Shown: piece after piece, positions 1-64,000 of the stretch
Layout: the number at the start of each line of letters is the position of its first letter
Numbering within the stretch: position 1 is the first letter of the stretch
Assembly: GCA_017512885.1 (NCBI GenBank)
Contig: JAFWEP010000006.1
Coordinates: 124,001-188,000, forward strand
Length of the DNA: 64,000 bases
Direction: 5' to 3'
Source: Erysipelotrichaceae bacterium
GTDB lineage: Bacteria; Bacillota_I; Bacilli_A; Erysipelotrichales; Erysipelotrichaceae
Notes under the pieces: generated by a model
Seen by the model: only the letters and a program-made list of their open reading frames with translations
The model's database searches: none
What the model was told of the DNA's origin: nothing
Translations under genes and position numbers: made by a program

Positions 1-623
1 AGACCGGCGAATACGTCCAGAATGACGGTTCGCTGGCGGAAGAAGTCCATGAATTCGTGACGCTGAGCAATGGTACCTTCGGTATCGAAAAGGTCCCGGT
101 CGGAACCTACATCCTGCATGAGAGCGAAGCCCCGAAAGGCTATAAGACGGCTGAAGACATCGAATGCAGGATCGAAGACGGTCAGCTGCTGGTAGAAGAA
201 GTTCCGCTCGACATCATCACCGTCGAGGATGAGAAGTATCTGACTTCCCTCACCCTCACCAAGACCCTTACCCGTTATGAATCTTCTTCCCCTGTCACCT
301 TTGTCTTCTCTGTCAAGGGCGTACAGGAAGGAAAGGAGATCTATAACGATGTCGTATCTCTGACTTTCTCCAAGGAAGGCGTAGAGAGCCTCACGCTGGA
401 AGAGCTGCCGATCGGTGATTACACCGTAGAAGAGATCTACTCCGGTGCTTCCTATAAGATCGAAGGAGAGAAAGAAAAGAAGATCACTCTTACCCCTGAA
501 GGAGACAACAACGTTTCCTTCAGCAACAGCTACAACGATAAACCGAAAAAGAGCTACGGTGCCGATAACCGCTTCACGAATACAGACGGGAAGTGGAGCT
601 GGGTCTCTGATCAGAAAGAGTAA
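1..623 (+). CDS. Large surface protein, C-terminal part only (5' end outside window)
   Basis: The reading frame is open from base 3, so the gene starts upstream; 206 residues are visible. The first ~75 residues look like a SpaA/Cna-B prealbumin-like domain, with the typical strand ending TFGIEKVPVGTYILHE. A second beta-rich module starts near base 243 (LTLTKTLTRYESSSPVTF) and ends in SFSNSYNDKP. Such domains form rigid, often isopeptide-locked stalks of Gram-positive adhesins and pilins. The last residues are hydrophilic (GKWSWVSDQKE): there is no LPXTG-like motif, membrane segment or positive tail, so the anchoring mode is unclear. The last ~125 residues are nearly identical to the C-terminus of the giant protein encoded just downstream, which points to duplication. 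Family type is fairly sure; function (adhesin or matrix component) is inferred. Confidence 0.85.
   Translation, partial: TGEYVQNDGSLAEEVHEFVTLSNGTFGIEKVPVGTYILHESEAPKGYKTAEDIECRIEDGQLLVEEVPLDIITVEDEKYLTSLTLTKTLTRYESSSPVTFVFSVKGVQEGKEIYNDVVSLTFSKEGVESLTLEELPIGDYTVEEIYSGASYKIEGEKEKKITLTPEGDNNVSFSNSYNDKPKKSYGADNRFTNTDGKWSWVSDQKE
243..623 (+). repeat. Copy 1 of a C-terminal module shared with the next gene
   Basis: This stretch encodes the same ~125-residue C-terminal module as bases 9446-9832. The closing part (bases ~520-589 against ~9722-9791) is almost base-for-base identical, while the first half has diverged at synonymous sites and a few residues. That pattern fits gene duplication with recent conversion or selection at the C-terminus. 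Confidence 0.85.
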
Positions 624-628
624 AATGA

Positions 629-653
629 CAGATCCGGAATATTTCCGGATCTG
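629..653 (+). terminator. Hairpin after the truncated surface protein gene
   Basis: A perfect 11-bp inverted repeat (CAGATCCGGAA / TTCCGGATCTG) with a 3-base loop begins 5 bases after the stop codon. The following tract (TTCCGTG) is poor in T, so termination may be partial or helped by a factor. Confidence 0.6.
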
Positions 654-768
654 TTCCGTGCTGAATCGTCATACTATGAATCACAAACGGCAGGGAAAAG
701 CGTATTATTGAAAGAAAACTATATCTATAAGGAATATATCGTTTAAAATAAAGTAGATATATAAAGTT

Positions 769-774
769 TATAAT
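769..774 (+). promoter_or_regulatory. Candidate -10 box for the giant surface operon
   Basis: A consensus TATAAT lies in an AT-rich stretch 38 bases before the chosen start of the giant gene. No good -35 hexamer sits 16-18 bases upstream, so an activator or an alternative sigma factor may be needed. The 624-811 gap holds otherwise only the hairpin at 629-653. Confidence 0.4.
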
Positions 775-811
775 ATGTAGGATAACTGCGCGGAATGAGA
801 TGGGGGTCTAT

Positions 812-3800
812 ATGAAAAACAAGGTATTATCGATCATTTTAGCCGGATTGATGCTTTTGAGCAGCCTGCCTGTCGGAAGGGTCGTCGCGGAAGAAACGCC
901 GGTTCCAACAGAGACACCGGCTGCTTCGGAGGTGACTGAGACAGCCGTCCCGGAAGAGATCACAGAAATGAAAGACCCGGTCATCGAAGTGACCTCAGCG
1001 GAAGATGAGGAAGAGATCGAAACGCTTCCGAGTGAGAGCCCGGAAGTTTCGGAGGCTCCTGCGGAACCGACAGCTCCTGCGGAACCGGAAGTTCCGGCAG
1101 AAGAAGTCAAACCGACGGAAACTCCCGCGGTAACGGAAGCGCCGGAAGAGACAGAAGCCCCTTTCGTCAGCGAAGAGCCGGCCGAGGAACCGGAAGCGTC
1201 CGTGCCCGCAGAAAGTGAAGGTCCGGAAGCAGAGGAGCTCCCTGTCGAAGAAACGCCGGAGGATCTGCCTGCTGCGTCAGAAGCGAAAGAGCCGCCGCTT
1301 TTAGGCGCTCCTGCCGCAAATGCCGAGTATACGATCACGATCCTTTTAAAGGATCTGATGCTGGAGAAGGATCTGACGGCTGCGGAGATCGGCGATGGCT
1401 TCGATCTGGTCTATTATAAGTTCCCTGCCAATGAAGTAGGTTTTGATGTAACGACCGGAAGCTTTACGAAGCCGGTACCGCCGCCCTATCCGGGCAGCGG
1501 AACACCGGTGTCTCCTTTGGACTATATGCTGGGAGACTATCGCCGGACGACGCATATCTCTGCTCAGAGAAGCGAATACCGGCTGGATATGGAGACGATC
1601 GGAGATGCCGGTGATCCTTCACCGGAGAATCCGTATGTCATGCTGTTCTTTAATATGCCTTATATGTATTCGGGATCCTCTGCCGAATGGAACTATATCG
1701 GAGCTCTTTACTATGACGGAACGGATGCCTATCTTTGCGGAACGAAGAATATGACCCTGTCGCTGGAGGACCATGAGTTCACACTGCTGGTCGCTCACGA
1801 TGATTCGATGTTCTATCCGAAGGTCACGGTACACTTTGATACAGAAGACTATGATAGAGAGAAAGCCGAGGATGATCCGGATGTTTACCCGATCGTGATC
1901 GGATACAATACAGATCCGGAGATGAAGACAACGATCAGCAGAGACGGGACTTATGTCCTGACTTCCCCGTATCCGCTCAGCCGGAAGATGATCGAGATCC
2001 AGAAGGAAAACAACCCGAATTATACCTCTCCGGTCAATTTCTTCTATGTCCCGATCTCGACAAATGACTGGACAGTCACGACCGGCTCCCCGCAAGTCTG
2101 GACGAACAGCGTGCCGAACGGTCTGCAGAATCAGATCGTCGCTTCTGATTTCGGCGAAGACGGAACGGCTTATGTAAAGAAAGCAGACAGCAGTGACGAA
2201 CTGATCCCGGCGGAGTATACCTTTACCAAAAAGACGGTAAACGGCATCAGGCCTTCCCTGCTGCTGAGACTGACGGATGAATGGGGTGCGGCAGATGCCT
2301 CGGACTTCCCTGTTTATGTACGTATCACGGTCACCGATTCCTGGCACAGCTCCTGGACCTCGACCAAAGTGGTAAAGATCGAGCAGGAAGATCTCGAGAG
2401 CACTCTGATGATACGGATGGATGACTATAACGAGTATCTGGGCAGTGAAGACTATGCCGGAACGCAGGAATACCCGTTCAACTTCTATTTCGAGACCTTT
2501 GAGGACGAAGGATGCACGACTCCTGCAAGAGGTTGGGCAGATCACGGTGCTTTCAGTCTGAATTACATCTACAACAGGAACTACGGCAAAGGCGAGTATG
2601 TCTGGTGTTTTTACGATTCCAATGAACAGGGTGAAACGGTCAAGTACCCGTTTACGCTGTGGTATGGCAAGCAGCATGTCGAAGTGCCTGTACATTCCTT
2701 TACCAACGATACAGGATCCATGTATCCGGCCTGGGTAAAGGTCGAACTGAACGGAGAGACGAGAGTTCTTGAGATCACGGGCAACGAAGACAAAACGATC
2801 GATTTCGGTAAGATGATCGTCAATGATCTCTACTACAAGGATATGACCTGGTCCGTCTATTCCGATGAGGAATGTACGACATTGCATCCCTTATGGGGCA
2901 TCAGCGGACAGAGTGAAAGAGTCGCCTGGAACGGAGAAGAACTGGTCGATTACGACAGTTACAGTCCGGCTCTCATCAATCTGACACAGTTAAGCACGGA
3001 TGTGATCACTGTCCCGATGATCACGGATATCGGTGATCTGGAGAGTTCTCTGTTCTTCCCGGTCTATATGACGGCAACTCTGACCTGTGACGATGGATTC
3101 ACCCCGGTCACCATCACGAAGAAGCTCACTTCTCTGGAAGACGCCAATCAGGTGCTGGTCTTCCATGCACAGGAGGGCGAATCTTTCAGCAGCAACGCCA
3201 ACAATACCCGGGTGGAAGTCCGCTTCTTCACGGACGATGCTCTTACCAATAAAGCTCCCCGCTGGTCCGATGCCTGGGAGAACGAACGTTCCGGAGGAGC
3301 TCTGTACGGAACTCTTTGGGCTGACGGAAAGCTTCATTCCGGCATTTCGGAACTGAAGATCATCTATAAGCCGGTCTCCGTTGACGTGAAACCGGATACC
3401 TATAAAGTGAATCCGACTGAAGAGAAGCCGCTGAACGTACATACCTGGCTGGCCGGATACAACGGTCTGGATGCCGGCAGGAGCGGCGAAGATGACCGCA
3501 GGATCACGAGTGAAGATCAGTTCACGGTCACGTTCCCGCATCTGGGATATGTCGGAGAGAAGTATCCTTCCGTCGTCGCCTATATGAATGAAGACGGCCG
3601 CGGACCCTACGATATCACGAGTCAGGATACCCGCTTTACTTACACGATCAAGAATGATGTTTCTGTCGGAGCAGACGGTCATCTGGAGACGAGAGGGTAC
3701 GGCGGGCAGCCGGAAAAGACGGTCCTGCGGATCACGGAGACACCGAATACCTATGCAAGACTGACCGTTCCGGTCCATGTCAACATTCCGGATGAACCCT

Positions 3801-6800
3801 ATTACTTCTCCTACGAACGGTATTACAACGGTATTGAAACGGCTTATCTGTCTCTGCGGCAGAGAAATGCCTACAGCGGAGAGTTCAGCGACTACAGTTT
3901 CGTCTCCGGAAATGACAACTACAATACCGATACTTACTACTATGCTTACTGCTACCGGGATCTTTCCGAGCTGGATGAAGATATGCGCGGAACGATCACT
4001 GTCCGGATAAACGGCAGCAACAGTGATATCTACTATCTGAATTACGGTCTGGGACACCGCAGCAGTTACAACTCCTATGCTTATAACGGTGATTATGATG
4101 AGGGCTGGACGAATGAACAGTTCGTCAAAGTCAGGATCAAGACCGTTGACGGAAAACAGACGCTGGTCTATGCCGATACGGAAGAACCGGTCGTTCTGGA
4201 GATCTACTGGAAGCACAGAGTGCAGCCGCAGATCGATGTACTGGCAGAGTATCCGGAAGGCTATGATCCGGAACTGAACAAGTATGAAGAGACGGAACTG
4301 ACCCCGGAATATATGCGTTTCACGCTCAGAGGACCGGATGACAGCGGCTACTCTGTGACCCGAAACGTCTATCTGCGCAGCAATGCCTTCGATTCAGAGG
4401 GAAAGCAGATCCCGCTGGTCCCGGCTGGGAACAGTCTGATCAGCAGCCGCTCCAGACATACTCGTTATATCGAATATCTGAAGAGGAAGTTTGTCCTGGA
4501 TCAGCCGGACGATTACGATGGTCCGCCGATCGTGGGCAATATCGATCAGGGGACGCTGTCCGGCGGCAATTATTACTATGTGGAACTGGGCGGTACCTAC
4601 TATACCAGTTATGACGATGCACATATCCTCGGTCTCCATGTCGGCGATTATGAACTGACTTATGCGACCGGAGACAGCACTGCGGTAAAGGAAAAATGGG
4701 AAAGCGCCGATAAGGTCAGAGTCCATCTGGCTGAAGACGGAAAGATCTATGAGATCAAGGACGACGGTTCTTATGCTGAAGAACCTTATGTGATCCACAT
4801 CCGCTATATCGGCGATACTCAGCTCAAGAAGCATGAGTCTCTGAAGACAAAAGTCGAAACGACCGTAAAAGACGGTGTCGATCCCGGAAAAGCCTTCACG
4901 GAAGGAGATGTCTTCGCTGCGTCCGTGACAGAGTGGAGATACCGGGACGGCAGCTGGCAGCCAACGAGGGATCTCGCTGTCGGTACGGCTTCGATCACCG
5001 AAGCCGGAACAGCCGATCTGGAGCTGACATCTCCGGATGGCGGGATGATCACCTTGCATGACGATGCCATGTATACGATGTCCTATGGTACCTTCCATGA
5101 ATTCAACGGTACTTTCAGTACTGAACACGTCAACAGGTCCTGGCTGTACTACGATACGAACTGGTATACAAGTCAGGAGTCCGGAATGGAATACCCGATC
5201 ACCTTTATCGCTTCCAATGTTGCGGAAGACGGTTCGGTCATGGGCTGGACCTATCAGAAGGATGATGCCTACTGGGGCAATGCGATCCGCCGCAGCAATG
5301 ATGCTGACGGCGAGATCCTGACCTTCTTCAACAGCAGCCTGATCCTGCCCTGGCAGGGCACAGATCCGGGTGCGATCGCTCAGACAGAAGAAGATATCGT
5401 CTATAAGCCGATCTCGGATATCACCGCCTTCAAGGAAAAAGCAAACTATATCATCGTAGCCCAGAACCGCTACAACAAAAAATGGTATGCGCTTTACTAT
5501 GACGAGAAGGGCGGCAATGCGATAGAACTGAGCGATGTGACTTCCCTGGAAGATCTGGAAGACGGATATAAGCCCGGGACTTCCGCAGATTATCAGAAGA
5601 TGATCTTCAGCGCTTCGAAGGTCGTACAGGGCAGCGATTCCGTATCACTGCAGCTGCGGACGGCCTACAAGGACGAGAACGGAAAGATGATCTCACTGAA
5701 GATGGGTCAGAGCAGCGATGATCCTGCGCCGCTGCTGTCAGGTTCTGCCGGCACGGTGATCATCCGTTCTGCCGGCGAAAAGAGATTCACAGTCTCCAAA
5801 GGCAATTACGCGAACCTCTGGTATGTAGAGGAACTCTTCGGCTGGAGCGGTTTCCGTACCGTCAGCAACAAGTTCGGTCCCTGGTTCACCAGGGGAGATG
5901 AGCTCTACGGTCTGCTGAATACCCGGAACAATACGCTGGAACAGCATAACAGACAGGTATCTTCTACAACGGGCATTCCGTTCGGTTACGAAGCATACAG
6001 TGTTTATGCAGGCATTTCGGATGCCTATTACTACCCGAACAAATATCAGGTCGATGTTGCGGAAAAGTATCTGAACAACAGTCAGTATCTGAATAAGCTG
6101 CGGACGATCGATCCGCAGTTCCCGGGCAGCGGTTTTGATAAATTCTATATCCTTTCCGATGATGTTCAGGAGGACATCCCCCCGGAGCAGACGAACAAGT
6201 ATACGCTGGTCCGGACAGCCGGTGACTTCGTCCGGACCTTCATCCAGACGGATAACGGTTCGGCTGCTTCGGATATGATCCTCGTCTATGAGGTCGACGG
6301 CAAAGAATATGCGATGGAAGCGGGGAAACTCTATGAAGTCGTGACCAAAGCCGGAAGCAGCGGCTACCGTACGCTGACGACGATCGCCGATCATGAACTG
6401 ATCCCCGACAACAACAGCGGTACCAGCGCGCATTTCAGCCTCGATCTGACGGAGATCAAGGACGAAGGCATCTACGTATTCGCGACCGGCTTTGCCTTCC
6501 GCAAGAGCCGCCAGAACAACACCGAAGACAGGAACTACATGACGCTGAGCGGGGAGACCGGCAGCAGTGCCTGGACGAAGAACGATGACAAGATCCATGC
6601 CGAAGGCCTGGTCTATATCCTGCACCCCAGTGATCCGATCCATTCTCAGGCTGACTGGGATACACCGGAATCCTATAAACTGTCCGTCATCCGTGACGGT
6701 CAGACCCACTGGCTCGGTGTGGCGGAAGATGAGAACGGAGACCTGCAGATGGTCGTCGTGGATTCCGAAGAGGAAGCCGTCCGTTTCAAGGTCTATACCG

Positions 6801-9800
6801 ATGAACTGAAGAGATACTATTCCAGCGTCTATGGAACGGATCTCTACCGTTACTACAAGGTGACCAGCATCACCGATATCAATGCCGGTGACGAGATCCT
6901 GATCGTCTATAACGACAACGGAACGAAGCGTATCATCGGTCGTCCGTTTACGGACTACGGTACGAAGTATCTCAATAATTCCGGTTACTACTACAGCGGC
7001 ATCACTCCGGCAGCGGAAGTACTGGAAGAATACAGCACGATCGATACCCGCGGCGATGCGATCGACTCCGACACGAAATACAGTTACCGTCTCGGTACGG
7101 AAGAGTATGTCAAGAAACCGTATGCGTATATCGATCCTGAAGATGATTCAATCATCTGGGCGCAGGGTATTTCTGCCAATGCGATCGGCAATGCCAAGAG
7201 CGAGACCGGCAAACAGCGGAAGTACGAATCCGTTATGTCTCTCGGCGGCGGGAACTACGTCTATATCAAGAGCGGTTCTCTTGACGCCTACTACAACAAG
7301 AAAGCCGAAACGAACTTCTTCCCGGGCGAGAACGAAGGAGAGTTCTTCATCCGCGGCGGCAAATCAGACGCCTGGCTGGGTACCGTCAACTATAAGCGCA
7401 ACCTGCTGAATATCGAGACCGGAAGGTACGAGTATACGGATGAATACCTGAGCTTCGGTACAGTCAGCACGGATAACAGGATCGCTGTGGAGATCTACCG
7501 CCGGCCTGCATCCGACGAAACATTCACCGTAAAATACCATACCGCCGAGGGTGAGGACGATCACAGCGAAGTCAAACCGAAAGATACCTTCACCCTTACG
7601 CAGAAGAAGGATCTGGAAAAGGACGGGGTGAAATACGTATTCGTCGGCTGGACGACAGACTATGACAATTCCGGTTATCTCTCTTTGGCTGATTCTGCCA
7701 ACCTCTATGATTACGATGACCTGGCGAAACTGGCATCGATCAAACGGGATGTACAGAAGAAGTACGGCCTGCTCGGTGACTGCAATCCGGAGATCGGCAA
7801 CCTGATCGACTACGGCGAAGTGGAAGACAAGGTCGTCGACGATGTCCTGAGTGTCTATCCGGTCTATGCGGTGCGCGGTTATTCTGCTGCCGTTACGGCG
7901 GATGATCCGAACCGGATGATCATCGGCGCTTCGGACTTCAAGGATCTGCAGAACGGCAACAGCGGCGCTACTGATGAAAAGGAACGCTGGCTCGGCAGCA
8001 TCAACATCGAAGTCTACAAGGACGGCGAACTGTGGGTGCCCGGCGGAGACGGCGGAAGCACGACAGGCAGAAAGAAACTGTCAGCACCGAAACCGGCAAA
8101 GAGTGCTACGCTCTACTTCGCTTACCACAACGATGACGCGGCTGACCTGAACATCAAGTTCATCGCCGACGGTATCACGGCCGAGACCCTGTACGAATAC
8201 ATGTCCAGCAATGACTTCTCGCAGGCAGAACCGTCCGAGCAGTATGTGATCGATGCTGTCTATGCCGAACAGGGCGGTTCGGAAGACGGACTGCGCTACC
8301 GGCTGAACTGGCTCGATCCGGTCGTTGGCGGACAGCTCGACAACGTCAGGGGCGGCAGTACGGTCAAGGTCTATGTCACGACCAAGTATCAGGTCAAGTA
8401 CTACATGGACAGCGATGACGGCAAGGGCTATGTCGAACTGGCGGATGAGATCTATCAGGACGAAGGATCCTACACGACCCCCGGAACGGATGACGCGATC
8501 GCCGCCAACGAGGCAGAAGCCGCTTATGTCGTGGAAGATGACGATGAGAATCTCTACCACGATCTGGTCCGGAAGACTCCGTCTGACGGTTCCCGTTTCA
8601 TCGATGAAAACATCAAACGGGGAGACTACTCAAAGTTCCTCTATAAATTCAATTCTTATGATCACACCTTCCAGGTACCGAAACTGCCGGATCCGCCGAA
8701 GGGATACGAACTGGAGAGCGATGCCTGGACGATCCGCGATCAGGATCTGAAGGAACTGACGGCTCAGCAGCCTTCCTCCGACTTTACGCTGACAGGTACG
8801 AAGTACGGTACCGGCAATACCGTTTATGCCTACAAGGGCGAAACGCTTGGTGATATCACCAATACCTTCCATCTCTACATCCGTGTCAGGAAGAACACGA
8901 TCGATATCCCGGTCACCAAGGTCTGGGAAGATGCCGAGGATGAAGCGAAACTTCGCCCGGCTTCGATCTCTGTCGTCCTGCTGGCAGACGGTGAAGAGAC
9001 GGAAAAGACACTGATCCTCAGTGAACGCAACGAATGGAAGGGCGTCTTCGAAGATCTGGAAAAGGATCACGAGTATACGATCAAAGAACTGGAAGTCGAA
9101 AACTATACGTCTGAGACGGAAGGTGATGCCGAGAAGGGCTTTACGATCACCAATACGCTGACCGAAAAAGAAACGATCGATATCCCGGTCACCAAGGTCT
9201 GGGAAGATGCGGATGATGCCGCAAAGCTGCGTCCGCTCTCGATCTCTGTTGTCCTGCTGGCCGACGGTGAAGAGACCGATCAGGTCCTGACACTGAATCA
9301 GCGGAACGAATGGAAGGGCGTTTTCGAAGATCTGGAAAAGGATCACGAGTATACGATCAAAGAACTGGAAGTCGAAAACTATTCGTCTGAGACGGAAGGT
9401 GATGCCGAGAAGGGCTTTACGATCACCAATACGCTGATCCGTTCCTCGCTCACCCTAGCCAAGACCCTTACCCGTTACGAGTCTTCTTCCCCGGTCACCT
9501 TCGTCTTCTCGGTAAAGGGAGAGAATGACGGCAGGGAAGTCTATAACGACGTCGTATCGCTCACTTTCTCCAAAACAGGAACAGAGACTGTCATCCTGCA
9601 GGATCTGCCTCTGGGAGAATACACCGTTACCGAGATCTATTCCGGCGCTTCCTACAGGATCGAAGGGGAAGCCGAGAAGAAGATCACCCTTACAACCAAA
9701 GGAGACGATACCGTTTCCTTCAGCAACAGCTACAACGATAAACCGAAAAAGAGCTACGGTGCCGATAACCGCTTCACGAATACAGACGGAAAGTGGGAGT

Positions 9801-9832
9801 GGACGCAGCGTACTGCAGAGGAGGAGAAGTAA
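812..9832 (+). CDS. Giant secreted surface protein (~3,006 aa) with C-terminal Cna-B repeats
   Basis: An in-frame ATG also exists at 800, but the GGGGG tract at 802-806 is a ribosome-binding site placed for the ATG at 812, so that start is chosen. The protein begins with a signal peptide (MKNKVLSIILAGLMLL, processing near VVAEE). Next comes a ~145-residue Pro/Glu/Thr-rich stalk, then over 2,500 residues of Tyr/Asp/Ser-rich beta-type sequence with no domain I can name. A stretch near VKYHTAEGEDDHSEVKP resembles a Flg_new/InlB-type B-repeat. Two nearly identical 92-residue Cna-B domains (KVWEDA to TITNTL) follow, then the module shared with the preceding gene. Like that protein it ends hydrophilic (WTQRTAEEEK), with no sortase motif or membrane anchor. 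It leads an operon with four small secreted proteins, the first starting directly after its stop codon. Role as adhesin or matrix scaffold is inferred. Confidence 0.9.
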   Translation: MKNKVLSIILAGLMLLSSLPVGRVVAEETPVPTETPAASEVTETAVPEEITEMKDPVIEVTSAEDEEEIETLPSESPEVSEAPAEPTAPAEPEVPAEEVKPTETPAVTEAPEETEAPFVSEEPAEEPEASVPAESEGPEAEELPVEETPEDLPAASEAKEPPLLGAPAANAEYTITILLKDLMLEKDLTAAEIGDGFDLVYYKFPANEVGFDVTTGSFTKPVPPPYPGSGTPVSPLDYMLGDYRRTTHISAQRSEYRLDMETIGDAGDPSPENPYVMLFFNMPYMYSGSSAEWNYIGALYYDGTDAYLCGTKNMTLSLEDHEFTLLVAHDDSMFYPKVTVHFDTEDYDREKAEDDPDVYPIVIGYNTDPEMKTTISRDGTYVLTSPYPLSRKMIEIQKENNPNYTSPVNFFYVPISTNDWTVTTGSPQVWTNSVPNGLQNQIVASDFGEDGTAYVKKADSSDELIPAEYTFTKKTVNGIRPSLLLRLTDEWGAADASDFPVYVRITVTDSWHSSWTSTKVVKIEQEDLESTLMIRMDDYNEYLGSEDYAGTQEYPFNFYFETFEDEGCTTPARGWADHGAFSLNYIYNRNYGKGEYVWCFYDSNEQGETVKYPFTLWYGKQHVEVPVHSFTNDTGSMYPAWVKVELNGETRVLEITGNEDKTIDFGKMIVNDLYYKDMTWSVYSDEECTTLHPLWGISGQSERVAWNGEELVDYDSYSPALINLTQLSTDVITVPMITDIGDLESSLFFPVYMTATLTCDDGFTPVTITKKLTSLEDANQVLVFHAQEGESFSSNANNTRVEVRFFTDDALTNKAPRWSDAWENERSGGALYGTLWADGKLHSGISELKIIYKPVSVDVKPDTYKVNPTEEKPLNVHTWLAGYNGLDAGRSGEDDRRITSEDQFTVTFPHLGYVGEKYPSVVAYMNEDGRGPYDITSQDTRFTYTIKNDVSVGADGHLETRGYGGQPEKTVLRITETPNTYARLTVPVHVNIPDEPYYFSYERYYNGIETAYLSLRQRNAYSGEFSDYSFVSGNDNYNTDTYYYAYCYRDLSELDEDMRGTITVRINGSNSDIYYLNYGLGHRSSYNSYAYNGDYDEGWTNEQFVKVRIKTVDGKQTLVYADTEEPVVLEIYWKHRVQPQIDVLAEYPEGYDPELNKYEETELTPEYMRFTLRGPDDSGYSVTRNVYLRSNAFDSEGKQIPLVPAGNSLISSRSRHTRYIEYLKRKFVLDQPDDYDGPPIVGNIDQGTLSGGNYYYVELGGTYYTSYDDAHILGLHVGDYELTYATGDSTAVKEKWESADKVRVHLAEDGKIYEIKDDGSYAEEPYVIHIRYIGDTQLKKHESLKTKVETTVKDGVDPGKAFTEGDVFAASVTEWRYRDGSWQPTRDLAVGTASITEAGTADLELTSPDGGMITLHDDAMYTMSYGTFHEFNGTFSTEHVNRSWLYYDTNWYTSQESGMEYPITFIASNVAEDGSVMGWTYQKDDAYWGNAIRRSNDADGEILTFFNSSLILPWQGTDPGAIAQTEEDIVYKPISDITAFKEKANYIIVAQNRYNKKWYALYYDEKGGNAIELSDVTSLEDLEDGYKPGTSADYQKMIFSASKVVQGSDSVSLQLRTAYKDENGKMISLKMGQSSDDPAPLLSGSAGTVIIRSAGEKRFTVSKGNYANLWYVEELFGWSGFRTVSNKFGPWFTRGDELYGLLNTRNNTLEQHNRQVSSTTGIPFGYEAYSVYAGISDAYYYPNKYQVDVAEKYLNNSQYLNKLRTIDPQFPGSGFDKFYILSDDVQEDIPPEQTNKYTLVRTAGDFVRTFIQTDNGSAASDMILVYEVDGKEYAMEAGKLYEVVTKAGSSGYRTLTTIADHELIPDNNSGTSAHFSLDLTEIKDEGIYVFATGFAFRKSRQNNTEDRNYMTLSGETGSSAWTKNDDKIHAEGLVYILHPSDPIHSQADWDTPESYKLSVIRDGQTHWLGVAEDENGDLQMVVVDSEEEAVRFKVYTDELKRYYSSVYGTDLYRYYKVTSITDINAGDEILIVYNDNGTKRIIGRPFTDYGTKYLNNSGYYYSGITPAAEVLEEYSTIDTRGDAIDSDTKYSYRLGTEEYVKKPYAYIDPEDDSIIWAQGISANAIGNAKSETGKQRKYESVMSLGGGNYVYIKSGSLDAYYNKKAETNFFPGENEGEFFIRGGKSDAWLGTVNYKRNLLNIETGRYEYTDEYLSFGTVSTDNRIAVEIYRRPASDETFTVKYHTAEGEDDHSEVKPKDTFTLTQKKDLEKDGVKYVFVGWTTDYDNSGYLSLADSANLYDYDDLAKLASIKRDVQKKYGLLGDCNPEIGNLIDYGEVEDKVVDDVLSVYPVYAVRGYSAAVTADDPNRMIIGASDFKDLQNGNSGATDEKERWLGSINIEVYKDGELWVPGGDGGSTTGRKKLSAPKPAKSATLYFAYHNDDAADLNIKFIADGITAETLYEYMSSNDFSQAEPSEQYVIDAVYAEQGGSEDGLRYRLNWLDPVVGGQLDNVRGGSTVKVYVTTKYQVKYYMDSDDGKGYVELADEIYQDEGSYTTPGTDDAIAANEAEAAYVVEDDDENLYHDLVRKTPSDGSRFIDENIKRGDYSKFLYKFNSYDHTFQVPKLPDPPKGYELESDAWTIRDQDLKELTAQQPSSDFTLTGTKYGTGNTVYAYKGETLGDITNTFHLYIRVRKNTIDIPVTKVWEDAEDEAKLRPASISVVLLADGEETEKTLILSERNEWKGVFEDLEKDHEYTIKELEVENYTSETEGDAEKGFTITNTLTEKETIDIPVTKVWEDADDAAKLRPLSISVVLLADGEETDQVLTLNQRNEWKGVFEDLEKDHEYTIKELEVENYSSETEGDAEKGFTITNTLIRSSLTLAKTLTRYESSSPVTFVFSVKGENDGREVYNDVVSLTFSKTGTETVILQDLPLGEYTVTEIYSGASYRIEGEAEKKITLTTKGDDTVSFSNSYNDKPKKSYGADNRFTNTDGKWEWTQRTAEEEK
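8897..9448 (+). repeat. Two tandem 276-bp Cna-B-domain repeats
   Basis: The repeats begin at 8897 and 9173 with the same bases (acgatcgatatcccggtcac) and have a 276-bp (92-residue) period. Each encodes KVWEDA...RNEWKGVFEDLEKDHEYTIKE...TITNTL. The later half of the two copies is almost identical at base level. The conserved Lys of KVW and the Asn in TNT fit a Cna-B intramolecular isopeptide bond. Confidence 0.85.
9446..9832 (+). repeat. Copy 2 of the shared C-terminal module
   Basis: Encodes SLTLAKTLTRYESSSPVTF through GADNRFTNTDGKWEW, matching bases 243-623. The conserved final motif (KPKKSYGADNRFTNTDGKW) without a hydrophobic tail may be a recognition or polymerisation signal; that is speculation. 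Confidence 0.85.
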
Positions 9833-10330
9833 ATGAAGTTCCTGCAACAAAAAGAGAAAGCGCTCATTGTGATCGCTTTGTCCTGTCTGGTCCTTCTTTC
9901 CGTGCCGACTGCCCTTTCTTACTTCACGACCTACGTAGAAGTAAAAGGAAGCAAGGAAGTCGTCATGGTGGAAGAGACCCGTTTCAAAGAAGAAGTCATC
10001 GAAGACGGCAAGCTCGTCACGATCACGGCTGCTGACAACAGCGATCCGGTCTATATCCGGGTCCGGGTCTTCCTGGCTGACGATCTGAAGGAGTATCTCA
10101 CTGTAGATACCGGCGAGGGATGGAAAGCAGAGGGCGATTATTACGTCTATCAGACTCCCCTGCACGCCGGGGAAAGCGCCTCTCTTCCGGTGCTCTTAAA
10201 GGGAGTGCCGGAAGATCATCCTCCTTTCGGAGTGACGGTCATCTACGAATCCGTACCGGCTCTCTGCAACGAAAAAGGAGAACTTTACTGCGACTGGGAT
10301 TATGACATGATCCTGGAAGGAGGCCACTAG
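9833..10330 (+). CDS. Small secreted TasA/camelysin-like protein
   Basis: 165 residues; the ATG directly follows the TAA of the giant gene, with GGAGGAG inside that gene's last codons, so the two are translationally linked. The N-terminus is a signal sequence or uncleaved anchor (KALIVIALSCLVLLSVPTALSYF). The hydrophobic stretch followed by SYFTTYVEVKG recalls the A-Y-F-(S/T)-D junction of SipW-dependent TasA/CalY precursors. The mature part has the DNSDPVYIRVRVFL strand typical of that superfamily (a motif about residues lying next to a 'normal' or 'partial' beta-sheet). Such proteins build or cap extracellular fibres. No SipW-type peptidase or sortase gene is in the window. Assignment rests on short motifs only. 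Confidence 0.75.
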   Translation: MKFLQQKEKALIVIALSCLVLLSVPTALSYFTTYVEVKGSKEVVMVEETRFKEEVIEDGKLVTITAADNSDPVYIRVRVFLADDLKEYLTVDTGEGWKAEGDYYVYQTPLHAGESASLPVLLKGVPEDHPPFGVTVIYESVPALCNEKGELYCDWDYDMILEGGH

Positions 10331-10331
10331 T

Positions 10332-11063
10332 ATGAAGAGAAAATACTTATATCTCCTGGAAGCCCTTCTGATCGTCTTCACCCTGACCGGGGCGGCGATC
10401 CCGTCAGCCCGTTCGGCTCTGACGATCACTTCCCGTGATCATGATGCGCAGCTCGAGATGTACCATATCGGTATCACTCTGAACGAGAACGAGAAGCCCC
10501 TGGCCTTCCGCAACTATAAGAACGAGAAATGGAACGTGAATGGGGATGTGGAACTGCTGTCCGGCATCACCTCATTCCATTACGGTGAGACTTACGAAGA
10601 GAAGCTTTCCGTCACCAACTCCGGCAGCATCGATGAATACGTGCGGGTAACGGTCTATAAGTACTGGCTGGACGGTAACGGGAAGAAGGACAGGAACCTT
10701 GATCCTTCCTATATCGATCTCGTCCTGCTGAAGGACAACGGCTGGATCGTAGACGAATCCGCTTCTACCGAAGAAAGGACAGTGCTCTACTACCAGAAGC
10801 CGCTGGCTCCCGGAGAGACGACTCCGGATCTCTCTTCCTCGCTCCTCATCAACGGTGACATCAAGAAGTATGTCAGGGAGAGCGAAACGAAGACGGAAGA
10901 CGGCTATACTGTCGTCACCAGTGTCTACAGCTATAACGGCCGTCATTTCGCCCTGGAGGTCGAAGCTGACGGCGTTCAGACACACAATGCCGAAGACGCA
11001 GTCAGATCTGCCTGGGGCGTCTCCGTCACCGTCAAAGACGGCATCTTATCTCTGAAGAAGTAA
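10332..11063 (+). CDS. Secreted TasA/camelysin-like protein
   Basis: 243 residues, starting 1 base after the preceding stop with a strong GGAAGGAGG site. A signal peptide (residues ~1-29, ending PSARSA) leads into a beta-rich mature domain with VTNSGSIDEYVRVTVYKYW, a strand pattern shared with the gene before it and with TasA-like proteins. There is no C-terminal membrane segment, so the product should be released or incorporated into a surface polymer. It is third in the five-gene operon beginning at 812. No catalytic motif is visible. A structural subunit is the likeliest role, by context. Confidence 0.75.
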   Translation: MKRKYLYLLEALLIVFTLTGAAIPSARSALTITSRDHDAQLEMYHIGITLNENEKPLAFRNYKNEKWNVNGDVELLSGITSFHYGETYEEKLSVTNSGSIDEYVRVTVYKYWLDGNGKKDRNLDPSYIDLVLLKDNGWIVDESASTEERTVLYYQKPLAPGETTPDLSSSLLINGDIKKYVRESETKTEDGYTVVTSVYSYNGRHFALEVEADGVQTHNAEDAVRSAWGVSVTVKDGILSLKK

Positions 11064-11076
11064 AGGAGGAAACAGA

Positions 11077-11820
11077 ATGAAAAAGATAATGATCCTGATA
11101 AGTATTTCTTTCCTCCTCTTCCTGATCCCGGGAGTGAAGGCGGACAGCTATCCCGCTTCACCTACGGACTGGCAGGTCACTTTCAACGGAAAAGAACTGA
11201 CATCCAATTATGATGAGGCTTCGGTAGCTGCTGCCTTAAGAGGCATGCAGCCGGGGGATGAGGCAACGCTGGTCTTTACCCTGAAGAACGATCATGATAC
11301 CGCTGTAGACTGGTACATGGAGAACACGATCCTCAAGAGCCTCGAAGATGAGAGCGGTACAGCCAAAGGCGGCGCCTATACTTACGAACTGACCTACAAA
11401 GACACATCCGGCAAAGAGGAAGACCTGTACAATTCCAAAGCTGTCGGCGGTGAAAAGGAAGTCAACGAAAAGAAAGTCGGTCTGCACGAAGCGACCGATG
11501 CGCTGGATGAATACTTCTTCCTGGAATCCATCGGACCCGGCAAGACGGCTGTCGTGACCCTGCATATCGTTTTAAACGGCGAAACGCAGGCCAATAACTA
11601 CCAGGATACGCTGGCGAAACTTCGTCTGAAGTTTGCCGTCGAGATCCCGACAGCAGAACCGGAACACCGTCAGCGCATCATCATGGTGCCGAATACTTCT
11701 GCCGGTCACAGAGGAGGAGGAACGTCCTTCTTCCTGCCTGATCTCACTGCGGCAGCAGCTGTCGTATTAGGAGCCTACCTGTTCTTCACAAGGAAGAAAA
11801 AAGAGGAGGTACAGGGATGA
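11077..11820 (+). CDS. Secreted TasA-like protein with a possible VPNTS sorting signal
   Basis: 247 residues with an AAGGAGG site. Signal peptide residues 1-22 (ending GVKA), then a beta-rich domain with LVFTLKNDHDTAVDWYM and ending NNYQDTLAKLRLKFAVE, which resembles the closing strands of camelysin/TasA-type domains. Near the C-terminus comes VPNTSAG, a linker, a hydrophobic segment (LTAAAAVVLGAYLFF) and a basic tail (TRKKKEE). That layout is that of a sortase substrate, with VPNTS in place of LPXTG; whether a sortase reads it is unknown. It could anchor the operon's fibre or giant protein to the wall. The stop codon overlaps the next start (ATGA). Confidence 0.75.
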   Translation: MKKIMILISISFLLFLIPGVKADSYPASPTDWQVTFNGKELTSNYDEASVAAALRGMQPGDEATLVFTLKNDHDTAVDWYMENTILKSLEDESGTAKGGAYTYELTYKDTSGKEEDLYNSKAVGGEKEVNEKKVGLHEATDALDEYFFLESIGPGKTAVVTLHIVLNGETQANNYQDTLAKLRLKFAVEIPTAEPEHRQRIIMVPNTSAGHRGGGTSFFLPDLTAAAAVVLGAYLFFTRKKKEEVQG

Positions 11821-12734
11821 ACCGGAAAAAGATCTTTACTGTCCTGACCCTTCTCTGTCTCCTCTCGGTCTCTCTGCTGCACGTGAAAGCGTACAGTACC
11901 TATACGGTCACCGTTCTGGCCGGCCTGCACGGCCAGGTCAACGGCGGGGACAAGGCGGAATTCACGGTAACAGCGGATGCGGCCTGGTCTCCGGCAGATC
12001 ACGTTACCGTCACTGCCGAAGAGGGCTACTACTTCAAGGGCTTCCATCTCAGCGGCATCGAAGGAACGCTGACCGGCGCCCAGAAGATCGACAGCGATAA
12101 AGTCTATGTCGCGACTTACGGCATCCGCGGAGAGCTTGTCGACTACGAAGTCCGTTATGAAGACGAGAGCGGCAAGACCCTGCTGGCCAAACAGACCTTC
12201 GTCGGCAACCCCGGCGACAAACCGGTCGTATCCTTCCGTTATATCGAAGGATACCAGCCGCAGGCTTATAACCTGACCAAGACCCTGGTCAAAGAAGAGT
12301 CCGTCAAAGAGAATGTCTTTACCTTCAAATACCACAAGGTAGAAGGCAGCGGTACTTCGGTCATCTATGATGATACGATCATCACTTACACGAGACCCGG
12401 AACGGGTACCGGCACCGGCACCGGAACAGGCACCGGCGGAGGAACTGCCCCTTCCGGCAATACGCCGGGTACGGCTCCCGCCGAACCGGGCAATACCCCC
12501 GGCGGAACGACACCGACTCCGACGGAAGAACCTGCAGAGATCATCGATATCGATGATCCGAACACCCCGCAGGCCGGTCCGGAGACTGCAGATCCTAACG
12601 CAACAACTGAGCCCGGCGGACATCAGAGCGGAACGCTCCCGTCCTGGATCCTGCCGGCCGGCGGAGGTGTCTTAGGCATCGGTATCCTGGCCCTTCTGAT
12701 CGCATTCCTGAGGCGGAGAAAGAAGGAAGAATAG
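11817..12734 (+). CDS. Membrane-anchored stalk protein with MucBP-like domain
   Basis: 305 residues; overlaps the previous gene by 4 bases (ATGA), with GGAGG upstream. It has a signal peptide (residues 1-25), an N-terminal beta domain, a MucBP-like segment around residues 105-165 (VRYEDESGKTLLAKQ...GYQPQAYNLTKTL), and a low-complexity linker (repeated GT, then Pro/Thr/Glu/Gly, residues ~190-270). It ends with a membrane helix and basic tail (GVLGIGILALLIAFLRRRKKEE). No canonical LPXTG precedes the helix, so it is probably held in the membrane. MucBP domains are known from mucin-binding proteins. As last gene of the surface operon it may be the base of the assembly. A hairpin terminator follows. 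Confidence 0.75.
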   Translation: MNRKKIFTVLTLLCLLSVSLLHVKAYSTYTVTVLAGLHGQVNGGDKAEFTVTADAAWSPADHVTVTAEEGYYFKGFHLSGIEGTLTGAQKIDSDKVYVATYGIRGELVDYEVRYEDESGKTLLAKQTFVGNPGDKPVVSFRYIEGYQPQAYNLTKTLVKEESVKENVFTFKYHKVEGSGTSVIYDDTIITYTRPGTGTGTGTGTGTGGGTAPSGNTPGTAPAEPGNTPGGTTPTPTEEPAEIIDIDDPNTPQAGPETADPNATTEPGGHQSGTLPSWILPAGGGVLGIGILALLIAFLRRRKKEE

Positions 12735-12740
12735 TCATGG

Positions 12741-12770
12741 AAAAAGAGCTGTTTGGAAACGGCTCTTTTT
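12741..12770 (+). terminator. Terminator of the surface operon
   Basis: AAAAAGAGC and GCTCTTTTT form a stem extended by GTTT/AAAC, directly followed by TTTTTATT. It sits immediately before the promoter of the next unit. Confidence 0.9.
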
Positions 12771-12771
12771 A

Positions 12772-12801
12772 TTGACGGGGTTTTTAGGGACTTGTTAAAA
12801 T
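12772..12801 (+). promoter_or_regulatory. Promoter of the riboswitch/Na-Pi cotransporter unit
   Basis: TTGACG (12772-12777), an 18-base spacer and TAAAAT (12796-12801) make a good housekeeping promoter. Transcription would begin near 12808, right at the first conserved bases of the leader RNA. Confidence 0.75.
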
Positions 12802-12803
12802 GG

Positions 12804-12902
12804 AACGAAAGGGAGTAGCCGGCGGATCTTCCGCGGCTGATCCGACAGCACGGCATACAGCCCGGATCAGCATAGGTAGCCTTACTGACGGCGAGACTTG
12901 CA
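12804..12902 (+). promoter_or_regulatory. yybP-ykoY (manganese) riboswitch-like leader
   Basis: The leader carries the two conserved strands of the yybP-ykoY family: GGGAGTAGC (12811-12819) near the 5' end and TGACGGCGAGACTT (12886-12899) near the 3' end. Between them lie a hairpin (GCGGA/TCCGC, 12822-12834), a longer paired arm (CTGATCCG/CGGATCAG) and AGCATAGGTA at the expected second conserved strand. Family members bind Mn2+ and usually turn on exporters such as MntP or related membrane proteins. Here the downstream gene is a Na+/phosphate cotransporter, an unusual partner. No U-tailed terminator follows, so control of translation at the GGAGG before 12928 is more likely. The motif match is by eye. 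Confidence 0.75.
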
Positions 12903-12927
12903 GCATCTTTTCTGATGGAGGCAGCAA

Positions 12928-14682
12928 ATGGATATCTACTCACTCTTTACGATCTGCGGCGGTCTCGCATTCTTCCTCTTCGGCATGCATGTCATGTCGG
13001 GGAGCCTTGAAAAAGTCGCCGGCAGCAAGCTCTCCGACATCCTCAGAGCGCTTACTTCCAATCCCTTTAAAAGCCTGGCTTTAGGCGCGGTCATCACGAT
13101 CGCGATCCAGTCTTCTTCGGCGTTAACGGTCATGCTGGTGGGTCTGGTCAACTCCGGAATCATGAGCGTACAGCAGACCATCGGAGTCATCATGGGTTCC
13201 AATATCGGTACCACCCTGACTTCCTGGATCCTGTCGCTGTCCGGACTGCGCACGGAGAACTTTTTTATCTCTCTGCTGAAACCAGAGAACTTCTCTCCGA
13301 TCGTTGCCCTGATCGGCGTCATCCTGATCATGACCGGCAAGACCGCCCGCAAGAAGGACGTCGGCACCATCATGGCCGGCTTCGCCGTCCTGATGTACGG
13401 CATGCAGATCATGTCCGATGCGGTATCACCCTTAGCGGATATGCCGGAGTTCTCCTACTTCCTGACTGCTTTCTCCAATCCCTTCCTGGGAGTACTGATC
13501 GGCACCCTGTTTACCGGACTGATCCAGTCTTCGGCAGCCGCTGTCGGTGTCCTGCAGGCCCTGTCGATGACCGGCGCCATCACCTATGCGATGGCTGCAC
13601 CGATCGTTATGGGCGCCAATATCGGCACCTGCATCACTGCCGTCCTGTCGGCCTTCGGTGTCGGCAAGGAAGCGAAGAAAGTCCCCCTGATCCATGTCCT
13701 GATCAAGATCATCGGTACGGTGATCGGTCTGATCGCCTATATCGTACTGGTCTACATCCTGCAGGTTCCGGCTGCCTATAAAGCCTGTACGCCCTTTGCA
13801 GTCGCTATGATCCATACGATCTTCAACGTCGTCAATACGATCGTCCTGCTGCCCTTCAGCAGGCAGCTGGTCGCTCTGGCGAACAAGCTTATCAAGAGCG
13901 ATGCCAGTGAGAAAGACAAGGTCGCCTTCCTCGATGAACGTCTGCTGCTCTCCCCGGGCCTTGCCGTTCATCAGTCCTGGAAGAAGTCTACGACCTTAGC
14001 CCAGTTATCAGCTGCTTCCTTCGAGATCGCCACCAAGGCCTTCCGCGACTTCAACCGGGAAGAGATCGAGGAGATCCGCCGGATCGAGAACGAAGTCGAT
14101 ATGATGGAAGACGGACTGAATACCTTCTTAAGCAAGCTCTCCAAGGATCTGACCGATGATGACAACAAGATCGTCAACGAGATCCTGCATACCATCTCGG
14201 ACTTTGAACGTATCTCCGACCATGCGGTCGATCTGACCTATATCGCCGAAAGGTTCCATACCGAAGGCTTCGACTTTATCGACAAGGAGAAACAGGAACT
14301 GACCGTACTGTCCGGCGCTCTCTTTGAGATCCTGCATGAGACGACGGATGCCTACCGCAGCGGTGATACGGCAGCCGCCAAGAAGGTCGAACCGCACGTC
14401 TCCTTCGTCCGGAAGATGATCAAGGAGATCAAGGACCGCTTCATCACCCGTCTGCAGTCGCATGAACGCAACGCAGAGATCATCACCTATCTCAATGACT
14501 TCCTGACGATCTATGACCGGGTCGCCGCACATTGTTCCAACATCGCCATGAGCGTGGAAGAGAACGTTGCCGAGAATCTCGGTATGCATACCTTCTCCCA
14601 TGAACTGCACGGCGACAACCCCCTCGACTACAAGGAGGAAAAGGCAGCCTTTATTGCCAGACATACACTACCGGAGGCTTAA
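12928..14682 (+). CDS. Na+/phosphate cotransporter with PhoU-like C-terminal domain
   Basis: 584 residues, of the NptA/YjbB-like PNaS family. The N-terminal ~310 residues hold about eight hydrophobic segments with the duplicated QSS signatures (AIQSSSALTVML near residue 65 and LIQSSAAAVGVL near 200) that mark this family. The C-terminal half (residues ~340-560) is helical and resembles PhoU (RIENEVDMMEDGLN, ISDFERISDHAVDL). It should move phosphate with sodium, in or out depending on conditions. GGAGG lies 8 bases before the start. The leader carries a manganese-riboswitch-like structure, suggesting a link between Mn2+ level and phosphate handling. The two YajC-like genes follow at 2 bases, so they may be cotranscribed. 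Confidence 0.9.
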   Translation: MDIYSLFTICGGLAFFLFGMHVMSGSLEKVAGSKLSDILRALTSNPFKSLALGAVITIAIQSSSALTVMLVGLVNSGIMSVQQTIGVIMGSNIGTTLTSWILSLSGLRTENFFISLLKPENFSPIVALIGVILIMTGKTARKKDVGTIMAGFAVLMYGMQIMSDAVSPLADMPEFSYFLTAFSNPFLGVLIGTLFTGLIQSSAAAVGVLQALSMTGAITYAMAAPIVMGANIGTCITAVLSAFGVGKEAKKVPLIHVLIKIIGTVIGLIAYIVLVYILQVPAAYKACTPFAVAMIHTIFNVVNTIVLLPFSRQLVALANKLIKSDASEKDKVAFLDERLLLSPGLAVHQSWKKSTTLAQLSAASFEIATKAFRDFNREEIEEIRRIENEVDMMEDGLNTFLSKLSKDLTDDDNKIVNEILHTISDFERISDHAVDLTYIAERFHTEGFDFIDKEKQELTVLSGALFEILHETTDAYRSGDTAAAKKVEPHVSFVRKMIKEIKDRFITRLQSHERNAEIITYLNDFLTIYDRVAAHCSNIAMSVEENVAENLGMHTFSHELHGDNPLDYKEEKAAFIARHTLPEA

Positions 14683-14684
14683 CG

Positions 14685-14990
14685 ATGAATTTTACTGAAT
14701 TCCTGATCCGCGAGATCCCTTTCATAGCGATCTATGCCGGAGCGATCTACTGGTTCTGGTTCCGTCCCCGCCAGACAGCGAAAAGGGACGCACTCATCAA
14801 TCAGGATGTCCGCATCGGCGATGAAGTCGTATCCGCGGAAGGGATGATCGGAACGGTCGTCAATCTGGGTGCAGACCTGATCACGATCGAATCCGGTTCC
14901 CGTAAGGATACCTATTCCTTTACCCGGGAAAATCTGCACTATGATCTGAGTGCCAGAAAGAGATATGAAGAAACGAGGAAGAAGAAATGA
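14685..14990 (+). CDS. yajC: YajC-like Sec translocon accessory protein
   Basis: 101 residues, starting 2 bases after the cotransporter gene with a CGGAGG site. One N-terminal membrane helix (FIAIYAGAIYWFWFRPRQ) is followed by the short cytosolic beta domain of YajC (DVRIGDEVVSAEGMIGTVVNLGADLITIE) and a basic tail. YajC associates with SecDF and the SecYEG channel; secD/F are not adjacent here. The length is typical. The stop overlaps the start of a second, similar gene. Confidence 0.8.
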   Translation: MNFTEFLIREIPFIAIYAGAIYWFWFRPRQTAKRDALINQDVRIGDEVVSAEGMIGTVVNLGADLITIESGSRKDTYSFTRENLHYDLSARKRYEETRKKK

Positions 14991-15247
14991 ATCTTGATTT
15001 TCTGCTGATATTCCTGTTCTTTGCGGCACTGGTCTTCCTGGCTTCCCAGATCACTACCAAGATGATCAGCAACATGAAACGGAAGAAGATGTTCGAGAAG
15101 GCCAGGAAGGGAGACCGGGTCTTCACCTATTCGGGAAGAAAAGGAAAAGTCTCCTATATCGAAGGAGACCGTATCGAAGTAGAACTGTCCAACGGGAAAT
15201 ATGCCCTGTTCCGTAAGGAAGGGATCGAGAAGATCGAACAGCGCTGA
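14987..15247 (+). CDS. Second YajC-like small membrane protein
   Basis: 86 residues, overlapping the preceding yajC by 4 bases (ATGA). It repeats the same plan: a membrane helix (residues 4-22), a basic stretch, then KGDRVFTYSGRKGKVSYIEGDRIEVELSNG, aligning with the YajC beta domain although overall identity is low. It may be a paralogous Sec accessory subunit or form a heteromer with the first. A hairpin (15236-15257) followed by TTCTTTT overlaps its last codons. Confidence 0.65.
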   Translation: MNLDFLLIFLFFAALVFLASQITTKMISNMKRKKMFEKARKGDRVFTYSGRKGKVSYIEGDRIEVELSNGKYALFRKEGIEKIEQR

Positions 15248-15266
15248 GGTGCTGTTCTTCTTTTCC
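15236..15266 (+). terminator. Terminator overlapping the end of the second yajC-like gene
   Basis: GAACAGC (15236-15242) pairs with GCTGTTC (15251-15257), followed by TTCTTTTCC. The 5' arm lies within coding sequence. Confidence 0.7.
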
Positions 15267-15283
15267 GATTCCCTTCCCATGAC

Positions 15284-15289
15284 TATAAT
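15284..15289 (+). promoter_or_regulatory. -10 box upstream of the Hpt-like gene/mnmG
   Basis: Perfect TATAAT 21 bases before the start codon at 15310; no convincing -35 hexamer. Confidence 0.5.
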
Positions 15290-15309
15290 AGGGAGAGCGA
15301 GGCCGGAAT

Positions 15310-15642
15310 ATGGAAGATAAATACACAAAGTGCGGTATAGACAAAGCATTGGTCGAAGAGACCTTCGGAGACCTGCAGGAATACGAGAGGACCCTGAAGT
15401 TCTATCTTGAGGATGAGTTTTTTGAAGACCTTCCGGCTTTTCTGGAAACAGAAGACTATGCGATGGCCAAAGATGCAGCCAAGGGGCTGTATATCCTGGC
15501 CGATGAACTGAAGGTCTTTACGCTCTATCAGGCTCTGCTGGATGTCTATGAAGACCTCTGCTATGAAGAATACAAGGAACTGTCTTTAAAGGCAGCGATG
15601 GTCACAGCACTGCATAAACAGCTGCAGGAGAATTTCCGATGA
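15310..15642 (+). CDS. Small helical Hpt-like protein
   Basis: 110 residues, acidic, predicted nearly all helical. Its centre (DYAMAKDAAKGLYILADELKV) follows the spacing of an Hpt domain (A-H-x-L-K-G...A..L), but the phosphorylatable His is not present at the expected place: Asp/Ala replaces it. It is thus either a degenerate Hpt/four-helix bundle or only similar by chance. The ribosome-binding site is weak. It overlaps mnmG by 4 bases (ATGA), so the two are translationally coupled. Function unknown. Confidence 0.7.
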   Translation: MEDKYTKCGIDKALVEETFGDLQEYERTLKFYLEDEFFEDLPAFLETEDYAMAKDAAKGLYILADELKVFTLYQALLDVYEDLCYEEYKELSLKAAMVTALHKQLQENFR

Positions 15643-17516
15643 TCGATGCGATCGTCGTCGGAGCCGGACATGCCGGGTGCGAGGCAGCCCTCTCTTTAGC
15701 TCACAGCGGCAAGGAGACGGTGCTGATCACCCTCAACATGGAGCATATCGCCAAGATGCCCTGCAATCCCTCGATCGGCGGACCGGCCAAGGGGATCGTG
15801 GTGCGGGAGATCGATGCCTTAGGCGGGGTGATGCCGAAGGTAGCCGATGAGACCGCGCTGCAGTTCAAGATGCTGAATACAGCGAAAGGACCGGGCGTCT
15901 GGTCTTTGCGTGTACAGAGCGACAAACTGGCCTACAGTCAGCGGATGCGGGAGATCTGCACCCACACTGAACATCTGCAGGTCATTGAAGATATCGTCGA
16001 TGAAGTCCTGGTCGAAGACGGCAGGGCAGCCGGTGTCCGGCTGCGCCGGGAGGGCGTCCTTCACTGCAAAGCCCTGATCCTGACCACCGGGACCTACATG
16101 GATTCTGCAGTCATGATCTCCGATCACGTCACTTCTTCGGGACCGGACGGCGATCCGACTTCCCGGGACCTGAGCGAGTCTTTGCGGAAACTGGGACTGA
16201 AGCTGCTGCGTTTAAAGACCGGTACACCGCAGCGTATCCTCACTTCCAGCATCGACTTCTCCAAGACCAAGCCGGAGCCGGGAACTCCCGGTTTCCTCGC
16301 TTTCAGCGAAGAGACCACCCACATCCGTCCCTATGAGGAACAGCTGCTCTGTTATCTGACCTATACCACCGAAAAGACCCACGAGATCATCCGGGCCAAT
16401 CTGCACCGCTCCAGCATGTACAGCGGGGTCGTGACCGGAGTGGGACCGCGCTACTGTCCTTCCATTGAAGACAAGGTCGTGCGCTTTGCCGATAAGCCCC
16501 GTCATCAGCTCTTCCTGGAGCCGCAGAGCCTTTCGCTCGATACGACTTATGTACAGGGTTTCTCGACCTCGATGCCGGAAGAAGTACAGGAAGAGATGGT
16601 CCATTCCCTGCCGGGACTGGAGAACGCGGTCATCAAACGCTATGCCTACGCCATCGAATATGATGCGATCGATCCTCTGCAGGTAAAGCCGAATCTCGAA
16701 CTCAAAAGCATCGCTAACCTCTTTATCGCCGGACAGATCCTGGGCACCAGCGGCTACGAAGAAGCAGCCGGACTGGGTCTCTTGGCCGGGATCAACTGCC
16801 GCCTGAAACTGGACGGCGAAGAGCCGCTGATCCTGAGGAGAGACGAATCCTATATCGGGGTCATGATCGATGATCTGGTCACCAAGGGCACACAGGAACC
16901 TTATCGTCTGCTGACTTCCCGGGCCGAATACCGCTTATTGCTGCGCCACGACAATGCGGAAGAGCGACTGATCGGCTATGGTCACAGAGTCGGACTGATC
17001 AGTGAAGAACGCTATGCCCGCTATCTGCAGAAGCAGAAGGATTACGAAGAACTGCAGGAGAGGATCCAACAGCAGCGCCTGCCGGAGAGCGAAGAAGTGA
17101 ATGCCTACCTGCAGGAGCATGGCTACGAAGCTCACCAGCACTCCTATGATATTTCGGAACTGATCAAGCGTCCGGGTCTCGAGGCAAAAAAACTGCTGCA
17201 GACGGCCGGGATCGAAGCCGATGAGAAGAATGCTCAGCGGCTGGAGATCGATCTGAAGTATCATGGATATATCGAGAAAGCACGCAAGGCAGCAGACCGG
17301 ATGAACCGTATGGAGAACTGGAAGCTGCCGCAGGATATCGACTATCTGCAGGTGGACAACCTGCGTCTGGAAGCCCGGCAGAAACTGAACAAGGTCAAGC
17401 CGGCAACACTGGGTCAGGCCGGACGGATCAGCGGGATCAATCCCGCCGATCTGCAGGTACTGGCCATGTATCTGCGCAAGAACGCATTCAAGGAGGACAG
17501 TCATGGAGATCAATGA
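15639..17516 (+). CDS. mnmG: tRNA uridine-5-carboxymethylaminomethyl modification enzyme MnmG (GidA)
   Basis: 625 residues, the family's usual length. With MnmE it installs the cmnm5 group on wobble U34 of several tRNAs, using FAD and NADH. The FAD-binding GAGHAGCEAA is near residue 8, the conserved CNPSIGGPAKG near 44, and GPRYCPSIEDKV (with the catalytic-region Cys) near 270. The C-terminal helical domain ends with RISGINPADLQVL. The start overlaps the Hpt-like gene and the end overlaps the next gene by 14 bases, forming a tight operon. mnmE is not in the window. Confidence 0.97.
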   Translation: MIDAIVVGAGHAGCEAALSLAHSGKETVLITLNMEHIAKMPCNPSIGGPAKGIVVREIDALGGVMPKVADETALQFKMLNTAKGPGVWSLRVQSDKLAYSQRMREICTHTEHLQVIEDIVDEVLVEDGRAAGVRLRREGVLHCKALILTTGTYMDSAVMISDHVTSSGPDGDPTSRDLSESLRKLGLKLLRLKTGTPQRILTSSIDFSKTKPEPGTPGFLAFSEETTHIRPYEEQLLCYLTYTTEKTHEIIRANLHRSSMYSGVVTGVGPRYCPSIEDKVVRFADKPRHQLFLEPQSLSLDTTYVQGFSTSMPEEVQEEMVHSLPGLENAVIKRYAYAIEYDAIDPLQVKPNLELKSIANLFIAGQILGTSGYEEAAGLGLLAGINCRLKLDGEEPLILRRDESYIGVMIDDLVTKGTQEPYRLLTSRAEYRLLLRHDNAEERLIGYGHRVGLISEERYARYLQKQKDYEELQERIQQQRLPESEEVNAYLQEHGYEAHQHSYDISELIKRPGLEAKKLLQTAGIEADEKNAQRLEIDLKYHGYIEKARKAADRMNRMENWKLPQDIDYLQVDNLRLEARQKLNKVKPATLGQAGRISGINPADLQVLAMYLRKNAFKEDSHGDQ

Positions 17517-18105
17517 AGTCATCAGCAACGTACATGTCTACGGACTGGAAGATGCTGCCAGAGGCAGCAAGTATTCCTTTGCGGTAGATCTGGAGAAAGT
17601 CAGCGGAGAGATCACTCCGACGGTCAGAAAACTGGCTGCCTGCGGTCTGGGTGAAGGACACGACAACTTCTTAAACGGGGTGGTCGTACAGTTCGACCTG
17701 ACCTTCACCAACAAAGCCTGGGTGGAAGCGGAACGTTATCACTTCCTGGATTTCGTCTCTTCGCAGTCGACGATGCACCGTATCACGAAGTTCGACCTGG
17801 ACAAGGCCTTCATCGAATACACCGATAAGCGGATGATCGCGATCCTCAAGGAGATGGTCGCCGATTATAACGAGACGGCTGCCAGAGATGCCAAGGATCC
17901 TTCTCTGCCCGAGAAGTATCTGCGCATCCTCTATTCCACACCTTCCGGACTGCGGCTGACCGCCAAGATGACCACCAACTACCGTCAGCTGAAGACGATC
18001 TACCGTCAGCGCAAAAATCACCGTCTGCCGGAATGGCGCACTTTCTGTGCCTGGATCGAGACCCTTCCGGAGAGCGGTCTGATCACCGGAAACATTGAAG
18101 AATGA
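17503..18105 (+). CDS. Conserved protein with remote ThyX-like features
   Basis: 200 residues; starts inside the last codons of mnmG with an AAGGAGGAC site. I recognise no named family. The core FDLTFTNKAWVEAERYHFLDFVSS, then STMHRITKF, and the C-terminal MTTNYRQLKTIYRQRKNHRLPEW, loosely follow the order of conserved parts in flavin-dependent thymidylate synthase ThyX (RHR-type motif, later N-lreL..lR...AqwEIr), but the ThyX signature RHRxxSxNxxSxRY is not intact. It could be a ThyX-fold protein with another substrate. A hairpin terminator follows at once. Confidence 0.75.
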   Translation: MEINEVISNVHVYGLEDAARGSKYSFAVDLEKVSGEITPTVRKLAACGLGEGHDNFLNGVVVQFDLTFTNKAWVEAERYHFLDFVSSQSTMHRITKFDLDKAFIEYTDKRMIAILKEMVADYNETAARDAKDPSLPEKYLRILYSTPSGLRLTAKMTTNYRQLKTIYRQRKNHRLPEWRTFCAWIETLPESGLITGNIEE

Positions 18106-18126
18106 GCCTTACGGCTCTTTTCTTTT
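18104..18126 (+). terminator. Terminator of the mnmG operon
   Basis: GAGCC-TTAC-GGCTC followed by TTTTCTTTT, overlapping the TGA of the preceding gene. Confidence 0.85.
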
Positions 18127-18161
18127 ATGGCATACTAGAAGGAGAGAAAACGGAGGATCTT

Positions 18162-20582
18162 ATGGAAAATATCCTTTTGTATGAACGTGAAAACATCGCC
18201 CGTCTGCGTCCGCATCTGGCGGAATGCACCGTCCTGCTGAAGAAGAACGGCGCTTTCCCGCTCTCTGCTCCCTGCACTCTGGCTGCCTACGGCAACGGCA
18301 TCCGGCAGACCGTCAAGGGCGGTACCGGTTCCGGAGAAGTCAACTCCCGTTACTTCGTCAATATCGAAGAAGGACTGCTCAGCGCCGGATTCCGCTTAGT
18401 CGGCAACGACTGGCATGAGGAGTATGCGAAAGTGCGCAAAGCGGCTAAAGAACAGTTTGTGGCCGGGATCAAGGAAAAAGCCAAAAGAGAGAGGACGAAC
18501 GTGATCAGCGCCAGTATGGGCGCAGTCATGAAAGAACCGGAGTACGAACTGGAACTGGATCTGCAGGCGGAGGCAGCCCTCTACGTGCTCTCCCGCATCT
18601 CCGGGGAAGGCAACGACCGTCTGGCGGAAAGCGGCGATTTCGAATTGACGGCTTCCGAAGTCCGGGACATCCTGGCCCTGAACGAAGCCTTTGAGAAGTT
18701 CATCCTGGTCATCAATACCGGCGGTCCGGTCGACCTGACGCCGGTGCTCTCTGTCGGCAATATCCTGGTCCTTTCCCAGTTAGGCGTAGAGACCGGTCAT
18801 GCCCTGGCCGATATCCTTTTGGGGAAACAGACGCCTTCCGGCAAACTGGCCGTCAGCTGGTCTGCTTATCAGGACTATGCCCATATCGGAGATTTCGGAA
18901 ACATCGATGATACGCATTACCGGGAAGGGATCTATGTCGGTTACCGCTGGTTCGATGCGGCCGGAAAGAAAGCCCTCTTCCCCTTCGGCTACGGTCTCAG
19001 CTACAGCGAATTCCGTCATCACTGCACTTCCGTAAGTGCGGAAGGCCCCTTCGTAACGGTCACGGCCGAAGTTGAAAACAGCGGTGCCTATAAGGGCCGG
19101 GAGACCCTGCAGCTCTATCTGAGCGCGCCCTGGGGCCGGCTGGACAAGGAAGAGAAGTCGCTGGCGGCCTTTGCCAAGACCCGTGAATTGCAGCCCGCGG
19201 AGAAGGAAGAAGTGACGCTCTGTTTCGATCTGAGGCAGTTATCCTCCTATGATGCGGAGAATGCCCGCTATCTGCTGGAGAAGGGCGACTATCTGCTGCT
19301 GCTGGGAAATGAAAGTGTAAATGTACAGCCTGTTGCCGTACTGGAACTGGCGGAAGACTTCACCGTCCGAAAAGTGTGCAATGCGCTGGGCAGCCCGGCC
19401 CTGCCGGACTATGTCCCGGCTAAGCGGGAAAGAAAGATCCCGGAGGATCTCCTCCGTCTGTCCTTAGACCTCTCCGGCGTACGTTGCGAAGAAGTCACTT
19501 ACGGCAATGAGATCCCGGTCAGCGAGAAACTCAATGCCCTCAGCAATGAAGAACTGGCCTACCTCAATATCGGTGCCTTTGACCCGAAGGGGGGCATGTT
19601 GAGCGTGATCGGCAATGCCTCGACCTCTGTTGCCGGAGCAGCCGGCGAATCCACTTCCCTGCTGAAAGAGAAGGGCATCGAGCCCCTGGTCATGGCCGAC
19701 GGTCCGGCCGGACTGCGCCTGGCCAGAGAGTACTATGTCGATAAGAAAGGCATCCATGCGATCGGTGCGCCGATCCCGGAATCGATGGCCGAGTTCCTGC
19801 CCAAACCTTTGAACTGGTTCCTGAACCGCAAGCCGGGCGGGAAGGGGAAAGAGATCCACACGCAGTACACGACCGCACTGCCGATCAATGCGGCGATCGC
19901 CCAGAGCTGGGATCCCGAACTGGCCGTGATGTGCGGCGATATCGTCGGCGGCGAGATGGAGATCTACAAGGTCCAGCTGTGGCTGGCCCCCAGCCTCAAC
20001 ATCGACCGCAACGTGCTCTGCGGACGCAACTTCGAGTACATCTCGGAAGACCCGCTCCTGAGCGGAAAGATGGCCGCAGCGATCACAATGGGCGTACAGG
20101 CTCACCCCGGCTGCGGCGTCACCATCAAGCACTATGCCGCCAACAACCAGGAGACCAACCGCTATGCCAACAGTTCTGACGTCTCGGAACGGGCGCTGCG
20201 CGAGATCTACCTGCGCGGTTTCGAGATCTGCATCCGGGAAGCCGATCCGGCAGCGGTCATGAGCTCCTATAACCTCATCAACGGCATCCACACCTCGGAA
20301 AGAAGAGATCTCTGTACGGATATCCTGCGCGATGAATTCGGCTTCCAAGGCTTACTGATGACCGACTGGATCATCGGTTCCGGGCTGCTCGCGCAGGGAA
20401 CGAAATACGGCGCTCCCAACGCGGCGAAGGTCGCTGCAGCGGGGCACAGCCTCTTCATGCCCGGCAGCAAGAAAGACTATCAGGAACTGCTGCAGGGACT
20501 GAAGGACGGTCTCGTCAGCCGGGAAGTGCTGCTGCAGAATGCCGCCTGGCTGTTACAGGTCATTGAACGTCTGAAGAAATAA
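18162..20582 (+). CDS. Glycoside hydrolase family 3, permuted domain order
   Basis: An in-frame ATG at 18102 lies within the preceding terminator; the ATG at 18162 has ACGGAGG 6 bases before it and is chosen (806 residues). The order is circularly permuted. First comes the alpha/beta sandwich normally C-terminal in GH3 (residues ~10-270, with LVINTGGPVDLTP and KLAVSWS). A fibronectin-III-like domain (~290-395) follows, then the TIM barrel (~460-800). The barrel shows DGPAGLR, the conserved VTIKHYAANNQETNR and the nucleophile Asp in LLMTDW. GH3 enzymes remove beta-linked glucose, xylose or GlcNAc from the ends of oligosaccharides; the substrate cannot be told. The permuted plan is known from some rumen and gut Firmicutes beta-glucosidases. 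No signal peptide, so it acts in the cytosol. Confidence 0.92.
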   Translation: MENILLYERENIARLRPHLAECTVLLKKNGAFPLSAPCTLAAYGNGIRQTVKGGTGSGEVNSRYFVNIEEGLLSAGFRLVGNDWHEEYAKVRKAAKEQFVAGIKEKAKRERTNVISASMGAVMKEPEYELELDLQAEAALYVLSRISGEGNDRLAESGDFELTASEVRDILALNEAFEKFILVINTGGPVDLTPVLSVGNILVLSQLGVETGHALADILLGKQTPSGKLAVSWSAYQDYAHIGDFGNIDDTHYREGIYVGYRWFDAAGKKALFPFGYGLSYSEFRHHCTSVSAEGPFVTVTAEVENSGAYKGRETLQLYLSAPWGRLDKEEKSLAAFAKTRELQPAEKEEVTLCFDLRQLSSYDAENARYLLEKGDYLLLLGNESVNVQPVAVLELAEDFTVRKVCNALGSPALPDYVPAKRERKIPEDLLRLSLDLSGVRCEEVTYGNEIPVSEKLNALSNEELAYLNIGAFDPKGGMLSVIGNASTSVAGAAGESTSLLKEKGIEPLVMADGPAGLRLAREYYVDKKGIHAIGAPIPESMAEFLPKPLNWFLNRKPGGKGKEIHTQYTTALPINAAIAQSWDPELAVMCGDIVGGEMEIYKVQLWLAPSLNIDRNVLCGRNFEYISEDPLLSGKMAAAITMGVQAHPGCGVTIKHYAANNQETNRYANSSDVSERALREIYLRGFEICIREADPAAVMSSYNLINGIHTSERRDLCTDILRDEFGFQGLLMTDWIIGSGLLAQGTKYGAPNAAKVAAAGHSLFMPGSKKDYQELLQGLKDGLVSREVLLQNAAWLLQVIERLKK

Positions 20583-20650
20583 GATCCAGGTCCTGCCTTT
20601 TGCAGCAGGACAGCCGGATGCCTGCAGACAGCATCGGAAAGAAACAGAAA

Positions 20651-20680
20651 AAAAGAGAAGATCAGCCGATCTTCTCTTTT
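20651..20680. terminator. Bidirectional terminator between convergent genes
   Basis: AAAAGAGAAGATC-AGCC-GATCTTCTCTTTT: a perfect 13-bp stem with T-runs in both directions. It serves the GH3 gene (+) and the Sel1-like gene (-), whose stop codon lies in the loop. Confidence 0.9.
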
Positions 20681-22128
20681 GGTATGCGGTAACGCCAGTC
20701 TCCCTGCAGGGAGAAGACTTCTTTTCCATTCAGGTAGAAACCGTCCCAGTCCTGAGCCTCAAAGATGAACGCAAGTTCTTCGTCCGTTCGTTCCTGTCTG
20801 TCGGTCAGGATCCGGGAACCTTTCTCTCCCTTCAGCACGATCTCCGGCACCCGGGCGCAATAATGGGCTTCCGGGATGCAGACCAGGAAATCTGCGGCTT
20901 TCTGCTCCGATCCTTTGGGCAGGCATTTCAGGGTGACCCGGTAGGTACCGTTTTTCAGCTGTTTTGCGTGCATTTCGAAGGAGCAGTCATAGAGCCGCAG
21001 ATCCCAGTAGAGATCACTGCCAAAGGGCAGGGAAATGCTGGTAAGAAGAGAGGAGAAACATTTCTCACTCAGTTCCGTCCTTTTCTTCCGCAGGTTCACG
21101 GGACGGCATTCGCTGCTGACTTCCTGGCCGCAGGCAAGCTTCCTTTCGGAAGCGTATTCCGCCAGCAGGAGATGGGAGAAAGCTGACTCGTAATGGAATT
21201 CCGCAGTCTCCATCAGCGCCAGCCGATATGCGCTCTCGGCCAGCCAGGTATCGTCCTGTCCCTGCGCGAAGCGGCGCAGTTCGCTCTGATAGACTTCCTG
21301 ATAGATCGCCCAGGGCAGACGCTTCTCTTTGACCCCGTTAAGATCTTTGCGGTAAAGATCGCCGAGCAGCAGCCGGGCTTCCTTTTTGCCCCAGGCGGCT
21401 GCCTGCAGCAGATAAGGCAGCGCTTTTTCCCGGTCCGGCCGGTATGCCGGGGCAGGACCATCGAGCCACAGCTTGGCGTACAGCAGAGCGTCATCGGGAT
21501 CATCTTTTTCTTTCAGCAGAGCGGAGAGCAGGCTTTCCGCTTCTTCTTCGTCTTTGGGAAAGACGGTGCCGTTGATGAGGAGCCGGGCTCTGACTTTCCG
21601 GGTCAGATATTCATCCGGCAGTTCTTCGCAGAAGCGTTTCAGCAGCTGCTTCTCTGTTTCTTCCCGAGGAAGCCTTCCCTGACTGTAAGCTGCCAGGAAG
21701 CGGGTCTTTTCTTCCTTTGTGAAGGAACGCCGGGACAGAGGCTTTTCTCTTTCCTTCAGCAGTTCCTGCAGTTCGAAGATCAGATCGGTGAACTCTTCCT
21801 CTTTATCATTGGCACGTTCACAGAAGCGCTCAAAGAGATCGCGGAAACGATCGTTGAGGGAAGACAGTCCAAAGGTCTCTTCCGGCTCTGCCTGCTGCCA
21901 GGGATAACGGTAGAGGCCTTCGAGGGTACCGGTGAGCGGGGCGAACCATTCCCGGAGCCAGACAGCGTGGGGCAGCTCCTTCAGCTTCAGCAGGGCGGCA
22001 AGGAGGTCTTCCGGTTGTAAGGGATAGGGCTCTGTACAGGCATAGGCGGCAGAGGGATCCCCTTCGAAAGGGACCTCATAAGAAGCCAGCTGTTTCAGTT
22101 CTTCCTGCGTAAGGATATTTCTCTTCAT
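20662..22128 (-). CDS. Helical Sel1/TPR-like repeat protein, function unknown
   Basis: 488 residues, no signal peptide. The middle (residues ~190-300) contains Sel1-like helical repeat sequence (ALPYLLQAAAWGKKEARLLLGDLY); the rest is rich in Glu, Leu and Lys, and the C-terminal ~120 residues look beta-rich (GTYRVTLKCLPKG, DFLVCIPEAHYC). Sel1 repeats serve as protein-protein scaffolds. It begins 3 bases after the stop of the small gene upstream, and its only ribosome-binding site (GGAAG) lies inside that gene, so the two form an operon. No enzymatic motif seen. Confidence 0.8.
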   Translation of the reverse strand: MKRNILTQEELKQLASYEVPFEGDPSAAYACTEPYPLQPEDLLAALLKLKELPHAVWLREWFAPLTGTLEGLYRYPWQQAEPEETFGLSSLNDRFRDLFERFCERANDKEEEFTDLIFELQELLKEREKPLSRRSFTKEEKTRFLAAYSQGRLPREETEKQLLKRFCEELPDEYLTRKVRARLLINGTVFPKDEEEAESLLSALLKEKDDPDDALLYAKLWLDGPAPAYRPDREKALPYLLQAAAWGKKEARLLLGDLYRKDLNGVKEKRLPWAIYQEVYQSELRRFAQGQDDTWLAESAYRLALMETAEFHYESAFSHLLLAEYASERKLACGQEVSSECRPVNLRKKRTELSEKCFSSLLTSISLPFGSDLYWDLRLYDCSFEMHAKQLKNGTYRVTLKCLPKGSEQKAADFLVCIPEAHYCARVPEIVLKGEKGSRILTDRQERTDEELAFIFEAQDWDGFYLNGKEVFSLQGDWRYRIPKEKIG

Positions 22129-22131
22129 GGT

Positions 22132-22629
22132 TCAGGCTTCCGGCAGATCTCCGATGTTGGAGAGACAGAGCTGTGCTCCCAGACGGTAGACTTCGGTATA
22201 GAAGGCATCCGTATCCTTGAAGGAAGGAAGATGCTTCAGCGCACAGTCGCAGACTTCGGCGATCAGCAGGTCACGCTCTTTTTCGTTCAGCCCCAGCAGC
22301 TGGCTGAAGAGCGGTATCATCATCTTCTCCGGTCCCTGCAGGATCAGTTCTTCCTCGAAGCCGGTCTCCAGGAGTTCAGGCGCACTGTGTGAGACGGCAG
22401 CCAGAGCAAAGCCGGTCTCCAGCATCAGTACGGTATAGAGCCTGTCCCGTTCGGCGGGATCCGGGCAGAGGGCGGAAAGGGAGGGATCGTCCTCATAGGC
22501 TTCGATCGCTTTCTGCGCATAGGAAAGCAGTTCCGGATCCAATGATACGGGATGCAGGAAGGAAGCGACTGCCAGCAGCCGGGAAAGGTCATTCCGCAGG
22601 GCTTCCGTCAGTTCAGCAGTTTTGGACAT
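22132..22629 (-). CDS. Hypothetical small helical protein
   Basis: 165 residues, Leu/Glu-rich, predicted alpha-helical, with no signal peptide or membrane segment. I recognise no family. AAGGAG lies 6 bases before the start, and a TAGAAT-like -10 box is seen on the minus strand near 22660. It is the first gene of a two-gene unit with the Sel1-like protein and may be its partner. Confidence 0.75.
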   Translation of the reverse strand: MSKTAELTEALRNDLSRLLAVASFLHPVSLDPELLSYAQKAIEAYEDDPSLSALCPDPAERDRLYTVLMLETGFALAAVSHSAPELLETGFEEELILQGPEKMMIPLFSQLLGLNEKERDLLIAEVCDCALKHLPSFKDTDAFYTEVYRLGAQLCLSNIGDLPEA

Positions 22630-22788
22630 GTGCTACTCCTTGGGACATATTGCCCCTATTCTAATACATACGGAGAGGGAAAGAAGGGAAAGCTTCGGTA
22701 AATAAATCAATTACAACATAAGTTATTCACTTCTGTTCCGACAGGAAAGCTTACGGTCAAAGGCCGTATATATAGTTATTACGGGGAG

Positions 22789-22820
22789 AAGGGGAAATTC
22801 CTACCCCTTTTTTATTTTTT
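22789..22820 (+). terminator. Orphan terminator-like hairpin on the plus strand
   Basis: AAGGGG-(9)-CCCCTT followed by TTTTTATTTTTT is a textbook plus-strand terminator, yet no plus-strand gene lies upstream (the genes on both sides are on the minus strand). On the minus strand the same stem, with a weak T tail, could end proC. The 22,630-22,811 gap shows nothing else firm apart from TATATA at ~22,766. Confidence 0.55.
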
Positions 22821-23591
22821 CGCACAGATCGCGTCGATCGCCTGGATGCAGGCATTGCGCAGACCGTTCTCTTCAAGGGCGCAGACACCGCGGATAGTGC
22901 TGCCGCCGGGCGAGCAGACCGCGTCCTTCATCTCGCCGGGATGTTGCTGAGTGTCTAAGAGCAGAGCACCGCTCCCCTCCAGCATGCCCCCTACCAGACG
23001 GTAGGCCTGCGCCCGGGGCAGACCGTATTTGACGCCGGCATCGCCGAAGGCTTCGATGATCATCGCGGCAAAAGCCGGACCGCAGCCGATCAGGGTGCCG
23101 GCGATGCCCATCAGGTCATCGCGGATCACTTCGACCTGTCCGCAGAGTCCGAAGATCTCCCATACTTCTTTCTTTTCTTCTTCACTCAGGGAGGAAGACT
23201 CTTCAAAGAGGAGACTGCCCTTGCCGACCGCACAGGGCGTATTGGGCATCAGGTACTGACAGCGGGTCTCCGGCAGCAGTTCCTTCATCCTCTTCTGATC
23301 CCAGCCCAGTGCGACTGAAAGCAGGATCCTGCCTTTCAGTTCCTCTTTGATCTCACCGAGGACTGCTTCCGCCTGATAAGGCTTGCAGGCTAATAACAGA
23401 CAGTCTGCCTGTTCCGCCAGTTCTTTCAGGGAGGCACAGGGGGTGAAGCCGAGCTTTTGCGCATTCTTCTGAAGCTTGTCCTGATGCGGGGCATAGGCAT
23501 AGATCTCTTCCGTATATCCGTTCCTGCGCAGGCCCTGGACTAAGGCTCCTGCCATGTTTCCCATTCCGATAAAACCGATCTTCATCGTCAT
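22812..23591 (-). CDS. proC: Pyrroline-5-carboxylate reductase
   Basis: The frame is open much further upstream (to 23957), but the family N-terminus (MKIGFIGMGNMAGAL) starts at 23585, with another ATG at 23591; an AGGG stretch lies just before them. That gives 257-259 residues, normal for ProC. It reduces 1-pyrroline-5-carboxylate to proline with NAD(P)H. The Rossmann motif GMGNMA is at residue ~8, and the catalytic/dimer segment SPGGSTIRGVCALEENGLR at ~225. The gene stands alone and diverges from the sugar symporter gene. Confidence 0.95.
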   Translation of the reverse strand: MTMKIGFIGMGNMAGALVQGLRRNGYTEEIYAYAPHQDKLQKNAQKLGFTPCASLKELAEQADCLLLACKPYQAEAVLGEIKEELKGRILLSVALGWDQKRMKELLPETRCQYLMPNTPCAVGKGSLLFEESSSLSEEEKKEVWEIFGLCGQVEVIRDDLMGIAGTLIGCGPAFAAMIIEAFGDAGVKYGLPRAQAYRLVGGMLEGSGALLLDTQQHPGEMKDAVCSPGGSTIRGVCALEENGLRNACIQAIDAICAKK

Positions 23592-23686
23592 GTACCCTGC
23601 CGAAGCAGTTCCTTTCCTGTTCATTGTACTGCGAAAGAAAGAAGAGAGAGTTCGGAAACCCAAAAAGAAATTCTGGTTTCCTTTTT

Positions 23687-23702
23687 TGTAAGCGTGTACA
23701 AT
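23687..23702 (+). promoter_or_regulatory. cre-like box overlapping the -10 of the sugar symporter promoter
   Basis: TGTAAGCGTGTACA (23687-23700) matches 13 of 14 positions of the CcpA operator consensus TGWAARCGYTWNCW. It overlaps a -10 hexamer TACAAT (23697-23702). Binding there would block RNA polymerase, the usual geometry for catabolite repression of a sugar transporter. Confidence 0.6.
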
Positions 23703-23723
23703 AGAGTCAACAGGGGTACTTTT

Positions 23724-25142
23724 ATGGAAGAAAAAACATTGATCAACGGCGGCCGGGTGCCGCGTAAGGAAGCTTTTCGTTATGTGATGGGCATCTTCGG
23801 ACAGAACCTGTCCTGTGCCCTGATGATGAACTGGTTCTTCATCTTCTGTACCGATGTACTGTACATGGAAGGAAAGGTCATCGGTACCGTGCTGGGCATC
23901 GCCCGGATCTGGGATGCGGTCAACGATCCGCTGATGGGAACGCTGATCGACCGTCACCGTTTCAGGAACGGAGAGAAGTTCCGTCCTTTCCTGCGGATGA
24001 CGCCGATCGCCGTCGGTATCATCATCGTCCTGCTGTTTACGGACTGGGGTTTTGAGGGGACTCTGCCGCAGTCGATCTATGTCCTGATCCTCTATCTGGC
24101 TTACGATATGATCTTCACCATCCAGGATGTCTCGATGTGGTCGATGACCTCGGTCATGACCGATGTACCGGCCGAGAGAGACCGTCTTTCGCAGGTCGGA
24201 CGGATCCTGGCAGCCATCGGCTTCGCCCTGGTCGGCATCTATCCGACGATCCTCGGTTCACTGACCGATGCCGGCATCTCCCGCAAGACCGTCTACTTCG
24301 GCGCTGCCGTCGTACTGGGACTGGGAGGCATGTTGTTGTCGATGCTGAGCGCCTCGGCGAAAGAACGCATCCAGGTCGGAGAAGAAGCGAAGACCGCTTC
24401 CTTTGCCGAGAACCTGAAGATGCTGTTCGGAAACAAGATCGTCATGCTGGTGCTGCTGGGCAATATCCTCAACGGTCTCAGCCTGACCGTACCGGCTGCC
24501 TACTTCTTCGAGCACCGGGTCTCTGCTTCTCTCTTCGGGATGCAGTTCAACGGTCTGACCATCATGACCATCTTCTATGCCGTGAACTATCTCTTCTCGG
24601 GACTGGGCATGCTGGTAACGGACAGGATCGCCCATAAGATCGGCGGTATGCGCAATGTGCTGATCATGGCCAATGTCGTTACCGTGATCAGCCGCATCCT
24701 GGCCTTCCTGGTCGGTTTCGAAGGCAACAGGATCTGGATCGCAACGCTGCTCTTCGGCATCGGTTCCTTCCCGGGCCAGATGTTCGGTATCGCCCGTACG
24801 GCGCTGTGGGGCGACTCCATCGACTACATGGAATGGAAGACCGGAAAGCGGGCGGAAGCCATCACCTTCGCCGCCCAGACTTTCTGCGACAAGATCTCTA
24901 CCGCTCTGAATACCGTCATCGGCGGTTTCCTGCTCAGCTGGCTGCAGTATGATGCCGCAGCGATCGAAGCCGGCGCACAGGTCAGCGAACGCTTCAGCAC
25001 CTGGATCTGGCCGCTGTTCATGCTGGGACCGGCCCTGGGCGCAGCCCTCTACATCATTCCGCTGCTCTTCATCCACTATCCCAACAGTCTCAAGGAACAG
25101 GTCACGGCTGAACTGCACGAGAGGCGGAAACAGAACGCTTAA
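23724..25142 (+). CDS. GPH-type sugar:cation symporter (MelB-like)
   Basis: About 472 residues from the ATG at 23724; an in-frame GTG at 23694 is rejected because the -10 box overlaps it. Roughly 12 membrane segments. The family motif after helix 2 (RIWDAVNDPLMGTLIDRHRFRNGEKFRPF, residues ~55-85) is clear and marks glycoside-pentoside-hexuronide:cation symporters of the MFS. Substrate probably a beta-glucoside, melibiose-type sugar or glucuronide; it cannot be narrowed. The cre-like promoter fits a secondary sugar. The GH3 enzyme 3 kb upstream is a possible but unlinked partner. A hairpin terminator begins just before the end of the stop codon. Confidence 0.9.
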   Translation: MEEKTLINGGRVPRKEAFRYVMGIFGQNLSCALMMNWFFIFCTDVLYMEGKVIGTVLGIARIWDAVNDPLMGTLIDRHRFRNGEKFRPFLRMTPIAVGIIIVLLFTDWGFEGTLPQSIYVLILYLAYDMIFTIQDVSMWSMTSVMTDVPAERDRLSQVGRILAAIGFALVGIYPTILGSLTDAGISRKTVYFGAAVVLGLGGMLLSMLSASAKERIQVGEEAKTASFAENLKMLFGNKIVMLVLLGNILNGLSLTVPAAYFFEHRVSASLFGMQFNGLTIMTIFYAVNYLFSGLGMLVTDRIAHKIGGMRNVLIMANVVTVISRILAFLVGFEGNRIWIATLLFGIGSFPGQMFGIARTALWGDSIDYMEWKTGKRAEAITFAAQTFCDKISTALNTVIGGFLLSWLQYDAAAIEAGAQVSERFSTWIWPLFMLGPALGAALYIIPLLFIHYPNSLKEQVTAELHERRKQNA

Positions 25143-25163
25143 ACTGCCGCAAGGCAGTTTTTG
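25141..25163 (+). terminator. Terminator of the symporter gene
   Basis: AAACTGCC-GCAA-GGCAGTTT followed by TTGTT. A -10-like TACAAT (25165-25170) for the next gene begins directly in the tail. Confidence 0.85.
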
Positions 25164-25188
25164 TTACAATGGAGGAGAGGAAAGCGTT

Positions 25189-25590
25189 ATGGATGAGAAG
25201 AAAAAGATGCTGGTGGACTGCTACGAAAGAACGCTCGGCACGGAGGAGAGCGAACCTTACCGGGAGATCGTGCTTTCGGAAACAGCGGGAGGGCTGATCC
25301 TGGAAGTCTATGAGAACGGCGGTACGCCGGAAGAGAGCTGCCATACTTATCCGACAGACCGGAAATGTTACGAAGATGTGCTGACGCTGATCCGGAAGTA
25401 TGATCTCGCCTCCTGGAACGACCGGGAAGGGACGGCTCTCGAGGGAAAGAAGCTGGTCTGCCGCTTCTATGACGGACAGCAGTATCTGCGGGTCTCCTCG
25501 GAAAATATGGCTCCGGACGGAGAGAGAGCTTTCACAGAGATCTCTTCCTGCCTTTATAAAGGCATCCGGAAGAAAGGACAGGAACGCTAA
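25189..25590 (+). CDS. Hypothetical protein
   Basis: 133 residues; GGAGGAGAGG precedes the ATG. Mixed alpha/beta, with no signal peptide or membrane segment. Features are REIVLSETAGGLILEVYENGG near the N-terminus and a central LTLIRKYDLASWNDREG; the plan recalls small stand-alone immunity- or regulator-like proteins, but I recognise no family. It has its own promoter-like box and a bidirectional terminator after it, so it is monocistronic. Confidence 0.75.
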   Translation: MDEKKKMLVDCYERTLGTEESEPYREIVLSETAGGLILEVYENGGTPEESCHTYPTDRKCYEDVLTLIRKYDLASWNDREGTALEGKKLVCRFYDGQQYLRVSSENMAPDGERAFTEISSCLYKGIRKKGQER

Positions 25591-25616
25591 AAAGAGACAG
25601 GCTCAGGCCTGTCTCT
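25590..25616. terminator. Bidirectional terminator
   Basis: AGAGACAGGC-TCAG-GCCTGTCTCT, 10-bp perfect stem. The minus-strand side has TTTTT after it, so it mainly serves the marR gene. Confidence 0.85.
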
Positions 25617-26235
25617 ATTCGTCTTCTTCTTCAGGACGGAAGTGGCGATGATGGCGGTGGGGACGTTCTCCGTCTTCCGGATGAGGGCAGTGACGGGGAT
25701 GATCCTCCGGATCACCGCGCAGATCCCGCCGCATGGCCATGAAGGCTTCGAATCCTTCCGGTCCCATGCGGTGACGGGCCCGGTCCTGCCAGAGTTCTTC
25801 CTCTTCCTTTTCAGGACCGACTCTCTCTTCCAGGGAAGCGATCAGCTTGGAAAGGATCTCCCCGAACTGTTCCTGTTCCTCTTCGCTGAGGCAGCCGAAG
25901 AAGTTCCTTTCTTCGTTGAATTCGGTGGTCGCCCGGCCTTCTTCCGTTAAGCGGATCAGCGCAGAGCGATGATCCTCAGGAGAAGCTTCGCGGGTGATGT
26001 AGCCTGCTTTCTCCAGCTTGCCCAGCAGTTCGCTGAGGGACTGCTGACGGATGTCCAGCAGGTAGGAGAGATCGCGTACGCTGATCTCCGGCTGCATCTT
26101 CAGGATCGCCAGGATGCGGCCCTGGCCGCGGCTGGGGTCAAAGCGCCGTCCGCGGAAACGCTGGGCCCGGTCCCGGTCCATCAGCCGCTGTAAGCGTACC
26201 AGTTTATGAAAAAGTTCTTTATTCGTCGTATTCAT
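25615..26235 (-). CDS. MarR-family regulator with His-rich acidic tail
   Basis: 206 residues; the start has TAAGGAGG 8 bases upstream. The winged-helix domain (residues ~10-145) is typical: ISVRDLSYLLDIRQQSLSELLGKLEKAGYITREASPEDHRSALIRLTEEG. After residue ~150 a charged tail follows, rich in His, Asp, Glu and Arg (HCPHPEDGERPHRHHRHF), not part of normal MarR proteins; it could bind metal ions. Three perfect palindromes in the promoter region, two within the spacers of its own promoters, argue for autorepression. It diverges from a flavin-reductase gene, its likely second target. Confidence 0.9.
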   Translation of the reverse strand: MNTTNKELFHKLVRLQRLMDRDRAQRFRGRRFDPSRGQGRILAILKMQPEISVRDLSYLLDIRQQSLSELLGKLEKAGYITREASPEDHRSALIRLTEEGRATTEFNEERNFFGCLSEEEQEQFGEILSKLIASLEERVGPEKEEEELWQDRARHRMGPEGFEAFMAMRRDLRGDPEDHPRHCPHPEDGERPHRHHRHFRPEEEDE

Positions 26236-26248
26236 TTCATTACCTCCT

Positions 26249-26306
26249 TATATACAGGTACCTGTGGTACCACTGTCAATATACAGGTACCTGTAGGTAT
26301 TGTCAA
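26249..26306 (-). promoter_or_regulatory. Tandem marR promoters with operators in the spacers
   Basis: On the minus strand, TTGACA (plus-strand 26301-26306) stands 17 bases before TATATT (26278-26283). A second TTGACA (26274-26279) stands 17-19 bases before TGTATA/TATATA (26249-26256). An ACAGGTACCTGT palindrome falls in the spacer of the first promoter and on the -10 of the second. Confidence 0.75.
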
Positions 26307-26327
26307 GCATTATTTACAGGTACCTGT
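26254..26327. promoter_or_regulatory. Three identical ACAGGTACCTGT operators
   Basis: Perfect 12-bp palindromes lie at 26254-26265, 26283-26294 and 26316-26327, with centre spacings of 29 and 33 bases. A related GTGGTACCAC palindrome (26264-26273) overlaps the first. They fill the gap between the divergent marR and flavin-reductase genes, and I take them as sites of the MarR protein. Confidence 0.8.
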
Positions 26328-26386
26328 TAAAAATGGAAAACAGGAGAGAGAAACGTTACGGTATAATGAGGGCAGGAGGGATCTCT

Positions 26387-26977
26387 ATGTCAAAAGTTGC
26401 CTGGCGGGCAGGGAATATGCTGTATCCGCTGCCGGCTGTGATGGTCACCACGCTCGATCAGGAGGGAAAGCCCAATATCCTGACGGTAGCCTGGGCCGGA
26501 ACGGTCTGTTCCGATCCGGCGATGGTCTCGATCTCGGTACGGCCTTCCCGCTATTCTTATCAGGCCCTGAAGGAAAGAGGGGAGTTCGTGATCAATCTGG
26601 TCTCGAAGGATCTGACCGGAGCGATGGATACCTGCGGGGTGAAGAGCGGAAAGAATGTCGATAAGTTTGCGGAATGTCAGCTGCATCCGGAAGCTTCCCG
26701 TTTCGTGGAAGTTCCGGGCATCGCCGAATCTCCGGTCTGCATCGAATGCCGGGTGAAGCAGATCATTCCCCTGGGTTCTCACGATCTGTTCATTGCCGAG
26801 GTACTGGGCGTCAATGTCGAAGAGAGACTGATGCAGGAAGACGGACGTTTCGCCCTGGAGAAGGCTTCGCTCGTGGCCTATAACCATGGGGAATACCGGG
26901 CCCTGGGCGAGAAACTGGGCAGTTTCGGTTATTCCGTGCGGAAGAAGAAAAAGAAGAAGGCTGTGAAGAAATGCTGA
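26387..26977 (+). CDS. Flavin reductase-like FMN-binding protein
   Basis: 196 residues from the ATG at 26387, preceded by GGCAGGAGGG; upstream in-frame ATGs overlap the operators and the -10 box (TATAAT, 26362-26367). The split-barrel flavin reductase-like domain fills most of it: LPAVMVTTLDQEGKPNILTVAW, VSISVRPSRYSYQAL, GEFVINL. Such proteins bind FMN and reduce flavins or quinone-like compounds. It ends with a Lys-rich tail (RKKKKKKAVKKC), and the next start overlaps by 7 bases. The operators suggest MarR control, perhaps in response to a drug- or quinone-like ligand. Confidence 0.9.
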   Translation: MSKVAWRAGNMLYPLPAVMVTTLDQEGKPNILTVAWAGTVCSDPAMVSISVRPSRYSYQALKERGEFVINLVSKDLTGAMDTCGVKSGKNVDKFAECQLHPEASRFVEVPGIAESPVCIECRVKQIIPLGSHDLFIAEVLGVNVEERLMQEDGRFALEKASLVAYNHGEYRALGEKLGSFGYSVRKKKKKKAVKKC

Positions 26978-27738
26978 CGAAACTGGCGATAAAGATCGCG
27001 GCGCCATTGCCGCAGTTAGAGAACTATGACCGTTACCTCTTCATCGGACCGCATCCCGATGATATCGAGATCGGAGCCGGGGCATCGGTCGCCAGGCTCT
27101 GCGCTCAGGGCAAAGATGTCCGTTATCTGATCTGTACGGACGGCCGTTTCGGTTTCGATCATATCTCCGGGGTCACTCCGGAAGAGCTGAAAGAGATCCG
27201 CAGGGAAGAGACGAAGAAGGCAGCTGCCTTTCTGGGCGTAAAGGAAGTGAAGTTCCTGGATCTCTGTGACGGCGGCTTCTATACGAAGGAAGAGCTGTTA
27301 CGGGGGATCCTGCAGACGATCGGGGAATGGCAGCCGCAGGTGGTCTTCGTGACCGATCCCGATGTGAGCAGCGAATGCCATGTCGATCACCGCAATGCCG
27401 GAGACCGTGCGAAGGAAGCCTGTCTCTTCTGTGAGAACGAAGAGATCGCGAAGAGCTACGGGGCAAAGACGGCCGTTGTGGAAGCTCTGGCCTTCTATAT
27501 GACCGCGAAGCCGGACCGCTACATCGGCGTCAGAGGATACCGGGCGAAACAGCTCTCGGCGGTCTTCGACTTTCATGTCAGCCAGTATCCGCCGGACTGC
27601 GACGCCAATGCGACCCTGCAGCTTTATATGCGTCTGAGAGCACTGGAGTACGGCATCCGTTCCTTCAAGGGAGAAGCAGAAGGGTTCCGGGTCCTGGGCA
27701 GGATCCACCGCCACTGTCTGCCGGAAGCCGGGAAGTAA
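26971..27738 (+). CDS. PIG-L/LmbE-family deacetylase
   Basis: 255 residues, overlapping the flavin-reductase gene by 7 bases. The family zinc-site motif GPHPDDIEIGAGAS is at residues ~29-42, with the later ligand in VSSECHVDHRNAGDRA (~131-146). PIG-L enzymes remove N-acetyl groups from GlcNAc-type sugars (MshB, BshB, LmbE). No BshA/C or mycothiol gene lies nearby, so the substrate is open. Cytosolic. It shares the operon and presumably MarR control with the flavin reductase, and a terminator follows. Confidence 0.9.
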   Translation: MLTKLAIKIAAPLPQLENYDRYLFIGPHPDDIEIGAGASVARLCAQGKDVRYLICTDGRFGFDHISGVTPEELKEIRREETKKAAAFLGVKEVKFLDLCDGGFYTKEELLRGILQTIGEWQPQVVFVTDPDVSSECHVDHRNAGDRAKEACLFCENEEIAKSYGAKTAVVEALAFYMTAKPDRYIGVRGYRAKQLSAVFDFHVSQYPPDCDANATLQLYMRLRALEYGIRSFKGEAEGFRVLGRIHRHCLPEAGK

Positions 27739-27759
27739 AGCCTCGTGAAGAGGCTTTTT
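27737..27759 (+). terminator. Terminator after the deacetylase gene
   Basis: AAAGCCTC-GTGAA-GAGGCTTT with a TTTTT tail; the next gene's -10 (TAAGAT, 27764-27769) begins 5 bases later. Confidence 0.85.
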
Positions 27760-27776
27760 GTGTTAAGATAGGGCAT

Positions 27777-28460
27777 ATGCTGATCATTACCGGAGATACT
27801 CACAGCACCTTTGACGGCTGGCGGCTGAAGCCGGAACATTTCGACTACAGCGGTCTGACCAAGGAAGATCACCTGCTGATCTGCGGGGACTTCGGTTTCG
27901 TCTGGACCGGAGATGAGCGGGATAAGAAAGAACTGGACTGGCTGGAAGAACTGCCGGTGACAGTGGTCTTTATCGACGGCAATCATGAGAACTTCGATCT
28001 GCTGGAATCCTATCCGGTCAGCGAATACCACGGCGGGAAGGTCCATCAGATCCGTTCCAATATCTATCATCTGATGCGGGGCCAGTTCTATGAACTGAAC
28101 GGCTACACGGTATTCACCTTCGGCGGGGCTTTTTCGATCGACCGCATGCTGAGGACGCCGGGAGTCAGCTGGTGGGCGCACGAACTGCCGACCCCGGAAG
28201 ACTATGCCGAAGCCCGGAAGAACCTTGAGGCGCATGACTGGCGCTGTGATCTGATCGTGACCCACTCCGCTCCCTTCTCGCTGCATCATGTGATGTTTCC
28301 GGTCTTTCCGGGAGATGATCTCTCCCGCTTCCTGGAAGAGTTAAAAGAGAAGATGGACTATGATCACTGGTATTTCGGTCATTTCCACGAAGAGAAGGAA
28401 TTTGGAGCGAAGATCAGTCTGTTGTATACCAACTATGTATATCTGGAGGATAAGAAGTAG
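27777..28460 (+). CDS. Calcineurin-like metallophosphoesterase
   Basis: 227 residues. Metal-binding motifs in order: GDTHSTFDGW (residues 6-15), CGDFGFVW (~37), DGNHENFD (~66), THSAPF (~161) and GHFHEEKEF (~202). These mark a cytosolic metal-dependent phosphoesterase; the substrate (a nucleotide, protein or phosphodiester) cannot be told. The -10 box TAAGAT ends 7 bases before the ATG and only GGG lies between, so the transcript may be leaderless or nearly so. The thioesterase gene starts directly after its stop. Confidence 0.9.
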   Translation: MLIITGDTHSTFDGWRLKPEHFDYSGLTKEDHLLICGDFGFVWTGDERDKKELDWLEELPVTVVFIDGNHENFDLLESYPVSEYHGGKVHQIRSNIYHLMRGQFYELNGYTVFTFGGAFSIDRMLRTPGVSWWAHELPTPEDYAEARKNLEAHDWRCDLIVTHSAPFSLHHVMFPVFPGDDLSRFLEELKEKMDYDHWYFGHFHEEKEFGAKISLLYTNYVYLEDKK

Positions 28461-28850
28461 ATGAATCATTTTGCCAGGGTACAGGGCATGGAGGTCCTGA
28501 AGGCAGAGAACGGGCACTGTGAGATGCGGATGCCGATCGGAGAGGAACAGCTCAACGTGATGGGCAATGTGCACGGAGGGGTCAGTTTCGCCTTGGCAGA
28601 TACTGTAGCCGGTATCGCCTGTGCCAGTACCGGAACGTTCTTCGTGACATTGGATACGAGCTTCTCGTATCTGCGTCCGGGGAGAGATACGGCCTATCTG
28701 AGCGGAAAGGCCGATGTCCTGAAGATGGGAAGTCAGATCGCAGTCGTACGGGTATCGATCTATGATGAGCGGGAAGAAGAGATCGCAGCCGGGCAATTCA
28801 CCTATTTCAATACGGGAAATGCCTGTGATATGTCGATCTTTGCAGATTAA
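28461..28850 (+). CDS. PaaI-type hotdog thioesterase
   Basis: 129 residues; the ATG is immediately after the phosphoesterase stop codon. The hotdog signature NVHGGVSFALADTVAGIA (residues ~36-53) with the catalytic Asp, and LDTSFSYLRPG (~71), fit the PaaI/YdiI-like acyl-CoA thioesterase group. It would hydrolyse an aromatic or medium acyl-CoA in the cytosol. A paralogue (49390) sits in the catabolic cluster. Why it pairs with a phosphoesterase is not clear. Confidence 0.9.
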   Translation: MNHFARVQGMEVLKAENGHCEMRMPIGEEQLNVMGNVHGGVSFALADTVAGIACASTGTFFVTLDTSFSYLRPGRDTAYLSGKADVLKMGSQIAVVRVSIYDEREEEIAAGQFTYFNTGNACDMSIFAD

Positions 28851-28919
28851 GGGAGGATTATCCTTTCCTTCAAGGGAAATCTATATTAAAATGATGTGAG
28901 ATAAGGAATGGTTTAAGGA

Positions 28920-29801
28920 ATGACAAGAGAAGAATTATTAGAAAAAGCAAAAGAATTAGCGGGATCCGAAGATCTGAGCCACGCGCTGCTGCAGGTCCGC
29001 GATCTGCGGAGACAGTGGCGCCAGGGCGGCAGTGAAGAGGAATCTCTTTATGATAAAGAACTGTCCGATGAATTCTACAGCTACCTCGATCAGATCAGCG
29101 CTAAGGAAAAGGAGATCTTTGCCTCTGTAGAAGAGAGAAAGAAAGACCTCATCGAAAAGGCCAAGGAAGCTGCCGCAAAGGCAAACTTCAAGGCTGCTAC
29201 CGAAGAACTGGATCAGATCTTTGAGGAATGGAAGGCTGCCGGCCGTTCCGATAAGGAGATCGACGATGAACTGTGGGCTCAGTTCAAGGCTGTCCGCGAT
29301 GACTTCTTCGCCCGCAAGAAGGAATACTTCGCCAACCTGCGCGAATCCTTCGGCAAGAACAAGGAAGCCAAGGAAGCCCTCATCGAAAAGGCCAAGGAAG
29401 CCAACAAGCTCACCAACTTCAAGGAGATCGGCAACATCATGAACGAACTCTTCGAAGAATGGAAGAAGACCGGAAGCGCCGGACGTGACAACGACGATAC
29501 GCTGTGGGCTGCTTTCAACGGCGAGAGACGTGCTTTCTTCGCCAACCGCAGCGAATACTTCGCCAAGCAGCGTGAAGTCTTCGAAGAGAGAGCGAACGCC
29601 AAGAAAGAGATCATCGCTGAAGCCAAGCGCTGCCTGGCCAGAAGCGAATTCACCGAAGAGGAGATCGCTGAAGTCAAGAGCCTGCGTGCCAAGTGGAAAG
29701 AGATCGGCAACGCCGGACGTGACAACGAAGACGCACTCTGGAACGAATTCAACGAAACGCTGGATCGTTACTTCGAGAATCTGCGTTACTACCGCGACTA
29801 A
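28920..29801 (+). CDS. DUF349-repeat protein
   Basis: 293 residues, highly charged, all-helical with coiled-coil character. Three DUF349-type repeats of ~70 residues can be seen, each with the pattern FKE...ELFEEWKKTGSAGRDNDD.LW..F...RR.FF (near residues 85-145, 150-220 and 225-290). The best known member of this family, E. coli YccX-unrelated YhjX-like proteins aside, has no agreed role; links to stress or ribosome/RNA binding have been proposed. The ribosome-binding site is weak (AAGGA next to the ATG). Codon choice looks biased, suggesting good expression. It stands alone between a TTAAAAT -10-like box and a terminator. Family firm, function unknown. Confidence 0.85.
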   Translation: MTREELLEKAKELAGSEDLSHALLQVRDLRRQWRQGGSEEESLYDKELSDEFYSYLDQISAKEKEIFASVEERKKDLIEKAKEAAAKANFKAATEELDQIFEEWKAAGRSDKEIDDELWAQFKAVRDDFFARKKEYFANLRESFGKNKEAKEALIEKAKEANKLTNFKEIGNIMNELFEEWKKTGSAGRDNDDTLWAAFNGERRAFFANRSEYFAKQREVFEERANAKKEIIAEAKRCLARSEFTEEEIAEVKSLRAKWKEIGNAGRDNEDALWNEFNETLDRYFENLRYYRD

Positions 29802-29807
29802 CAGAAC

Positions 29808-29836
29808 AAGGCTGCTGTGCGGCCTTTTTCTTTTTG
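29808..29836 (+). terminator. Terminator after the DUF349 gene
   Basis: AAGGCTGC-TGT-GCGGCCTT (8 bp, one T-G pair), then TTTCTTTTT. The following TAGAAT (from 29840) probably starts the next unit. Confidence 0.85.
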
Positions 29837-29866
29837 CGTTAGAATATAGATAACGGAGGAATATCT

Positions 29867-30193
29867 ATGATCACAGTCAATATCCGTTACAAAGGTACGA
29901 ACGGAAGTGCTTTGGATTTTGCCCGGGAAATGATCGGTTCCGGTACTGTAGACCGCATCCGCAAGGAGATCGGCAATCTGTGCTATGAATACTATCAGTC
30001 TCTGGAAGATCCGGAAGTAATCCTGCTGGTAGACAGCTGGATGGATCAGGAAGCTATTGAAAGACATCATGCCTCCGGGATGATGGAAGTGATCATGAAG
30101 CTCAGAGAGAAATATGACCTGCATATGGAGGCCGTCCGTTTCCGGGAAGACGAAGGGATCCCGGAAACCGATCAGGCCTTTATCCGGCAGTAG
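29867..30193 (+). CDS. ABM-type (quinol monooxygenase-like) protein
   Basis: 108 residues with a CGGAGGA site. It has the dimeric ferredoxin-like fold pattern of antibiotic-biosynthesis monooxygenase (ABM/YgiN) domains: ITVNIRYKGTN at the start, CYEYYQSLEDPEVILLVDSWMDQEAIERHHAS in the middle, and a closing MEAVRF strand. Such proteins act on quinols, or have haem-degrading or other small-molecule roles without cofactors. The peptidase gene follows 9 bases later, so the two are cotranscribed. Confidence 0.8.
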   Translation: MITVNIRYKGTNGSALDFAREMIGSGTVDRIRKEIGNLCYEYYQSLEDPEVILLVDSWMDQEAIERHHASGMMEVIMKLREKYDLHMEAVRFREDEGIPETDQAFIRQ

Positions 30194-30202
30194 GAGGGGA
30201 CC

Positions 30203-31582
30203 ATGGATATCTTTGCACTGTATCAGAATGAACAGGATTACCCGGATCTGAAGGAAGAGGAAGCGGTACGGCATCTTTCGGAAGCTGTTCAGGTGAATAC
30301 CACCAGTTATCTGGATACCTCCCGGATCGACTATGCCGCTTTTGATGAACTGCATCGGAAACTGCAGCAATGGTATCCCCAGATCATGAAAGAGGGTACT
30401 TACCAAGAGATCGATCACAGTATCCTGATCAAAGTGGAAGGTTCCGATCCTTCCCTGCGTCCGGCGCTCTTGATGGCGCATCAGGACGTTGTTCCGGTCG
30501 TGGCAGGCACGGAGCAGGACTGGCAGCACGGACCCTTCAGCGGCGATATCGCCGAGGGATATATCTGGGGCCGGGGAACGCTGGACATCAAGGAGATGAT
30601 GATCGGGGAACTGGAAGCTCTGGAATATCTGCTGGAACACGGCAAGAAACTGCAGCGTACGCTCTATCTGGCTTTCGGGCAGGATGAAGAGACGATCGGC
30701 AGCGGAGCGCAGATGATCGCTTCCTGCCTGGAAAGAGAAGGCGTACAGCTGGAATTCGTCCTCGATGAGAGCGGAAGAGTCAGCAGCGGTGAAGTCTACG
30801 GAGCGGATGTGGCGGTCGGCAGCATCGGCATCTACGAAAAGGGCTATGCGGACATGAAACTGGTCAGCGAATCGGTGGGCGGACACAGCTCCAATCCCTT
30901 CCACGGCACCTCTCTGCAGCTGCTGGCGGAAGCGATCACCACGATCTGTCAGAATCCTCTGCCGGCGGTCTTACCGGACTGCGTCAAGGAATCCCTGCGC
31001 ATCCTTGCCCCTTATATAAAGGAAGGACCGCTGAAGGAGTATGTACAGGATATCGATGCCCATGAGCAGGAGATCATCGCTTACTATCTCTCCAAGGAAG
31101 ATCTGAACAACCAGATCCGCACCACCATCGCTCCGACCATGATCAGCGGCGGCTCGCAGGCCGGCAACGTCATGCCGCAGAAGATGGAAGCGGTCATCAA
31201 CTTCCGGCTGGCAGCCCAGGACAGCAATGCCTCCCTGCTGGAGCACTGTCAGAAACTGCTGAAGGAAGAGGTCGATCCGGAGTACATCATGGCCAATGAA
31301 GCTTCCCGGGTCTCCCGTTACGATACCTTCGGTTTTGCGCTGCTGCAGCAGACGCTGGAACACTATTTCAAAGACATCGTCTTCGTGCCCGCGGTCAATA
31401 CCGGCGCTACCGATGCCCGCAGCTATGAAGGGATCTGCGACTGTGTGCTGCGCTTCGGTCCGTTCCTGGAAGACCGGGAGATCCGGAAGAAAGGTGTGCA
31501 CGGGACCAACGAACGTATCTCCCGCCGGGCTTACCTGCAGGGGATACGGGTACTGATCCGTCTGATGGATATGGCTTGTTAG
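30203..31582 (+). CDS. M20-family metallopeptidase (carboxypeptidase/dipeptidase-like)
   Basis: 459 residues with TAGGAGGGG before the ATG. The metal-site motifs are clear: LLMAHQDVVPV (His near residue 94), WGRGTLDIKEMM (bridging Asp ~127), FGQDEETIGSG (Glu-Glu ~160), DESGRVS (~191) and the closing HGTNERIS (~433). The length and motifs fit the carboxypeptidase-S-like M20 group that cuts short peptides or N-acyl amino acids in the cytosol with two zinc ions. It lies directly upstream of a polar amino-acid ABC transporter, which may be functionally linked. Confidence 0.93.
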   Translation: MDIFALYQNEQDYPDLKEEEAVRHLSEAVQVNTTSYLDTSRIDYAAFDELHRKLQQWYPQIMKEGTYQEIDHSILIKVEGSDPSLRPALLMAHQDVVPVVAGTEQDWQHGPFSGDIAEGYIWGRGTLDIKEMMIGELEALEYLLEHGKKLQRTLYLAFGQDEETIGSGAQMIASCLEREGVQLEFVLDESGRVSSGEVYGADVAVGSIGIYEKGYADMKLVSESVGGHSSNPFHGTSLQLLAEAITTICQNPLPAVLPDCVKESLRILAPYIKEGPLKEYVQDIDAHEQEIIAYYLSKEDLNNQIRTTIAPTMISGGSQAGNVMPQKMEAVINFRLAAQDSNASLLEHCQKLLKEEVDPEYIMANEASRVSRYDTFGFALLQQTLEHYFKDIVFVPAVNTGATDARSYEGICDCVLRFGPFLEDREIRKKGVHGTNERISRRAYLQGIRVLIRLMDMAC

Positions 31583-31630
31583 TCATATCCCTTTTCTTTT
31601 AGGGGAGATTTTGCTAAATTAGGGGAGCAT

Positions 31631-32302
31631 ATGAATGAGAGAGTTTGGCAGATCCTGATCGATTCCTTCGCAAAGATCCTGATGGCCGGCATCAAGGTAA
31701 CGATCCCTTTGGCCGTGCTTTCTTTCTTTTTTGCTTTGCTGATCTCGATCGTGGTCGCGATCATCCAGTATGCGAACGTAAAGGGCTTGAAACAGCTCTG
31801 CCGTTTCTACGTCTGGATCATCCGCGGTACACCGATCCTGGTCCAGCTCTATCTGGTCTTCTACGGCCTGCCTTCGGTCGGCATCGTGTTACCGGCCTTC
31901 CCGGCAGCCGTGCTCTGTTTCTCGATCAATGAAGGCGCCTATATGGCTGAATCCATGCGGGCTGCTCTGGAAGCTGTTCCGAAGGGACAGCTGGAAGCCG
32001 GCTACTGTGTCGGTATGAACTACTGGCAGATCATGCGCCGCATCATCCTGCCCCAGGCTTTCCGTACCGCCTTCCCGTCCCTGTCCAATTCCTTCATCTC
32101 CATGGTCAAGGGCACCTCGATGGCTTCGACCATCACCGTCAGCGAGATGATCCGGCAGACCCAGATCATCAACGGCCGGGTCTATCAGTCTCTGGCGCTG
32201 TATCTCGAAGTCGGCCTCATCTACCTGATCTTCTGTACGGTCCTGACCTGGCTGCAGAGCTTCGGGGAAAAGAGGCTGAATGCCTACGGAGGGACGAAAT
32301 GA
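31631..32302 (+). CDS. Polar amino-acid ABC transporter permease
   Basis: 223 residues with five to six membrane segments. The HisM/GlnP-type core is typical: YVWIIRGTPILVQLYLVFYG (residues ~58-77) and the EAA loop EAVPKGQLEAGYCVGMNYWQIMRRIILPQA (~115-144) that contacts the ATPase. Imports a polar amino acid (glutamine, cystine, arginine or similar). AGGGGAG precedes the start. It overlaps the ATPase gene by 4 bases, and only one permease gene is present, so it should work as a homodimer. The stretch before it has a weak CCC/GGG hairpin with a TTTT tail. Confidence 0.95.
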   Translation: MNERVWQILIDSFAKILMAGIKVTIPLAVLSFFFALLISIVVAIIQYANVKGLKQLCRFYVWIIRGTPILVQLYLVFYGLPSVGIVLPAFPAAVLCFSINEGAYMAESMRAALEAVPKGQLEAGYCVGMNYWQIMRRIILPQAFRTAFPSLSNSFISMVKGTSMASTITVSEMIRQTQIINGRVYQSLALYLEVGLIYLIFCTVLTWLQSFGEKRLNAYGGTK

Positions 32303-33042
32303 TCGATATTCAGAATGTCTGTAAGTCCTTCGGGGATTTCGGTGCTTTAAAGGGAGTGAGCCTGCATGTCGACAAGGGCGACGTCGTAGCGATCCTGGGA
32401 CCTTCCGGATCGGGGAAGACGACCTTCCTTCGCTGTGTGAACTTCCTGGAGACAGCGGACAGCGGGACGCTGATCTTCGACGGTCAGAAGATCGATATGC
32501 ATTCCGCTACCAGGAAAGAGATCGCCGCGATGCGCCGCAAGACGGCCTTCGTCTTCCAGAACTACAACCTCTTCCTGAATAAGACGGTCCTGCAGAACGT
32601 GACCGAAGGGCTGATCATTGCCCGGAAGATGCCGAAGCAGGCAGCGGAAGAGAAAGCGGTCAAAGCGCTGGAGAAGGTCGGTATGGCCGACCGTCTCGAT
32701 TCCTTCCCCTCCCAGCTGTCCGGCGGACAGCAGCAGCGGGTCGCGATCGCAAGAGCTCTGGCAGCTGATCCGGAGATCATCTACTTCGATGAACCGACCT
32801 CGGCACTGGATCCGGAACTGATCGGGGAAGTGCTCGCGGTCATGCGGGATCTGGCCAATGAAGGGATGACCATGCTGGTGGTGACGCACGAGATGAACTT
32901 CGCCCGCAATGTCTCCAACAAGGTCCTCTTCATGGAACATGGGGAAGTGGTCGAAGCAGCTGACTCGAAGACCTTCTTCGCGAATCCTAAGGAAGAAAGA
33001 ACGAAACTGTTTATCCAGACGATATTGTCCGGCAGAGAATAA
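32299..33042 (+). CDS. Polar amino-acid ABC transporter ATPase
   Basis: 247 residues, GlnQ type. Walker A GPSGSGKTT (residue ~34), Q-loop VFQNYNLF, signature LSGGQQQRVAIARAL (~138), Walker B IIYFDEPTSALDPELIGEVL and the switch His in VVTHEM are all intact. It drives uptake by the permease of the overlapping upstream gene; the binding protein follows 11 bases downstream. Confidence 0.96.
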   Translation: MIDIQNVCKSFGDFGALKGVSLHVDKGDVVAILGPSGSGKTTFLRCVNFLETADSGTLIFDGQKIDMHSATRKEIAAMRRKTAFVFQNYNLFLNKTVLQNVTEGLIIARKMPKQAAEEKAVKALEKVGMADRLDSFPSQLSGGQQQRVAIARALAADPEIIYFDEPTSALDPELIGEVLAVMRDLANEGMTMLVVTHEMNFARNVSNKVLFMEHGEVVEAADSKTFFANPKEERTKLFIQTILSGRE

Positions 33043-33053
33043 GGAGAAAGAGA

Positions 33054-33893
33054 ATGAAAAAAGTACTGAGCGTATTGCTGATGATCCTGATGGCTGTCAC
33101 CTTCGCTGCCTGCGGCAGCTCCTCTTCGTCGGCAGCCCCGGCTTCTTCGGAAACTCCGGCTTCTTCGGAAGAACCGGCAGCTGAAAAGAATATGCTGGAA
33201 CAGATCAAGGAGAGAGGTTATCTCGTGATCGCGACCGAAGGCACCTGGTCCCCCTGGACCTATCATGATGAGACCAGCAATGAACTGGTCGGTTTCGATG
33301 TCGAAGTCGGCAAGGAGATCGCGGCTTATCTGGGCGTCGAGGCCCGTTTCGAAGAAGCGAACTGGGATGCTCTGCTGGCCGGTGTCAAAGCCGGACGTTT
33401 CGATATCGTCTGCAACGGTGTCGGTTATACCGAAGAGAGAGCAGAGAGCCTTGAGTTCTCCGATCCTTATGTCTACACCCGCAAGGTGCTGATCGTTGCC
33501 GACAGCAATGAAGAGATCCAGTCCTTTGAGGATCTGAGCGGCAAGTCCACGGCCAACTCCCCCGGTTCCACCTATGCGGCGATCGCCGAGGAATACGGTG
33601 CTACGGTCGAGTATATCGATACCTTCGGGGAAACGATCACCATGTTGACGCAGGGCCGTATCGATGCCACCATCAACTCGGAAGTCTCCTACCTGGACTA
33701 CATGGCCCAGCATCCGGATGCTCCGATCAAGATCGTAGCCGAGAGCGAAGGTGAAGCGGTCTGCTACCCGGTCATGAAGGGTGAGACCGAACTGTGCGCT
33801 GCCGTCAACGAAGCGCTGCAGAGTCTGCGTGATTCCGGCCGTCTGGCAGAACTGTCCAACAAATACTTCGGCGGGGATATCACCAACAAGTAA
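33054..33893 (+). CDS. Amino-acid ABC transporter substrate-binding lipoprotein
   Basis: 279 residues. The signal peptide ends in a lipobox with the acceptor Cys (TFAACGSSSS, Cys near residue 20), followed by a Ser/Ala/Pro-rich linker. The rest is a SBP_bac_3 domain (GYLVIATEGTWSPWTYHDE, LVGFDVEVGKEIAAYLG, FDIVCNGVGYTEERAE), the group that binds glutamine, cystine, lysine/arginine/ornithine and the like. It is lipid-anchored outside the membrane. The last gene of the transporter operon, with a good terminator. Confidence 0.96.
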   Translation: MKKVLSVLLMILMAVTFAACGSSSSSAAPASSETPASSEEPAAEKNMLEQIKERGYLVIATEGTWSPWTYHDETSNELVGFDVEVGKEIAAYLGVEARFEEANWDALLAGVKAGRFDIVCNGVGYTEERAESLEFSDPYVYTRKVLIVADSNEEIQSFEDLSGKSTANSPGSTYAAIAEEYGATVEYIDTFGETITMLTQGRIDATINSEVSYLDYMAQHPDAPIKIVAESEGEAVCYPVMKGETELCAAVNEALQSLRDSGRLAELSNKYFGGDITNK

Positions 33894-33896
33894 CGC

Positions 33897-33920
33897 AAAG
33901 CGGACTTTTCGTCCGCTTTT
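33897..33920 (+). terminator. Terminator of the ABC transporter operon
   Basis: AAAGCGGAC-TTTTC-GTCCGCTTT, 9-bp stem, followed by T and AT-rich sequence. Confidence 0.85.
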
Positions 33921-33936
33921 ATGTAAAGGAGGAAAC

Positions 33937-34488
33937 ATGGAAGCGATCTGCAACATCAAAGAGCGCCGCAGCATCCGTCAGTATCTCGATACCCCCGTCA
34001 CTGCCGAAGAACTGGAGAAGATCGTCGAGGCAGCTGCCTATGCCCCCAGCTGGACCAATTCTCAGACCGCATCCTACCGGGCAGTTCTGGACGCCGCAAA
34101 GAAAGAAGCGATCGCTGCGCAGGTCGCTTTGGTCTCTCCCCACAACGGCGACATCATTCGCAATGCTCCGGCGCTGGTCCTGCTGCTCTCCGAGAACGGC
34201 AAGAGCGGCATCCGCTCTGCGACCGGCAAGCCGTTGCACGAAGGTCTCGATCAGCACTGGCAGTCCTTCGATGCCGGACTGGCCGCAGAAGCCTTCTGTC
34301 TGGCTGCCCATGCCTACGGACTGGGCACGCTGATCATCGGCGGATTCGACGAAGCCGGAGTCCGCAAGGTGATCGCTGTTCCGGAAGACCACCGCATCGC
34401 CTGCTTACTGACAGTCGGCCATCCCAAGAAGGATCCGAGTGCCCCGAAGCGGAAGACCGTCGCCGAACTCCTGAAGATCGACCATTAA
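33937..34488 (+). CDS. Nitroreductase-family protein
   Basis: 183 residues from the ATG at 33937 (TAAAGGAGG upstream); the frame is open further back only by chance. FMN-binding family features: IKERRSIRQYLDTPV (residues ~7-21), AAAYAPSWTNSQ (~33-44), and GLGTLIIGGFDEAGVRKVIAVPEDH (~128-152). Reduces nitro, quinone or related substrates with NAD(P)H, in the cytosol. Single gene between two terminators. Confidence 0.92.
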   Translation: MEAICNIKERRSIRQYLDTPVTAEELEKIVEAAAYAPSWTNSQTASYRAVLDAAKKEAIAAQVALVSPHNGDIIRNAPALVLLLSENGKSGIRSATGKPLHEGLDQHWQSFDAGLAAEAFCLAAHAYGLGTLIIGGFDEAGVRKVIAVPEDHRIACLLTVGHPKKDPSAPKRKTVAELLKIDH

Positions 34489-34522
34489 AAAACAGGATAC
34501 CCTTGAGGTATCCTGTATTCTT
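34489..34522. terminator. Bidirectional terminator
   Basis: ACAGGATACC-CTTGA-GGTATCCTGT with T-runs on both sides (TTTTTT on the minus strand, ATTCTTTTA on the plus strand). Confidence 0.9.
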
Positions 34523-34843
34523 TTACAGATCGGTATACTTGGTGTTCCGGCCCCGGGCTTTCTCCACTGGATACTTCCGGGCATTCTTTTCCAGTTTGCG
34601 CAGCAGGATCTCATCCATGTCCAGCCCCAATTTCTCACTGAGCTGCACACAGTAGTTCAGGACATCGGCCAGCTCTTCCCGGACGGCTTCCGGATCAGGA
34701 TCTTCGCCCCACTGGTAACATTCCAGCAGTTCAGCAGCTTCGATGCAGATGGACTTGGCCAGATTCTGCGGAGAATGGAACTGATCCCAGTCCCGCTCTT
34801 CGGTAAAGGCATTGATCTTACGGATCGTTTCTTCAGAGATCAT
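34523..34843 (-). CDS. MazG-like nucleotide pyrophosphohydrolase
   Basis: 106 residues from the ATG at 34843, which overlaps the upstream gene by 4 bases; longer in-frame starts are not supported. The helical all-alpha NTP-PPase motif is clear: SPQNLAKSICIEAAELLECYQW (residues ~23-44) with the metal-binding E-x-x-E, then REELADVLNYCVQLSEKLGLDMDE (~54-77) with E-x-x-D. This is the RS21-C6/dCTPase-like branch, which cleaves abnormal or excess (d)NTPs to monophosphates. Confidence 0.9.
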   Translation of the reverse strand: MISEETIRKINAFTEERDWDQFHSPQNLAKSICIEAAELLECYQWGEDPDPEAVREELADVLNYCVQLSEKLGLDMDEILLRKLEKNARKYPVEKARGRNTKYTDL

Positions 34844-35190
34844 TTCTTCCGGCGGAGCACGGTGCCGGTGCTCAGGTCTTCCTTTCGCACACCCTTCAGC
34901 AGTAACGAAGCTTCCTGTCCTTCGGAGGCTTTTTTGACTTTGATATGACCGACATTGATCTGCAGTACACTGCACTGGAAGGTACGCCCCCGGCTGCTGC
35001 CGAGCAGGATATCCCCCGGCTGGACGCTGCCGGAACGGACAGTACCGCTGACCAGCACATGATCGCGTACGCTGCTGATCTCGTTAACGGCCATCGCGAA
35101 GGCAGCTGATCCCTCCTGCCCCTTTTTCTTATCGTGCTGCTGCAGCCAGACTTCAAAGTCTGTCTTCATGAACAGATCACGGAATCCCAT
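34840..35190 (-). CDS. EF-Tu domain-2-like beta-barrel protein
   Basis: 116 residues from the ATG at 35190, preceded by AGAGGTG; a GTG at 35199 is in frame but has no site. After a short N-terminal part (MGFRDLFMK) the protein follows the translation-factor beta-barrel pattern: VSGTVRSGSVQPGDILLGSS and ending LLLKGVRKEDLSTGTVL, as in domain 2 of EF-Tu/SelB, but without the GTPase domain. Its task is unknown. Coupled to the MazG-like gene by overlap. Confidence 0.8.
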   Translation of the reverse strand: MGFRDLFMKTDFEVWLQQHDKKKGQEGSAAFAMAVNEISSVRDHVLVSGTVRSGSVQPGDILLGSSRGRTFQCSVLQINVGHIKVKKASEGQEASLLLKGVRKEDLSTGTVLRRKK

Positions 35191-35212
35191 CGTTATCACC
35201 TCTGTCTACAGT

Positions 35213-35893
35213 TTACACTTTTCCGGCAGAAGAAGACAGCCGTCCGGTGATCAGCAGGATGCAGCTGAACAGAGGCAGCAGGACAAAGAGGACAGAACGG
35301 GAGAAACGCTGCACCAGCAGAGTCTCCAGTCCCGCACCGAAGACGAAGAGAAAGACGAAGAGGAAGAAGAACAGGGAAGTCCGGAAGGACTCCCGGTCTC
35401 GGTTAAAGAGGGCATCGAAGGCAAACTCCACGCTCTTGCGCAGATTGCCGGTCGAGACGGTCGTTGCAACGATCTGACCGGAAAAGCGTTTGAAGGTCTC
35501 GGTCTGCATGGCACAGGCGAAGGAGATCAGACAGTTGGCGAGACGGTCTCCTGCTGCGTCATATGGCAGGAAGGCGGCGATCAGGATCACCAGGATCTCG
35601 AAGACGATCGTGCCCCGATAGCGCCAGGGCAGCCTCTTCTGCTGGGTATAGCGCTGAAAGGCAGCAGCAGCGATCGTACCGAGGATGAAGGAAGTGATGG
35701 GGATCAGCAGGCTCAGGATCTCTTCATGGCGGCCCAGCACCAGATAGATGCCCAGTTTGACGGTATTGCCGGTCTGGGCATTGGCGAAGACGCCGCCTCT
35801 TTCGAGCCAGGTGTAACTATCCAGCATGCCGCCGGCCAGTGTCAGCAGGCAGGCAGCCGGTACGGAGTGGGATCCGCGGGCATCTTTGGTCAT
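35213..35893 (-). CDS. YoaK-family (DUF1275) membrane protein
   Basis: 226 residues with about six membrane segments. The DUF1275 signature is present: AGGMLDSYTWLERGGVFANAQTGNTV (residues ~20-45) and LISFACAMQTETFKRFSGQIVATTVSTGNLRK (~120-151). Members are widespread integral membrane proteins of unknown transport function. The ribosome-binding site is poor. It diverges from the pucR-like gene across a 214-base gap that holds the operator-like palindrome. Confidence 0.88.
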   Translation of the reverse strand: MTKDARGSHSVPAACLLTLAGGMLDSYTWLERGGVFANAQTGNTVKLGIYLVLGRHEEILSLLIPITSFILGTIAAAAFQRYTQQKRLPWRYRGTIVFEILVILIAAFLPYDAAGDRLANCLISFACAMQTETFKRFSGQIVATTVSTGNLRKSVEFAFDALFNRDRESFRTSLFFFLFVFLFVFGAGLETLLVQRFSRSVLFVLLPLFSCILLITGRLSSSAGKV

Positions 35894-35989
35894 AGGACCA
35901 GTGTAGGAGAAAAGGAAAACAAAAAGAAGTCTTCCGGAACAGGAAGATCCGGGTCATTTTTCCTATAAAAATAGTATAAAAACTGTCGG

Positions 35990-36009
35990 TATCCTACAAA
36001 AGTAGGATA
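35990..36009. promoter_or_regulatory. Palindromic operator candidate upstream of the PucR-type gene
   Basis: TATCCTAC-AAAA-GTAGGATA is a perfect 8-bp inverted repeat. It lies about 85 bases upstream of the expected start of pucR transcription (TTGTAA 36049-36054, 19-base spacer, TAAAAT 36074-36079). Similar sites occur at 39158-39177 and 40584-40603. Confidence 0.6.
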
Positions 36010-36107
36010 AGATACGTTCTGTATTCCTATTTTTTGCAAAGAATGCGTTTGTAAGGAAGCTAAAGGTTCATAGTAAAATAGAAACATAAAGAACAGGAAG
36101 GGATCAT

Positions 36108-37700
36108 ATGGCAACAACTGTGAAAGAACTTTTGGCGTTACCGCTCTATCAGGAACATGTGCAGGTCGCCTGTGACCGGGGCCTGAACAACGAAGTATCC
36201 TATCTGACGGTCATGGAAGCACCGGATTTCCATATCGAGACGCTGGATCAGAAGACCATGATCCTTACGACCCTGTCTTCTTATTACCAGAGCACCAATT
36301 CGGTCAACGAGATCATCGAGAAGCTCTGTCAGGCAAAAGTCGCCGCGATCGCCATCAAATGTGGGCGCTTCCTGGAAAAGATCGATGACTCTACCGTCGA
36401 GATCGCTTTCCGTTACCGGGTCCCGCTCCTGGTCATCGACAGGGAGACCTACTTCCGGCAGATCCTGTCGGAATCGCTGGGAGCGATCGCCGATCAGCAG
36501 CATATCGTCATGCAGAAGACGATCCTCTTTGACAATGATCTGCAGGAAGTCATCTACCATAACGCCTCCTTTGAAGAGATCATCGCTGTCTTTACTTCCC
36601 GGGTCGACTGCTACTGCTGTCTGACTGATGCTGCCCAGCGGGTCCTCGTCGAAAGCAATGACCCGGAACTGAACCTGGGCTATCTGGATGTCCGCAAGGC
36701 CATCGAAGAATACCTGCGGGCCAAACGCAAGGACAGCCATACCACCTACTGGAACAACAGCCGGGAATATCTGCTGCCCTGCAGCAGTCAGGATGAAGTC
36801 AACGGTTACTTCTATGTCTGCTTCCCGGAAGAAGTCGACAGCATCTCCGTCTACTACCTGCGTTCGCTCTCCCGCACCCTCAGCATCAAGCTCTTTGAAC
36901 ATACGATCGAAGAGAAGGCTAAGGGCGAACTGGCAGCTGCCATCCTGGACGAGATCCTGTTCTCGGAGAACGTCAACGAGATGCTGACGATCGACCGGCT
37001 GAAGCTCTTCGGCTTCCTGCCACAGGAGCGCCATGTGCTGGTCCTGCTCAAACCGGAGGAAGACCACCGAGCCGGGACCCTGACCGAAGCGGTACAGAAC
37101 ATCTTCTCCCGTTATGCCGCGTCTGCCATCGCCTTTGAGCAGAGTGACCTCTTCATCGTCCTGCTGTCGGAGAGGGCCAAGCGCACCAACGCTCAGATCT
37201 ACCGCAGCATCGAAGAAGCGGCTGCCGAGGTCAACAAGCTCCTGAACGGCGGCTTCCGTTTCGGTGTCTCCACCATCGTCAACAAGTTCCGTCAGATCTC
37301 TTCCTGTTATACTCAGGCCAAGAAAGCTCTGAACTACGGCGAACTGATGAAGAATCAGAAGCAGTGTCACTTCTACAGTGACTATCTGGAACTGGGACTG
37401 CTCTCCCATGCCCTGCATACCAATACCAGCGGGATTCTCTTCCGGGACATCATCAATCCCATTCTGGAGTATGACCGCAAATACGAGATGACCCTCTGGG
37501 ATACCCTGATCCGCTGCTTCGAAGCGACCACTCTGGATTCTGTCGCCAAGGAGCTCTTCATCCATATCTCCACCCTGCGTTACCGGCTGCAGAAGATCGA
37601 AGTGCTGACCGGTTACAACTACTTCGATCCGAAGGACCGGATGATGTTGTATATGACCTATCTGCTCTACATGGCTGATCAGGCGGAGAAAGAAAACTAA
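36108..37700 (+). CDS. PucR-family transcriptional regulator
   Basis: 530 residues. The N-terminal ~125 residues are the purine-catabolism-regulator-like domain (VKELLALPLYQEHVQVACDRGLNNEVSYLTVME), followed by a GGDEF-like/CdaR middle region and a C-terminal PucR helix-turn-helix (LWDTLIRCFEATTLDSVAKELFIHISTLRYRLQKIEVLTGYN, residues ~463-505). Such proteins act as metabolite-sensing activators of catabolic genes. It stands next to the CoA-transferase/permease cluster, and a matching palindrome precedes all three units, so it is the likely regulator. AGGAAGGG before the ATG. Terminator follows. Confidence 0.93.
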   Translation: MATTVKELLALPLYQEHVQVACDRGLNNEVSYLTVMEAPDFHIETLDQKTMILTTLSSYYQSTNSVNEIIEKLCQAKVAAIAIKCGRFLEKIDDSTVEIAFRYRVPLLVIDRETYFRQILSESLGAIADQQHIVMQKTILFDNDLQEVIYHNASFEEIIAVFTSRVDCYCCLTDAAQRVLVESNDPELNLGYLDVRKAIEEYLRAKRKDSHTTYWNNSREYLLPCSSQDEVNGYFYVCFPEEVDSISVYYLRSLSRTLSIKLFEHTIEEKAKGELAAAILDEILFSENVNEMLTIDRLKLFGFLPQERHVLVLLKPEEDHRAGTLTEAVQNIFSRYAASAIAFEQSDLFIVLLSERAKRTNAQIYRSIEEAAAEVNKLLNGGFRFGVSTIVNKFRQISSCYTQAKKALNYGELMKNQKQCHFYSDYLELGLLSHALHTNTSGILFRDIINPILEYDRKYEMTLWDTLIRCFEATTLDSVAKELFIHISTLRYRLQKIEVLTGYNYFDPKDRMMLYMTYLLYMADQAEKEN

Positions 37701-37728
37701 AAGGAGGCTGCTCAGCAGCCTCCTTTTA
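37699..37728. terminator. Terminator between pucR and the convergent CoA-transferase gene
   Basis: AAAAGGAGGCTGC-TCA-GCAGCCTCCTTTT: a 13-bp perfect stem with AT tails on both sides. Confidence 0.88.
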
Positions 37729-37792
37729 CATGAACACTACGACAGTCGGAAAGGTGGAAAGGGGAAAGCCTGCGTAGGTGTTCAGGGAATGA

Positions 37793-38995
37793 TCAGATCT
37801 CGCCTTTTTCCCGCATATCCGCGATCTCTTCCCTGCTGAAGCCGATATGCTGAAGGACTTCCTCCGTATCCTGGGAAAGGACCGGAGAGGAGGAGCGGAC
37901 GTAGGGATTGGTCTTCGTCATCTTGATAGCCTGGTTGGTGATCCGGACTTTGCCGATCTTCGGATGATCGATGTCCGTAAACATCTTCCTCTCATCCCGG
38001 AAATGCGGATCATTGGCGACGTCTTCGATCGTATAGATCGGCGCGCAGGGCAGTCCGACCGCGATCAGTTTGTCAGCCAGTTCCCGGGTACCGTATCTCT
38101 TCGTTTCCGTTTCGATCAGCTGATCGAGGACTTCCCGGTTGACGACCCGGCCTTCGATCTTCTCGAAGCGGGGATCGCAGATCCATTCCTCGTGGCCGAT
38201 CTCCTTGGCGAACTTTGGCCATTCCCGGACCTGACCGGCCGAGATCGAGATGACGCCGTCTTTCGTGGCATAGGTATTGCCGGGAGCCGTCGCGTCGAAG
38301 GTGTTGCCGTGCAGACCGGGCACTCGTCCTTCGGTATTGTAGACAGCATTGAGCGAAGAGAGAGCGACGATGCAGGAATCCAGCAGGGCTACATCGATGT
38401 ACTGTCCCTCGCCGGTCTGTGAACGGTGATGCAGGGCGGCCAGGATCGCGATCAGCGCATTCTGGCCGGCCATGATGTCGGCGATCGAAGCCCCGCAGCG
38501 GATGTTGGGGCCGCCGGCCGGACCGGTCACGCTCATCAGACCGCTCATCGCCTGAGCGATGGGATCGAAGCAGGCCCGGGATGCATAGACGCCGCGTTGT
38601 CCGAAACCGGAGATCGAGGCATAGATGATCGTCGCGTTGATCTTCGTGACCTCTTCGTAGGAGAAGCCCAGACGTTCCATCACGCCTGGCCGGAAGTTCT
38701 CGACCAGGACATCGGCTTCGGCGATCAGCCGGCGCAGAGCCAGCTTGCCGCGTTCGCTCTTCAGGTTCAGGGTGATGCCCTTCTTGGAACGGTTGAAGGT
38801 AGCGAAGTAGGTGCTCTCGCCGTCGACTTTCGGCAGTGAATTGCGGGAGATATCCCCGCTGGGAGATTCCACTTTGATGACATCGGCTCCCAGATCGGCC
38901 ATCAGAGCCGTACAGAAGGGAGCAGCGACCATCTGTCCCATATCCAGTACTTTGATGCCTTTCAGCGCTGAACCGTCTGTCAGTGTTTCGTACAT
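37793..38995 (-). CDS. CaiB/BaiF-type (class III) CoA-transferase
   Basis: 400 residues, the normal length. Family features: LKGIKVLDMGQMVAAPFCTALMADLGADVIKVE (residues ~11-43), the LNLKSERGK loop, VENFRPGVMERLGFSYEEV (~98-116) and SISGFGQRG. The catalytic Asp fits the CFDPIAQAMSG segment (~143-153). These enzymes move CoA between carboxylic acids (formyl/oxalate, carnitine, bile-acid, phenyllactate types). It diverges from an SLC13-like permease. Its substrate is unknown; a second family member sits at 43313. AAGGA before the start. Confidence 0.95.
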   Translation of the reverse strand: MYETLTDGSALKGIKVLDMGQMVAAPFCTALMADLGADVIKVESPSGDISRNSLPKVDGESTYFATFNRSKKGITLNLKSERGKLALRRLIAEADVLVENFRPGVMERLGFSYEEVTKINATIIYASISGFGQRGVYASRACFDPIAQAMSGLMSVTGPAGGPNIRCGASIADIMAGQNALIAILAALHHRSQTGEGQYIDVALLDSCIVALSSLNAVYNTEGRVPGLHGNTFDATAPGNTYATKDGVISISAGQVREWPKFAKEIGHEEWICDPRFEKIEGRVVNREVLDQLIETETKRYGTRELADKLIAVGLPCAPIYTIEDVANDPHFRDERKMFTDIDHPKIGKVRITNQAIKMTKTNPYVRSSSPVLSQDTEEVLQHIGFSREEIADMREKGEI

Positions 38996-39157
38996 ATTCC
39001 TTGACCTCTTTTTCCATTACTACTTTACAAAAACGCAGTCTCTGACGGCATCCTGCAAAAGAAGGAAGACAGAGGATCTGCTCTCCTTCAAATGCACAGA
39101 ACAGCCCAGAAGGACCCGTTTCGCATCTTATATATAACACAGGAAGTACTTTTCGGC

Positions 39158-39177
39158 TTTCCTAGAAAAACAGGAAA
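39158..39177. promoter_or_regulatory. Operator candidate between divergent CoA-transferase and permease genes
   Basis: TTTCCTAG-AAAA-ACAGGAAA matches 15 of 20 positions of the palindrome at 35990 and keeps the TCC-N10-GGA core. The rest of the 38,996-39,265 gap holds the permease -10 box (TAGAAT, 39232-39237) and a perfect CCCCGCGCGGGG palindrome (39214-39225) occupying the -35 region. Confidence 0.55.
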
Positions 39178-39265
39178 AAACCCCCGCTGACTTCCCTCTT
39201 GATGAGGATGAAGCCCCGCGCGGGGATCTTTTAGAATACAACCGACAAGAAAGGATGGTTCTTTT

Positions 39266-40552
39266 ATGACACTACAGATCGCCATCTCCTTTGTGATCAT
39301 CCTGCTGATGATCATCGGCTTCGTCGGTGAGATCTTCCCGCTCTGGGTCACGGCTCTGATGGGCTGCCTCAGTTTCTTCGTGACCGGGATCATCGACAAA
39401 TCTGCCGTATTCTCCGGATTCTCCAATGATACGGTCTTCATGATCGCCGGTACGATGATCGTCGGTGAAGCCATGTTCCAGACAGGAGCCGCGCAGTTCA
39501 TCGGCAAAAAGATCATCAATGCCGTCGGTTTCGATGAACGGCGCATGATATTCGTCCTGATCCTGGTCGCCGGGATCCTCTCCGCTTTCACCAGCAACTC
39601 TTCCGTCATGGCGATGTTCCTGCCTCTGATCCGCTCGGTCGCTGCCGCTTCCGACGGTAAGATCAAAGCCAAGCACATCGTGATGCCGGTCGGTATCTCG
39701 ACCATGGTCGGCGGAGCCTGCACCCTGGTCGGTTCCACTCCCCAGCTGGTCTCCCAGTCCATGCTGGAGCAGGCAGGACTGCGCACCTTCAGTTTCTTCG
39801 AACTGGGGATCACCGGTCTGCCGCTGTTGATCCTACTGGCGGTCTGGTTCGCTTTCATCGCCTATAGACCGTTAGTAAAGAGCGTCGCCTACATGCCGGA
39901 TGAGCCGGACTACATCGCGGAAATGAAAAAGAACGGGGATGAGGAAGAAGTCCGTAACCCCAAGATGTATGTCTGCTTCGTTATCCTGATCGTCATGGTC
40001 GGACTCTTCCTCTCCGGGATCTGGACCTCCGGTACGATCGCTACGATCGCCGGCCTGGCCTGCATCGTGACCGGCTGTCTGAGTGCCAAGACTGCCTTCG
40101 AGAAGATGGGCTGGAACTCGCTGGTCGTCGTCGGTTCGACTCTGGGCGTCGCTAAGGGTCTGAACGCTTCCGGCGCAGCGGCTTATGTCGCCAACGGTCT
40201 GGTCTCCCTGATCGGCACCAATGCCTCGGTGGTCATCGTCGTAGCGGTCTTCGGTCTGATGTGCACCATCATGAGCAACCTGCTTTCCCATACCGCGACG
40301 ATCTCTCTGCTGACCCCGATCTTCATCCCGCTGGCTCAGCAGATGGGGCTCGATCCGACCCTCTTCATCTATATGGTGACCTGCTTTGTCATGTGCGGTT
40401 ACGCTACCCCGCTGGGTGTCGCTTCCTATGCCATGACCCTGGCGGAAGGCTACTCCTTCAAGGACTACCAAAAGATCGGCGGACCCTTCAATATCGTGGC
40501 CTATATCGTCCTGGTACTGCTCTGCTCCGCCCGTTTCCTCTTCGGATTCTGA
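39266..40552 (+). CDS. SLC13/ion-transporter-superfamily permease
   Basis: 428 residues with about 11-12 membrane segments. The duplicated plan of the CitM/DASS group is visible: VAGILSAFTSNSSVMAMFLPL with VGGACTLVGSTPQLVSQS in the first half, and the related MSNLLSHTATISLLTPIFIPL with GYATPLGVASYAMTLAEGYSF in the second. These carriers import di- or tricarboxylates (or sulfate-like anions) with cations. It diverges from the CoA-transferase gene and precedes the main catabolic operon; a paralogue is at 47686. It may bring in the acid that the cluster consumes. Confidence 0.88.
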   Translation: MTLQIAISFVIILLMIIGFVGEIFPLWVTALMGCLSFFVTGIIDKSAVFSGFSNDTVFMIAGTMIVGEAMFQTGAAQFIGKKIINAVGFDERRMIFVLILVAGILSAFTSNSSVMAMFLPLIRSVAAASDGKIKAKHIVMPVGISTMVGGACTLVGSTPQLVSQSMLEQAGLRTFSFFELGITGLPLLILLAVWFAFIAYRPLVKSVAYMPDEPDYIAEMKKNGDEEEVRNPKMYVCFVILIVMVGLFLSGIWTSGTIATIAGLACIVTGCLSAKTAFEKMGWNSLVVVGSTLGVAKGLNASGAAAYVANGLVSLIGTNASVVIVVAVFGLMCTIMSNLLSHTATISLLTPIFIPLAQQMGLDPTLFIYMVTCFVMCGYATPLGVASYAMTLAEGYSFKDYQKIGGPFNIVAYIVLVLLCSARFLFGF

Positions 40553-40583
40553 TCCGTCAATACTAGTAAAACTCCCGATCTCC

Positions 40584-40603
40584 TTTCCCACTTTTGCAGG
40601 AAG
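40584..40603. promoter_or_regulatory. Operator candidate upstream of the main catabolic operon
   Basis: TTTCCCACTTTTGCAGGAAG keeps TCC-N10-GGA in the same phase as the sites at 35990 and 39158, though its centre differs. It is centred about 42 bases before the start inferred from TACACT (40624-40629), where a class II activator would bind; the -35 region has no consensus. Confidence 0.45.
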
Positions 40604-40661
40604 AAAGGGCGGGTGGGAATCGCTACACTGAAACTGAACAAAGACAAAGAAAGGAAGAAAT

Positions 40662-42101
40662 ATGAAATACGGAATCAAATCGACAGGTGCCTATCTGCCG
40701 TACCGTTATCTGCCGAAGGCGGACATCAGCAAAGCCTGGGGCGGTAAGGGTGGCAAAGGCGAAAAAAGCGTTGCCGATGTAGATGAAGATTCGATCACGA
40801 TGGCCGTGGAAGCAGCTCTGGGCTGCTTCCGGACGACGAAACGTTCCGATGTCGATGCTCTCTACTTCGCAACGACCACGGCTCCCTACGCGGAAAAACA
40901 GAACGCAGCGCTGATCTCCGTCGCGTGCGACCTGCTGGACGACAAGGTCTTCACCGCTGATGTGACCTCCTCCACCCGGGCCGGCACCAACGCACTGCGT
41001 CTGGCACTGGACAGCGTCAAGGCCGGATCGGCCGAGAAAGCGCTGGTCACTGCTGCGGAGACCCGCAACGGTTTCCCCAAATCGGCACAGGAAGCCGGTT
41101 TCGGTGACGCAGCCGCGGCTGTCGTCGTCGCTGCCGGAGAAGCGGAAGACCTGCTGGCTTCCGTAGATTTCCAGGCTTCCGTCAACGAAGAGATCAACGA
41201 CTACTGGCGCAATGCGGATGAGAAGTTCGTCCGTCACGCCGAGAAGCGTTTCTGTGATGAAGAAGGCTACCTGCTGCAGGTCGGGCTGATCCTGAAAAAG
41301 GTCCTCCAGTCCGGCTATTGTGCAGAAGATTTTGCGAAAGTCGTCCTGGTCAATCAGGGCAATCCCAAACTTCTGAAGAAACTGCTGGTTAAGAACGGCA
41401 TTGCCGAGGAGAAACTCGTATCTACGTTCACTGATACGGTCGGCGACAGCGGTGCAGCTCAGGCACTCCTGGGTCTCGTCAATGCTTTGGAGAATGCCGA
41501 AGAAGGAGAAAAGATCCTGCTGGTCGATTACGGCAACGGTGCTTCCGCTTTCGTCCTGACCGTACAACCGGGCATCAAAGATCGTCCGGTCGCGCAGATC
41601 GCTCACTATCTCGCGACCCGCGCGCCGCTGGATTCCTATGCCCGCTTCCTTTCCTGGCGGGGCATTGCCACGGCAGAGCCGGGCACGCCCTACAAGGTAC
41701 AGCCTTCCTGGGCGCAGACCTGGCGTGAACAGCGCATCAACCTGCGCTTACACGGCAGTGTCTGCAAGAAGTGCGGTTCCGCGCTCTTCCCGATCAACCG
41801 GGTCTGTGACTGCTGCGGCAGCAAGGACGAATACGAAGAGTTCTCGGCGCAGGAAGAGATCGGCAAGCTCTATACCTTCTCGATCGATGAATTCGCCGGA
41901 CAGAGCGATGATCCGGTCATCATCCAGGCTGTCGCCGAAGTCAGCAACGGTGCTCACATCTACACACTGATGACCGACTTCGTCCGTGAGGAAGTGAAGG
42001 TCGATATGGACGTAGAATTCACATTCCGCCGTTTCAATGAACTGGGCAACTTCCCGAACTACTTCTGGAAGATCCGTCCGGTCAGAAGGGAGGTCCGCTG
42101 A
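40662..42101 (+). CDS. HMG-CoA-synthase-like protein fused to a DUF35 (Zn-ribbon/OB) domain
   Basis: 479 residues. Residues ~1-340 follow the thiolase-fold HMG-CoA-synthase/KAS III family (GIKSTGAYLPYRYLP, LYFATTTAPYAEKQNA, AEEGEKILLVDYGNGASAF). The usual nucleophile context C-(K/Y)-A-G-T reads STRAGT here (Thr105), so the catalytic Cys is missing. Residues ~355-479 are a DUF35 domain with an intact zinc ribbon (Cys368, 371, 382, 385) and an OB-fold (IGKLYTFSIDEF). With the SCP-x thiolase encoded next, this is the set found in archaeal thiolase/HMGS/DUF35 complexes and in PhlA-PhlB-PhlC acyltransferases, but with A and B fused. Its role is probably structural or acyl-binding within a complex. 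Confidence 0.9.
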   Translation: MKYGIKSTGAYLPYRYLPKADISKAWGGKGGKGEKSVADVDEDSITMAVEAALGCFRTTKRSDVDALYFATTTAPYAEKQNAALISVACDLLDDKVFTADVTSSTRAGTNALRLALDSVKAGSAEKALVTAAETRNGFPKSAQEAGFGDAAAAVVVAAGEAEDLLASVDFQASVNEEINDYWRNADEKFVRHAEKRFCDEEGYLLQVGLILKKVLQSGYCAEDFAKVVLVNQGNPKLLKKLLVKNGIAEEKLVSTFTDTVGDSGAAQALLGLVNALENAEEGEKILLVDYGNGASAFVLTVQPGIKDRPVAQIAHYLATRAPLDSYARFLSWRGIATAEPGTPYKVQPSWAQTWREQRINLRLHGSVCKKCGSALFPINRVCDCCGSKDEYEEFSAQEEIGKLYTFSIDEFAGQSDDPVIIQAVAEVSNGAHIYTLMTDFVREEVKVDMDVEFTFRRFNELGNFPNYFWKIRPVRREVR

Positions 42102-42102
42102 A

Positions 42103-43308
42103 ATGGCTGAATACTTCAAGAATAAAAACATCAAGGATGAACTGGCTATCATCGGCATGGGCTGCACCAAGTTCGGTGAACGCTGGGATGTCGGTCTCTC
42201 CGACCTGATCATCGATGCCGCCTTCGAAGCCTTCGAAGATGCCGGCATCAAGCCCTCCGATGTGGAAGTCTGCTACTTCGCCAATACCAATGCTCCGAAC
42301 AACTGTTCCGGTACTCCGGTCACCGATGCCCTGAAGATCCACGGTATCCCGGTCACCCGCAACGAGAACTGGTGCACCTCCGGTCATATCGCTCTGATCA
42401 ATGCCTGCCTGGCTGTCTCCAGCGGCATGTGTGATATCGCCATGGCCATCGGTGCCGAAAAGCTGAAGGACAAGGGCTACGCCGGCATGGGCGTCGGCCG
42501 CGGTCTGGATCCGGTCCGGGAAGCCCGGCGGGATGCCCCCGGTTCCTTCGCGCTGATCGCCGAGGCCTACGGCAAGAAATACGGTTATTCCTACGATGAG
42601 ATCAAGACCGCGCTGGCGAAGATCGACATCAAGAACCACTATAACGGCTCATTGAGCCCGAAAGCCCATTTCCACAACAAGCTGACCATGGAACAGGTCA
42701 TGGCCGCACCGATGATCGCTTCGCCCTTAGGTCTCTATGACTGCTGCGGTACTTCCGACGGCGCGGCCTGCGCGATCATCACCCGGGCTGATCTGGCAGA
42801 GAAGTTCCGCAAGGATCCGATCTACATCAAGGGCTTCGGCTGCGCGACGGATATGATCACCCCGCACTACCGTCCTCGGGACTTCGACTGGACCAGTTTC
42901 GAAGCGTTGCGCAACTGCGCCAAAATGGCTTACGAGATGGCTGGCATCACCGATCCCCGCGAACAGATCGATCTGGCGGAAGTCCATGACTGCTTCTCGG
43001 TCACGGAGATGACGATCTACGAAGATTTCGGTTTCTCCAAGCGAGGAGAAGCCATCAAGGATATCAACGACGGTTTCTTCGAGAGGACCGGCGGCTTACC
43101 TGTCAACGTCGACGGCGGCCTGAAGTGCTTCGGCCATCCGGTCGGTGCCTCCGGCATCCGTATGACCTACGAGATCTACAAGCAGCTGCAGCACAAGGTC
43201 GATAATCCCGAGCGTCAGCTGGAAGATGTCCACATCGGTCTCTCCCAGACCTTCGGCGGTCCGCCGCAGATCGCTGCCTGCATGATCCTGGGCAATGAGA
43301 AAGGATAA
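42103..43308 (+). CDS. SCP-x-type thiolase (acyl-CoA C-C bond enzyme)
   Basis: 401 residues from the ATG at 42103 (AAGGGAGG upstream), 1 base after the preceding stop. Thiolase residues are present: Cys91 in NENWCTSGH, His in AEVHDCFS, GHPVGASG and a late Cys (QIAACMILG). SCP-x-type members form or cleave beta-keto acyl-CoA bonds, and several depend on a DUF35 partner (Ltp2/ChsH2 aldolase, PhlC/PhlB acylase, archaeal acetoacetyl-CoA thiolase). The fused HMGS-DUF35 protein encoded directly upstream is the obvious partner. Direction and substrate unknown. Confidence 0.93.
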   Translation: MAEYFKNKNIKDELAIIGMGCTKFGERWDVGLSDLIIDAAFEAFEDAGIKPSDVEVCYFANTNAPNNCSGTPVTDALKIHGIPVTRNENWCTSGHIALINACLAVSSGMCDIAMAIGAEKLKDKGYAGMGVGRGLDPVREARRDAPGSFALIAEAYGKKYGYSYDEIKTALAKIDIKNHYNGSLSPKAHFHNKLTMEQVMAAPMIASPLGLYDCCGTSDGAACAIITRADLAEKFRKDPIYIKGFGCATDMITPHYRPRDFDWTSFEALRNCAKMAYEMAGITDPREQIDLAEVHDCFSVTEMTIYEDFGFSKRGEAIKDINDGFFERTGGLPVNVDGGLKCFGHPVGASGIRMTYEIYKQLQHKVDNPERQLEDVHIGLSQTFGGPPQIAACMILGNEKG

Positions 43309-43312
43309 GAAG

Positions 43313-44497
43313 ATGAGTAAAGGTGCATTAGAAGGGATCCGGGTCCTGGACCTGGGCCGCGTCCTGGCAGCGCCTTCCGCTGCTGCCCTCCTGGGCGACA
43401 TGGGAGCCGATGTCATCAAAGTCGAACAGCCGGTCAAGGGCGATGATTCCCGTAACTTCGCTCCGATCAAGAACGGTGCTTCCGGTTACTACAAGAACTT
43501 CAACCGCAGCAAGCGCGGTATCACCCTCGATCTGAAAAAGGGGAAGGATGTCTTCCTCGATCTGGTGAAGACAGCCGATGTCGTCATTGAGAACTTCCGT
43601 CCCGGTACGATGGAAAAGCTCGGACTGGGCTATGAGGAACTGAAGAAGATCAATCCGCGTCTGATCTACGGTTCGATCTCCGGCTTCGGCGCGACCGGCC
43701 CCTACAAATACCGGGCCGGTTACGATACGATGTCCCAGGCCTGGGCCGGTGTCATGAGCATTACCGGCTGGCCGCAGGATGATCCGGTCCGCTGCGGCGC
43801 TTCCTTCGGGGATGTCGTCGGCGGTCTGAACCTGGTCATCGGCGTCCTGGCCGCGCTGCGTTACCGTGATCTGACTGGTGAAGGTCAGTTCATCGATATC
43901 TCACTGGTCGACGGCTGCATCACCTGTGAAGCTTCCATGATGCAGGTCTACCTGACCAACGGCACCGTTCCTACCAAGAACGGCAACTGCTACACTTCCT
44001 CCGCTCCGGGCGGCGGTTACCACACCAAAGACGGCTACATGGTCATCAACGGTTCCGCTCCGAAGTTCTGGGCTCTGCTCTGCAACGAGATGGGCAAGCC
44101 GGAACTGATCGAAGACGAACGCTTCGCTACCAACCCGCTGCGCGTCGCACACCGGGCGGAGCTCGATACGATCGTCGAAGCCTGGACGACTTCCCTGACC
44201 ACCAATGAGATCATGGACCGCCTGCTGCCGAAGGGCTTCGCCTGCGCTCCGATCTATTCCCTGGATCAGGTCGTAGCCGACGAACAGTTCTCGGTCTACC
44301 GGAACATGTTCCCGGAGATCGACGATCCCGATCATGGGAAGACCCGCTTCACCAATTCCGCCATCAAAATGTCGGAAACGATGCCCGAGATCCGCAAACC
44401 GGCTCCGCGCCTAGGTGAAGACAACGAGACCATCTACGGCGAACTGGGCTACTCGGAAGAGAAGATCGCCCAGCTGAAGGAAGACCAGGTCATCTGA
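43313..44497 (+). CDS. CaiB/BaiF-type CoA-transferase
   Basis: 394 residues from the ATG at 43313; an ATG 18 bases earlier lies in the thiolase's last codons. Family motifs: LEGIRVLDLGRVLAAPSAAALLGDMGADVIKVE, VIENFRPGTMEKLGLGYEEL and SISGFGATGPY; the catalytic Asp fits GYDTMSQAWAG (residues ~142-152). Only moderately like the 37793 enzyme, so the two probably use different acids or act at different steps (one activating the substrate, one recycling CoA). In the core operon between the thiolase and the hydrolase. Confidence 0.95.
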   Translation: MSKGALEGIRVLDLGRVLAAPSAAALLGDMGADVIKVEQPVKGDDSRNFAPIKNGASGYYKNFNRSKRGITLDLKKGKDVFLDLVKTADVVIENFRPGTMEKLGLGYEELKKINPRLIYGSISGFGATGPYKYRAGYDTMSQAWAGVMSITGWPQDDPVRCGASFGDVVGGLNLVIGVLAALRYRDLTGEGQFIDISLVDGCITCEASMMQVYLTNGTVPTKNGNCYTSSAPGGGYHTKDGYMVINGSAPKFWALLCNEMGKPELIEDERFATNPLRVAHRAELDTIVEAWTTSLTTNEIMDRLLPKGFACAPIYSLDQVVADEQFSVYRNMFPEIDDPDHGKTRFTNSAIKMSETMPEIRKPAPRLGEDNETIYGELGYSEEKIAQLKEDQVI

Positions 44498-44498
44498 C

Positions 44499-45308
44499 AT
44501 GATCAGTTCCTACTATGTCGATGTGGACGGGGTAAAGATCTGCGTCGAGACCAACAACGGCCCCAAAGAGAACGGCACGATGTGCTGCTTCGTCTCCGCT
44601 GGAAGGGACTCCCGCTCTTACCACGGTATCATGAACTATCTGCAGGACCGTTACGAAGTGATCTGCTTCGATATGCCCGGTCACGGCAAATCCTGGCCGC
44701 TGCCGGGACTGAAGTGCCTGGATAACTACGTGGACTTCTGTGAGTTCATCATCCGCACCTTCGAAGTCCTGGGCATTGAGAATCCGATCTGTCTGGGAGC
44801 AGCCTTAGGCGGCAATGCCTGCTTCTATCTGGCACAGCACATCCCGATCAGGGCGATCGTCTCGATGACCGGAACAGACTACTCTCCCTTCGTATCACAG
44901 AACGTGATCGACAACCTCGATCATCCCTACGCCAGTGTGCAGCATACCCATCTGGACTTCACGAACAGTCTGATCGGTTCCGCTGTCCCGCAGGAGAACC
45001 GTGATCTGATCCTCTGGGGCGTGATCAGTGAATGTGGCCGAACGAAGAAAGCCGATTACGGCGGAGTCTATAATGGTTTCGATGTCCGCAAGGATATGGA
45101 CAAAGTGACCTGCCCCTGTCTAATCATCCGCGGCGGAGATGACTGGAGTGAGAACCAGCAGATGCATGACGAAGTCATGGCCAGACTGGTCAACTGCCGC
45201 TATCTCAGCTACAAGGTGATCCCCGGGATCGCGCACTATCATCCGACGGAAGCGCCGGAACTGATCAGTGACGTGATCGTGCAATTCTTGCAGGAAGCAA
45301 AAGCTTAG
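44499..45308 (+). CDS. Alpha/beta hydrolase homologue lacking the nucleophile Ser
   Basis: 269 residues, 1 base after the CoA-transferase gene. The alpha/beta-hydrolase fold is clear (VICFDMPGHGKSWPLPG, LIIRGGDDW, late His in GIAHYHPTEAPE). At the nucleophile elbow it reads LGAALGGN, with Ala102 where the paralogue at 45729 has Ser104 (VGCSVAGN). It thus should not work as a normal serine hydrolase. It may be a non-catalytic partner, or may use another residue, as some C-C lyases and decarboxylase-like members do. Similar length and colinear sequence show it is a duplication of the 45729 gene. Confidence 0.9.
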   Translation: MISSYYVDVDGVKICVETNNGPKENGTMCCFVSAGRDSRSYHGIMNYLQDRYEVICFDMPGHGKSWPLPGLKCLDNYVDFCEFIIRTFEVLGIENPICLGAALGGNACFYLAQHIPIRAIVSMTGTDYSPFVSQNVIDNLDHPYASVQHTHLDFTNSLIGSAVPQENRDLILWGVISECGRTKKADYGGVYNGFDVRKDMDKVTCPCLIIRGGDDWSENQQMHDEVMARLVNCRYLSYKVIPGIAHYHPTEAPELISDVIVQFLQEAKA

Positions 45309-45325
45309 CTTGAAAAGGAGGAACT

Positions 45326-45718
45326 ATGTCGAATCAGGAAAAGCTTGAGAAATTCAAAAAACTTCAGGAAATGATCAACGGTCCGGAAGCCGCTGAATTC
45401 CTGGACTACTGGGATGGTCGTTTCTTCACGGGAGATATGACCTTCATCATGAACGGAGTCCCCTTCAACATGTTTTTCTACAAGGGGAAGATGATCGACG
45501 TCTTCATCGGTCAGCCGTCTAACGGCTACAACGTCGGTCTCTCCGGAGATGAGGAACAGTGGAACACCTTCTTCCAGCACCGCAACTTCCAGCTCGCTAC
45601 TTCGGTCAAGCACTGTGACCGCCCCTTCACCAATCTGGGAAGCGCTCTGGCCAATCGTCAGAACAACGCTGTCATCGCTCAGGTCGCCCGCTTAACAGCG
45701 AAGGCGTTCTGCGACTAA
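45326..45718 (+). CDS. Small SCP2-like protein (tentative)
   Basis: 130 residues with AAGGAGG before the ATG. N-terminal helix (KLEKFKKLQEMINGPEAAEFLDYW), then beta strands DMTFIMNGVPFNMFFYKGKMIDVFIG and NVGLSGDEEQWNTFFQ. The order strand-rich half, then 'edW' helix, recalls sterol-carrier-protein-2 domains that bind hydrophobic acyl chains, but the match is weak. Located between the two hydrolase paralogues, it may bind the same ligand. Otherwise unknown. Confidence 0.75.
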   Translation: MSNQEKLEKFKKLQEMINGPEAAEFLDYWDGRFFTGDMTFIMNGVPFNMFFYKGKMIDVFIGQPSNGYNVGLSGDEEQWNTFFQHRNFQLATSVKHCDRPFTNLGSALANRQNNAVIAQVARLTAKAFCD

Positions 45719-45728
45719 GGAGGACACA

Positions 45729-46550
45729 ATGGCTATTCGCGGCGCATATGTGAATGTCAAGGGCATTCAGACTTACTATGAGACCAACGATGGTCCGAAG
45801 AACCCGCATGGCACGCTGGTATGCCTGCATACCGCCGGCCGTGACACCCGTCAGTACCATGGTCTGATGGACTACTTCCAGGATAAGTACAATGTCATAG
45901 CCTTCGATTTCCCAGCTCATGGCAAATCCTGGCCGCTCCCCGGTCTGACCGGCATCAAGACCAAGGAAGAATACGGCGAATTCACCTGGGCTTTCATCCA
46001 GGAACTGGGCATCGATGATCCGATCGTCGTCGGCTGCTCTGTCGCCGGCAACATGGTCTACTACCTGGCAGAGAACTATCCGGTCCGGGCAATGGTCTCC
46101 ATGCAGGGATCCCCGCAGATCCTGGCCATGCAGACGAGCTACGGCACCACCGTTGACCTGCTGGACAACCCCTATGTTTCCTGCCAGCACTCACACTGGG
46201 ATTTCTCCGAGAGCCTGATGGGCAAGAAGTGCCCGAAGGAAGCGCATGACCTGATCATGTGGGGCGTCTGCCAAGAGATCGGCCGCACCAAGAAGTGTGA
46301 CCTGTCCCTCTACAACAACTACGATGTCACGGCTGATCTCGATAAGATCACCTGTCCGTCCCTGCTGATCCGCGGTCTGGATGACTGGAACGTTCCGGAT
46401 CATTACTACGAGACAGCGATCAAGGGTATGGTCAACTGCCCGAAACTGGAATGGAAGAAGGTCGAAGGCTACGGTCACTTCATCGCTGTTGAAGCTCCGG
46501 AGATCGTCGGCGAACTGATCGACAACTTCCTGAACGAAGCAAACGCGTAA
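45729..46550 (+). CDS. Alpha/beta hydrolase with intact nucleophile
   Basis: 273 residues, AAGGAGGACACA before the start. Elbow VGCSVAGN with Ser104; FDFPAHGKSWPLPGL; acid in LLIRGLDDWNVPDHYY; His in VEGYGHFIAVEAPE. The group includes enol-lactonases, C-C bond hydrolases (MhpC/BphD) and esterases. The neighbouring muconate-cycloisomerase-like gene starts 4 bases on, which recalls the CatB/PcaD pair of the beta-ketoadipate pathway, where a lactone made by one is opened by the other. That reading is inference. Confidence 0.93.
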   Translation: MAIRGAYVNVKGIQTYYETNDGPKNPHGTLVCLHTAGRDTRQYHGLMDYFQDKYNVIAFDFPAHGKSWPLPGLTGIKTKEEYGEFTWAFIQELGIDDPIVVGCSVAGNMVYYLAENYPVRAMVSMQGSPQILAMQTSYGTTVDLLDNPYVSCQHSHWDFSESLMGKKCPKEAHDLIMWGVCQEIGRTKKCDLSLYNNYDVTADLDKITCPSLLIRGLDDWNVPDHYYETAIKGMVNCPKLEWKKVEGYGHFIAVEAPEIVGELIDNFLNEANA

Positions 46551-46554
46551 GACC

Positions 46555-47664
46555 ATGGCAAAGATCGTTGATGTCGAACTGATCCCGATCGCGATCCCCC
46601 AGACGTATGAAACGCACTGGGCCAACGGTCAGATCAGCGTCGCCAAGCATACCCTGATCAAAGTCATCGCCGAAGACGGTACCTACGGTGTCGGGGAAGC
46701 CGTACCGCGTACCGGTATCTACGGTGAGACGCAGGAATCCATCCTGCAGGTGCTGCGGGAAGCGATCATCCCGCGCATCCTGGGCATCGATTCCTTCAAT
46801 ACCGAACTGCTCTGGGAACGCATGAACGAGACCCCGTTCAATTTCGTTGCCAAGGGTACGGTCGATGTCGCTGTCCACGACCTGAACGGCAAGCTACTGG
46901 GTGTTCCGACTGCTTATCTCTTAGGCGGTGTCTATCGCGAGAGAGTGCCGCTCTGCTGGGTCTCCGGCGGTTCCTGGTTCCCGCATGACTTCATCATCGA
47001 TGAGACCAAGCGCATCATCTCCGAAGGCTACAAGGGCATCAAGCTGAAAGCCGGACACTTCAAGGAAGACGTAGAACTGGCCAAGGAGATCCGCAGCTTC
47101 GCACCGGAAGACTTTGAGATCTACCTCGATCCCAACCAGCTCTACACCCGTGAACAGCTGATGTATGTCGGCGCACACCTCTCCGGTGTCGTCAACGCCA
47201 TCGAAGAGCCGGTACCGGCCTGGAACGACGTGACCCGCAAGGAATTCACGGAACGTTACCCGCTGATCCCGCTGCTTTCCGATGAGAGCACCTTCTCGGT
47301 CCCGGATACTTACCGTCAGATGCAGTTAGGGGCTATCAAGCGTCTGGCGATCAAGATCCCGCGCACCGGTTACACGATGTCCAAGAAACTGGTCCATCTG
47401 GCCGAATGCAACCACATGCAGACCCAGATCTCCACACAGGCCGAGACAGACCTCGGCTGCGCAGCCTGCCTGACCTTCGCTGTTTCCAGCCGTCAGATCA
47501 GCCTGCCCTGTGAGATCGCCTACTATAAGAAAGGCATGTATCCGAAGTCCCTGTTAGTCGAACCGTTAAAGATCGAAGACGGCTACATGGTCTTCCCGAA
47601 CAAACCCGGTATCGGTGTTGATGTCAACTGGGATGTCATCGAAGAATATCGCGTAAACAAATAA
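46555..47664 (+). CDS. Muconate-lactonizing/mandelate-racemase-type enzyme (enolase superfamily)
   Basis: 369 residues. The MLE-subgroup active site is complete: Lys163-x-Lys165 (IKLKAG), metal ligands Asp192 (YLDPNQ), Glu218 (IEEPVP) and Asp243 (LLSDES), and the second base Lys267 (AIKIPR). Such enzymes abstract a proton next to a carboxylate to cycloisomerise, racemise, epimerise or dehydrate. In this cluster a lactone-forming or dehydrating step is plausible. The ribosome-binding site is weak (4-base gap after the hydrolase), suggesting coupling. Confidence 0.95.
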   Translation: MAKIVDVELIPIAIPQTYETHWANGQISVAKHTLIKVIAEDGTYGVGEAVPRTGIYGETQESILQVLREAIIPRILGIDSFNTELLWERMNETPFNFVAKGTVDVAVHDLNGKLLGVPTAYLLGGVYRERVPLCWVSGGSWFPHDFIIDETKRIISEGYKGIKLKAGHFKEDVELAKEIRSFAPEDFEIYLDPNQLYTREQLMYVGAHLSGVVNAIEEPVPAWNDVTRKEFTERYPLIPLLSDESTFSVPDTYRQMQLGAIKRLAIKIPRTGYTMSKKLVHLAECNHMQTQISTQAETDLGCAACLTFAVSSRQISLPCEIAYYKKGMYPKSLLVEPLKIEDGYMVFPNKPGIGVDVNWDVIEEYRVNK

Positions 47665-47685
47665 AAGAAAAGGGAGAAACAAGAA

Positions 47686-48978
47686 ATGCCTATTTTTGGG
47701 GAATTACTGGCGCCTTACGCTCCGGTCGTCTGTCTGATCATCCTGATCATCACCCTCATCCTCTTCGCTACCGAAGTCTTTAAATCCGGTATCACAGCGA
47801 TCGCCTGCGGTATCGTCATGAACCTCTGCGGCTTCATCACCAATGCCGAATTCACTTCCGGCTTCTCGAACACAGTCACCATCTTCTGCTTAGGTATCGC
47901 CATGGTTGGTACGGCAATGGCCGAGACCGGCTGCGCTTCCTACCTCGGCAAGAAGCTGCTGTCTGTCGTGAAACTCGATGAGAGAGGCACGATCGTCGTC
48001 CTGTTCACGCTGGTCGCGATCCTGTCCGCCTTCCTGAACAACACTTCCTGTGTCGTCATCGGTCTCTACCTCTCCATCGCGATCTGCCAGTCTTCCGAAG
48101 GCCGCTTCAAAGTCCGCAACTTCCTGATGCCGATGGGTATCGCCGGTGTCTGCGGCGGCGGCGCTTCCATGATCGGTTCCACCACTCAGCTGTCCATCGC
48201 GGCATTGCTGCCGGATATGGGCTTCGAAATGAAGATGTGGGACCTGGCCAAGCCGGGCGTCATCGTACCGCTGATCTTCATCGTCTGGTACTACTTCTTC
48301 GGCTACAACATCATGCAGAAGACCTTCGACTTCCCGGAACCGGAAAGCATGAAGGATCTGAACTCCAGCGCCCTAAAGGAATTTGATCCAAAGAACTTCA
48401 AGGGCTGGATCCCGGCAATCATCCTGGTCGGCTGTATCGCTCTGACCCTCCTCGGCTGGAACATCGCGATCGTCGGAATGATGGGTATGTGCTTAGCCAT
48501 CATGACCGGCAGTATCTCCTTCAAGAGAGCGGTGGAAACGACGGACTGGAACGTCTTCTTCCTGATCGCCGGCGGCGTTGGTTTCGCAGCCGGTGTCAAG
48601 AACGCGGGTACCGCGGACATGGTCGCCAACTGGATCGTCCGCGTCCTGGGCGCTGCTCCGCCGATCGTCTATCTGGTCATCTTCACGATCCTCTGCGCCA
48701 TCATGACCAACGTCATGACCAACATCGGCACGGCGCTGATCATGACGCCGATCGCGGCTGCGGTCGCGGCACAGGCCGGCTTCAGCGCTTACCCGCTGAT
48801 CCTCTGCGTCATCTGGGGCGCCAACATGCCTTACTCCACCCCGGTCGGTGCTTCTCCGATCACCATGACCATGATGGGCGGATACCGATTCAAGGACTAC
48901 ACACGAGTCAATATCATCCCGAACATCGTCGCTGCGATCGCATTGGCTCTTCTGACTCCGATCTTCTGGCCGCTTTGA
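47686..48978 (+). CDS. SLC13/ion-transporter-superfamily permease
   Basis: 430 residues, 11-12 membrane segments, AAGGGAG upstream. Same architecture as the permease at 39266: AILSAFLNNTSCVVIGLYLS with GVCGGGASMIGSTTQLS in the first half, and MTNVMTNIGTALIMTPIAAAV with ANMPYSTPVGASPITMTMMGGYRFKDY in the second. Probably imports a carboxylate used by the operon. Two such carriers in one cluster suggest either import and export or two related substrates. Good terminator after it. Confidence 0.9.
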   Translation: MPIFGELLAPYAPVVCLIILIITLILFATEVFKSGITAIACGIVMNLCGFITNAEFTSGFSNTVTIFCLGIAMVGTAMAETGCASYLGKKLLSVVKLDERGTIVVLFTLVAILSAFLNNTSCVVIGLYLSIAICQSSEGRFKVRNFLMPMGIAGVCGGGASMIGSTTQLSIAALLPDMGFEMKMWDLAKPGVIVPLIFIVWYYFFGYNIMQKTFDFPEPESMKDLNSSALKEFDPKNFKGWIPAIILVGCIALTLLGWNIAIVGMMGMCLAIMTGSISFKRAVETTDWNVFFLIAGGVGFAAGVKNAGTADMVANWIVRVLGAAPPIVYLVIFTILCAIMTNVMTNIGTALIMTPIAAAVAAQAGFSAYPLILCVIWGANMPYSTPVGASPITMTMMGGYRFKDYTRVNIIPNIVAAIALALLTPIFWPL

Positions 48979-48991
48979 TCTGTAACTGAAG

Positions 48992-49024
48992 GGGTGCTCC
49001 GGAAACGGAGCACCCTGTTTCTTT
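48992..49024 (+). terminator. Terminator after the second permease
   Basis: GGGTGCTCCG-GAAA-CGGAGCACCC (10 bp, GNRA loop), then TGTTTCTTT. Confidence 0.88.
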
Positions 49025-49054
49025 GCCGCAGAGTTCCGGCAGTGAGGTAACGAT

Positions 49055-49393
49055 ATGTACGAGTATGAAGATTTCAATTTCACCAATGTCACCTGGAAGA
49101 TGCGTGGCAAGAACGGTGAGGCATACCTGAACAAAGACGGTCAGGTTTATATCAAGCGGTCCGGCTGGTTCGATACCCCTTACCAGCTGCTGACCCGCGG
49201 AGCGACATTGTTTACGGTGGATGAGGTGGAAGACATCGTCATCAAGGAACCGGGCCTGGCCCGGGGCTACATCGACTTCTTCCCCCGCAACAAGCGTAAA
49301 GCCCGGGTCTGGCTGACCAATCCCTACCACCTTTCCGTCGCACAGACGATGAAGGAACGCATCGAGGAAAAAAGAAAGAAGTCCGTCAAATGA
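49055..49393 (+). CDS. Cluster-associated hypothetical protein
   Basis: 112 residues, GTGAGGTAACG before the start, no signal or membrane segment. Beta-rich centre (GEAYLNKDGQVYIKRSGWFDTPYQLLTRGATLF) and a charged C-terminal helix (SVAQTMKERIEEKRKKSVK). I recognise no family. It overlaps the thioesterase gene by 4 bases (ATGA), so it belongs to the second unit of the cluster. Confidence 0.75.
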   Translation: MYEYEDFNFTNVTWKMRGKNGEAYLNKDGQVYIKRSGWFDTPYQLLTRGATLFTVDEVEDIVIKEPGLARGYIDFFPRNKRKARVWLTNPYHLSVAQTMKERIEEKRKKSVK

Positions 49394-49809
49394 TCGATCT
49401 GCAGAAAGTGATGGATTCCCGCAACAACGCCCATTCCTTCCGCAATCTGATCGGGATCCGGCTGGTCGAACTGAAAGAAGGGGAAGCCCGCTGTGAACTG
49501 AAGATCACCTCCTGGCTGGAGAATCAGATCCATTCGGTGGCGGGCGGCTGTCACTACGCGATCGCTGACTCGGCAGCCGGAGCGGTCTGTGCCGCGACCG
49601 GCATCAAAGCTACGACGGTCAGCGCGGATTTCCACTATCTGCGCCCCGGCATTCGCTGCGAAAAACTCATCTGCACTGCTAAAGAGATCAAACACGGCAA
49701 GCGGCTGAGCGTCATCTCCACAGAAATCCGTGATCAGGATGATCGGCTCCTGAGCACCGGGATCTTTACCTTTGCCTATCTGAATGAGCCGATCGATTAC
49801 CTGGACTAA
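49390..49809 (+). CDS. PaaI-type hotdog thioesterase
   Basis: 139 residues. Hotdog signature HSVAGGCHYAIADSAAGAVCAATG (residues ~48-71; catalytic Asp in IAD) and VSADFHYLRPG. It would release CoA from an intermediate or dead-end acyl-CoA of the pathway, a common role for PaaI in ring and side-chain catabolism. Paralogue of the gene at 28461. Coupled by overlap to the preceding gene. Confidence 0.92.
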   Translation: MIDLQKVMDSRNNAHSFRNLIGIRLVELKEGEARCELKITSWLENQIHSVAGGCHYAIADSAAGAVCAATGIKATTVSADFHYLRPGIRCEKLICTAKEIKHGKRLSVISTEIRDQDDRLLSTGIFTFAYLNEPIDYLD

Positions 49810-49832
49810 ACAAGGAAAGAAAGAGAGAAGCA

Positions 49833-50510
49833 ATGTATACCTGTGCCCACTGCACGGTCAAAGGCTGCCGTGTAAAAGAAACTGAGAGACCCCTGCCGAA
49901 GAACTGCCCGATGGTCGTCCATCCGGAGATGACCGGGACCGTGCAGCCGGAATACTTTGATGAAAAAGACCACGAGCTCTATGTCCATTCCTCCGAGATC
50001 GAAGCCCTCGGTTACGGGAACTGGCCGCGTATCCGGGAGATCGTGGAGCTCTGCTATATGATGAACTGGAAGAAGGTCGGTCTGGCTTTCTGCGGCGGTC
50101 TGGCGGACGAAGGCCGCCGGGCGGCGGACATCTTCCGTAAGAATGGCCTGGAAGTCGTCTCCGTGATGTGCAAGACCGGTCACTGCGAGAAGGAGCAGGT
50201 CGGCATCCCGGTGGAACATCGGCTGCGCAAGTCGCTGGATTCCTGGGAATCGATGTGCAATCCGGTCATGCAGGCCAAACTGCTGAATGAACAGAAGGTC
50301 GACTTCGCGGTCGTCTGCGGACTCTGCGTCGGCCATGACACCCTCTTCTACAAGTACATCGAAGCCCCGGTCACCACCCTCATCACCAAGGACCGTCTGC
50401 TGGGTCATAACCCGGTCCAGGCGCTCTATGTCAACGGCATGTATATGGACCGCCGGGTCTACCGGGATCTCGATCCCAGTACTCCGCAGTATCCCCAAAA
50501 GGAGAACTGA
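49833..50510 (+). CDS. DUF1847 Cys-rich protein
   Basis: 225 residues. N-terminal CAHCTVKGCR plus NCPM (residues 4-32) look like a metal or Fe-S site; further Cys occur in MCKTGHC (~110) and VVCGLCVGHDTLF (~165). This fits the DUF1847 family found in anaerobes, function unknown. The gene is between the thioesterase and the flavoenzyme (3 bases), so it may be an accessory redox or metal protein for the latter. Confidence 0.85.
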   Translation: MYTCAHCTVKGCRVKETERPLPKNCPMVVHPEMTGTVQPEYFDEKDHELYVHSSEIEALGYGNWPRIREIVELCYMMNWKKVGLAFCGGLADEGRRAADIFRKNGLEVVSVMCKTGHCEKEQVGIPVEHRLRKSLDSWESMCNPVMQAKLLNEQKVDFAVVCGLCVGHDTLFYKYIEAPVTTLITKDRLLGHNPVQALYVNGMYMDRRVYRDLDPSTPQYPQKEN

Positions 50511-50513
50511 ACG

Positions 50514-52460
50514 ATGGAATATCCGCATCTCTTCACTCCGCTCACCATCGGCAGTACGACTGTGAAGAACCGTATCTTCATGTCGCCGATGACGACCAAT
50601 CTCTGTGATACGCAAAACCATGTGACAGAGGAAGTGATCGCCTACTATGAAGCCAGAGCGAAAGGCGGTGTCGGACTGATCACGGTGGAAGGCGCCATGG
50701 TCACCGAGAAGTCGCACTACCGCGGACTGACCAATCTCGGTCTCTATGATGATTCCCAGATCCCGATGGTCGCAAAGTTGGCTGAGAGCATCCACCGCTA
50801 TGACTGCAAGGCGGTCGTGCAGCTGCTGCACGGCGGACCGGCCTGTCTGCCCAAAGACAATGACGGGATGATCCCATGGGCGGCTTCGCCGATCGCCATC
50901 CGGACCGGCTGGCTGGCCGGGATCGTGCCTAATGAGATGCCGTCTGAGATCGTGAAAAAGACCGTACAGGAGTTTGCGGCGGCTGCCGAAAGGGCGAAAA
51001 AAGCCGGTCTGGACGGGGTGGAGATTCATGCCTGTCACCGGCACGGTCTGATCGGTTCCTTCCTCTCTCAGCTCTCCAACAAGCGTGTCGATGAATACGG
51101 CGGCAATGTCGACGGACGTCTGCGTTTCCTGCTGGAAGTGATCCGGGAGACCCGGAAACGCTGTGGAAAGGACTTCCTGATCTTTGTGCGGCTGTCGTTG
51201 GAAGAGTTGGAATACGGCGGACAGTCCCTGATCGAAGGTATGCATATTGCGCAGGAAGTGGAGAGAGCCGGAGCGGACTTCATTCACTTCTCCCGCGGTA
51301 CGACCGAGACTTTCTGGATCACCACCCCGCCTTCCGGTTCCCCCAAGGCCTTACATTCGCAACTGGCCAAAGAGATGAGGCAGGCTCTGCATATCCCTTA
51401 TGGGGTCGTCGGACGCATCTCCGAGCCCTGGATCGGGGAGCTGGTCCTGGAACAGAAGCGGGCGGATGCCGTCTACATTGGCAGGGCCCTGCTCTGTGAT
51501 CCGGAATTCCCCAACAAAGCCCGGGAAGGCAGGAGTGAAGCGATCCGGACCTGCATCGGCTGCACCGACTGCATCGGCCGGGTGACCGGACCGGTCATCC
51601 ACTGCGCGATCAACCCGGAAAGCGCCCGGGAGACCGTTAAACTGCAGAAAGCGGAACATCCGAAGAAGGTGCTGGTCGTCGGCGGTGGTCCCGGCGGACT
51701 GCAGGCAGCAGCCGTACTGGCGAAGCGCGGCCATCAGGTCACGCTGGCGGAGCAGGAACCCCACCTCGGCGGCAACATGCAGACAGCGGGCATCCCCAAC
51801 GGCAAGGAAGACCTGCTGAACGGGGTACGCTCTCTGATCTACGCGGCCAAAGAGGCCGGTGCCGATCTGCAGTGTGACACAAAGGTCGACCGCACTTATC
51901 TGCAGACGCACGACATCGACGAAGTCGTACTGGCTTCCGGCGCTCTGCCGCTGTTGCCGCGTTTCTTAAACGGACAGGCCGTCTCGGCTCTGGATATCCT
52001 GAAAGGGAAAGCCTCCAGCGGCCGCAATATCGTAGTGATCGGCGGCGGTTCCGTCGGCTGTGAGACAGCGGATTTTCTGATCCATCCCCGGAATGACTAC
52101 AATGTCAGCGGCAAGAAGGTGACCATCCTGGAACTGACCGCGAACATCGCGGCCGATGACCGTTCCTATCAGCGTACCCTGCTGATGGAGCGGCTGATCG
52201 CCAAGGGCTGTGTGATCATTACCGGCGCGGAAGTTACGGAAGTCGGAGAGCGCTGCGTGACCTACCGCAAGGATGGCGAGCTGCATACCCTGGAGGATGT
52301 CGATACGGTCGTGGCAGCCGTCGGTCTTTTCAGCGATACCTCGCTGCAGAAAGATCTGGAAGAACTGCGGATCCCGTATCATACGATCGGGGATGCGAAA
52401 AGACCGCGCCGGATCACCGATGCGGTCAGCGAAGCGCAGACAGTCGCCGAAACGATCTGA
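50514..52460 (+). CDS. Enoate reductase-like flavoprotein (OYE + Fe-S + NAD(P)-binding)
   Basis: 648 residues, three parts: an old-yellow-enzyme TIM barrel for FMN (~1-335), a [4Fe-4S] site with Cys347, 350, 353 and 364 (CIGCTDC...HC), and an FAD/NAD(P)-binding half (VLVVGGGPGGLQAAAVL at ~385 and VVIGGGSVGCETADF at ~507). The family reduces activated C=C bonds (2-enoate reductase, 2,4-dienoyl-CoA reductase, BaiCD/BaiH, FldZ). The barrel's usual HAAHGYL reads HACHRHGL, so the catalytic Tyr position is altered. It is probably cytosolic. Last gene of the cluster, with a terminator. Confidence 0.94.
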   Translation: MEYPHLFTPLTIGSTTVKNRIFMSPMTTNLCDTQNHVTEEVIAYYEARAKGGVGLITVEGAMVTEKSHYRGLTNLGLYDDSQIPMVAKLAESIHRYDCKAVVQLLHGGPACLPKDNDGMIPWAASPIAIRTGWLAGIVPNEMPSEIVKKTVQEFAAAAERAKKAGLDGVEIHACHRHGLIGSFLSQLSNKRVDEYGGNVDGRLRFLLEVIRETRKRCGKDFLIFVRLSLEELEYGGQSLIEGMHIAQEVERAGADFIHFSRGTTETFWITTPPSGSPKALHSQLAKEMRQALHIPYGVVGRISEPWIGELVLEQKRADAVYIGRALLCDPEFPNKAREGRSEAIRTCIGCTDCIGRVTGPVIHCAINPESARETVKLQKAEHPKKVLVVGGGPGGLQAAAVLAKRGHQVTLAEQEPHLGGNMQTAGIPNGKEDLLNGVRSLIYAAKEAGADLQCDTKVDRTYLQTHDIDEVVLASGALPLLPRFLNGQAVSALDILKGKASSGRNIVVIGGGSVGCETADFLIHPRNDYNVSGKKVTILELTANIAADDRSYQRTLLMERLIAKGCVIITGAEVTEVGERCVTYRKDGELHTLEDVDTVVAAVGLFSDTSLQKDLEELRIPYHTIGDAKRPRRITDAVSEAQTVAETI

Positions 52461-52463
52461 CAG

Positions 52464-52495
52464 ACAGCAGCCGGTCCTGCCGGCCGCTGTTTTCT
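52464..52495 (+). terminator. Terminator of the catabolic cluster
   Basis: ACAGC-A-GCCGG / CCGGC-C-GCTGT stem with one mismatch, loop TCCTG, tail TTTTCT. Confidence 0.82.
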
Positions 52496-52552
52496 ATAAA
52501 GAAATCTGTGACAGTTATTGGTTTCCCAAATGAACTCCCACGGAAAAATGTT

Positions 52553-52595
52553 GTATGATATATCTGCATGAATATATGCTGAATTTGCATGAATA
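52553..52595 (+). promoter_or_regulatory. pduL-ackA promoter region with a 10-bp direct repeat
   Basis: A TATGAT-like -10 box near 52554 is followed by TGCATGAATA at 52565-52574 and again at 52586-52595, 21 bases (two helical turns) apart. Tandem same-face repeats just downstream of a promoter suggest a repressor site. Confidence 0.4.
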
Positions 52596-52609
52596 CGAAA
52601 GGAAAAAAT

Positions 52610-53185
52610 ATGTCCAAGAAACCCGTATTTGTTGAGATCTCTGCCCGCCACGTCCATGTATCCCAGGAAGACCTGGAAGTCCTCTTCGGCAAAGGTCATG
52701 AACTGACACCGATGAAGGATCTGTCTCAGCCCGGTCAGTATGCTTCTGAAGAAAAAGTGACCATCGTCGGCCGCAAGGCCAGCCTCAGCGCCCGTATCCT
52801 CGGTCCGGTCCGCAAGGCTTCACAGGTCGAAGTTTCCCTGACTGAAGCCCGCCAGCTGGGTGAAAAAGCCCTGGTCCGGGAATCCGGTGATCTCGCCGGC
52901 ACCTCCGGCATCAAGCTGGTCGGTCCCTGCGGTGAAGTCGAACTGAAGGAAGGTCTGATCGCGGCCAAGCGTCATATCCATATGACTCCGGCCGATGCCG
53001 AATACTATGAAGTCGAGAACGGGCAGAACGTCAAGGTCCGCATCGAGAGCGATGGACGCTCGCTGATCTTCGATGATGTCGTCGTCCGTGTTTCTCCAAG
53101 CTACGCTTTAGCGATGCATATCGATACCGATGAAGCGAATGCTGCCGGTCTCAGTGGCAGCACGGAAGGGGAACTGATCAAATGA
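52610..53185 (+). CDS. pduL: PduL-type phosphotransacylase
   Basis: 191 residues from the ATG at 52610 (AAAGGA 7 bases upstream); an ATG at 52589 lies inside the direct repeat and has no site. PduL motifs with the zinc-binding His residues: ISARHVHVSQEDLEVLFG (residues ~9-26) and AKRHIHMTPADAEYY (~122-136). It swaps CoA for phosphate on acetyl- or propionyl-CoA. The N-terminus is short, without the encapsulation peptide used in microcompartments, and no shell genes are near. It overlaps ackA by 4 bases, so it replaces Pta for ATP-yielding acetate (or propionate) formation. Confidence 0.95.
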   Translation: MSKKPVFVEISARHVHVSQEDLEVLFGKGHELTPMKDLSQPGQYASEEKVTIVGRKASLSARILGPVRKASQVEVSLTEARQLGEKALVRESGDLAGTSGIKLVGPCGEVELKEGLIAAKRHIHMTPADAEYYEVENGQNVKVRIESDGRSLIFDDVVVRVSPSYALAMHIDTDEANAAGLSGSTEGELIK

Positions 53186-54375
53186 GCAAGGTCATTGCGA
53201 TCAACTCGGGAAGTTCTTCCCTGAAGTTCCAGCTCTTCCAGATGCCGGAAGAGAAGGTCCTGACCTCCGGCAATGCCGAGAGGATCGGTCTGGAGATGGG
53301 CATCTTTACGATCAAGGTCGGAGATGAGAAGATCTCCAGAGAACTGCCTCTGCCGGATCATAAGACGGCAGTCAACACCCTGCTGGATGCCCTGGTCCAT
53401 TACGGCATCGTCAAGGATCTGAAAGAGATCGAAGCAGCCGGACATCGTATCGTCCAGGGCGGCGCTTACTTTGATCAGTCCGTCGAAGTCGATGAGGACG
53501 TCGTAGCCAAGGTCGATGAGCTCTGTGAACTGGCTCCGCTGCACAACCCGGCTCACCTGGTCTGCTACCGGGCTTTCCGGGAGATCCTGCCGGAGATCCG
53601 TCACGTCTTCGTCTTCGATACGGCTTTCCATCAGACGATGGGTCCGGAGAGCTACCTCTTCCCGGTGCCCTTCGAATGGTACAAGGACTACAAGATCCGC
53701 CGCTACGGTGCCCACGGCACTTCTCATCAGTATGTCGCCAAACGGGCGGCAGAACTGATGGGGAAGGATATCGCCGATATCAACCTCATCACCTGCCATC
53801 TGGGCAACGGTGCTTCCATTTCTGCCGTCAAGGGCGGCAAGTGCATCAACACCTCCATGGGTCTGACTCCGCTGGGAGGCATCATGATGGGTTCCCGTTC
53901 CGGCGATATCGATCCCACCGTCGTCTTCTATATGATGAAGAAACTGAACTGCACGCCCGATGAGATGGATGTCTATCTCAATAAGAAGAGCGGCATGTTA
54001 GGGGTGTCGGGGATCTCTTCCGATGCCAGAGATGTTGCGGAAGCCGCCAAGAACGGCAACAAGCGTGCCGTCATCACCCAGGAGCTCTACGTCAACCGGG
54101 TCATCAACGTGGTCGGCGGCTATGCCATGCAGCTGGGTCATGTCGACGGCATCGTCTTCACCGCAGGTCTCGGCGAGAACGATACCTACATCCGTCAGGA
54201 GATCCTGAAACACCTGGAAGAAGGCATGTCTCTGAAGATCGACTACGATCTCAATGCGGTCACCCGCAGGGAAGAAAAGATCTCCCTGCCCGAAAGCAAG
54301 GTCGAGGTCTATGTCATCCCGACCAACGAGGAACTGATGATCGTCCGGGATACGGTCCGGATCCTGGGACTCTGA
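53182..54375 (+). CDS. ackA: Acetate kinase
   Basis: 397 residues, standard length. ASKHA-fold motifs: INSGSSSLKFQLF (residues ~6-18), GHRIVQGG (~89), DTAFHQTM (~147), RRYGAHGTSHQYVA (~173) and ITCHLGNGASISA (~203). Makes ATP from acetyl phosphate. Overlap with pduL shows the two act in sequence. Confidence 0.97.
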   Translation: MSKVIAINSGSSSLKFQLFQMPEEKVLTSGNAERIGLEMGIFTIKVGDEKISRELPLPDHKTAVNTLLDALVHYGIVKDLKEIEAAGHRIVQGGAYFDQSVEVDEDVVAKVDELCELAPLHNPAHLVCYRAFREILPEIRHVFVFDTAFHQTMGPESYLFPVPFEWYKDYKIRRYGAHGTSHQYVAKRAAELMGKDIADINLITCHLGNGASISAVKGGKCINTSMGLTPLGGIMMGSRSGDIDPTVVFYMMKKLNCTPDEMDVYLNKKSGMLGVSGISSDARDVAEAAKNGNKRAVITQELYVNRVINVVGGYAMQLGHVDGIVFTAGLGENDTYIRQEILKHLEEGMSLKIDYDLNAVTRREEKISLPESKVEVYVIPTNEELMIVRDTVRILGL

Positions 54376-54385
54376 ATTCACAGCT

Positions 54386-54408
54386 AAGCAGCTTCGGCTG
54401 CTTTTCCT
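54386..54408 (+). terminator. Terminator after ackA
   Basis: AAGCAGC-TTCG-GCTGCTT (UUCG tetraloop), then TTCCTTT; a TAGAAT -10 box (54413-54418) for the next gene begins right behind it. Confidence 0.9.
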
Positions 54409-54438
54409 TTGGTAGAATAAAAGAAAAAGGAGATCCCC

Positions 54439-56211
54439 ATGAAATACGATTTCACTTCGCTCTTTGACCGTCAGGGCTGGGATGCGATCGCGGTCGAAGG
54501 ACTGGGTCTGCAGCCCGGTTTCACTCCTGATGCCCCGCGCAATGATTTCGACATCATCCCTTTATGGATCGCCGATCAGAACTTTGCGACGGTACCGACG
54601 ATCACCGAAGCCCTGCAGAAGCGCTCCGCCCATCCGGCCTTCGGATATTACAGTACCCGGGAGGAATACTATCAGGCGATCATTAACTGGCAGAAGCAGC
54701 GTAACGGCGTCAATGATCTGAAGAAGGAACATATCGGCTACGAGAACGGAGTCTTAGGCGGTGTGATCACTGCTCTGAACGTCCTCTGCAGCAGGGGCGA
54801 CAAGGTCCTGATCCATTCGCCGACCTACATCGGTTTCACGATGGTGCTGGAAAACAACGGCTATCAGATGGTACACAGCCCCTTCGTCCTGGATGAAGCC
54901 GGGATCTGGCGCATGGACTATAAAGATATGGAAGAGAAGATCGTCCGGGAACATATCCATGCCTGCGTCTTCTGCAGTCCCCACAATCCCTGCGGCAGGG
55001 TCTGGGAAAGAGAAGAACTGCTGCAGATGTGCGAGCTCTTCGAGAAATATGATGTGAAGGTGGTCTGCGACGAGATCTGGTCGGATCTCTTACTGAACGG
55101 GGCGAAACACACCCCGCTGCAGTCTGTGAATGCCTGGGCCAGGGAGAACGTCATCGCGCTCTATGCGCCTTCCAAGACCTTCAACCTCTCCGGCCTGATC
55201 GGCTCCTACCATATCATCTACAATAAGACCCTGCGGGATAGGGTCGACAAGGAAGGTTCGCTCTCCGGCTACAACAATCAGAACGTCCTGTCCATGCATG
55301 CACTGATCGGGGCCTACACCCCGGAAGGGATGGAGTGGACCGACCAGCTGAAGGAAGTGCTCAGCACCAACATCAATCTGGCTACCGACTATATCCGTGA
55401 ACATTTCCCGGGCGTAAAAGCGGTCAAGCCGCAGGGCACGTACATGCTGTTCGTAGACTGCACGGAATGGTGCGAGAAAAACGGGAAGTCGATCCAGGAT
55501 GTGGAGAGAGCCTGCTGGCGGGTCGGCTGCGCTGTACAGGACGGCACGATGTTCGGCGGGGAGCACCATATCCGCATGAACCTGGCTCTGCCGACGGAAA
55601 GGGTACAGGAAGCGCTGCGGCGCATGGACGAATACGTCTTCAACGGCAGTCTGCCGCTGCACCGTCTGCAGGTCGGAGAGCCTTTCCCGGATCTGCCCTG
55701 CACTTTCCATACCGGCGAGAGCGGTACGCTGCGTTCTTTATTAAAAGGAAAGACCGTTTTCTGGGTCCTGCGTTATATCGGCTGCACTGTCTGCCGCTAC
55801 GATGTCCATCTTTTAAAGGAAAGATACGAAGAGTTCCGGAAACTGGGTGCCGAAGTCTGCGTCATCCTGCAGAGCGATCCGCAGCACGTACAGAAGGAAC
55901 TGCAGGAGAGCGGCGAGACCCTGCCGTTCCCGATCCTCTGTGATCCTGAGCAGACCTTCTACAAAACCCTCGATGTCCAGCCGGCCGGCAATATGCAGGA
56001 GCTGGTCGGAGACCTCTCTGTTCTGAAGGAGAAGGGTGCCAAAGCCGCTGCCTGCGGCTTCCGCCACGGCGATTATGAAGGCAATGAACGGCAGCTTCCG
56101 GCTCTGTTCATCACCGATGAAGAGGGGCGGGCAGCCTACTGCTGCTACGCAGAGACGATCACCGGACTGCCTTCCATCGACCGCGTCCTGGAGATCCTGA
56201 AGGAACTTTAA
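54439..56211 (+). CDS. PatB/MalY C-S lyase fused to a thioredoxin-fold (AhpC/TSA-like) domain
   Basis: 590 residues, AAGGAG upstream. Residues ~1-395 are a fold-type I PLP enzyme of the PatB/MalY group (DIIPLWIADQNFATVPTI, FCSPHNPCGRVW, PLP Lys246 in SKTFNLSGL), which splits cystathionine or cysteine to pyruvate, ammonia and a thiol or H2S. After a linker, residues ~405-590 form an AhpC/TSA-type domain (VGEPFPDLPC, RYIGCTVCRYD with Cys449 and Cys452, LPFPILCDPEQTFYK). Stand-alone PatB proteins end near residue 390, so this is a fusion. The second domain could handle the thiol or persulfide product, or reduce peroxides. Confidence 0.92.
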   Translation: MKYDFTSLFDRQGWDAIAVEGLGLQPGFTPDAPRNDFDIIPLWIADQNFATVPTITEALQKRSAHPAFGYYSTREEYYQAIINWQKQRNGVNDLKKEHIGYENGVLGGVITALNVLCSRGDKVLIHSPTYIGFTMVLENNGYQMVHSPFVLDEAGIWRMDYKDMEEKIVREHIHACVFCSPHNPCGRVWEREELLQMCELFEKYDVKVVCDEIWSDLLLNGAKHTPLQSVNAWARENVIALYAPSKTFNLSGLIGSYHIIYNKTLRDRVDKEGSLSGYNNQNVLSMHALIGAYTPEGMEWTDQLKEVLSTNINLATDYIREHFPGVKAVKPQGTYMLFVDCTEWCEKNGKSIQDVERACWRVGCAVQDGTMFGGEHHIRMNLALPTERVQEALRRMDEYVFNGSLPLHRLQVGEPFPDLPCTFHTGESGTLRSLLKGKTVFWVLRYIGCTVCRYDVHLLKERYEEFRKLGAEVCVILQSDPQHVQKELQESGETLPFPILCDPEQTFYKTLDVQPAGNMQELVGDLSVLKEKGAKAAACGFRHGDYEGNERQLPALFITDEEGRAAYCCYAETITGLPSIDRVLEILKEL

Positions 56212-56227
56212 ACGGGTACTTTACAGA

Positions 56228-56259
56228 ACGTCCTTCCTGTCAGAAGGGCGCTCTTTTCT
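56228..56259 (+). terminator. Terminator after the C-S lyase fusion
   Basis: CCTTC-(6)-GAAGG stem flanked by further partial pairing, followed by CTCTTTTCT. Confidence 0.65.
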
Positions 56260-56262
56260 GAA

Positions 56263-56305
56263 TTATGTGATGGAAACCCCCTCATTATTAACGGTTTCCA
56301 CATAA
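56263..56305. repeat. Long imperfect inverted repeat upstream of lactate permease
   Basis: TTATGTG(at)GGAAACC and GGTTTCCACATAA face each other across ~14 bases; the left arm has a 2-base insertion. It lacks a T-tail and may be a regulator site or an mRNA structure. Confidence 0.5.
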
Positions 56306-56418
56306 CATATAACAATAATGGTATGTTCACAAATGTGCAAAGAATGCCTGATAAAGCCTTCACAAAAGCTTTTCCGGGAAATCGCTTGTTTATAGACAAA
56401 AAAGTCGATAAAAAGGGA

Positions 56419-56486
56419 AGAAAACGCTTTCCGACACACAGTTTTCACATAATTAACCTTGAAACACGAAAGGATTGTGCTAATAT
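56419..56486 (+). promoter_or_regulatory. Lactate permease promoter with upstream cre-like box
   Basis: TTGAAA (56459-56464), 16 bases, TAATAT (56481-56486). Upstream, AGAAAACGCTTTCC (56419-56432) fits 12 of 14 cre positions. TTCACA half-sites occur at ~56326, ~56360 and ~56443, which resemble halves of redox- or CRP-type operators. Together with the inverted repeat these fill the 311-base gap 56,212-56,522; no gene is seen in it. Confidence 0.5.
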
Positions 56487-56522
56487 TAAAGTACATTCAA
56501 TATGAAAGGGGAAAAATAGTTC

Positions 56523-58166
56523 ATGATTGATGTCACAAGTGTAGGACTTCCTTCAATGAGCATTGTGACCTGGGTCTTAGCCCTGGCTCCGATCGTTCTT
56601 GTACTGGTCCTCATGTTAGCCTTCAAAGTGAGCGGTGCCAGAGCTGGTGTTATCGCCTGGGTCTTAACGGCTGCCATCGCTTTCTTTGTCTTCCACGCTG
56701 GACCGGACATTCTGGGTGCCGGTACTGTTAAGGGTCTGTGGTCCACGATCAACGTCCTTTACATTATCTGGTCCTCCATGTTCCTGTACAACGTAGTTAA
56801 CGAGACCGGCGCTTTCAAGGTCATCGCTGCGAAGTTCACGGAAATGACCAACGGAAACAAGCTGCTGCAGCTCCTTATCCTGGGTTGGGCTTTCCCGACA
56901 TTCATCCAGGGTGTCTGTGGTTTCGGTGTTCCGGTCGCTGTTGCTACTCCGTTGCTGATCGGTCTGGGATTCGATCCGCTGATGTCGGTTATCACCGCTC
57001 TGCTGGGTCACTCCTGGGGTATCGCTTATGGTTCCCTCGGTTCCATGTACGGCGTTCTGACCGGTCTGTCCAACTATCCGAAGGAATCTGCTGAAAACCT
57101 GATGAAAGTCGGCATCTGGGGCGCTATCTTCTGCACCATCGGCTGTCTGTTAGTCGGTTTCTGCATCCTGCACAACTACGGTTCCAAGAGCACCAAGAAT
57201 GTTGGTAAGACCATGGCTGAAGGCGCTATCGCTGTCGTCTTCCTGACGGCTGTCATGGGCGCTACCCTGATCGGTATGGTCGCTATCTCCGCTCCGACGC
57301 TGGGCTGCTTCGCAGCTGGTGCTGTCGGTCTGATCCTGGGTACTCTCGTTCTGCCGAAGCTGCCGATGTACAAACCTGCTGAAGGCGCTGAAGCTGGCGA
57401 AAAGACTTCCTGGGGCGAATTCCTCAAGAACTTCTCCGGTTACCTCATCCTGGTCATCGTCGTTTGCGCGATCATGCTGATCAACCCGATCAAGACTGCC
57501 CTGAACAACATCGTTACGCTGGGTCTGCACTTCAATGCTAACCAGCTGGGCGGCGGTCTGACCTATGGTAACGCAGAAGTCGCGAAGTACTCCGGTCTGA
57601 AGTTCTTCACGATGCCTGGTTCCCTGATCCTCTACTCCACTGCACTGGCTATCCTGTGCTACAAGTCCCTGGGCATGATGCCGGAAGGCGCTCTCGGCCA
57701 GGCTTGGCAGAAGACCATTAAGCAGTCCATCGGTTCCACGACGACCGTTATCCCGCTGACCATGATGGCTATGCTGATGGTCGAAGCTGGTATGACGAAG
57801 TACATCGCTTACGGTATCGCAATGGTCGTAGGTAACTTCTACCCGATCTTCTCTCCGTTCATTGCTCTGCTTGGCGGCTATGTCACTTCTTCCGGTACTT
57901 CTTCGAACAACCTGTTCACGAACCTGCAGGAAGACGTTGCTACCGTTCTGGGTATCTCCGTTCCGATCATCCTGTCCTGTCAGACTGCAGAAGCTGCTCT
58001 GTCCAACTCCTTCTCTCCGGGTAATGCTGCTCTGGGTACTGGTGTATCCGGTCAGTCCGGCCGTGAAGGTGAGATCCTCGCAGCTACTGGTGTCTACAAT
58101 GCCATTCAGTCCCTTGTTCTGGGCGTCGTTGCATTCGTCCTGATCAAGATGGGCTTAGGCATGTAA
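56523..58166 (+). CDS. lctP: L-lactate permease
   Basis: 547 residues, about 13 membrane segments, AAAGGGG upstream. Of the LctP/LldP family: GWAFPTFIQGVCGFGVPVAVATPLL (residues ~119-143), LGHSWGIAYGSLGSMYGVLTG, and YVTSSGTSSNNLFTNLQ with the closing QTAEAALSNSFSPGNAALGTGVSGQ. Carries lactate (or glycolate) with protons. Codon choice differs from the neighbours (far more GCT, GTT, GGT), as in strongly expressed genes, so lactate flux is probably important. A 51-codon gene follows 16 bases later on the same message. Confidence 0.96.
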   Translation: MIDVTSVGLPSMSIVTWVLALAPIVLVLVLMLAFKVSGARAGVIAWVLTAAIAFFVFHAGPDILGAGTVKGLWSTINVLYIIWSSMFLYNVVNETGAFKVIAAKFTEMTNGNKLLQLLILGWAFPTFIQGVCGFGVPVAVATPLLIGLGFDPLMSVITALLGHSWGIAYGSLGSMYGVLTGLSNYPKESAENLMKVGIWGAIFCTIGCLLVGFCILHNYGSKSTKNVGKTMAEGAIAVVFLTAVMGATLIGMVAISAPTLGCFAAGAVGLILGTLVLPKLPMYKPAEGAEAGEKTSWGEFLKNFSGYLILVIVVCAIMLINPIKTALNNIVTLGLHFNANQLGGGLTYGNAEVAKYSGLKFFTMPGSLILYSTALAILCYKSLGMMPEGALGQAWQKTIKQSIGSTTTVIPLTMMAMLMVEAGMTKYIAYGIAMVVGNFYPIFSPFIALLGGYVTSSGTSSNNLFTNLQEDVATVLGISVPIILSCQTAEAALSNSFSPGNAALGTGVSGQSGREGEILAATGVYNAIQSLVLGVVAFVLIKMGLGM

Positions 58167-58182
58167 TTGGAGGTAAACGAAA

Positions 58183-58338
58183 ATGCCAAAAGCTGTAGTT
58201 AACAAGTTACTCGGTGTTTGCGCTGTTGTCGTTGGTGTTGTTGTCCTGTACGTTACCTTAGGTATGGGCACGACCGCTACCTGGGCTGGCTTAGCAGTTA
58301 CTCTGGCTGCTATGGCCTTCCTCGCCAGCAAGTGCTAA
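58183..58338 (+). CDS. 51-residue two-helix membrane protein cotranscribed with lactate permease
   Basis: ATG at 58183 with TTGGAGG 9 bases upstream; stop TAA at 58336-58338. The peptide starts MPKAVVNKLLGVCAVVV and ends AAMAFLASKC; it contains two hydrophobic stretches (residues ~8-26 and ~33-48) joined by a GMGTTATW turn. Codon choice matches the lactate permease (GTT, GCT, GGT), supporting real translation. A strong terminator comes 23 bases after the stop. It may be a small subunit or regulator of the permease. No known family recognised. Confidence 0.8.
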   Translation: MPKAVVNKLLGVCAVVVGVVVLYVTLGMGTTATWAGLAVTLAAMAFLASKC

Positions 58339-58360
58339 TCGATCTTTAAGATCAGACACG

Positions 58361-58392
58361 AAGAGACCTTACGAAAGTAGGGTCTCTTTTTT
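58361..58392 (+). terminator. Terminator of the lactate permease operon
   Basis: AAGAGACCTTAC-GAAA-GTAGGGTCTCTT, 12-bp stem with one T-G pair, then TTTTTA. Confidence 0.92.
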
Positions 58393-58412
58393 ATGTTAAT
58401 AGATTAATATTA

Positions 58413-58441
58413 TTCACATTTGAATTGAGAAAGCGTATAAT
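58413..58441 (+). promoter_or_regulatory. Promoter of the YedE-like gene
   Basis: TTCACA (58413-58418), 17-base spacer, TATAAT (58436-58441). Confidence 0.65.
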
Positions 58442-58471
58442 ACGGAACTGTACAGATTTATGGAGGGGAAG

Positions 58472-59704
58472 ATGGGCGAAGACAGAAAGAAAAAGTTCCA
58501 GAGACCGATCGGATTCGTTTTTTCTGCACTGGCTGCAGCCGTCTTTTTCTATCTCCTGAATATCAAGGAGCTCTCAGCCATCAACTTCCTGATCGGTCTG
58601 GCTTTCGGTATCACCATGGTCCGCGGAGATTTCTCTTTCTCCGCCAACCTGCGCGGTCCGGTCCTGAAGAATGACTACCGTTTTACCTATCTCTTCTGGC
58701 AGATGACGGTCGCCACCTGCGGAGGCTATCTCTTCATCATGGCTCTGGAGAATTACTACGGAGTCTTCAACTGGGACAAGTATGCGGCGGAACCTACCCA
58801 GGTCTCTCCTTACTTCTGCGTCTCTGCCGTGATCTTCGGTTTCGGTCTGGCTTTCCTGGGCAGCGCCGGTTCCGGTATCATCAAGAAAGCGATCAACGGT
58901 AATCTGGGCTTTGTCCTGGCACTGATCTCTTACTGTTTCGGCAGCGTCTGCGGCGTCGTGACCCGTGAGTTCATCATTCAGTTCACGATCGAGAGAACGC
59001 TCTACATGCCGGATATCTTCGGCTGGCCGATCGCCATCATGGTGCAGATCTTCTTCTTCCTCTTGAGCTTCTATGTCATCCAGAACGGCATCAAAAAGTT
59101 CGGGGAATACCGCGGCGAAGATGACGAAGGTCTCTTAAGCATCCTGGCTAAGGAAGAACCGCCGGCGCTGCGCAGTCGGGCGGCTTTCCGCGAACTTTTC
59201 ATCAGTGATATTGAAGCGGACCGCGGCATCGTCTTCATCACCCTGATCATGATCATCTACTTCGCCTTCAATCAGCGGGTAATGGGCCTCTCCATGCCGC
59301 TGTCGCTGTTTGGCTACAAGGTGATGAATCTGATCGGTCTGGACGTGTCTTCGCTGTTCTCGATGACCGGTCTTCCCGGCAGCATTAAACAGAACTGGTT
59401 CGAGAATCAGAACCAGATGCTGCTGCTGGGCTATGCCTTCGGCGTCCTGATCGTACCGCTCTTGAAGGGCAAGTATCGTTTCAAGGGCATCCACGACCGT
59501 TACAAACTGCTGATCGTCATTCTGGGCGGTTTCCTGGTCGGTTTCGGGGTACAGGGCATGTACGGCGCCAATATCGGAGAGATCTACGGTGCGATCGCCA
59601 TGTTCTCGTTCTCCGGCTGGCTGGTCATCCCCTTTGCCCTGCTGGGAGTCTTCCTGGGGAAACCGGTCTACGAATATCTCAGTAAAAAGTATTTTGAAGA
59701 ATGA
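58472..59704 (+). CDS. YeeE/YedE-family membrane protein without the usual cysteines
   Basis: About 410 residues from the ATG at 58472, which has GGAGGGG before it (an ATG at 58460 lies upstream of that site). Around ten membrane segments. The duplicated YeeE/YedE pattern is seen: GLAFGITMVRGDFSFSANLRGPVL, FGLAFLGSAGSGIIKKAINGNLG, and later GGFLVGFGVQGMYGANIGEIYGAIAMFSFSGW. Characterised members carry thiosulfate or selenium/sulfur compounds and rely on Cys in these motifs (R-x-x-F-C-F and G-C-x-x-G). Here those positions read S and A, so the substrate may be different. Single gene. Confidence 0.88.
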   Translation: MGEDRKKKFQRPIGFVFSALAAAVFFYLLNIKELSAINFLIGLAFGITMVRGDFSFSANLRGPVLKNDYRFTYLFWQMTVATCGGYLFIMALENYYGVFNWDKYAAEPTQVSPYFCVSAVIFGFGLAFLGSAGSGIIKKAINGNLGFVLALISYCFGSVCGVVTREFIIQFTIERTLYMPDIFGWPIAIMVQIFFFLLSFYVIQNGIKKFGEYRGEDDEGLLSILAKEEPPALRSRAAFRELFISDIEADRGIVFITLIMIIYFAFNQRVMGLSMPLSLFGYKVMNLIGLDVSSLFSMTGLPGSIKQNWFENQNQMLLLGYAFGVLIVPLLKGKYRFKGIHDRYKLLIVILGGFLVGFGVQGMYGANIGEIYGAIAMFSFSGWLVIPFALLGVFLGKPVYEYLSKKYFEE

Positions 59705-59727
59705 GCAGCCAGGGCTGCTTTTCTCTT
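59704..59727 (+). terminator. Terminator after the YedE-like gene
   Basis: AGCAGC-CAGG-GCTGCT followed by TTTTCTCTT; starts in the stop codon. Confidence 0.85.
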
Positions 59728-59792
59728 GGAAACGAAGTTTTCCGTCCTTTTCAAAAGAAGATATAATAGAGATGTAAACAGGAGGAACCCTT

Positions 59793-60413
59793 ATGAATAT
59801 CATTACGATCAGCCGTGAATTCGGCAGCGGAGGCCGGGAGATCGGAAAACGTCTGGCTGACCTCTTGGGATACGATTACTATGACCGTCAGATCATTCAG
59901 GAGATCGCCCAGAACAAGGGGCTCAGCGAAGAATTCGTGGAAAAGAGCCTGGATGCCTCTCCCTGGCAGACATTGAACCTGAACTACCGTTCTTCCTTCT
60001 ACGGCGTATCGCTGATGCCGACGATGTCGACGGAACTGCTGCTGGAAGAAAGGAACGTCCTGGAAGAGATCGCCAAGAAAGGCCGTGACTGCGTGATCGT
60101 CGGCCGGAATGCGGATATCGTCCTGGAAGACTATCATCCCTTCAGCATCTTCGTCTGTGCGGAGAGAGATGCCAAACTGAAGAGATGCCGGGAAAGAGCC
60201 TCAGAGGAAGAAGAACTGAGCGACAAGGAAATGATCAGTTACTTCAAACGGATCGACCGCAACCGCGCAGCCACCAGAGAACTGATCTCCGACAGCAAGT
60301 GGGGCGACCCGACTTCCTACACCCTGACCGTCAATACGACAGGCTGGGATCTGAAGGAACTGACGCCGGCTCTGGCGGCTTTCGCCAAAGCCTGGTTCGA
60401 AAAGACAGAATGA
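59793..60413 (+). CDS. Cytidylate kinase-like family protein
   Basis: 206 residues, CAGGAGG upstream, TATAAT at 59762-59767. N-terminal ITISREFGSGGREIGKRLADLLGYDYYDRQII is the P-loop-like signature of the Cytidylate_kin2 family, followed by DCVIVGRNADIVL (~91) and a C-terminal LTVNTTGWDLKEL. Presumably a nucleotide or small-molecule kinase; members are common in gut Firmicutes and their substrates are mostly unproven. The true cmk gene is a separate family. Confidence 0.9.
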   Translation: MNIITISREFGSGGREIGKRLADLLGYDYYDRQIIQEIAQNKGLSEEFVEKSLDASPWQTLNLNYRSSFYGVSLMPTMSTELLLEERNVLEEIAKKGRDCVIVGRNADIVLEDYHPFSIFVCAERDAKLKRCRERASEEEELSDKEMISYFKRIDRNRAATRELISDSKWGDPTSYTLTVNTTGWDLKELTPALAAFAKAWFEKTE

Positions 60414-60441
60414 GAAGGTCGGCTGACCTTCTTTTCTTTCC
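60413..60441 (+). terminator. Terminator after the kinase-like gene
   Basis: AGAAGGTC-GGCT-GACCTTCT, 8-bp stem, then TTTCTTTCC. Confidence 0.87.
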
Positions 60442-60449
60442 TTTAAAAG

Positions 60450-60478
60450 ATTGCATACAATGTAATATCCGGTATAAT
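60450..60478 (+). promoter_or_regulatory. Glutathione peroxidase promoter with a near-palindromic operator
   Basis: TTGCAT (60451-60456), 16-base spacer, TATAAT (60473-60478). ATTGCAT-ACA-ATGTAAT (60450-60466) is a palindrome with one mismatch covering the -35 and spacer; its TACAAT core recalls OhrR boxes. The downstream ohrR-like gene makes this a likely target. Confidence 0.55.
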
Positions 60479-60507
60479 AGAGCTGACTGACAAAGGAGGA
60501 AAGAAAA

Positions 60508-61050
60508 ATGAGCTTCTATGATTACAGCGTCCTCAACAGCAAGGGAGAAGAAGTCTCTCTGGAAAACTACCGCGGAAAGGTCGTCCTTTTCGTCAATACC
60601 GCTACCGGCTGCGGCTTTACGCCTCAGTACGAACCGCTGGAGAAGATGTACGAGAACTACCATGAACAGGGTCTGGAGATCATCGATATCCCCTGCAACC
60701 AGTTTGCCGGTCAGACTCCCGGTACCGATGAAGAGATCCATGAATTCTGCACGCTGAAATACGATACCCAGTTCCCGCAGATGAAGAAGAGCGATGTCAA
60801 CGGTGAAAATGCGCTGCCGGTCTACGCCTTCCTGAAGGAGAAACAGGGCTTCCAGGGTTTCGGCAAAGGCATGGCCGCCTTTGCGATGGACAGGATGATG
60901 AAGATGGCGGACAAGAACTACAAGGAAAATCCCGACATCAAGTGGAACTTCACCAAATTCGTCATCGACCGGGAAGGAAATGTGGTCGCCCGCTTCGAAC
61001 CGACGGCAGACATGAAGGACGTGGAGTCCTGCGTGAAAAGTCTGCTATAA
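60508..61050 (+). CDS. Glutathione peroxidase-family (thiol) peroxidase
   Basis: 180 residues, AAAGGAGG upstream. GPx motifs: VLFVNTATGCGFTPQYEPLEKMY (catalytic Cys near residue 36), IPCNQFAGQTPGTDEEI (Gln and a second Cys near 70) and IKWNFTKFVIDREGNVVARF (Trp-Asn-Phe). Cys-type bacterial members usually use thioredoxin rather than glutathione to reduce organic hydroperoxides. Pairs with the OhrR-type regulator directly downstream, whose -10 box covers this gene's stop codon. Confidence 0.95.
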   Translation: MSFYDYSVLNSKGEEVSLENYRGKVVLFVNTATGCGFTPQYEPLEKMYENYHEQGLEIIDIPCNQFAGQTPGTDEEIHEFCTLKYDTQFPQMKKSDVNGENALPVYAFLKEKQGFQGFGKGMAAFAMDRMMKMADKNYKENPDIKWNFTKFVIDREGNVVARFEPTADMKDVESCVKSLL

Positions 61051-61051
61051 T
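61043..61051 (+). promoter_or_regulatory. Extended -10 promoter of the MarR/OhrR gene
   Basis: TGCTATAAT (61043-61051) is a perfect extended -10 element; it overlaps the peroxidase stop codon, so the regulator can be made apart from the upstream promoter. Confidence 0.55.
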
Positions 61052-61075
61052 TAGGGTATTGAAAGGAGGAAGTAG

Positions 61076-61513
61076 ATGAACGAAGCATTACTGCTGGATA
61101 ACCAGCTCTGCTTTCCTCTCTATGCCTATTCCAAGGAACTGATCAAACTTTATCGTCCCTATCTGGATCCGCTGGATCTGACCTATACCCAGTACATCAC
61201 GATGATGGTGCTCTGGGAAAAAGGCGAAGCGAACCTGAAGGAGATCGGCGAAAGACTGTACCTCGATTCCGGTACACTGACCCCTGTCATCAAGAAGCTG
61301 GAGGCAAAGGGGTTTGTCCGGAAAGAGCGCAGCCAGGATGATGAACGCAGTATCCTGCTGCATCTGACGGATGAAGGGAAAGCTCTGGAAGAGAAAGTTG
61401 CGCATGTGCCGGCTGCTGTCGGCAGCTGCCTGAAACTGGATCCGGAAGATGCCTTCGCACTGTATACGCTGCTGCACAAAGCCTTGCACAGCCTGCAGAA
61501 AGAAGGTTCCTGA
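61076..61513 (+). CDS. ohrR: OhrR-type MarR-family peroxide sensor
   Basis: 145 residues, GAAAGGAGG upstream. Winged helix: LTYTQYITMMVLWEKGEANLKEIGERLYLDSGTLTPVIKKLEAKGFVRKERSQDDERS (residues ~35-92). The sole N-terminal Cys in LDNQLCFPLYAYSKEL (Cys12) and the Tyr residues facing it (TYTQY) are the peroxide-sensing set of OhrR. It should repress the peroxidase gene and itself until Cys12 is oxidised. A terminator follows. Confidence 0.93.
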   Translation: MNEALLLDNQLCFPLYAYSKELIKLYRPYLDPLDLTYTQYITMMVLWEKGEANLKEIGERLYLDSGTLTPVIKKLEAKGFVRKERSQDDERSILLHLTDEGKALEEKVAHVPAAVGSCLKLDPEDAFALYTLLHKALHSLQKEGS

Positions 61514-61526
61514 ACACTTTGGAGAG

Positions 61527-61551
61527 ACTGTCGCAGACGGCAGTTTTTCTT
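61527..61551 (+). terminator. Terminator after ohrR
   Basis: ACTGTC-GCAGAC-GGCAGT stem (one T-G pair), then TTTTCTTT. Confidence 0.78.
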
Positions 61552-61579
61552 TGGTGAAGTTTTCATGAAAAAACCGAAA

Positions 61580-61593
61580 TGAAAGCGTTTTCT
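61580..61593 (+). promoter_or_regulatory. Perfect cre box upstream of ppdK
   Basis: TGAAAGCGTTTTCT matches all 14 positions of TGWAARCGYTWNCW. It lies ~50 bases upstream of an extended -10 box (TGCTAAAAT, 61628-61636), a location that would fit activation by CcpA. Confidence 0.7.
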
Positions 61594-61669
61594 GATGTCT
61601 CGCTGTCTGTTAAAGAATGGACATCCATGCTAAAATACTTATGCAACATTAGTTGAAAAGGGAGGAATC

Positions 61670-64000
61670 ATGAGTAAGAAATTTGTTTATCTCTTCTCCG
61701 AAGGCAATGCTTCTATGAGAAACCTTCTGGGCGGCAAGGGTGCCGGTCTCGCCGAAATGACGGGTCTGGGACTGCCGGTCCCGCGTGGTTTCACGATCAC
61801 CACAGAAGCATGTAACGACTATTTCGATCAGGGCTCCAAGATCTCCGAGGAGATCCATGCCGAGATCGCTGAATACGTCGTCAAGCTGGAGGAGATCACC
61901 GGAAAGAAGTTCGGCAGCCTGGAGAACCCGCTGCTGGTCTCGGTCCGTTCCGGTGCCCGTGCATCCATGCCGGGTATGATGGACACCATCCTGAACCTGG
62001 GTATCAATGATGAAGTCGCTGAAGCTATTGCCAAGCTGACGGATAACCCGCGTTTCGCTTACGACAGCTACCGTCGTTTCGTTCAGATGTACTCTGACGT
62101 CGTTATGCAGGTCCCGAAGAGTGAATTCGAGAAGCATATCGATGCACTGAAGGAAGAGAAGGGCGTCAAGCTCGACAGCGAGCTCGAAGTCGATGATCTG
62201 AAGAGACTGGTCAGCGAATTCAAGAAGATCTATGTCGATGCGATCGGCAAGGAATTCCCGACTGATCCGATCGAACAGCTCTACGGTGCGATCGAAGCCG
62301 TCTTCCGTTCCTGGATGAACGAGCGTGCGATCTACTACCGTCGAATCAACGACATCCCCTCCAGCTGGGGCACTGCCGTTAACGTTCAGGAAATGGTCTT
62401 CGGTAACATGGGCGACAAGTCCGGTACCGGCGTTGCCTTCACCCGTAACCCGGCGACCGGCGAAAACAGGCTCTATGGTGAATACCTGCTGAATGCGCAG
62501 GGTGAAGACGTCGTTGCCGGCGTCCGTACACCGAGCCCGATCGACCACCTGAAAGACGAGATGCCGGAAGTCTACGAAGAATTCAAGAAAGACGCCGAAA
62601 CTCTCGAAATGCACTACCACAACATGCAGGATATGGAATACACCATCGAGAACGGCAAACTGTTCATCCTGCAGACCCGTAACGGCAAGAGAACTGCTCA
62701 GGCTGCTCTGAAGATCGCTGTCGACATGGTCAATGAAGGCAAGATCACGACCGATGAAGCTCTGATGCAGGTCGAACCGAAACAGCTCGATACCCTGCTG
62801 CATCCGTACTTCGATGCAGCTGACCTGAAGGCTCATACTCCGGTCGGCAGAGGTCTGCCGGCTTCTCCGGGCGCTGCCTGCGGCCAGATCGTCTTCGATC
62901 AGAAGACGGCTTCCGCCTGGGCCAAGGACGGCAAGAAGGTCGTTCTGGTACGTCTGGAAACATCTGCTGAAGACGTTGAAGGCATGCACGTATCCGAAGG
63001 TATCCTGACGGCCCGCGGCGGTATGACCAGCCACGCTGCTGTCGTTGCCCGCGGTATGGGTACGACCTGTGTCGCCGGCTGTGCTGACCTGATCTTCCAC
63101 GGGGAAGATGAGATCGTTATCGGCCCGGCTACCTTCCATGAAGGCGACTGGATCTCTCTGAACGGTACGACCGGTGAGGTCTATGCCGGCCAGATCAAGA
63201 CCGTTCCGGCTTCCATCGAAGGCGACTTCGCGAAGTTCATGGAATGGGCTGACGCTCGCAGAAGAATGAAGGTCATGATGAACGCGGATGTCGTTGCCGA
63301 CATCAAGCGCGGTCTGGAACTGGGTGCTGAAGGTATCGGTCTGGTCCGTACCGAGCACATGTTCTTTGAGACGAAGCGTATCCGTGCGATCCGTGAAATG
63401 ATCATCGCCAAGAACACCGAAGAAAGAAAGGCTGCTCTGGCAAAGGTCCTGCCGCTCCACCAGGAGAACTTCGAACAGATCTTCGAAGTCATGGGCGAAC
63501 TGCCGGTCACGATCCGTTATCTGGATCCGCCGTTACACGAATTCCTGCCGAAGACTCCGGAACTGCAGCAGCAGATCGCGGATGACCTCGGTGTTCCGGT
63601 CCAGGAGATCGCTGACTCCGTCGCACGTCTCCATGAACAGAACCCGATGATGGGCTGGAGAGGCTGCCGTCTGGCTATCTCTTATCCGGAGATCGCCGAA
63701 ATGCAGACCCGTGCCATCATCCAGGCTGCCGTCAACGTTCAGAAGAAGACCGGCAAGAAGGTCCATGCGGAACTGATGGTACCGCTGGTAAACATCAAGA
63801 AGGAATTCGAATTCATCTACGACATCATGAAGAAGACGGCAGAAGCTGTCATCGCTGAAAGCGGCGAACCGGTCCACTACACGATCGGTACCTGCATGGA
63901 GACTCCGCGTGCCTGCTTAATGGCCGGACAGATCGCTGAGAAGTCTGAATTCTTCTCTTACGGTACGAACGACCTGACGCAGCTGACCTTCGGCTTCTCC
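61670..64000 (+). CDS. ppdK: Pyruvate, phosphate dikinase (3' end outside window)
   Basis: 777 codons are visible without a break; the family is ~875 residues, so about 100 are missing. GGGAGGAA precedes the ATG. The ATP-grasp domain opens with YLFSEGNASMRNLLGGKGAGLAEM and has LVSVRSGARASMPGMMDTILNLG (~88-110); the phospho-His is in the loop GGMTSHAAVVARGMG (His ~449); the PEP/pyruvate barrel shows IGLVRTEHMFFE, GWRGCRLAISYPE and the closing YGTNDLTQLTFGFS with the Mg2+/PEP region. Interconverts pyruvate + ATP + Pi and PEP + AMP + PPi. Codon choice is that of a strongly expressed gene. With lactate permease nearby, it may feed lactate carbon to PEP. Confidence 0.97.
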   Translation, partial: MSKKFVYLFSEGNASMRNLLGGKGAGLAEMTGLGLPVPRGFTITTEACNDYFDQGSKISEEIHAEIAEYVVKLEEITGKKFGSLENPLLVSVRSGARASMPGMMDTILNLGINDEVAEAIAKLTDNPRFAYDSYRRFVQMYSDVVMQVPKSEFEKHIDALKEEKGVKLDSELEVDDLKRLVSEFKKIYVDAIGKEFPTDPIEQLYGAIEAVFRSWMNERAIYYRRINDIPSSWGTAVNVQEMVFGNMGDKSGTGVAFTRNPATGENRLYGEYLLNAQGEDVVAGVRTPSPIDHLKDEMPEVYEEFKKDAETLEMHYHNMQDMEYTIENGKLFILQTRNGKRTAQAALKIAVDMVNEGKITTDEALMQVEPKQLDTLLHPYFDAADLKAHTPVGRGLPASPGAACGQIVFDQKTASAWAKDGKKVVLVRLETSAEDVEGMHVSEGILTARGGMTSHAAVVARGMGTTCVAGCADLIFHGEDEIVIGPATFHEGDWISLNGTTGEVYAGQIKTVPASIEGDFAKFMEWADARRRMKVMMNADVVADIKRGLELGAEGIGLVRTEHMFFETKRIRAIREMIIAKNTEERKAALAKVLPLHQENFEQIFEVMGELPVTIRYLDPPLHEFLPKTPELQQQIADDLGVPVQEIADSVARLHEQNPMMGWRGCRLAISYPEIAEMQTRAIIQAAVNVQKKTGKKVHAELMVPLVNIKKEFEFIYDIMKKTAEAVIAESGEPVHYTIGTCMETPRACLMAGQIAEKSEFFSYGTNDLTQLTFGFS

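Follow-up and report, generated by a model that had tools for sequence, protein, structure and literature searches.

A block of genes in a 64,000-nucleotide stretch of Erysipelotrichaceae DNA (the window) raises the question of which acid it serves to degrade, and by which route. The initial annotation had proposed an uncharacterised CoA-dependent cluster for the catabolism of a carboxylic acid. This is supported by the conservation of the gene set, the permeases, the CoA-transferases, the thiolase residues and a common palindrome. Moreover, literature searches confined to journals outside subscription yielded no description of this cluster.

Gene content and distribution

Open reading frames and Pfam/NCBIfam profile searches recovered at 36108-52460 all the genes named earlier, as well as two small genes missing from that list, which encode the 130-aa and 112-aa proteins (Table 1). 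No oxygenase is among the Pfam/NCBIfam matches of the cluster; the initial annotation had likewise seen no ring-cleaving one. Both permeases score under the NCBIfam DASS cut-off (178.9 and 114.8 versus 198.6).

Table 1. Genes and candidate operators of the locus (positions in the window)
Feature	Position	Strand	Details
Candidate operator TTTCCTATAAAAATAGTATA, upstream of PucR	35959..35978	.	2 mismatches to TTTCCTA-N6-TAGGAAA
Candidate operator TATCCTACAAAAGTAGGATA, upstream of PucR	35990..36009	.	31 bp from 35959 site
PucR-family regulator (PucR, GGDEF_2, HTH_30)	36108..37700	+	Pfam
CaiB1, class III CoA-transferase	37793..38995	-	Asp173 present at catalytic position
Candidate operator TTTCCTAGAAAAACAGGAAA, between divergent CaiB1 and SLC13a	39158..39177	.	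motif match
Carboxylate permease a, SLC13a (CitMHS / Na_sulph_symp; CitMHS/DASS-like)	39266..40552	+	Pfam/NCBIfam
Weaker candidate operator, upstream of HMGS-DUF35	40584..40603	.	3 mismatches
HMG-CoA-synthase-like domain fused to DUF35 (Zn ribbon + OB)	40662..42101	+	probable thiolase partner
SCPx-type thiolase	42103..43308	+	Cys91, His295-Asp-Cys297, His345 conserved
CaiB2, class III CoA-transferase	43313..44497	+	Asp168
ABH1, alpha/beta hydrolase, ABH2 paralogue	44499..45308	+	nucleophile Ser replaced by Ala102
130-aa protein, predicted SCP2 (sterol carrier protein 2) fold, core member	45326..45718	+	Foldseek
ABH2, alpha/beta hydrolase, core member	45729..46550	+	Ser104, Asp218/219, His250
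MLE-subgroup enolase-superfamily enzyme, muconate-cycloisomerase-like	46555..47664	+	K163, K165, D192, E217, D243, K267
Carboxylate permease b (CitMHS)	47686..48978	+	Pfam/NCBIfam
112-aa protein, weak DUF4429 match	49055..49393	+	conserved in type I
PaaI-like hotdog thioesterase	49390..49809	+	conserved in type I
DUF1847 protein	49833..50510	+	in operon; absent from L006/L007
FMN/FAD OYE-type reductase (FadH/BaiCD family)	50514..52460	+	conserved in type I

The cluster is rare, with eight genomes in all. The initial annotation had suggested looking for the same gene set elsewhere, and it was found nearly identical in content and order in two Solobacterium MAGs (L006 and L007; type I). The near-gapless spacing of the genes and this near-same order argue that the cluster is more than a chance grouping. 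Five clostridial MAGs (type II) hold a core of the HMGS-DUF35 fusion, the SCPx thiolase, CaiB, the 130-aa protein and an alpha/beta hydrolase, in most cases with a second CaiB, accompanied by different accessory enzymes. Type II clusters have no MLE and instead carry TtdAB, a 2-hydroxyacid dehydrogenase, PrpD or LeuCD, and also PrpF. The two types differ in half of their genes. CaiB1 is a neighbour in L006, L007, L009 and L010, and ABH1 is confined to type I. The DUF1847 gene, counted as a member in the initial annotation, does lie in the operon of the window but falls outside the conserved set. It is found in the window only, as are PduL-AckA and the flanking transporters. PduL-AckA was dropped as a member because the stretches retrieved around the clusters of the relatives do not contain it; in the window genome it may still be useful for gaining ATP from acetyl-CoA.

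In wider samples, the cluster was found only in the query's own genome, both for the class (1/395) and for the phylum (1/392). The same holds for the genus sample (1/4, three of the four genomes being <90% complete), and in the family sample of L010 only L010 itself has the cluster (1/397). The cluster is mosaic, and its identity across genera is much higher than that of RpoB, which indicates that it has been transferred horizontally, as a unit.

Enzymes and partner proteins

The MLE carries all ligands of its subgroup (KxK, D, E, D, K). In the tree it is sister (89/93) to actinobacterial MLEs adjoining catA, catC, pcaD and pcaIJ, and it has R52, YGE(T/S)Q and K-x2-RTG-x-T in common with nearly all of them. 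It is about 30% identical to true MLEs, sits on a long stem branch and reaches 146.8 bits against TIGR02534 (cut-off 335). By phylogeny and residues, a muconate-cycloisomerase-like activity is predicted.

The residues of the thiolase are invariant in the eight genomes, and the nucleophilic Cys, the HDC motif and the GHP motif mark it as SCP2-type. A steroid retro-aldolase (Sal/Ltp2), in which YDCY or YDHF replaces HDC and the thiolase Cys is lacking (PMC12329534), was rejected on motif, since HDCF and Cys91 are present here. Its closest solved relative is the archaeal acetoacetyl-CoA thiolase 6esq (210 bits).

The 'HMGS' of the initial annotation stands as far as the HMGS-like and DUF35 domains are concerned, but not as an enzyme. 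The catalytic residues, which are Glu82 and Cys114 in the 6ESQ HMGCS (PMC6392133), are replaced by Thr72 and Thr105, and the positions are Thr in all relatives where aligned. The domain thus falls outside the HMG-CoA synthases, and we rejected HMG-CoA or mevalonate chemistry because the catalytic Glu and Cys are missing. The fusion is probably the partner of the thiolase. The 6ESQ system has thiolase, HMGS-like and DUF35 parts in common with the cluster and provides the closest solved thiolase and HMGS-like chains, whereas the HMGS-like domain of the window is fused to DUF35 and catalytically incomplete. Similarly, the Friedel-Crafts acyltransferase PhlACB combines an active thiolase-fold subunit with DUF35 and a non-catalytic HMGS-like partner, PhlA, which also lacks Glu and Cys (PMC6392133). 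However, its polypeptides are separate, and the thiolase studied here keeps HDC/GHP and is nearer to acetoacetyl-CoA thiolase (210 versus about 90 bits).

CaiB1 and CaiB2 match Pfam CoA_transf_3 with 394.6 and 420.1 bits, and their Asp lies within a conserved GASxxD, which places both in class III (CaiB/BaiF). Succinate-hydroxymethylglutarate CoA-transferase is among the best solved relatives of CaiB2. Both alpha/beta hydrolases of the initial annotation were found, but ABH1 has lost the catalytic Ser, while the triad of ABH2 is complete in all eight genomes. Against PcaD (TIGR02427, cut-off 255.85) the two score about 50 bits (ABH2 50.8). The AlphaFold2 model of the 130-aa protein (pLDDT 81) points to an SCP2 fold in Foldseek (prob 0.97-1.00, best E only 0.026, TM up to 0.67, to 2cx7). 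Pfam SCP2 gave no match to it at E up to 10, and its counterparts in Caballeronia and Natrinema are sub-threshold (19.6 and 18.9 versus 21.3 bits). Judged by the model, the protein is an SCP2-type core member of the cluster. The likeness to bai that had been pointed out earlier proved weak, as the OYE reaches 460.2 bits for BaiCD (NF041087; cut-off 825).

Candidate operators

The palindrome TTTCCTA-N6-TAGGAAA is common to the regions upstream of PucR and of the operon, which is why the cluster probably forms one PucR regulon. The sites at 35959, 35990 and 39158 are three of about ten genome-wide matches with <=2 mismatches, and the last of them sits within a 23-bp block identical in L006. The motif is not unique to the cluster and a reversed control motif is commoner, so only its clustering in regulatory gaps is informative. 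The PucR orthologue in L006 shows 61% identity, and a weaker PucR (33-35%) adjoins the cluster in four other genomes.

A possible beta-ketoadipate-like route and its alternatives

The actinobacterial catechol branch of the beta-ketoadipate pathway resembles the cluster in combining cycloisomerase, alpha/beta hydrolase, CoA-transferase and thiolase, and it is there, beside catA, catC, pcaD, pcaIJ and a thiolase, that the nearest MLEs are encoded. In contrast, the Pfam/NCBIfam searches found no ring-cleaving dioxygenase, CatC (muconolactone isomerase), PcaIJ or PcaF in the cluster; CaiB replaces PcaIJ and the SCPx thiolase with HMGS-DUF35 replaces PcaF, the SCP2 protein and the OYE are additional, and the host lineage is anaerobic. 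Neither ECH_1 (crotonase) nor MaoC is encoded anywhere in the window genome, and a clear 3-hydroxyacyl-CoA dehydrogenase is missing too, with weak Rossmann matches to 3HCDH_N only (the ketoreductase search covered this profile). One type I relative likewise has no ECH_1 and no strong 3HCDH matches. The beta-keto substrate of the thiolase therefore probably does not come from ordinary crotonase-type beta-oxidation. Together with the MLE phylogeny, these absences strengthen the resemblance to the beta-ketoadipate pathway seen in the initial annotation.

We tentatively favour, at somewhat less than an even chance, a PucR-controlled route in anaerobes that works like the lower beta-ketoadipate pathway yet is not that pathway, being built from non-orthologous parts. 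We infer its order of reactions, complex formation, lactone step and substrate class as follows. The SLC13/CitMHS-type permeases would import a dicarboxylate or lactone-forming carboxylate, and the MLE would run the muconate-cycloisomerase reaction forwards or backwards, interconverting an unsaturated diacid and its lactone. ABH2, partnered by the SCP2-like protein and by ABH1, a pseudo-hydrolase, would hydrolyse the lactone to a beta-keto diacid, onto which CaiB1/CaiB2 may transfer CoA from succinyl-CoA or acetyl-CoA. The thiolase, complexed with the catalytically dead HMGS-DUF35 scaffold, would then cleave it using CoA to acetyl-CoA and a second acyl-CoA, the latter feeding the CoA-transferases. 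The thioesterase may relieve stalled CoA esters, and the OYE may act on a double bond or as an electron sink.

Besides the missing CatC, PcaIJ and PcaF, the low PcaD scores of the hydrolases, the distance of the MLE from true MLEs (147 versus 335 for TIGR02534) and a possible SDR-type ketoreductase speak against this route, and the MLE-free type II clusters imply that first steps or substrate differ. To our knowledge, no source of muconate in the gut has been established. A hydroxy-di- or tricarboxylic plant acid (aconitate-, citramalate- or alkyl-malate-like) is a rather unlikely but serious alternative. Here the MLE, whose superfamily includes dehydratases, would act as a dehydratase or lactone opener, for which type II swaps in TtdAB, PrpD, LeuCD and a 2-hydroxyacid dehydrogenase, and a substituted oxaloacetate-type beta-keto acid would be activated by CaiB and cleaved by the thiolase. 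The permeases of di/tricarboxylate type, the lack of classical beta-oxidation and the fumarase/tartrate-dehydratase, PrpD, PrpF, LeuCD and 2HDH genes flanking the type II core fit this. However, the nearest MLE relatives are muconate cycloisomerases and not acid-sugar dehydratases, and the accessory genes, which vary from one type II genome to another, may belong to the use of other substrates.

A bulkier ligand, towards which the SCP2 fold points, also weighs against the favoured route. We consider it unlikely, though worth weighing, that a bulky alicyclic, terpenoid or aromatic-side-chain acid is degraded by a relative of the steroid or benzylsuccinate (Bbs) systems. CaiB would activate it, the OYE would reduce it, SCP2 would present the hydrophobic acyl-CoA, and side chain or ring would be cleaved thiolytically. 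The two class III CoA-transferases and the SCPx thiolase with its DUF35 partner recall BbsEF and BbsAB, and the OYE is BaiCD/FadH-like; both OYE and SCP2 score well under the named families, though. The operon has no dehydrogenase, hydratase or hydroxyacyl-CoA dehydrogenase beside the thiolase, that is, no counterparts of BbsG, BbsH and BbsCD, and no benzylsuccinate synthase was seen. Aerobic CoA-dependent clusters in Novosphingobium, Niveispirillum, Rhodococcus and Variovorax also contain HMGS-DUF35 and SCPx thiolase pairs; in these the fusion, annotated as an OB-fold protein, lies directly upstream of the acetyl-CoA acetyltransferase, often with a CoA transferase. Those pairs are 29-35% identical and accompany oxygenases and, beside the thiolase, acyl-CoA dehydrogenases, hydratases and SDRs, of which this operon has none; crotonases and MaoC are lacking genome-wide. 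On Caballeronia pSBC2-4, an ABH2 homologue (37%) is immediately preceded by an SCP2-domain gene, but in an aerobic neighbourhood with a Rieske oxygenase, an amidohydrolase and a non-orthologous MLE (22%). It appears very improbable that transport and CoA-salvage genes merely lie close together here and serve no common pathway: the window-only genes and the differences between types would suit this, whereas the gene order nearly kept in three genomes, the common palindrome and the transfer as a unit do not.

Overall, our data suggest that in a small number of bacteria from gut and rumen this regulated, mobile gene set serves to import an organic acid and cleave it by means of coenzyme A, much as in the final steps of an aromatic-degradation pathway of soil bacteria, though with different enzymes. 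Returning to the beta-ketoadipate-like route, its fullest form is speculative and, as a whole, rather doubtful: strict gut anaerobes would ferment a muconate-type diacid or lactone, left by plants, the host or aerobic neighbours, by a horizontally moved, PucR-controlled route in which unrelated enzymes take the place of the known ones and thiolase, dead HMGS-DUF35, SCP2 and dead hydrolase form a new machine. If true, gut and rumen bacteria would possess a fermentative, oxygen-free counterpart of the lower beta-ketoadipate pathway, and a dietary or host acid eaten by only few species would be predicted. The cluster would also offer a concrete multi-part enzyme system, in which a thiolase is joined by an HMGS-DUF35 fusion that is catalytically dead and by SCP2 as a separate protein; together with the candidate operator this system would make the question of the substrate directly approachable.

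Gene content and distribution

All open reading frames and domain matches of the initial annotation were confirmed, at the positions it gave, by ORF calling and domain searches, and two small proteins that it had missed were found (see table). A Pfam search of the 130-aa protein with E up to 10 gave no match; its AlphaFold2 model (pLDDT 81) resembles SCP2 structures with a Foldseek probability of 0.97-1.00 and a TM of 0.67 to 2cx7, at an E of only 0.03-0.04. The hairpin preceding the 112-aa gene possibly splits the operon into two expression levels.

Features of the window and of related loci (L007-L010, L025, L042)
Feature	Sequence	Position	Strand	Basis or context
130-aa protein, SCP2-like	window	45326-45718	+	AlphaFold2 model, Foldseek
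112-aa protein	window	49055-49393	+	weak DUF4429 match
Strong terminator-like hairpin	window	48991-49016		between permease b and 112-aa gene
Nitroreductase	window	33880-34488
PduL-type phosphotransacylase overlapping acetate kinase	window	52589-54375		directly after operon
PatB-type C-S lyase/aminotransferase (residues about 1-400) and AhpC/TSA-redoxin (about 410-590)	window	54439-56211		one ORF
Region with PucR gene and nitroreductase	L007; L025	19393 to end; 10020-12182		downstream of OYE, adjoining a nitroreductase
ABH3	L009; L010; L008	19983-20873; 19959-20825; 3825-4625		alpha/beta-hydrolase fold
MLE-family enzyme, amidohydrolase, SCP2 protein, ABH2 homologue	L042 (Caballeronia pSBC2-4)	9636-12795		adjoin Rieske oxygenase cluster

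The cluster had been described as an uncharacterised CoA-dependent system for carboxylate catabolism, and the literature searched yielded no account of it. Using the HMGS-DUF35 fusion protein as query, we found seven other genomes. Nearly the whole gene set is present in the same order in two Solobacterium MAGs, L006 (roe deer omasum) and L007: CoA-transferase CaiB1, permease a, HMGS-DUF35, thiolase, CaiB2, hydrolase ABH1, SCP2-like protein, ABH2, MLE-type enzyme, permease b, 112-aa protein, thioesterase and flavoenzyme OYE. In L007, CaiB1 has the opposite orientation and PucR is located downstream, whereas L006 has PucR upstream; DUF1847 is absent from both. We call this arrangement, with that of the window, type I. 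The L007 nitroreductase next to PucR is 65% identical to that of the window and could thus be part of the system.

A second arrangement, type II, occurs in five clostridial MAGs (L008-L012, extended by L026-L029), which share HMGS-DUF35, thiolase and CaiB2; the SCP2-like protein and ABH2 are also present, on the same or another contig, and CaiB1 adjoins the shared genes in L009 and L010. The type II sequence read holds neither MLE nor OYE. Its accessory genes, in varying sets, are TtdAB, ABH3, nitroreductase, PrpD, an AbrB-like permease, 2-hydroxyacid dehydrogenase (2HDH), LeuCD and TAXI/TRAP. Among sampled genomes of the class, genus, phylum and one clostridial family, some of them incomplete, there were no further carriers; the system is thus rare.

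Predicted enzymes

ABH2 has Ser104, Asp and His250 in 8/8 genomes, while in ABH1 (46% identical to ABH2) Ala102 replaces the Ser in every type I genome. ABH3 also lacks the nucleophile Ser: HMSGSSS is strictly conserved, Met or Leu occupies the nucleophile position and the usual catalytic His is absent. Both CoA-transferases keep the Asp in GASxxD. Caballeronia pSBC2-4 and Natrinema each carry an ABH2 homologue (37% and 31%, respectively) immediately preceded by an SCP2-type gene, which links these two proteins independently; the Caballeronia locus is an aerobic cousin of the pair.

The HMGS domain carries Thr72 and Thr105 in place of Glu82 and Cys114 of 6ESQ HMGCS. The same Glu and Cys are missing from PhlA of the Friedel-Crafts acylase, which takes no part in catalysis (PMC6392133), and from related HMGS-DUF35 fusions that aerobic plasmids encode next to SCPx thiolases. 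The SCPx thiolase keeps Cys91, HDC and GHP, and its nearest relative is an archaeal acetoacetyl-CoA thiolase. A Sal/Ltp2 aldolase was ruled out, since the motifs of these aldolases (PMC12329534) are absent.

The MLE-type enzyme has K163, K165, D192, E217, D243 and K267. Among solved structures, the muconate cycloisomerase 3dg3 is closest to it (138 bits); against the muconate family profile, the enzyme scores under the cut-off. The closest plasmid relatives adjoin catA, catC, pcaD or pcaIJ (Rhodococcus, Pseudonocardia, Tsukamurella, Streptomyces) and nearly all share with it R52, YGE(T/S)Q and a K-x2-RTG-x-T stretch (RSG in one); in the tree it is sister to these actinobacterial proteins (89/93) on a long stem (1.57).

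Proposed route and metabolic setting

In the most economical route, the substrate would be imported, undergo lactone chemistry on MLE, be hydrolysed by ABH2, receive CoA through CaiB and be cleaved thiolytically by the thiolase complex. This would work like the lower beta-ketoadipate pathway, and the resemblance suggested initially holds for this logic and for the MLE relatives beside cat/pca genes. However, the system lacks CatC, PcaIJ, PcaF and the dioxygenase and so is not a member of that pathway. Hydroxy-di- or tricarboxylates as substrates would better fit the type II clusters, but fit the MLE phylogeny worse. The type II accessory genes point to other front-end enzymes (hydratases, dehydrogenase) as possible suppliers of the same core.

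The window genome (estimated 100% complete) has no ECH_1 or MaoC match and only weak Rossmann matches to 3HCDH_N; for ECH_1 and 3HCDH, one Solobacterium genome shows an identical pattern. The single acyl-CoA dehydrogenase of the window genome lies outside the cluster. Since a crotonase and a clear 3-hydroxyacyl-CoA dehydrogenase are thus missing by these profiles, the beta-keto acyl-CoA would most simply come from a keto acid formed while still free of CoA, for example by hydrolysis of a lactone. In the window genome, PduL-AckA could yield ATP from the thiolase product; these genes were not found in the sequence fetched beside the L006 or L007 cluster. The PatB-type fusion that follows is an unusual combination.

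Candidate operator and horizontal transfer

In the gap between CaiB1 and permease a, a 23-bp block containing the inverted repeat TTTCCTAGAAAAACAGGAAA is identical in the window and L006, while the rest is poorly conserved. TTTCCTA-N6-TAGGAAA with up to 2 mismatches, a motif derived from the window sites, occurs three times in the 64-kb window (shuffle mean 0.07), always in the gap that precedes PucR or in the one separating CaiB1 from permease a. A fourth, weaker candidate precedes HMGS-DUF35. L006 has sites at the same two places, and the type II loci have four (shuffle mean 0.38), each upstream of a cluster gene (2HDH in L009/L010, HMGS-DUF35 in L012). The whole window genome holds about 10 sites, and in whole genomes the reversed control is at least as frequent as the motif. 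We infer that PucR binds this candidate operator.

The window genome and L006 share 69% identity in RpoB, as against 93% in thiolase, 92% in ABH2 and 93% in MLE. L006 and L007 are closer in RpoB (84%), yet their ABH2 proteins are only 74% identical, and the window CaiB2 is 90% identical to that of L007 and 81% to that of L006. Because these values are at odds with those of RpoB, the cluster is, on sequence comparison, horizontally transferred and mosaic.

Follow-up and report, generated by a model that had tools for sequence, protein, structure and literature searches.

What can a protein contribute that has the fold of hydroxymethylglutaryl-CoA synthase (HMGS) without its catalytic residues, that carries a DUF35 domain on the same chain, and whose gene stands directly before that of an intact thiolase? 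This question is raised by a 64,000-nucleotide stretch of DNA from an Erysipelotrichaceae bacterium, an anaerobe of the gut type (the whole stretch is called the window below), for which a sequence-only reading had described an HMGS-like/DUF35 fusion beside a thiolase and proposed an acyl complex of either the PhlACB or the archaeal type. The two genes and their make-up have been confirmed by domain and PDB matches (Table 1). Here, we consider what the fusion may do, how widespread the pair is, and which reaction its operon points to.

The fused protein and its thiolase

The N-terminal half of the fusion (about residues 1-334) belongs to the HMGS/KAS III fold (PF08545, PF08541), with 6esq_I as its top PDB match (E 1.7e-29) and the PhlA-type 9skh_A at E 4.9e-29. 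The C-terminal part comprises a zinc ribbon (Cys368/371/382/385) and an OB fold (about residues 400-470); PF12172 scores slightly below its cut-off, and the DUF35 subunit 6esq_E is matched with E 8.4e-12. In the alignment with 6esq_I, 'FACKAGT' stands opposite 'SSTRAGT', so that Thr105 takes the place of the HMGS cysteine, as the sequence-only reading had proposed from STRAGT; beyond that reading, the catalytic Glu and His are lost as well, being replaced by Thr72 and Asn231, respectively. When the bacterial HMG-CoA synthase model was run against the bacterium's own genome, the fusion was the single match, and no protein reached the cut-off.

Only 1 bp separates the end of the fusion gene from the thiolase gene, whose start we set at 42103 with the support of a syntenic gene in a Solobacterium MAG from roe deer omasum (locus L026); in the open reading frame list, the gene begins earlier, at an ATG (42037) still within the fusion gene. 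The thiolase exceeds the curated NCBIfam PRK06157.1 cut-off (499.5 vs 403), finds its top PDB match in 6esq_A (E 5e-61), and also matches BbsB (7pxp_C, E 4e-39). Not only Cys91, which had been recognized before, but also HDCF at 295-298 (His295) and GHP at 344-346 (His345) are present. With HDCF and Cys91 in place, the default expectation is cleavage or formation of a C-C bond through acyl-enzyme chemistry. A steroid aldolase of the Sal/Ltp2 kind was ruled out on the same residues, as in those aldolases the motif reads YDCY or YDHF and the Cys nucleophile is missing.

Occurrence of the pair in bacteria and archaea

With each species represented by one genome, a scan confirmed at least 554 relatives of the fusion, a frequency in the databases that the sequence-only reading had missed. 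The best 80 of these were retained and come from Firmicutes, Chloroflexota, deltaproteobacterial lineages, Actinobacteria, Proteobacteria and archaea; being the loci most like the window, they yield counts that hold for the near part of the fusion family. The search pattern (DED..TM) corresponds to about residues 41-49 and is distant from the active site. Plasmid copies of the fusion occur in Rhodococcus, Sphingobium and haloarchaea. Among 395 genomes of the same class and 392 of the phylum, no other carrier was found of the fusion (at E<=1e-25) or of the 130-aa protein described below. That the pair is not a chance arrangement follows from this number of related stretches together with locus L026, where homologues with 85 % (fusion) and 93 % (thiolase) identity lie in the same order.

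None of the 90 aligned fusions has Cys at position 105, which is occupied by Leu in 73, Thr in 7, Ile in 5 and others in the remainder, and the following residue is Arg or Lys in 87 of the 90. The HMGS Glu position holds Thr, Val, Ser or Ala, and the His position mainly Ala, Gly, Ser or Cys (Asn in the window); all four zinc cysteines are conserved. The thiolase gene lies immediately 3' of the fusion gene in 74 of 86 loci, with four more running out at a contig edge within 400 bp, and Cys91, HDCF and GHP are intact in the thiolases of all 66 complete pairs (66/66). Pairwise distance matrices of the two proteins correlate with r 0.81 (permutation maximum 0.20 in 1000 permutations), which partly reflects shared ancestry. 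A precedent is provided by PhlACB, whose HMGS-like PhlA lacks both Cys and Glu, whose PhlC depends on an essential Cys88, and in which the substrate is contacted by PhlC residues only, although activity requires all three subunits (PMC6392133). The cysteine-free fusions, the invariant thiolase residues, the co-variation and the PhlA precedent thus support the earlier proposal of a thiolase-centred C-C bond reaction with a scaffolding, non-catalytic HMGS fold.

By comparison, then, a large bacterial and archaeal family whose best existing annotations are HMG-CoA synthase or OB-fold protein lacks the HMGS catalytic residues throughout and accompanies an intact thiolase, a result that sets right what is probably an erroneous annotation and opens the pseudo-enzyme's role to direct tests. 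The fusion of locus L112 (14236-15672), which likewise lacks the HMGS catalytic residues, barely passes the NCBIfam model PRK04262.1 'hydroxymethylglutaryl-CoA synthase' (245.6 vs 244), and this pass is a likely source of wrong annotation. DUF35 domains have been described as fused to members of the thiolase superfamily and also to SCP2 (PMC2954200); the fused protein itself was not the subject of any paper in our literature searches.

Elsewhere, the pair is accompanied by genes for acyl-CoA dehydrogenases, SDR proteins, crotonases or methylmalonyl-CoA mutase (MCM), and given these differing enzyme genes its substrate clearly varies. Tandem fusion-thiolase pairs, two each, occur on three Chloroflexota contigs (L030, L032, L040). 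In an Oscillospiraceae MAG (L027, 1995-6213), a second SCP2-type thiolase, a stand-alone DUF35 protein, dihydroxyacetone kinase-like subunits and an SMP-30 lactonase are encoded beside the fusion.

The operon and its relatives

Nine genes follow one another on the + strand from 39266 to 48978. DASS1 is set apart from the fusion by 109 bp; all other gaps measure 21 bp or less, and the CaiB2 gene overlaps the thiolase gene by 14 bp (Table 1). The CaiB1 gene is convergent to that of the PucR-type regulator and divergent from the operon. The hairpin directly behind DASS2 probably marks the operon end, judged from its sequence; a promoter scan returned fewer sites than in shuffled sequences.

Table 1. 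Genes and other features of the operon region, with positions counted from the first letter of the window.
Feature	Position	Strand	Size	Remarks
PucR-type transcriptional regulator	36108..37700	+	530 aa	syntenic in L026, L029
CaiB1, class III CoA transferase	37793..38995	-	400 aa	PF02515 E 5.8e-118
DASS/CitMHS anion transporter 1 (DASS1)	39266..40552	+	428 aa	PF03600, PF00939
HMGS-like (pseudo-HMGS)/DUF35 fusion	40662-42101	+	479 aa	
SCP2/archaeal-type thiolase	42103-43308	+	401 aa	
CaiB2, class III CoA transferase	43295..44497	+	400 aa	PF02515 E 1.1e-125
Alpha/beta hydrolase 1	44499..45308	+	269 aa	PF00561; top NCBIfam PcaDC/PcaD, below cut-off
SCP2-fold protein	45326..45718	+	130 aa	no Pfam match; AF2 prediction
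Alpha/beta hydrolase 2, lactonase-like	45729..46550	+	273 aa	PF00561; top NCBIfam PcaDC/PcaD, below cut-off
Muconate-cycloisomerase-like enolase-superfamily enzyme	46555..47664	+	369 aa	TIGR02534 147 bits, below cut-off
DASS anion transporter 2 (DASS2)	47686..48978	+	430 aa	PF03600 E 5.5e-63, TIGR00785
Terminator-like hairpin, directly 3' of DASS2	48991..49016	+	11 pairs	pattern scan only

The cycloisomerase-like enzyme carries K163xK165, D192, E218, D243, K267 and E320; the enolase-superfamily metal ligands and bases K163/K165, D192, E218, D243 and K267 are invariant in five homologues. A profile of these five cycloisomerases finds muconate cycloisomerase 3dg3 as its top PDB match (E 1.2e-79, 271 bits) ahead of 2p88 (208 bits) and dipeptide epimerase (186 bits); with 147-189 bits, the cycloisomerase-like enzymes do not reach the TIGR02534 cut-off (335). 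PcaD-type enol-lactonase models are likewise among the nearest to hydrolase 2 and its relatives, though far below their cut-offs (49-62 bits for the hydrolases against 256 for the PcaD model). Hydrolase 2 keeps its nucleophilic Ser (GCSVAG) and is a tandem paralogue of hydrolase 1, in which Ser is replaced by Ala (GAALGG in the window, GCALGG in L026, 12864-13673) while Asp and His are kept; from its sequence, hydrolase 1 would be a second pseudo-enzyme of the operon. The top NCBIfam models of CaiB2, below cut-off, are succinate-glutarate and mesaconate CoA transferases.

Sequence searches of the PDB and Pfam with the 130-aa protein returned nothing reliable. Its AF2 model, built from six sequences (pLDDT 90.4) and replacing an earlier one from three (pLDDT 61), has an SCP2 fold (2cx7, Z 11.9), and its gene adjoins that of hydrolase 2 in all related operons seen. 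The protein is possibly a ligand carrier or the missing isomerase, and the fold suggests a ligand more hydrophobic than a C6 diacid.

L026 contains all of these genes in synteny, at 58-93 % identity. In Sporomusa sp. KB1 (L029) and in L112, both Negativicutes, the fusion and thiolase are kept together with the CoA transferase, hydrolase 2, cycloisomerase and 130-aa protein, and the place of DASS is taken by MFS transporters; among the operon relatives, transporters of other families (AAHS-like MFS, SSS, TRAP) occur. A partial core of cycloisomerase, hydrolase 2 and 130-aa protein is found in L113, where a class I CoA transferase is nearest to glutaconate CoA transferase (1poi, E 3.6e-47). In the Oscillospiraceae MAG mentioned above, the fusion-thiolase pair lies at one contig end (L027), and a thiolase, a CoA transferase, the 130-aa protein, hydrolases and a TRAP transporter lie at another (L114); we infer that the two ends belong together. 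Neither an intradiol dioxygenase (PF00775) nor a muconolactone isomerase (CatC, PF02426) was found in four operon-bearing genomes, so that the isomerase step lacks an assigned enzyme and the substrate would need an external source. For muconate use by anaerobes and for the catabolism of Sporomusa sp. KB1, literature searches yielded no paper.

Proposed reaction, alternatives and known systems

The operon context, comprising CoA transferases, a cycloisomerase, lactonase-like hydrolases and anion transporters, indicates catabolism, an aspect absent from the sequence-only reading, and by its sequence the gene set would imply the order cycloisomerase, lactonase, CoA transferase, thiolase, which is that of the lower beta-ketoadipate pathway. 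Our best explanation, which taken as a whole we consider to have an even chance, is that fusion and thiolase form one thiolase complex that carries out thiolysis at the end of an anaerobic pathway for lactones or dicarboxylates similar to this route; within it, we infer the physical complex, the direction, the substrate and the individual enzyme reactions. A small anionic compound would be imported by DASS and cyclo-isomerised by the muconate-cycloisomerase-like enzyme, the ring would be opened by the lactonase-like hydrolase with the help of the SCP2-fold protein, and a class III CoA transferase would add CoA. In the final step, with the complex working in the cleaving direction, Cys91 would accept the acyl group from the 3-oxoacyl-CoA, the HDCF/GHP residues would serve proton transfer and enolate handling, and thiolysis would give two acyl-CoAs. 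The pseudo-HMGS/DUF35 chain would assemble the oligomer and aid CoA binding without catalysis, the role that DUF35 and PhlA have in known complexes; DUF35 connects the subunits in both PhlACB and the archaeal complex (PMC12329534). The route would then be a lower beta-ketoadipate pathway with several steps taken over by unrelated enzymes. Several observations count against this reading: the cycloisomerase and the hydrolases score far under the equivalog thresholds, the search of four genomes for the CatC-family isomerase and the dioxygenase was negative, the SCP2 fold points to a more hydrophobic ligand, and the pair has other gene neighbours elsewhere.

A more far-reaching version of this proposal, which we consider tentative and rather improbable, holds that strict anaerobes of rumen and gut process external diacids of the muconate or lactone type by a complete pathway that needs no oxygen and follows beta-ketoadipate logic with unrelated isomerase, CoA transferase and thiolase; the pseudo-HMGS/DUF35-thiolase complex would be this thiolase, and the SCP2-fold protein might be the isomerase. 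If confirmed, beta-ketoadipate-type chemistry would reach oxygen-free gut habitats.

Alternatively, the pair could be a thiolase for alpha-branched 3-oxoacyl-CoAs that releases propionyl-CoA or a substituted acyl-CoA like SCP-x or BbsAB, in an operon whose substrate for degradation would be a branched or lipophilic acid or lactone and not a diacid of the muconate kind. Although we hold this to be unlikely, it stays a serious rival in view of the SCP2 fold encoded within the operon and of contexts elsewhere: MCM is close to 7 of 74 loci, and in a Thermodesulfobacteriota MAG (L028, 4707-9934) the pair (44 %/66 % identity) adjoins MCM and a carboxyltransferase. The resemblance to BbsB likewise fits, but all operon relatives have transporter types for small solutes, the CoA transferases are nearest to dicarboxylate enzymes, and the window operon is without MCM.

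A PhlACB-like C-acyltransferase, which would move an acyl group between carbon nucleophiles (e.g., phenolic or beta-diketone) without CoA, shares all three folds and the loss of Cys and Glu from the HMGS-like part. This reading, one of the two types first proposed for the pair, is nevertheless improbable, as the thiolase retains HDCF and is far nearer to the CoA-dependent archaeal acetoacetyl-CoA thiolase (210 bits) than to PhlC (89-93 bits), CoA transferase genes adjoin in the operon and its relatives, and neither a type III polyketide synthase nor another phenolic biosynthesis gene is among the genes at 36-50.5 kb. The same low probability attaches to a thiolase that works in the condensing direction and makes a 3-oxoacyl-CoA for a biosynthetic product: the archaeal relative does condense acetyl-CoA (PMC6392133), but the operon contains no reductase, dehydratase, polyketide or isoprenoid genes, and two importers together with two CoA transferases speak for a substrate that is taken up and broken down. 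Finally, an active HMG-CoA synthase or an enzyme with a different nucleophile, to which the high PRK04262.1 score (one relative barely over the cut-off) might point, is hardly conceivable, given that the Cys, Glu and His positions are lost throughout the 90 aligned fusions and that position 105 is mainly Leu, so that Thr is not a conserved substitute.

Our preferred reading, a thiolase complex acting in catabolism, can be set against several known systems, from which it emerges that the arrangement of the pair belongs to a known kind, here in a fused form that is widespread, and that the operon around the pair is new. The archaeal thiolase/HMGS complex (6ESQ) is the top PDB sequence match for all three parts, but its HMGS is active (Cys114, Glu82), whereas both positions are lost in the window, where the two chains are fused; an archaeal (mevalonate) type of complex, the other one first proposed, is thus not supported. 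Closer in residues is PhlACB of Pseudomonas protegens (PDB 5M3K), in which an HMGS-like subunit without Cys and Glu and a DUF35 subunit likewise accompany a thiolase with the sole catalytic Cys; however, its A and B components are separate chains, and it acts on a phenolic substrate independently of CoA from within a biosynthetic operon, that for phloroglucinols with phlD. BbsAB (benzoylsuccinyl-CoA thiolase, PDB 7PXP) is, in turn, a catabolic SCP2-type thiolase with a DUF35 partner, and its pathway includes a class III CoA transferase, but it lacks an HMGS-like partner, and the toluene pathway genes are absent from the window operon. In eukaryotic SCP-x, an SCP2-type thiolase is also accompanied by an SCP2 fold, there fused to it, whereas in the window this fold is encoded by a separate gene beside a hydrolase. 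Compared with the lower beta-ketoadipate pathway (CatB, CatC, CatD/PcaD, PcaIJ, PcaF), the window operon does without a CatC-family isomerase, uses class III instead of class I CoA transferases, replaces PcaF by an SCP2/archaeal-type thiolase with a pseudo-HMGS, and adds an SCP2-fold protein, in hosts without a ring-cleaving dioxygenase.
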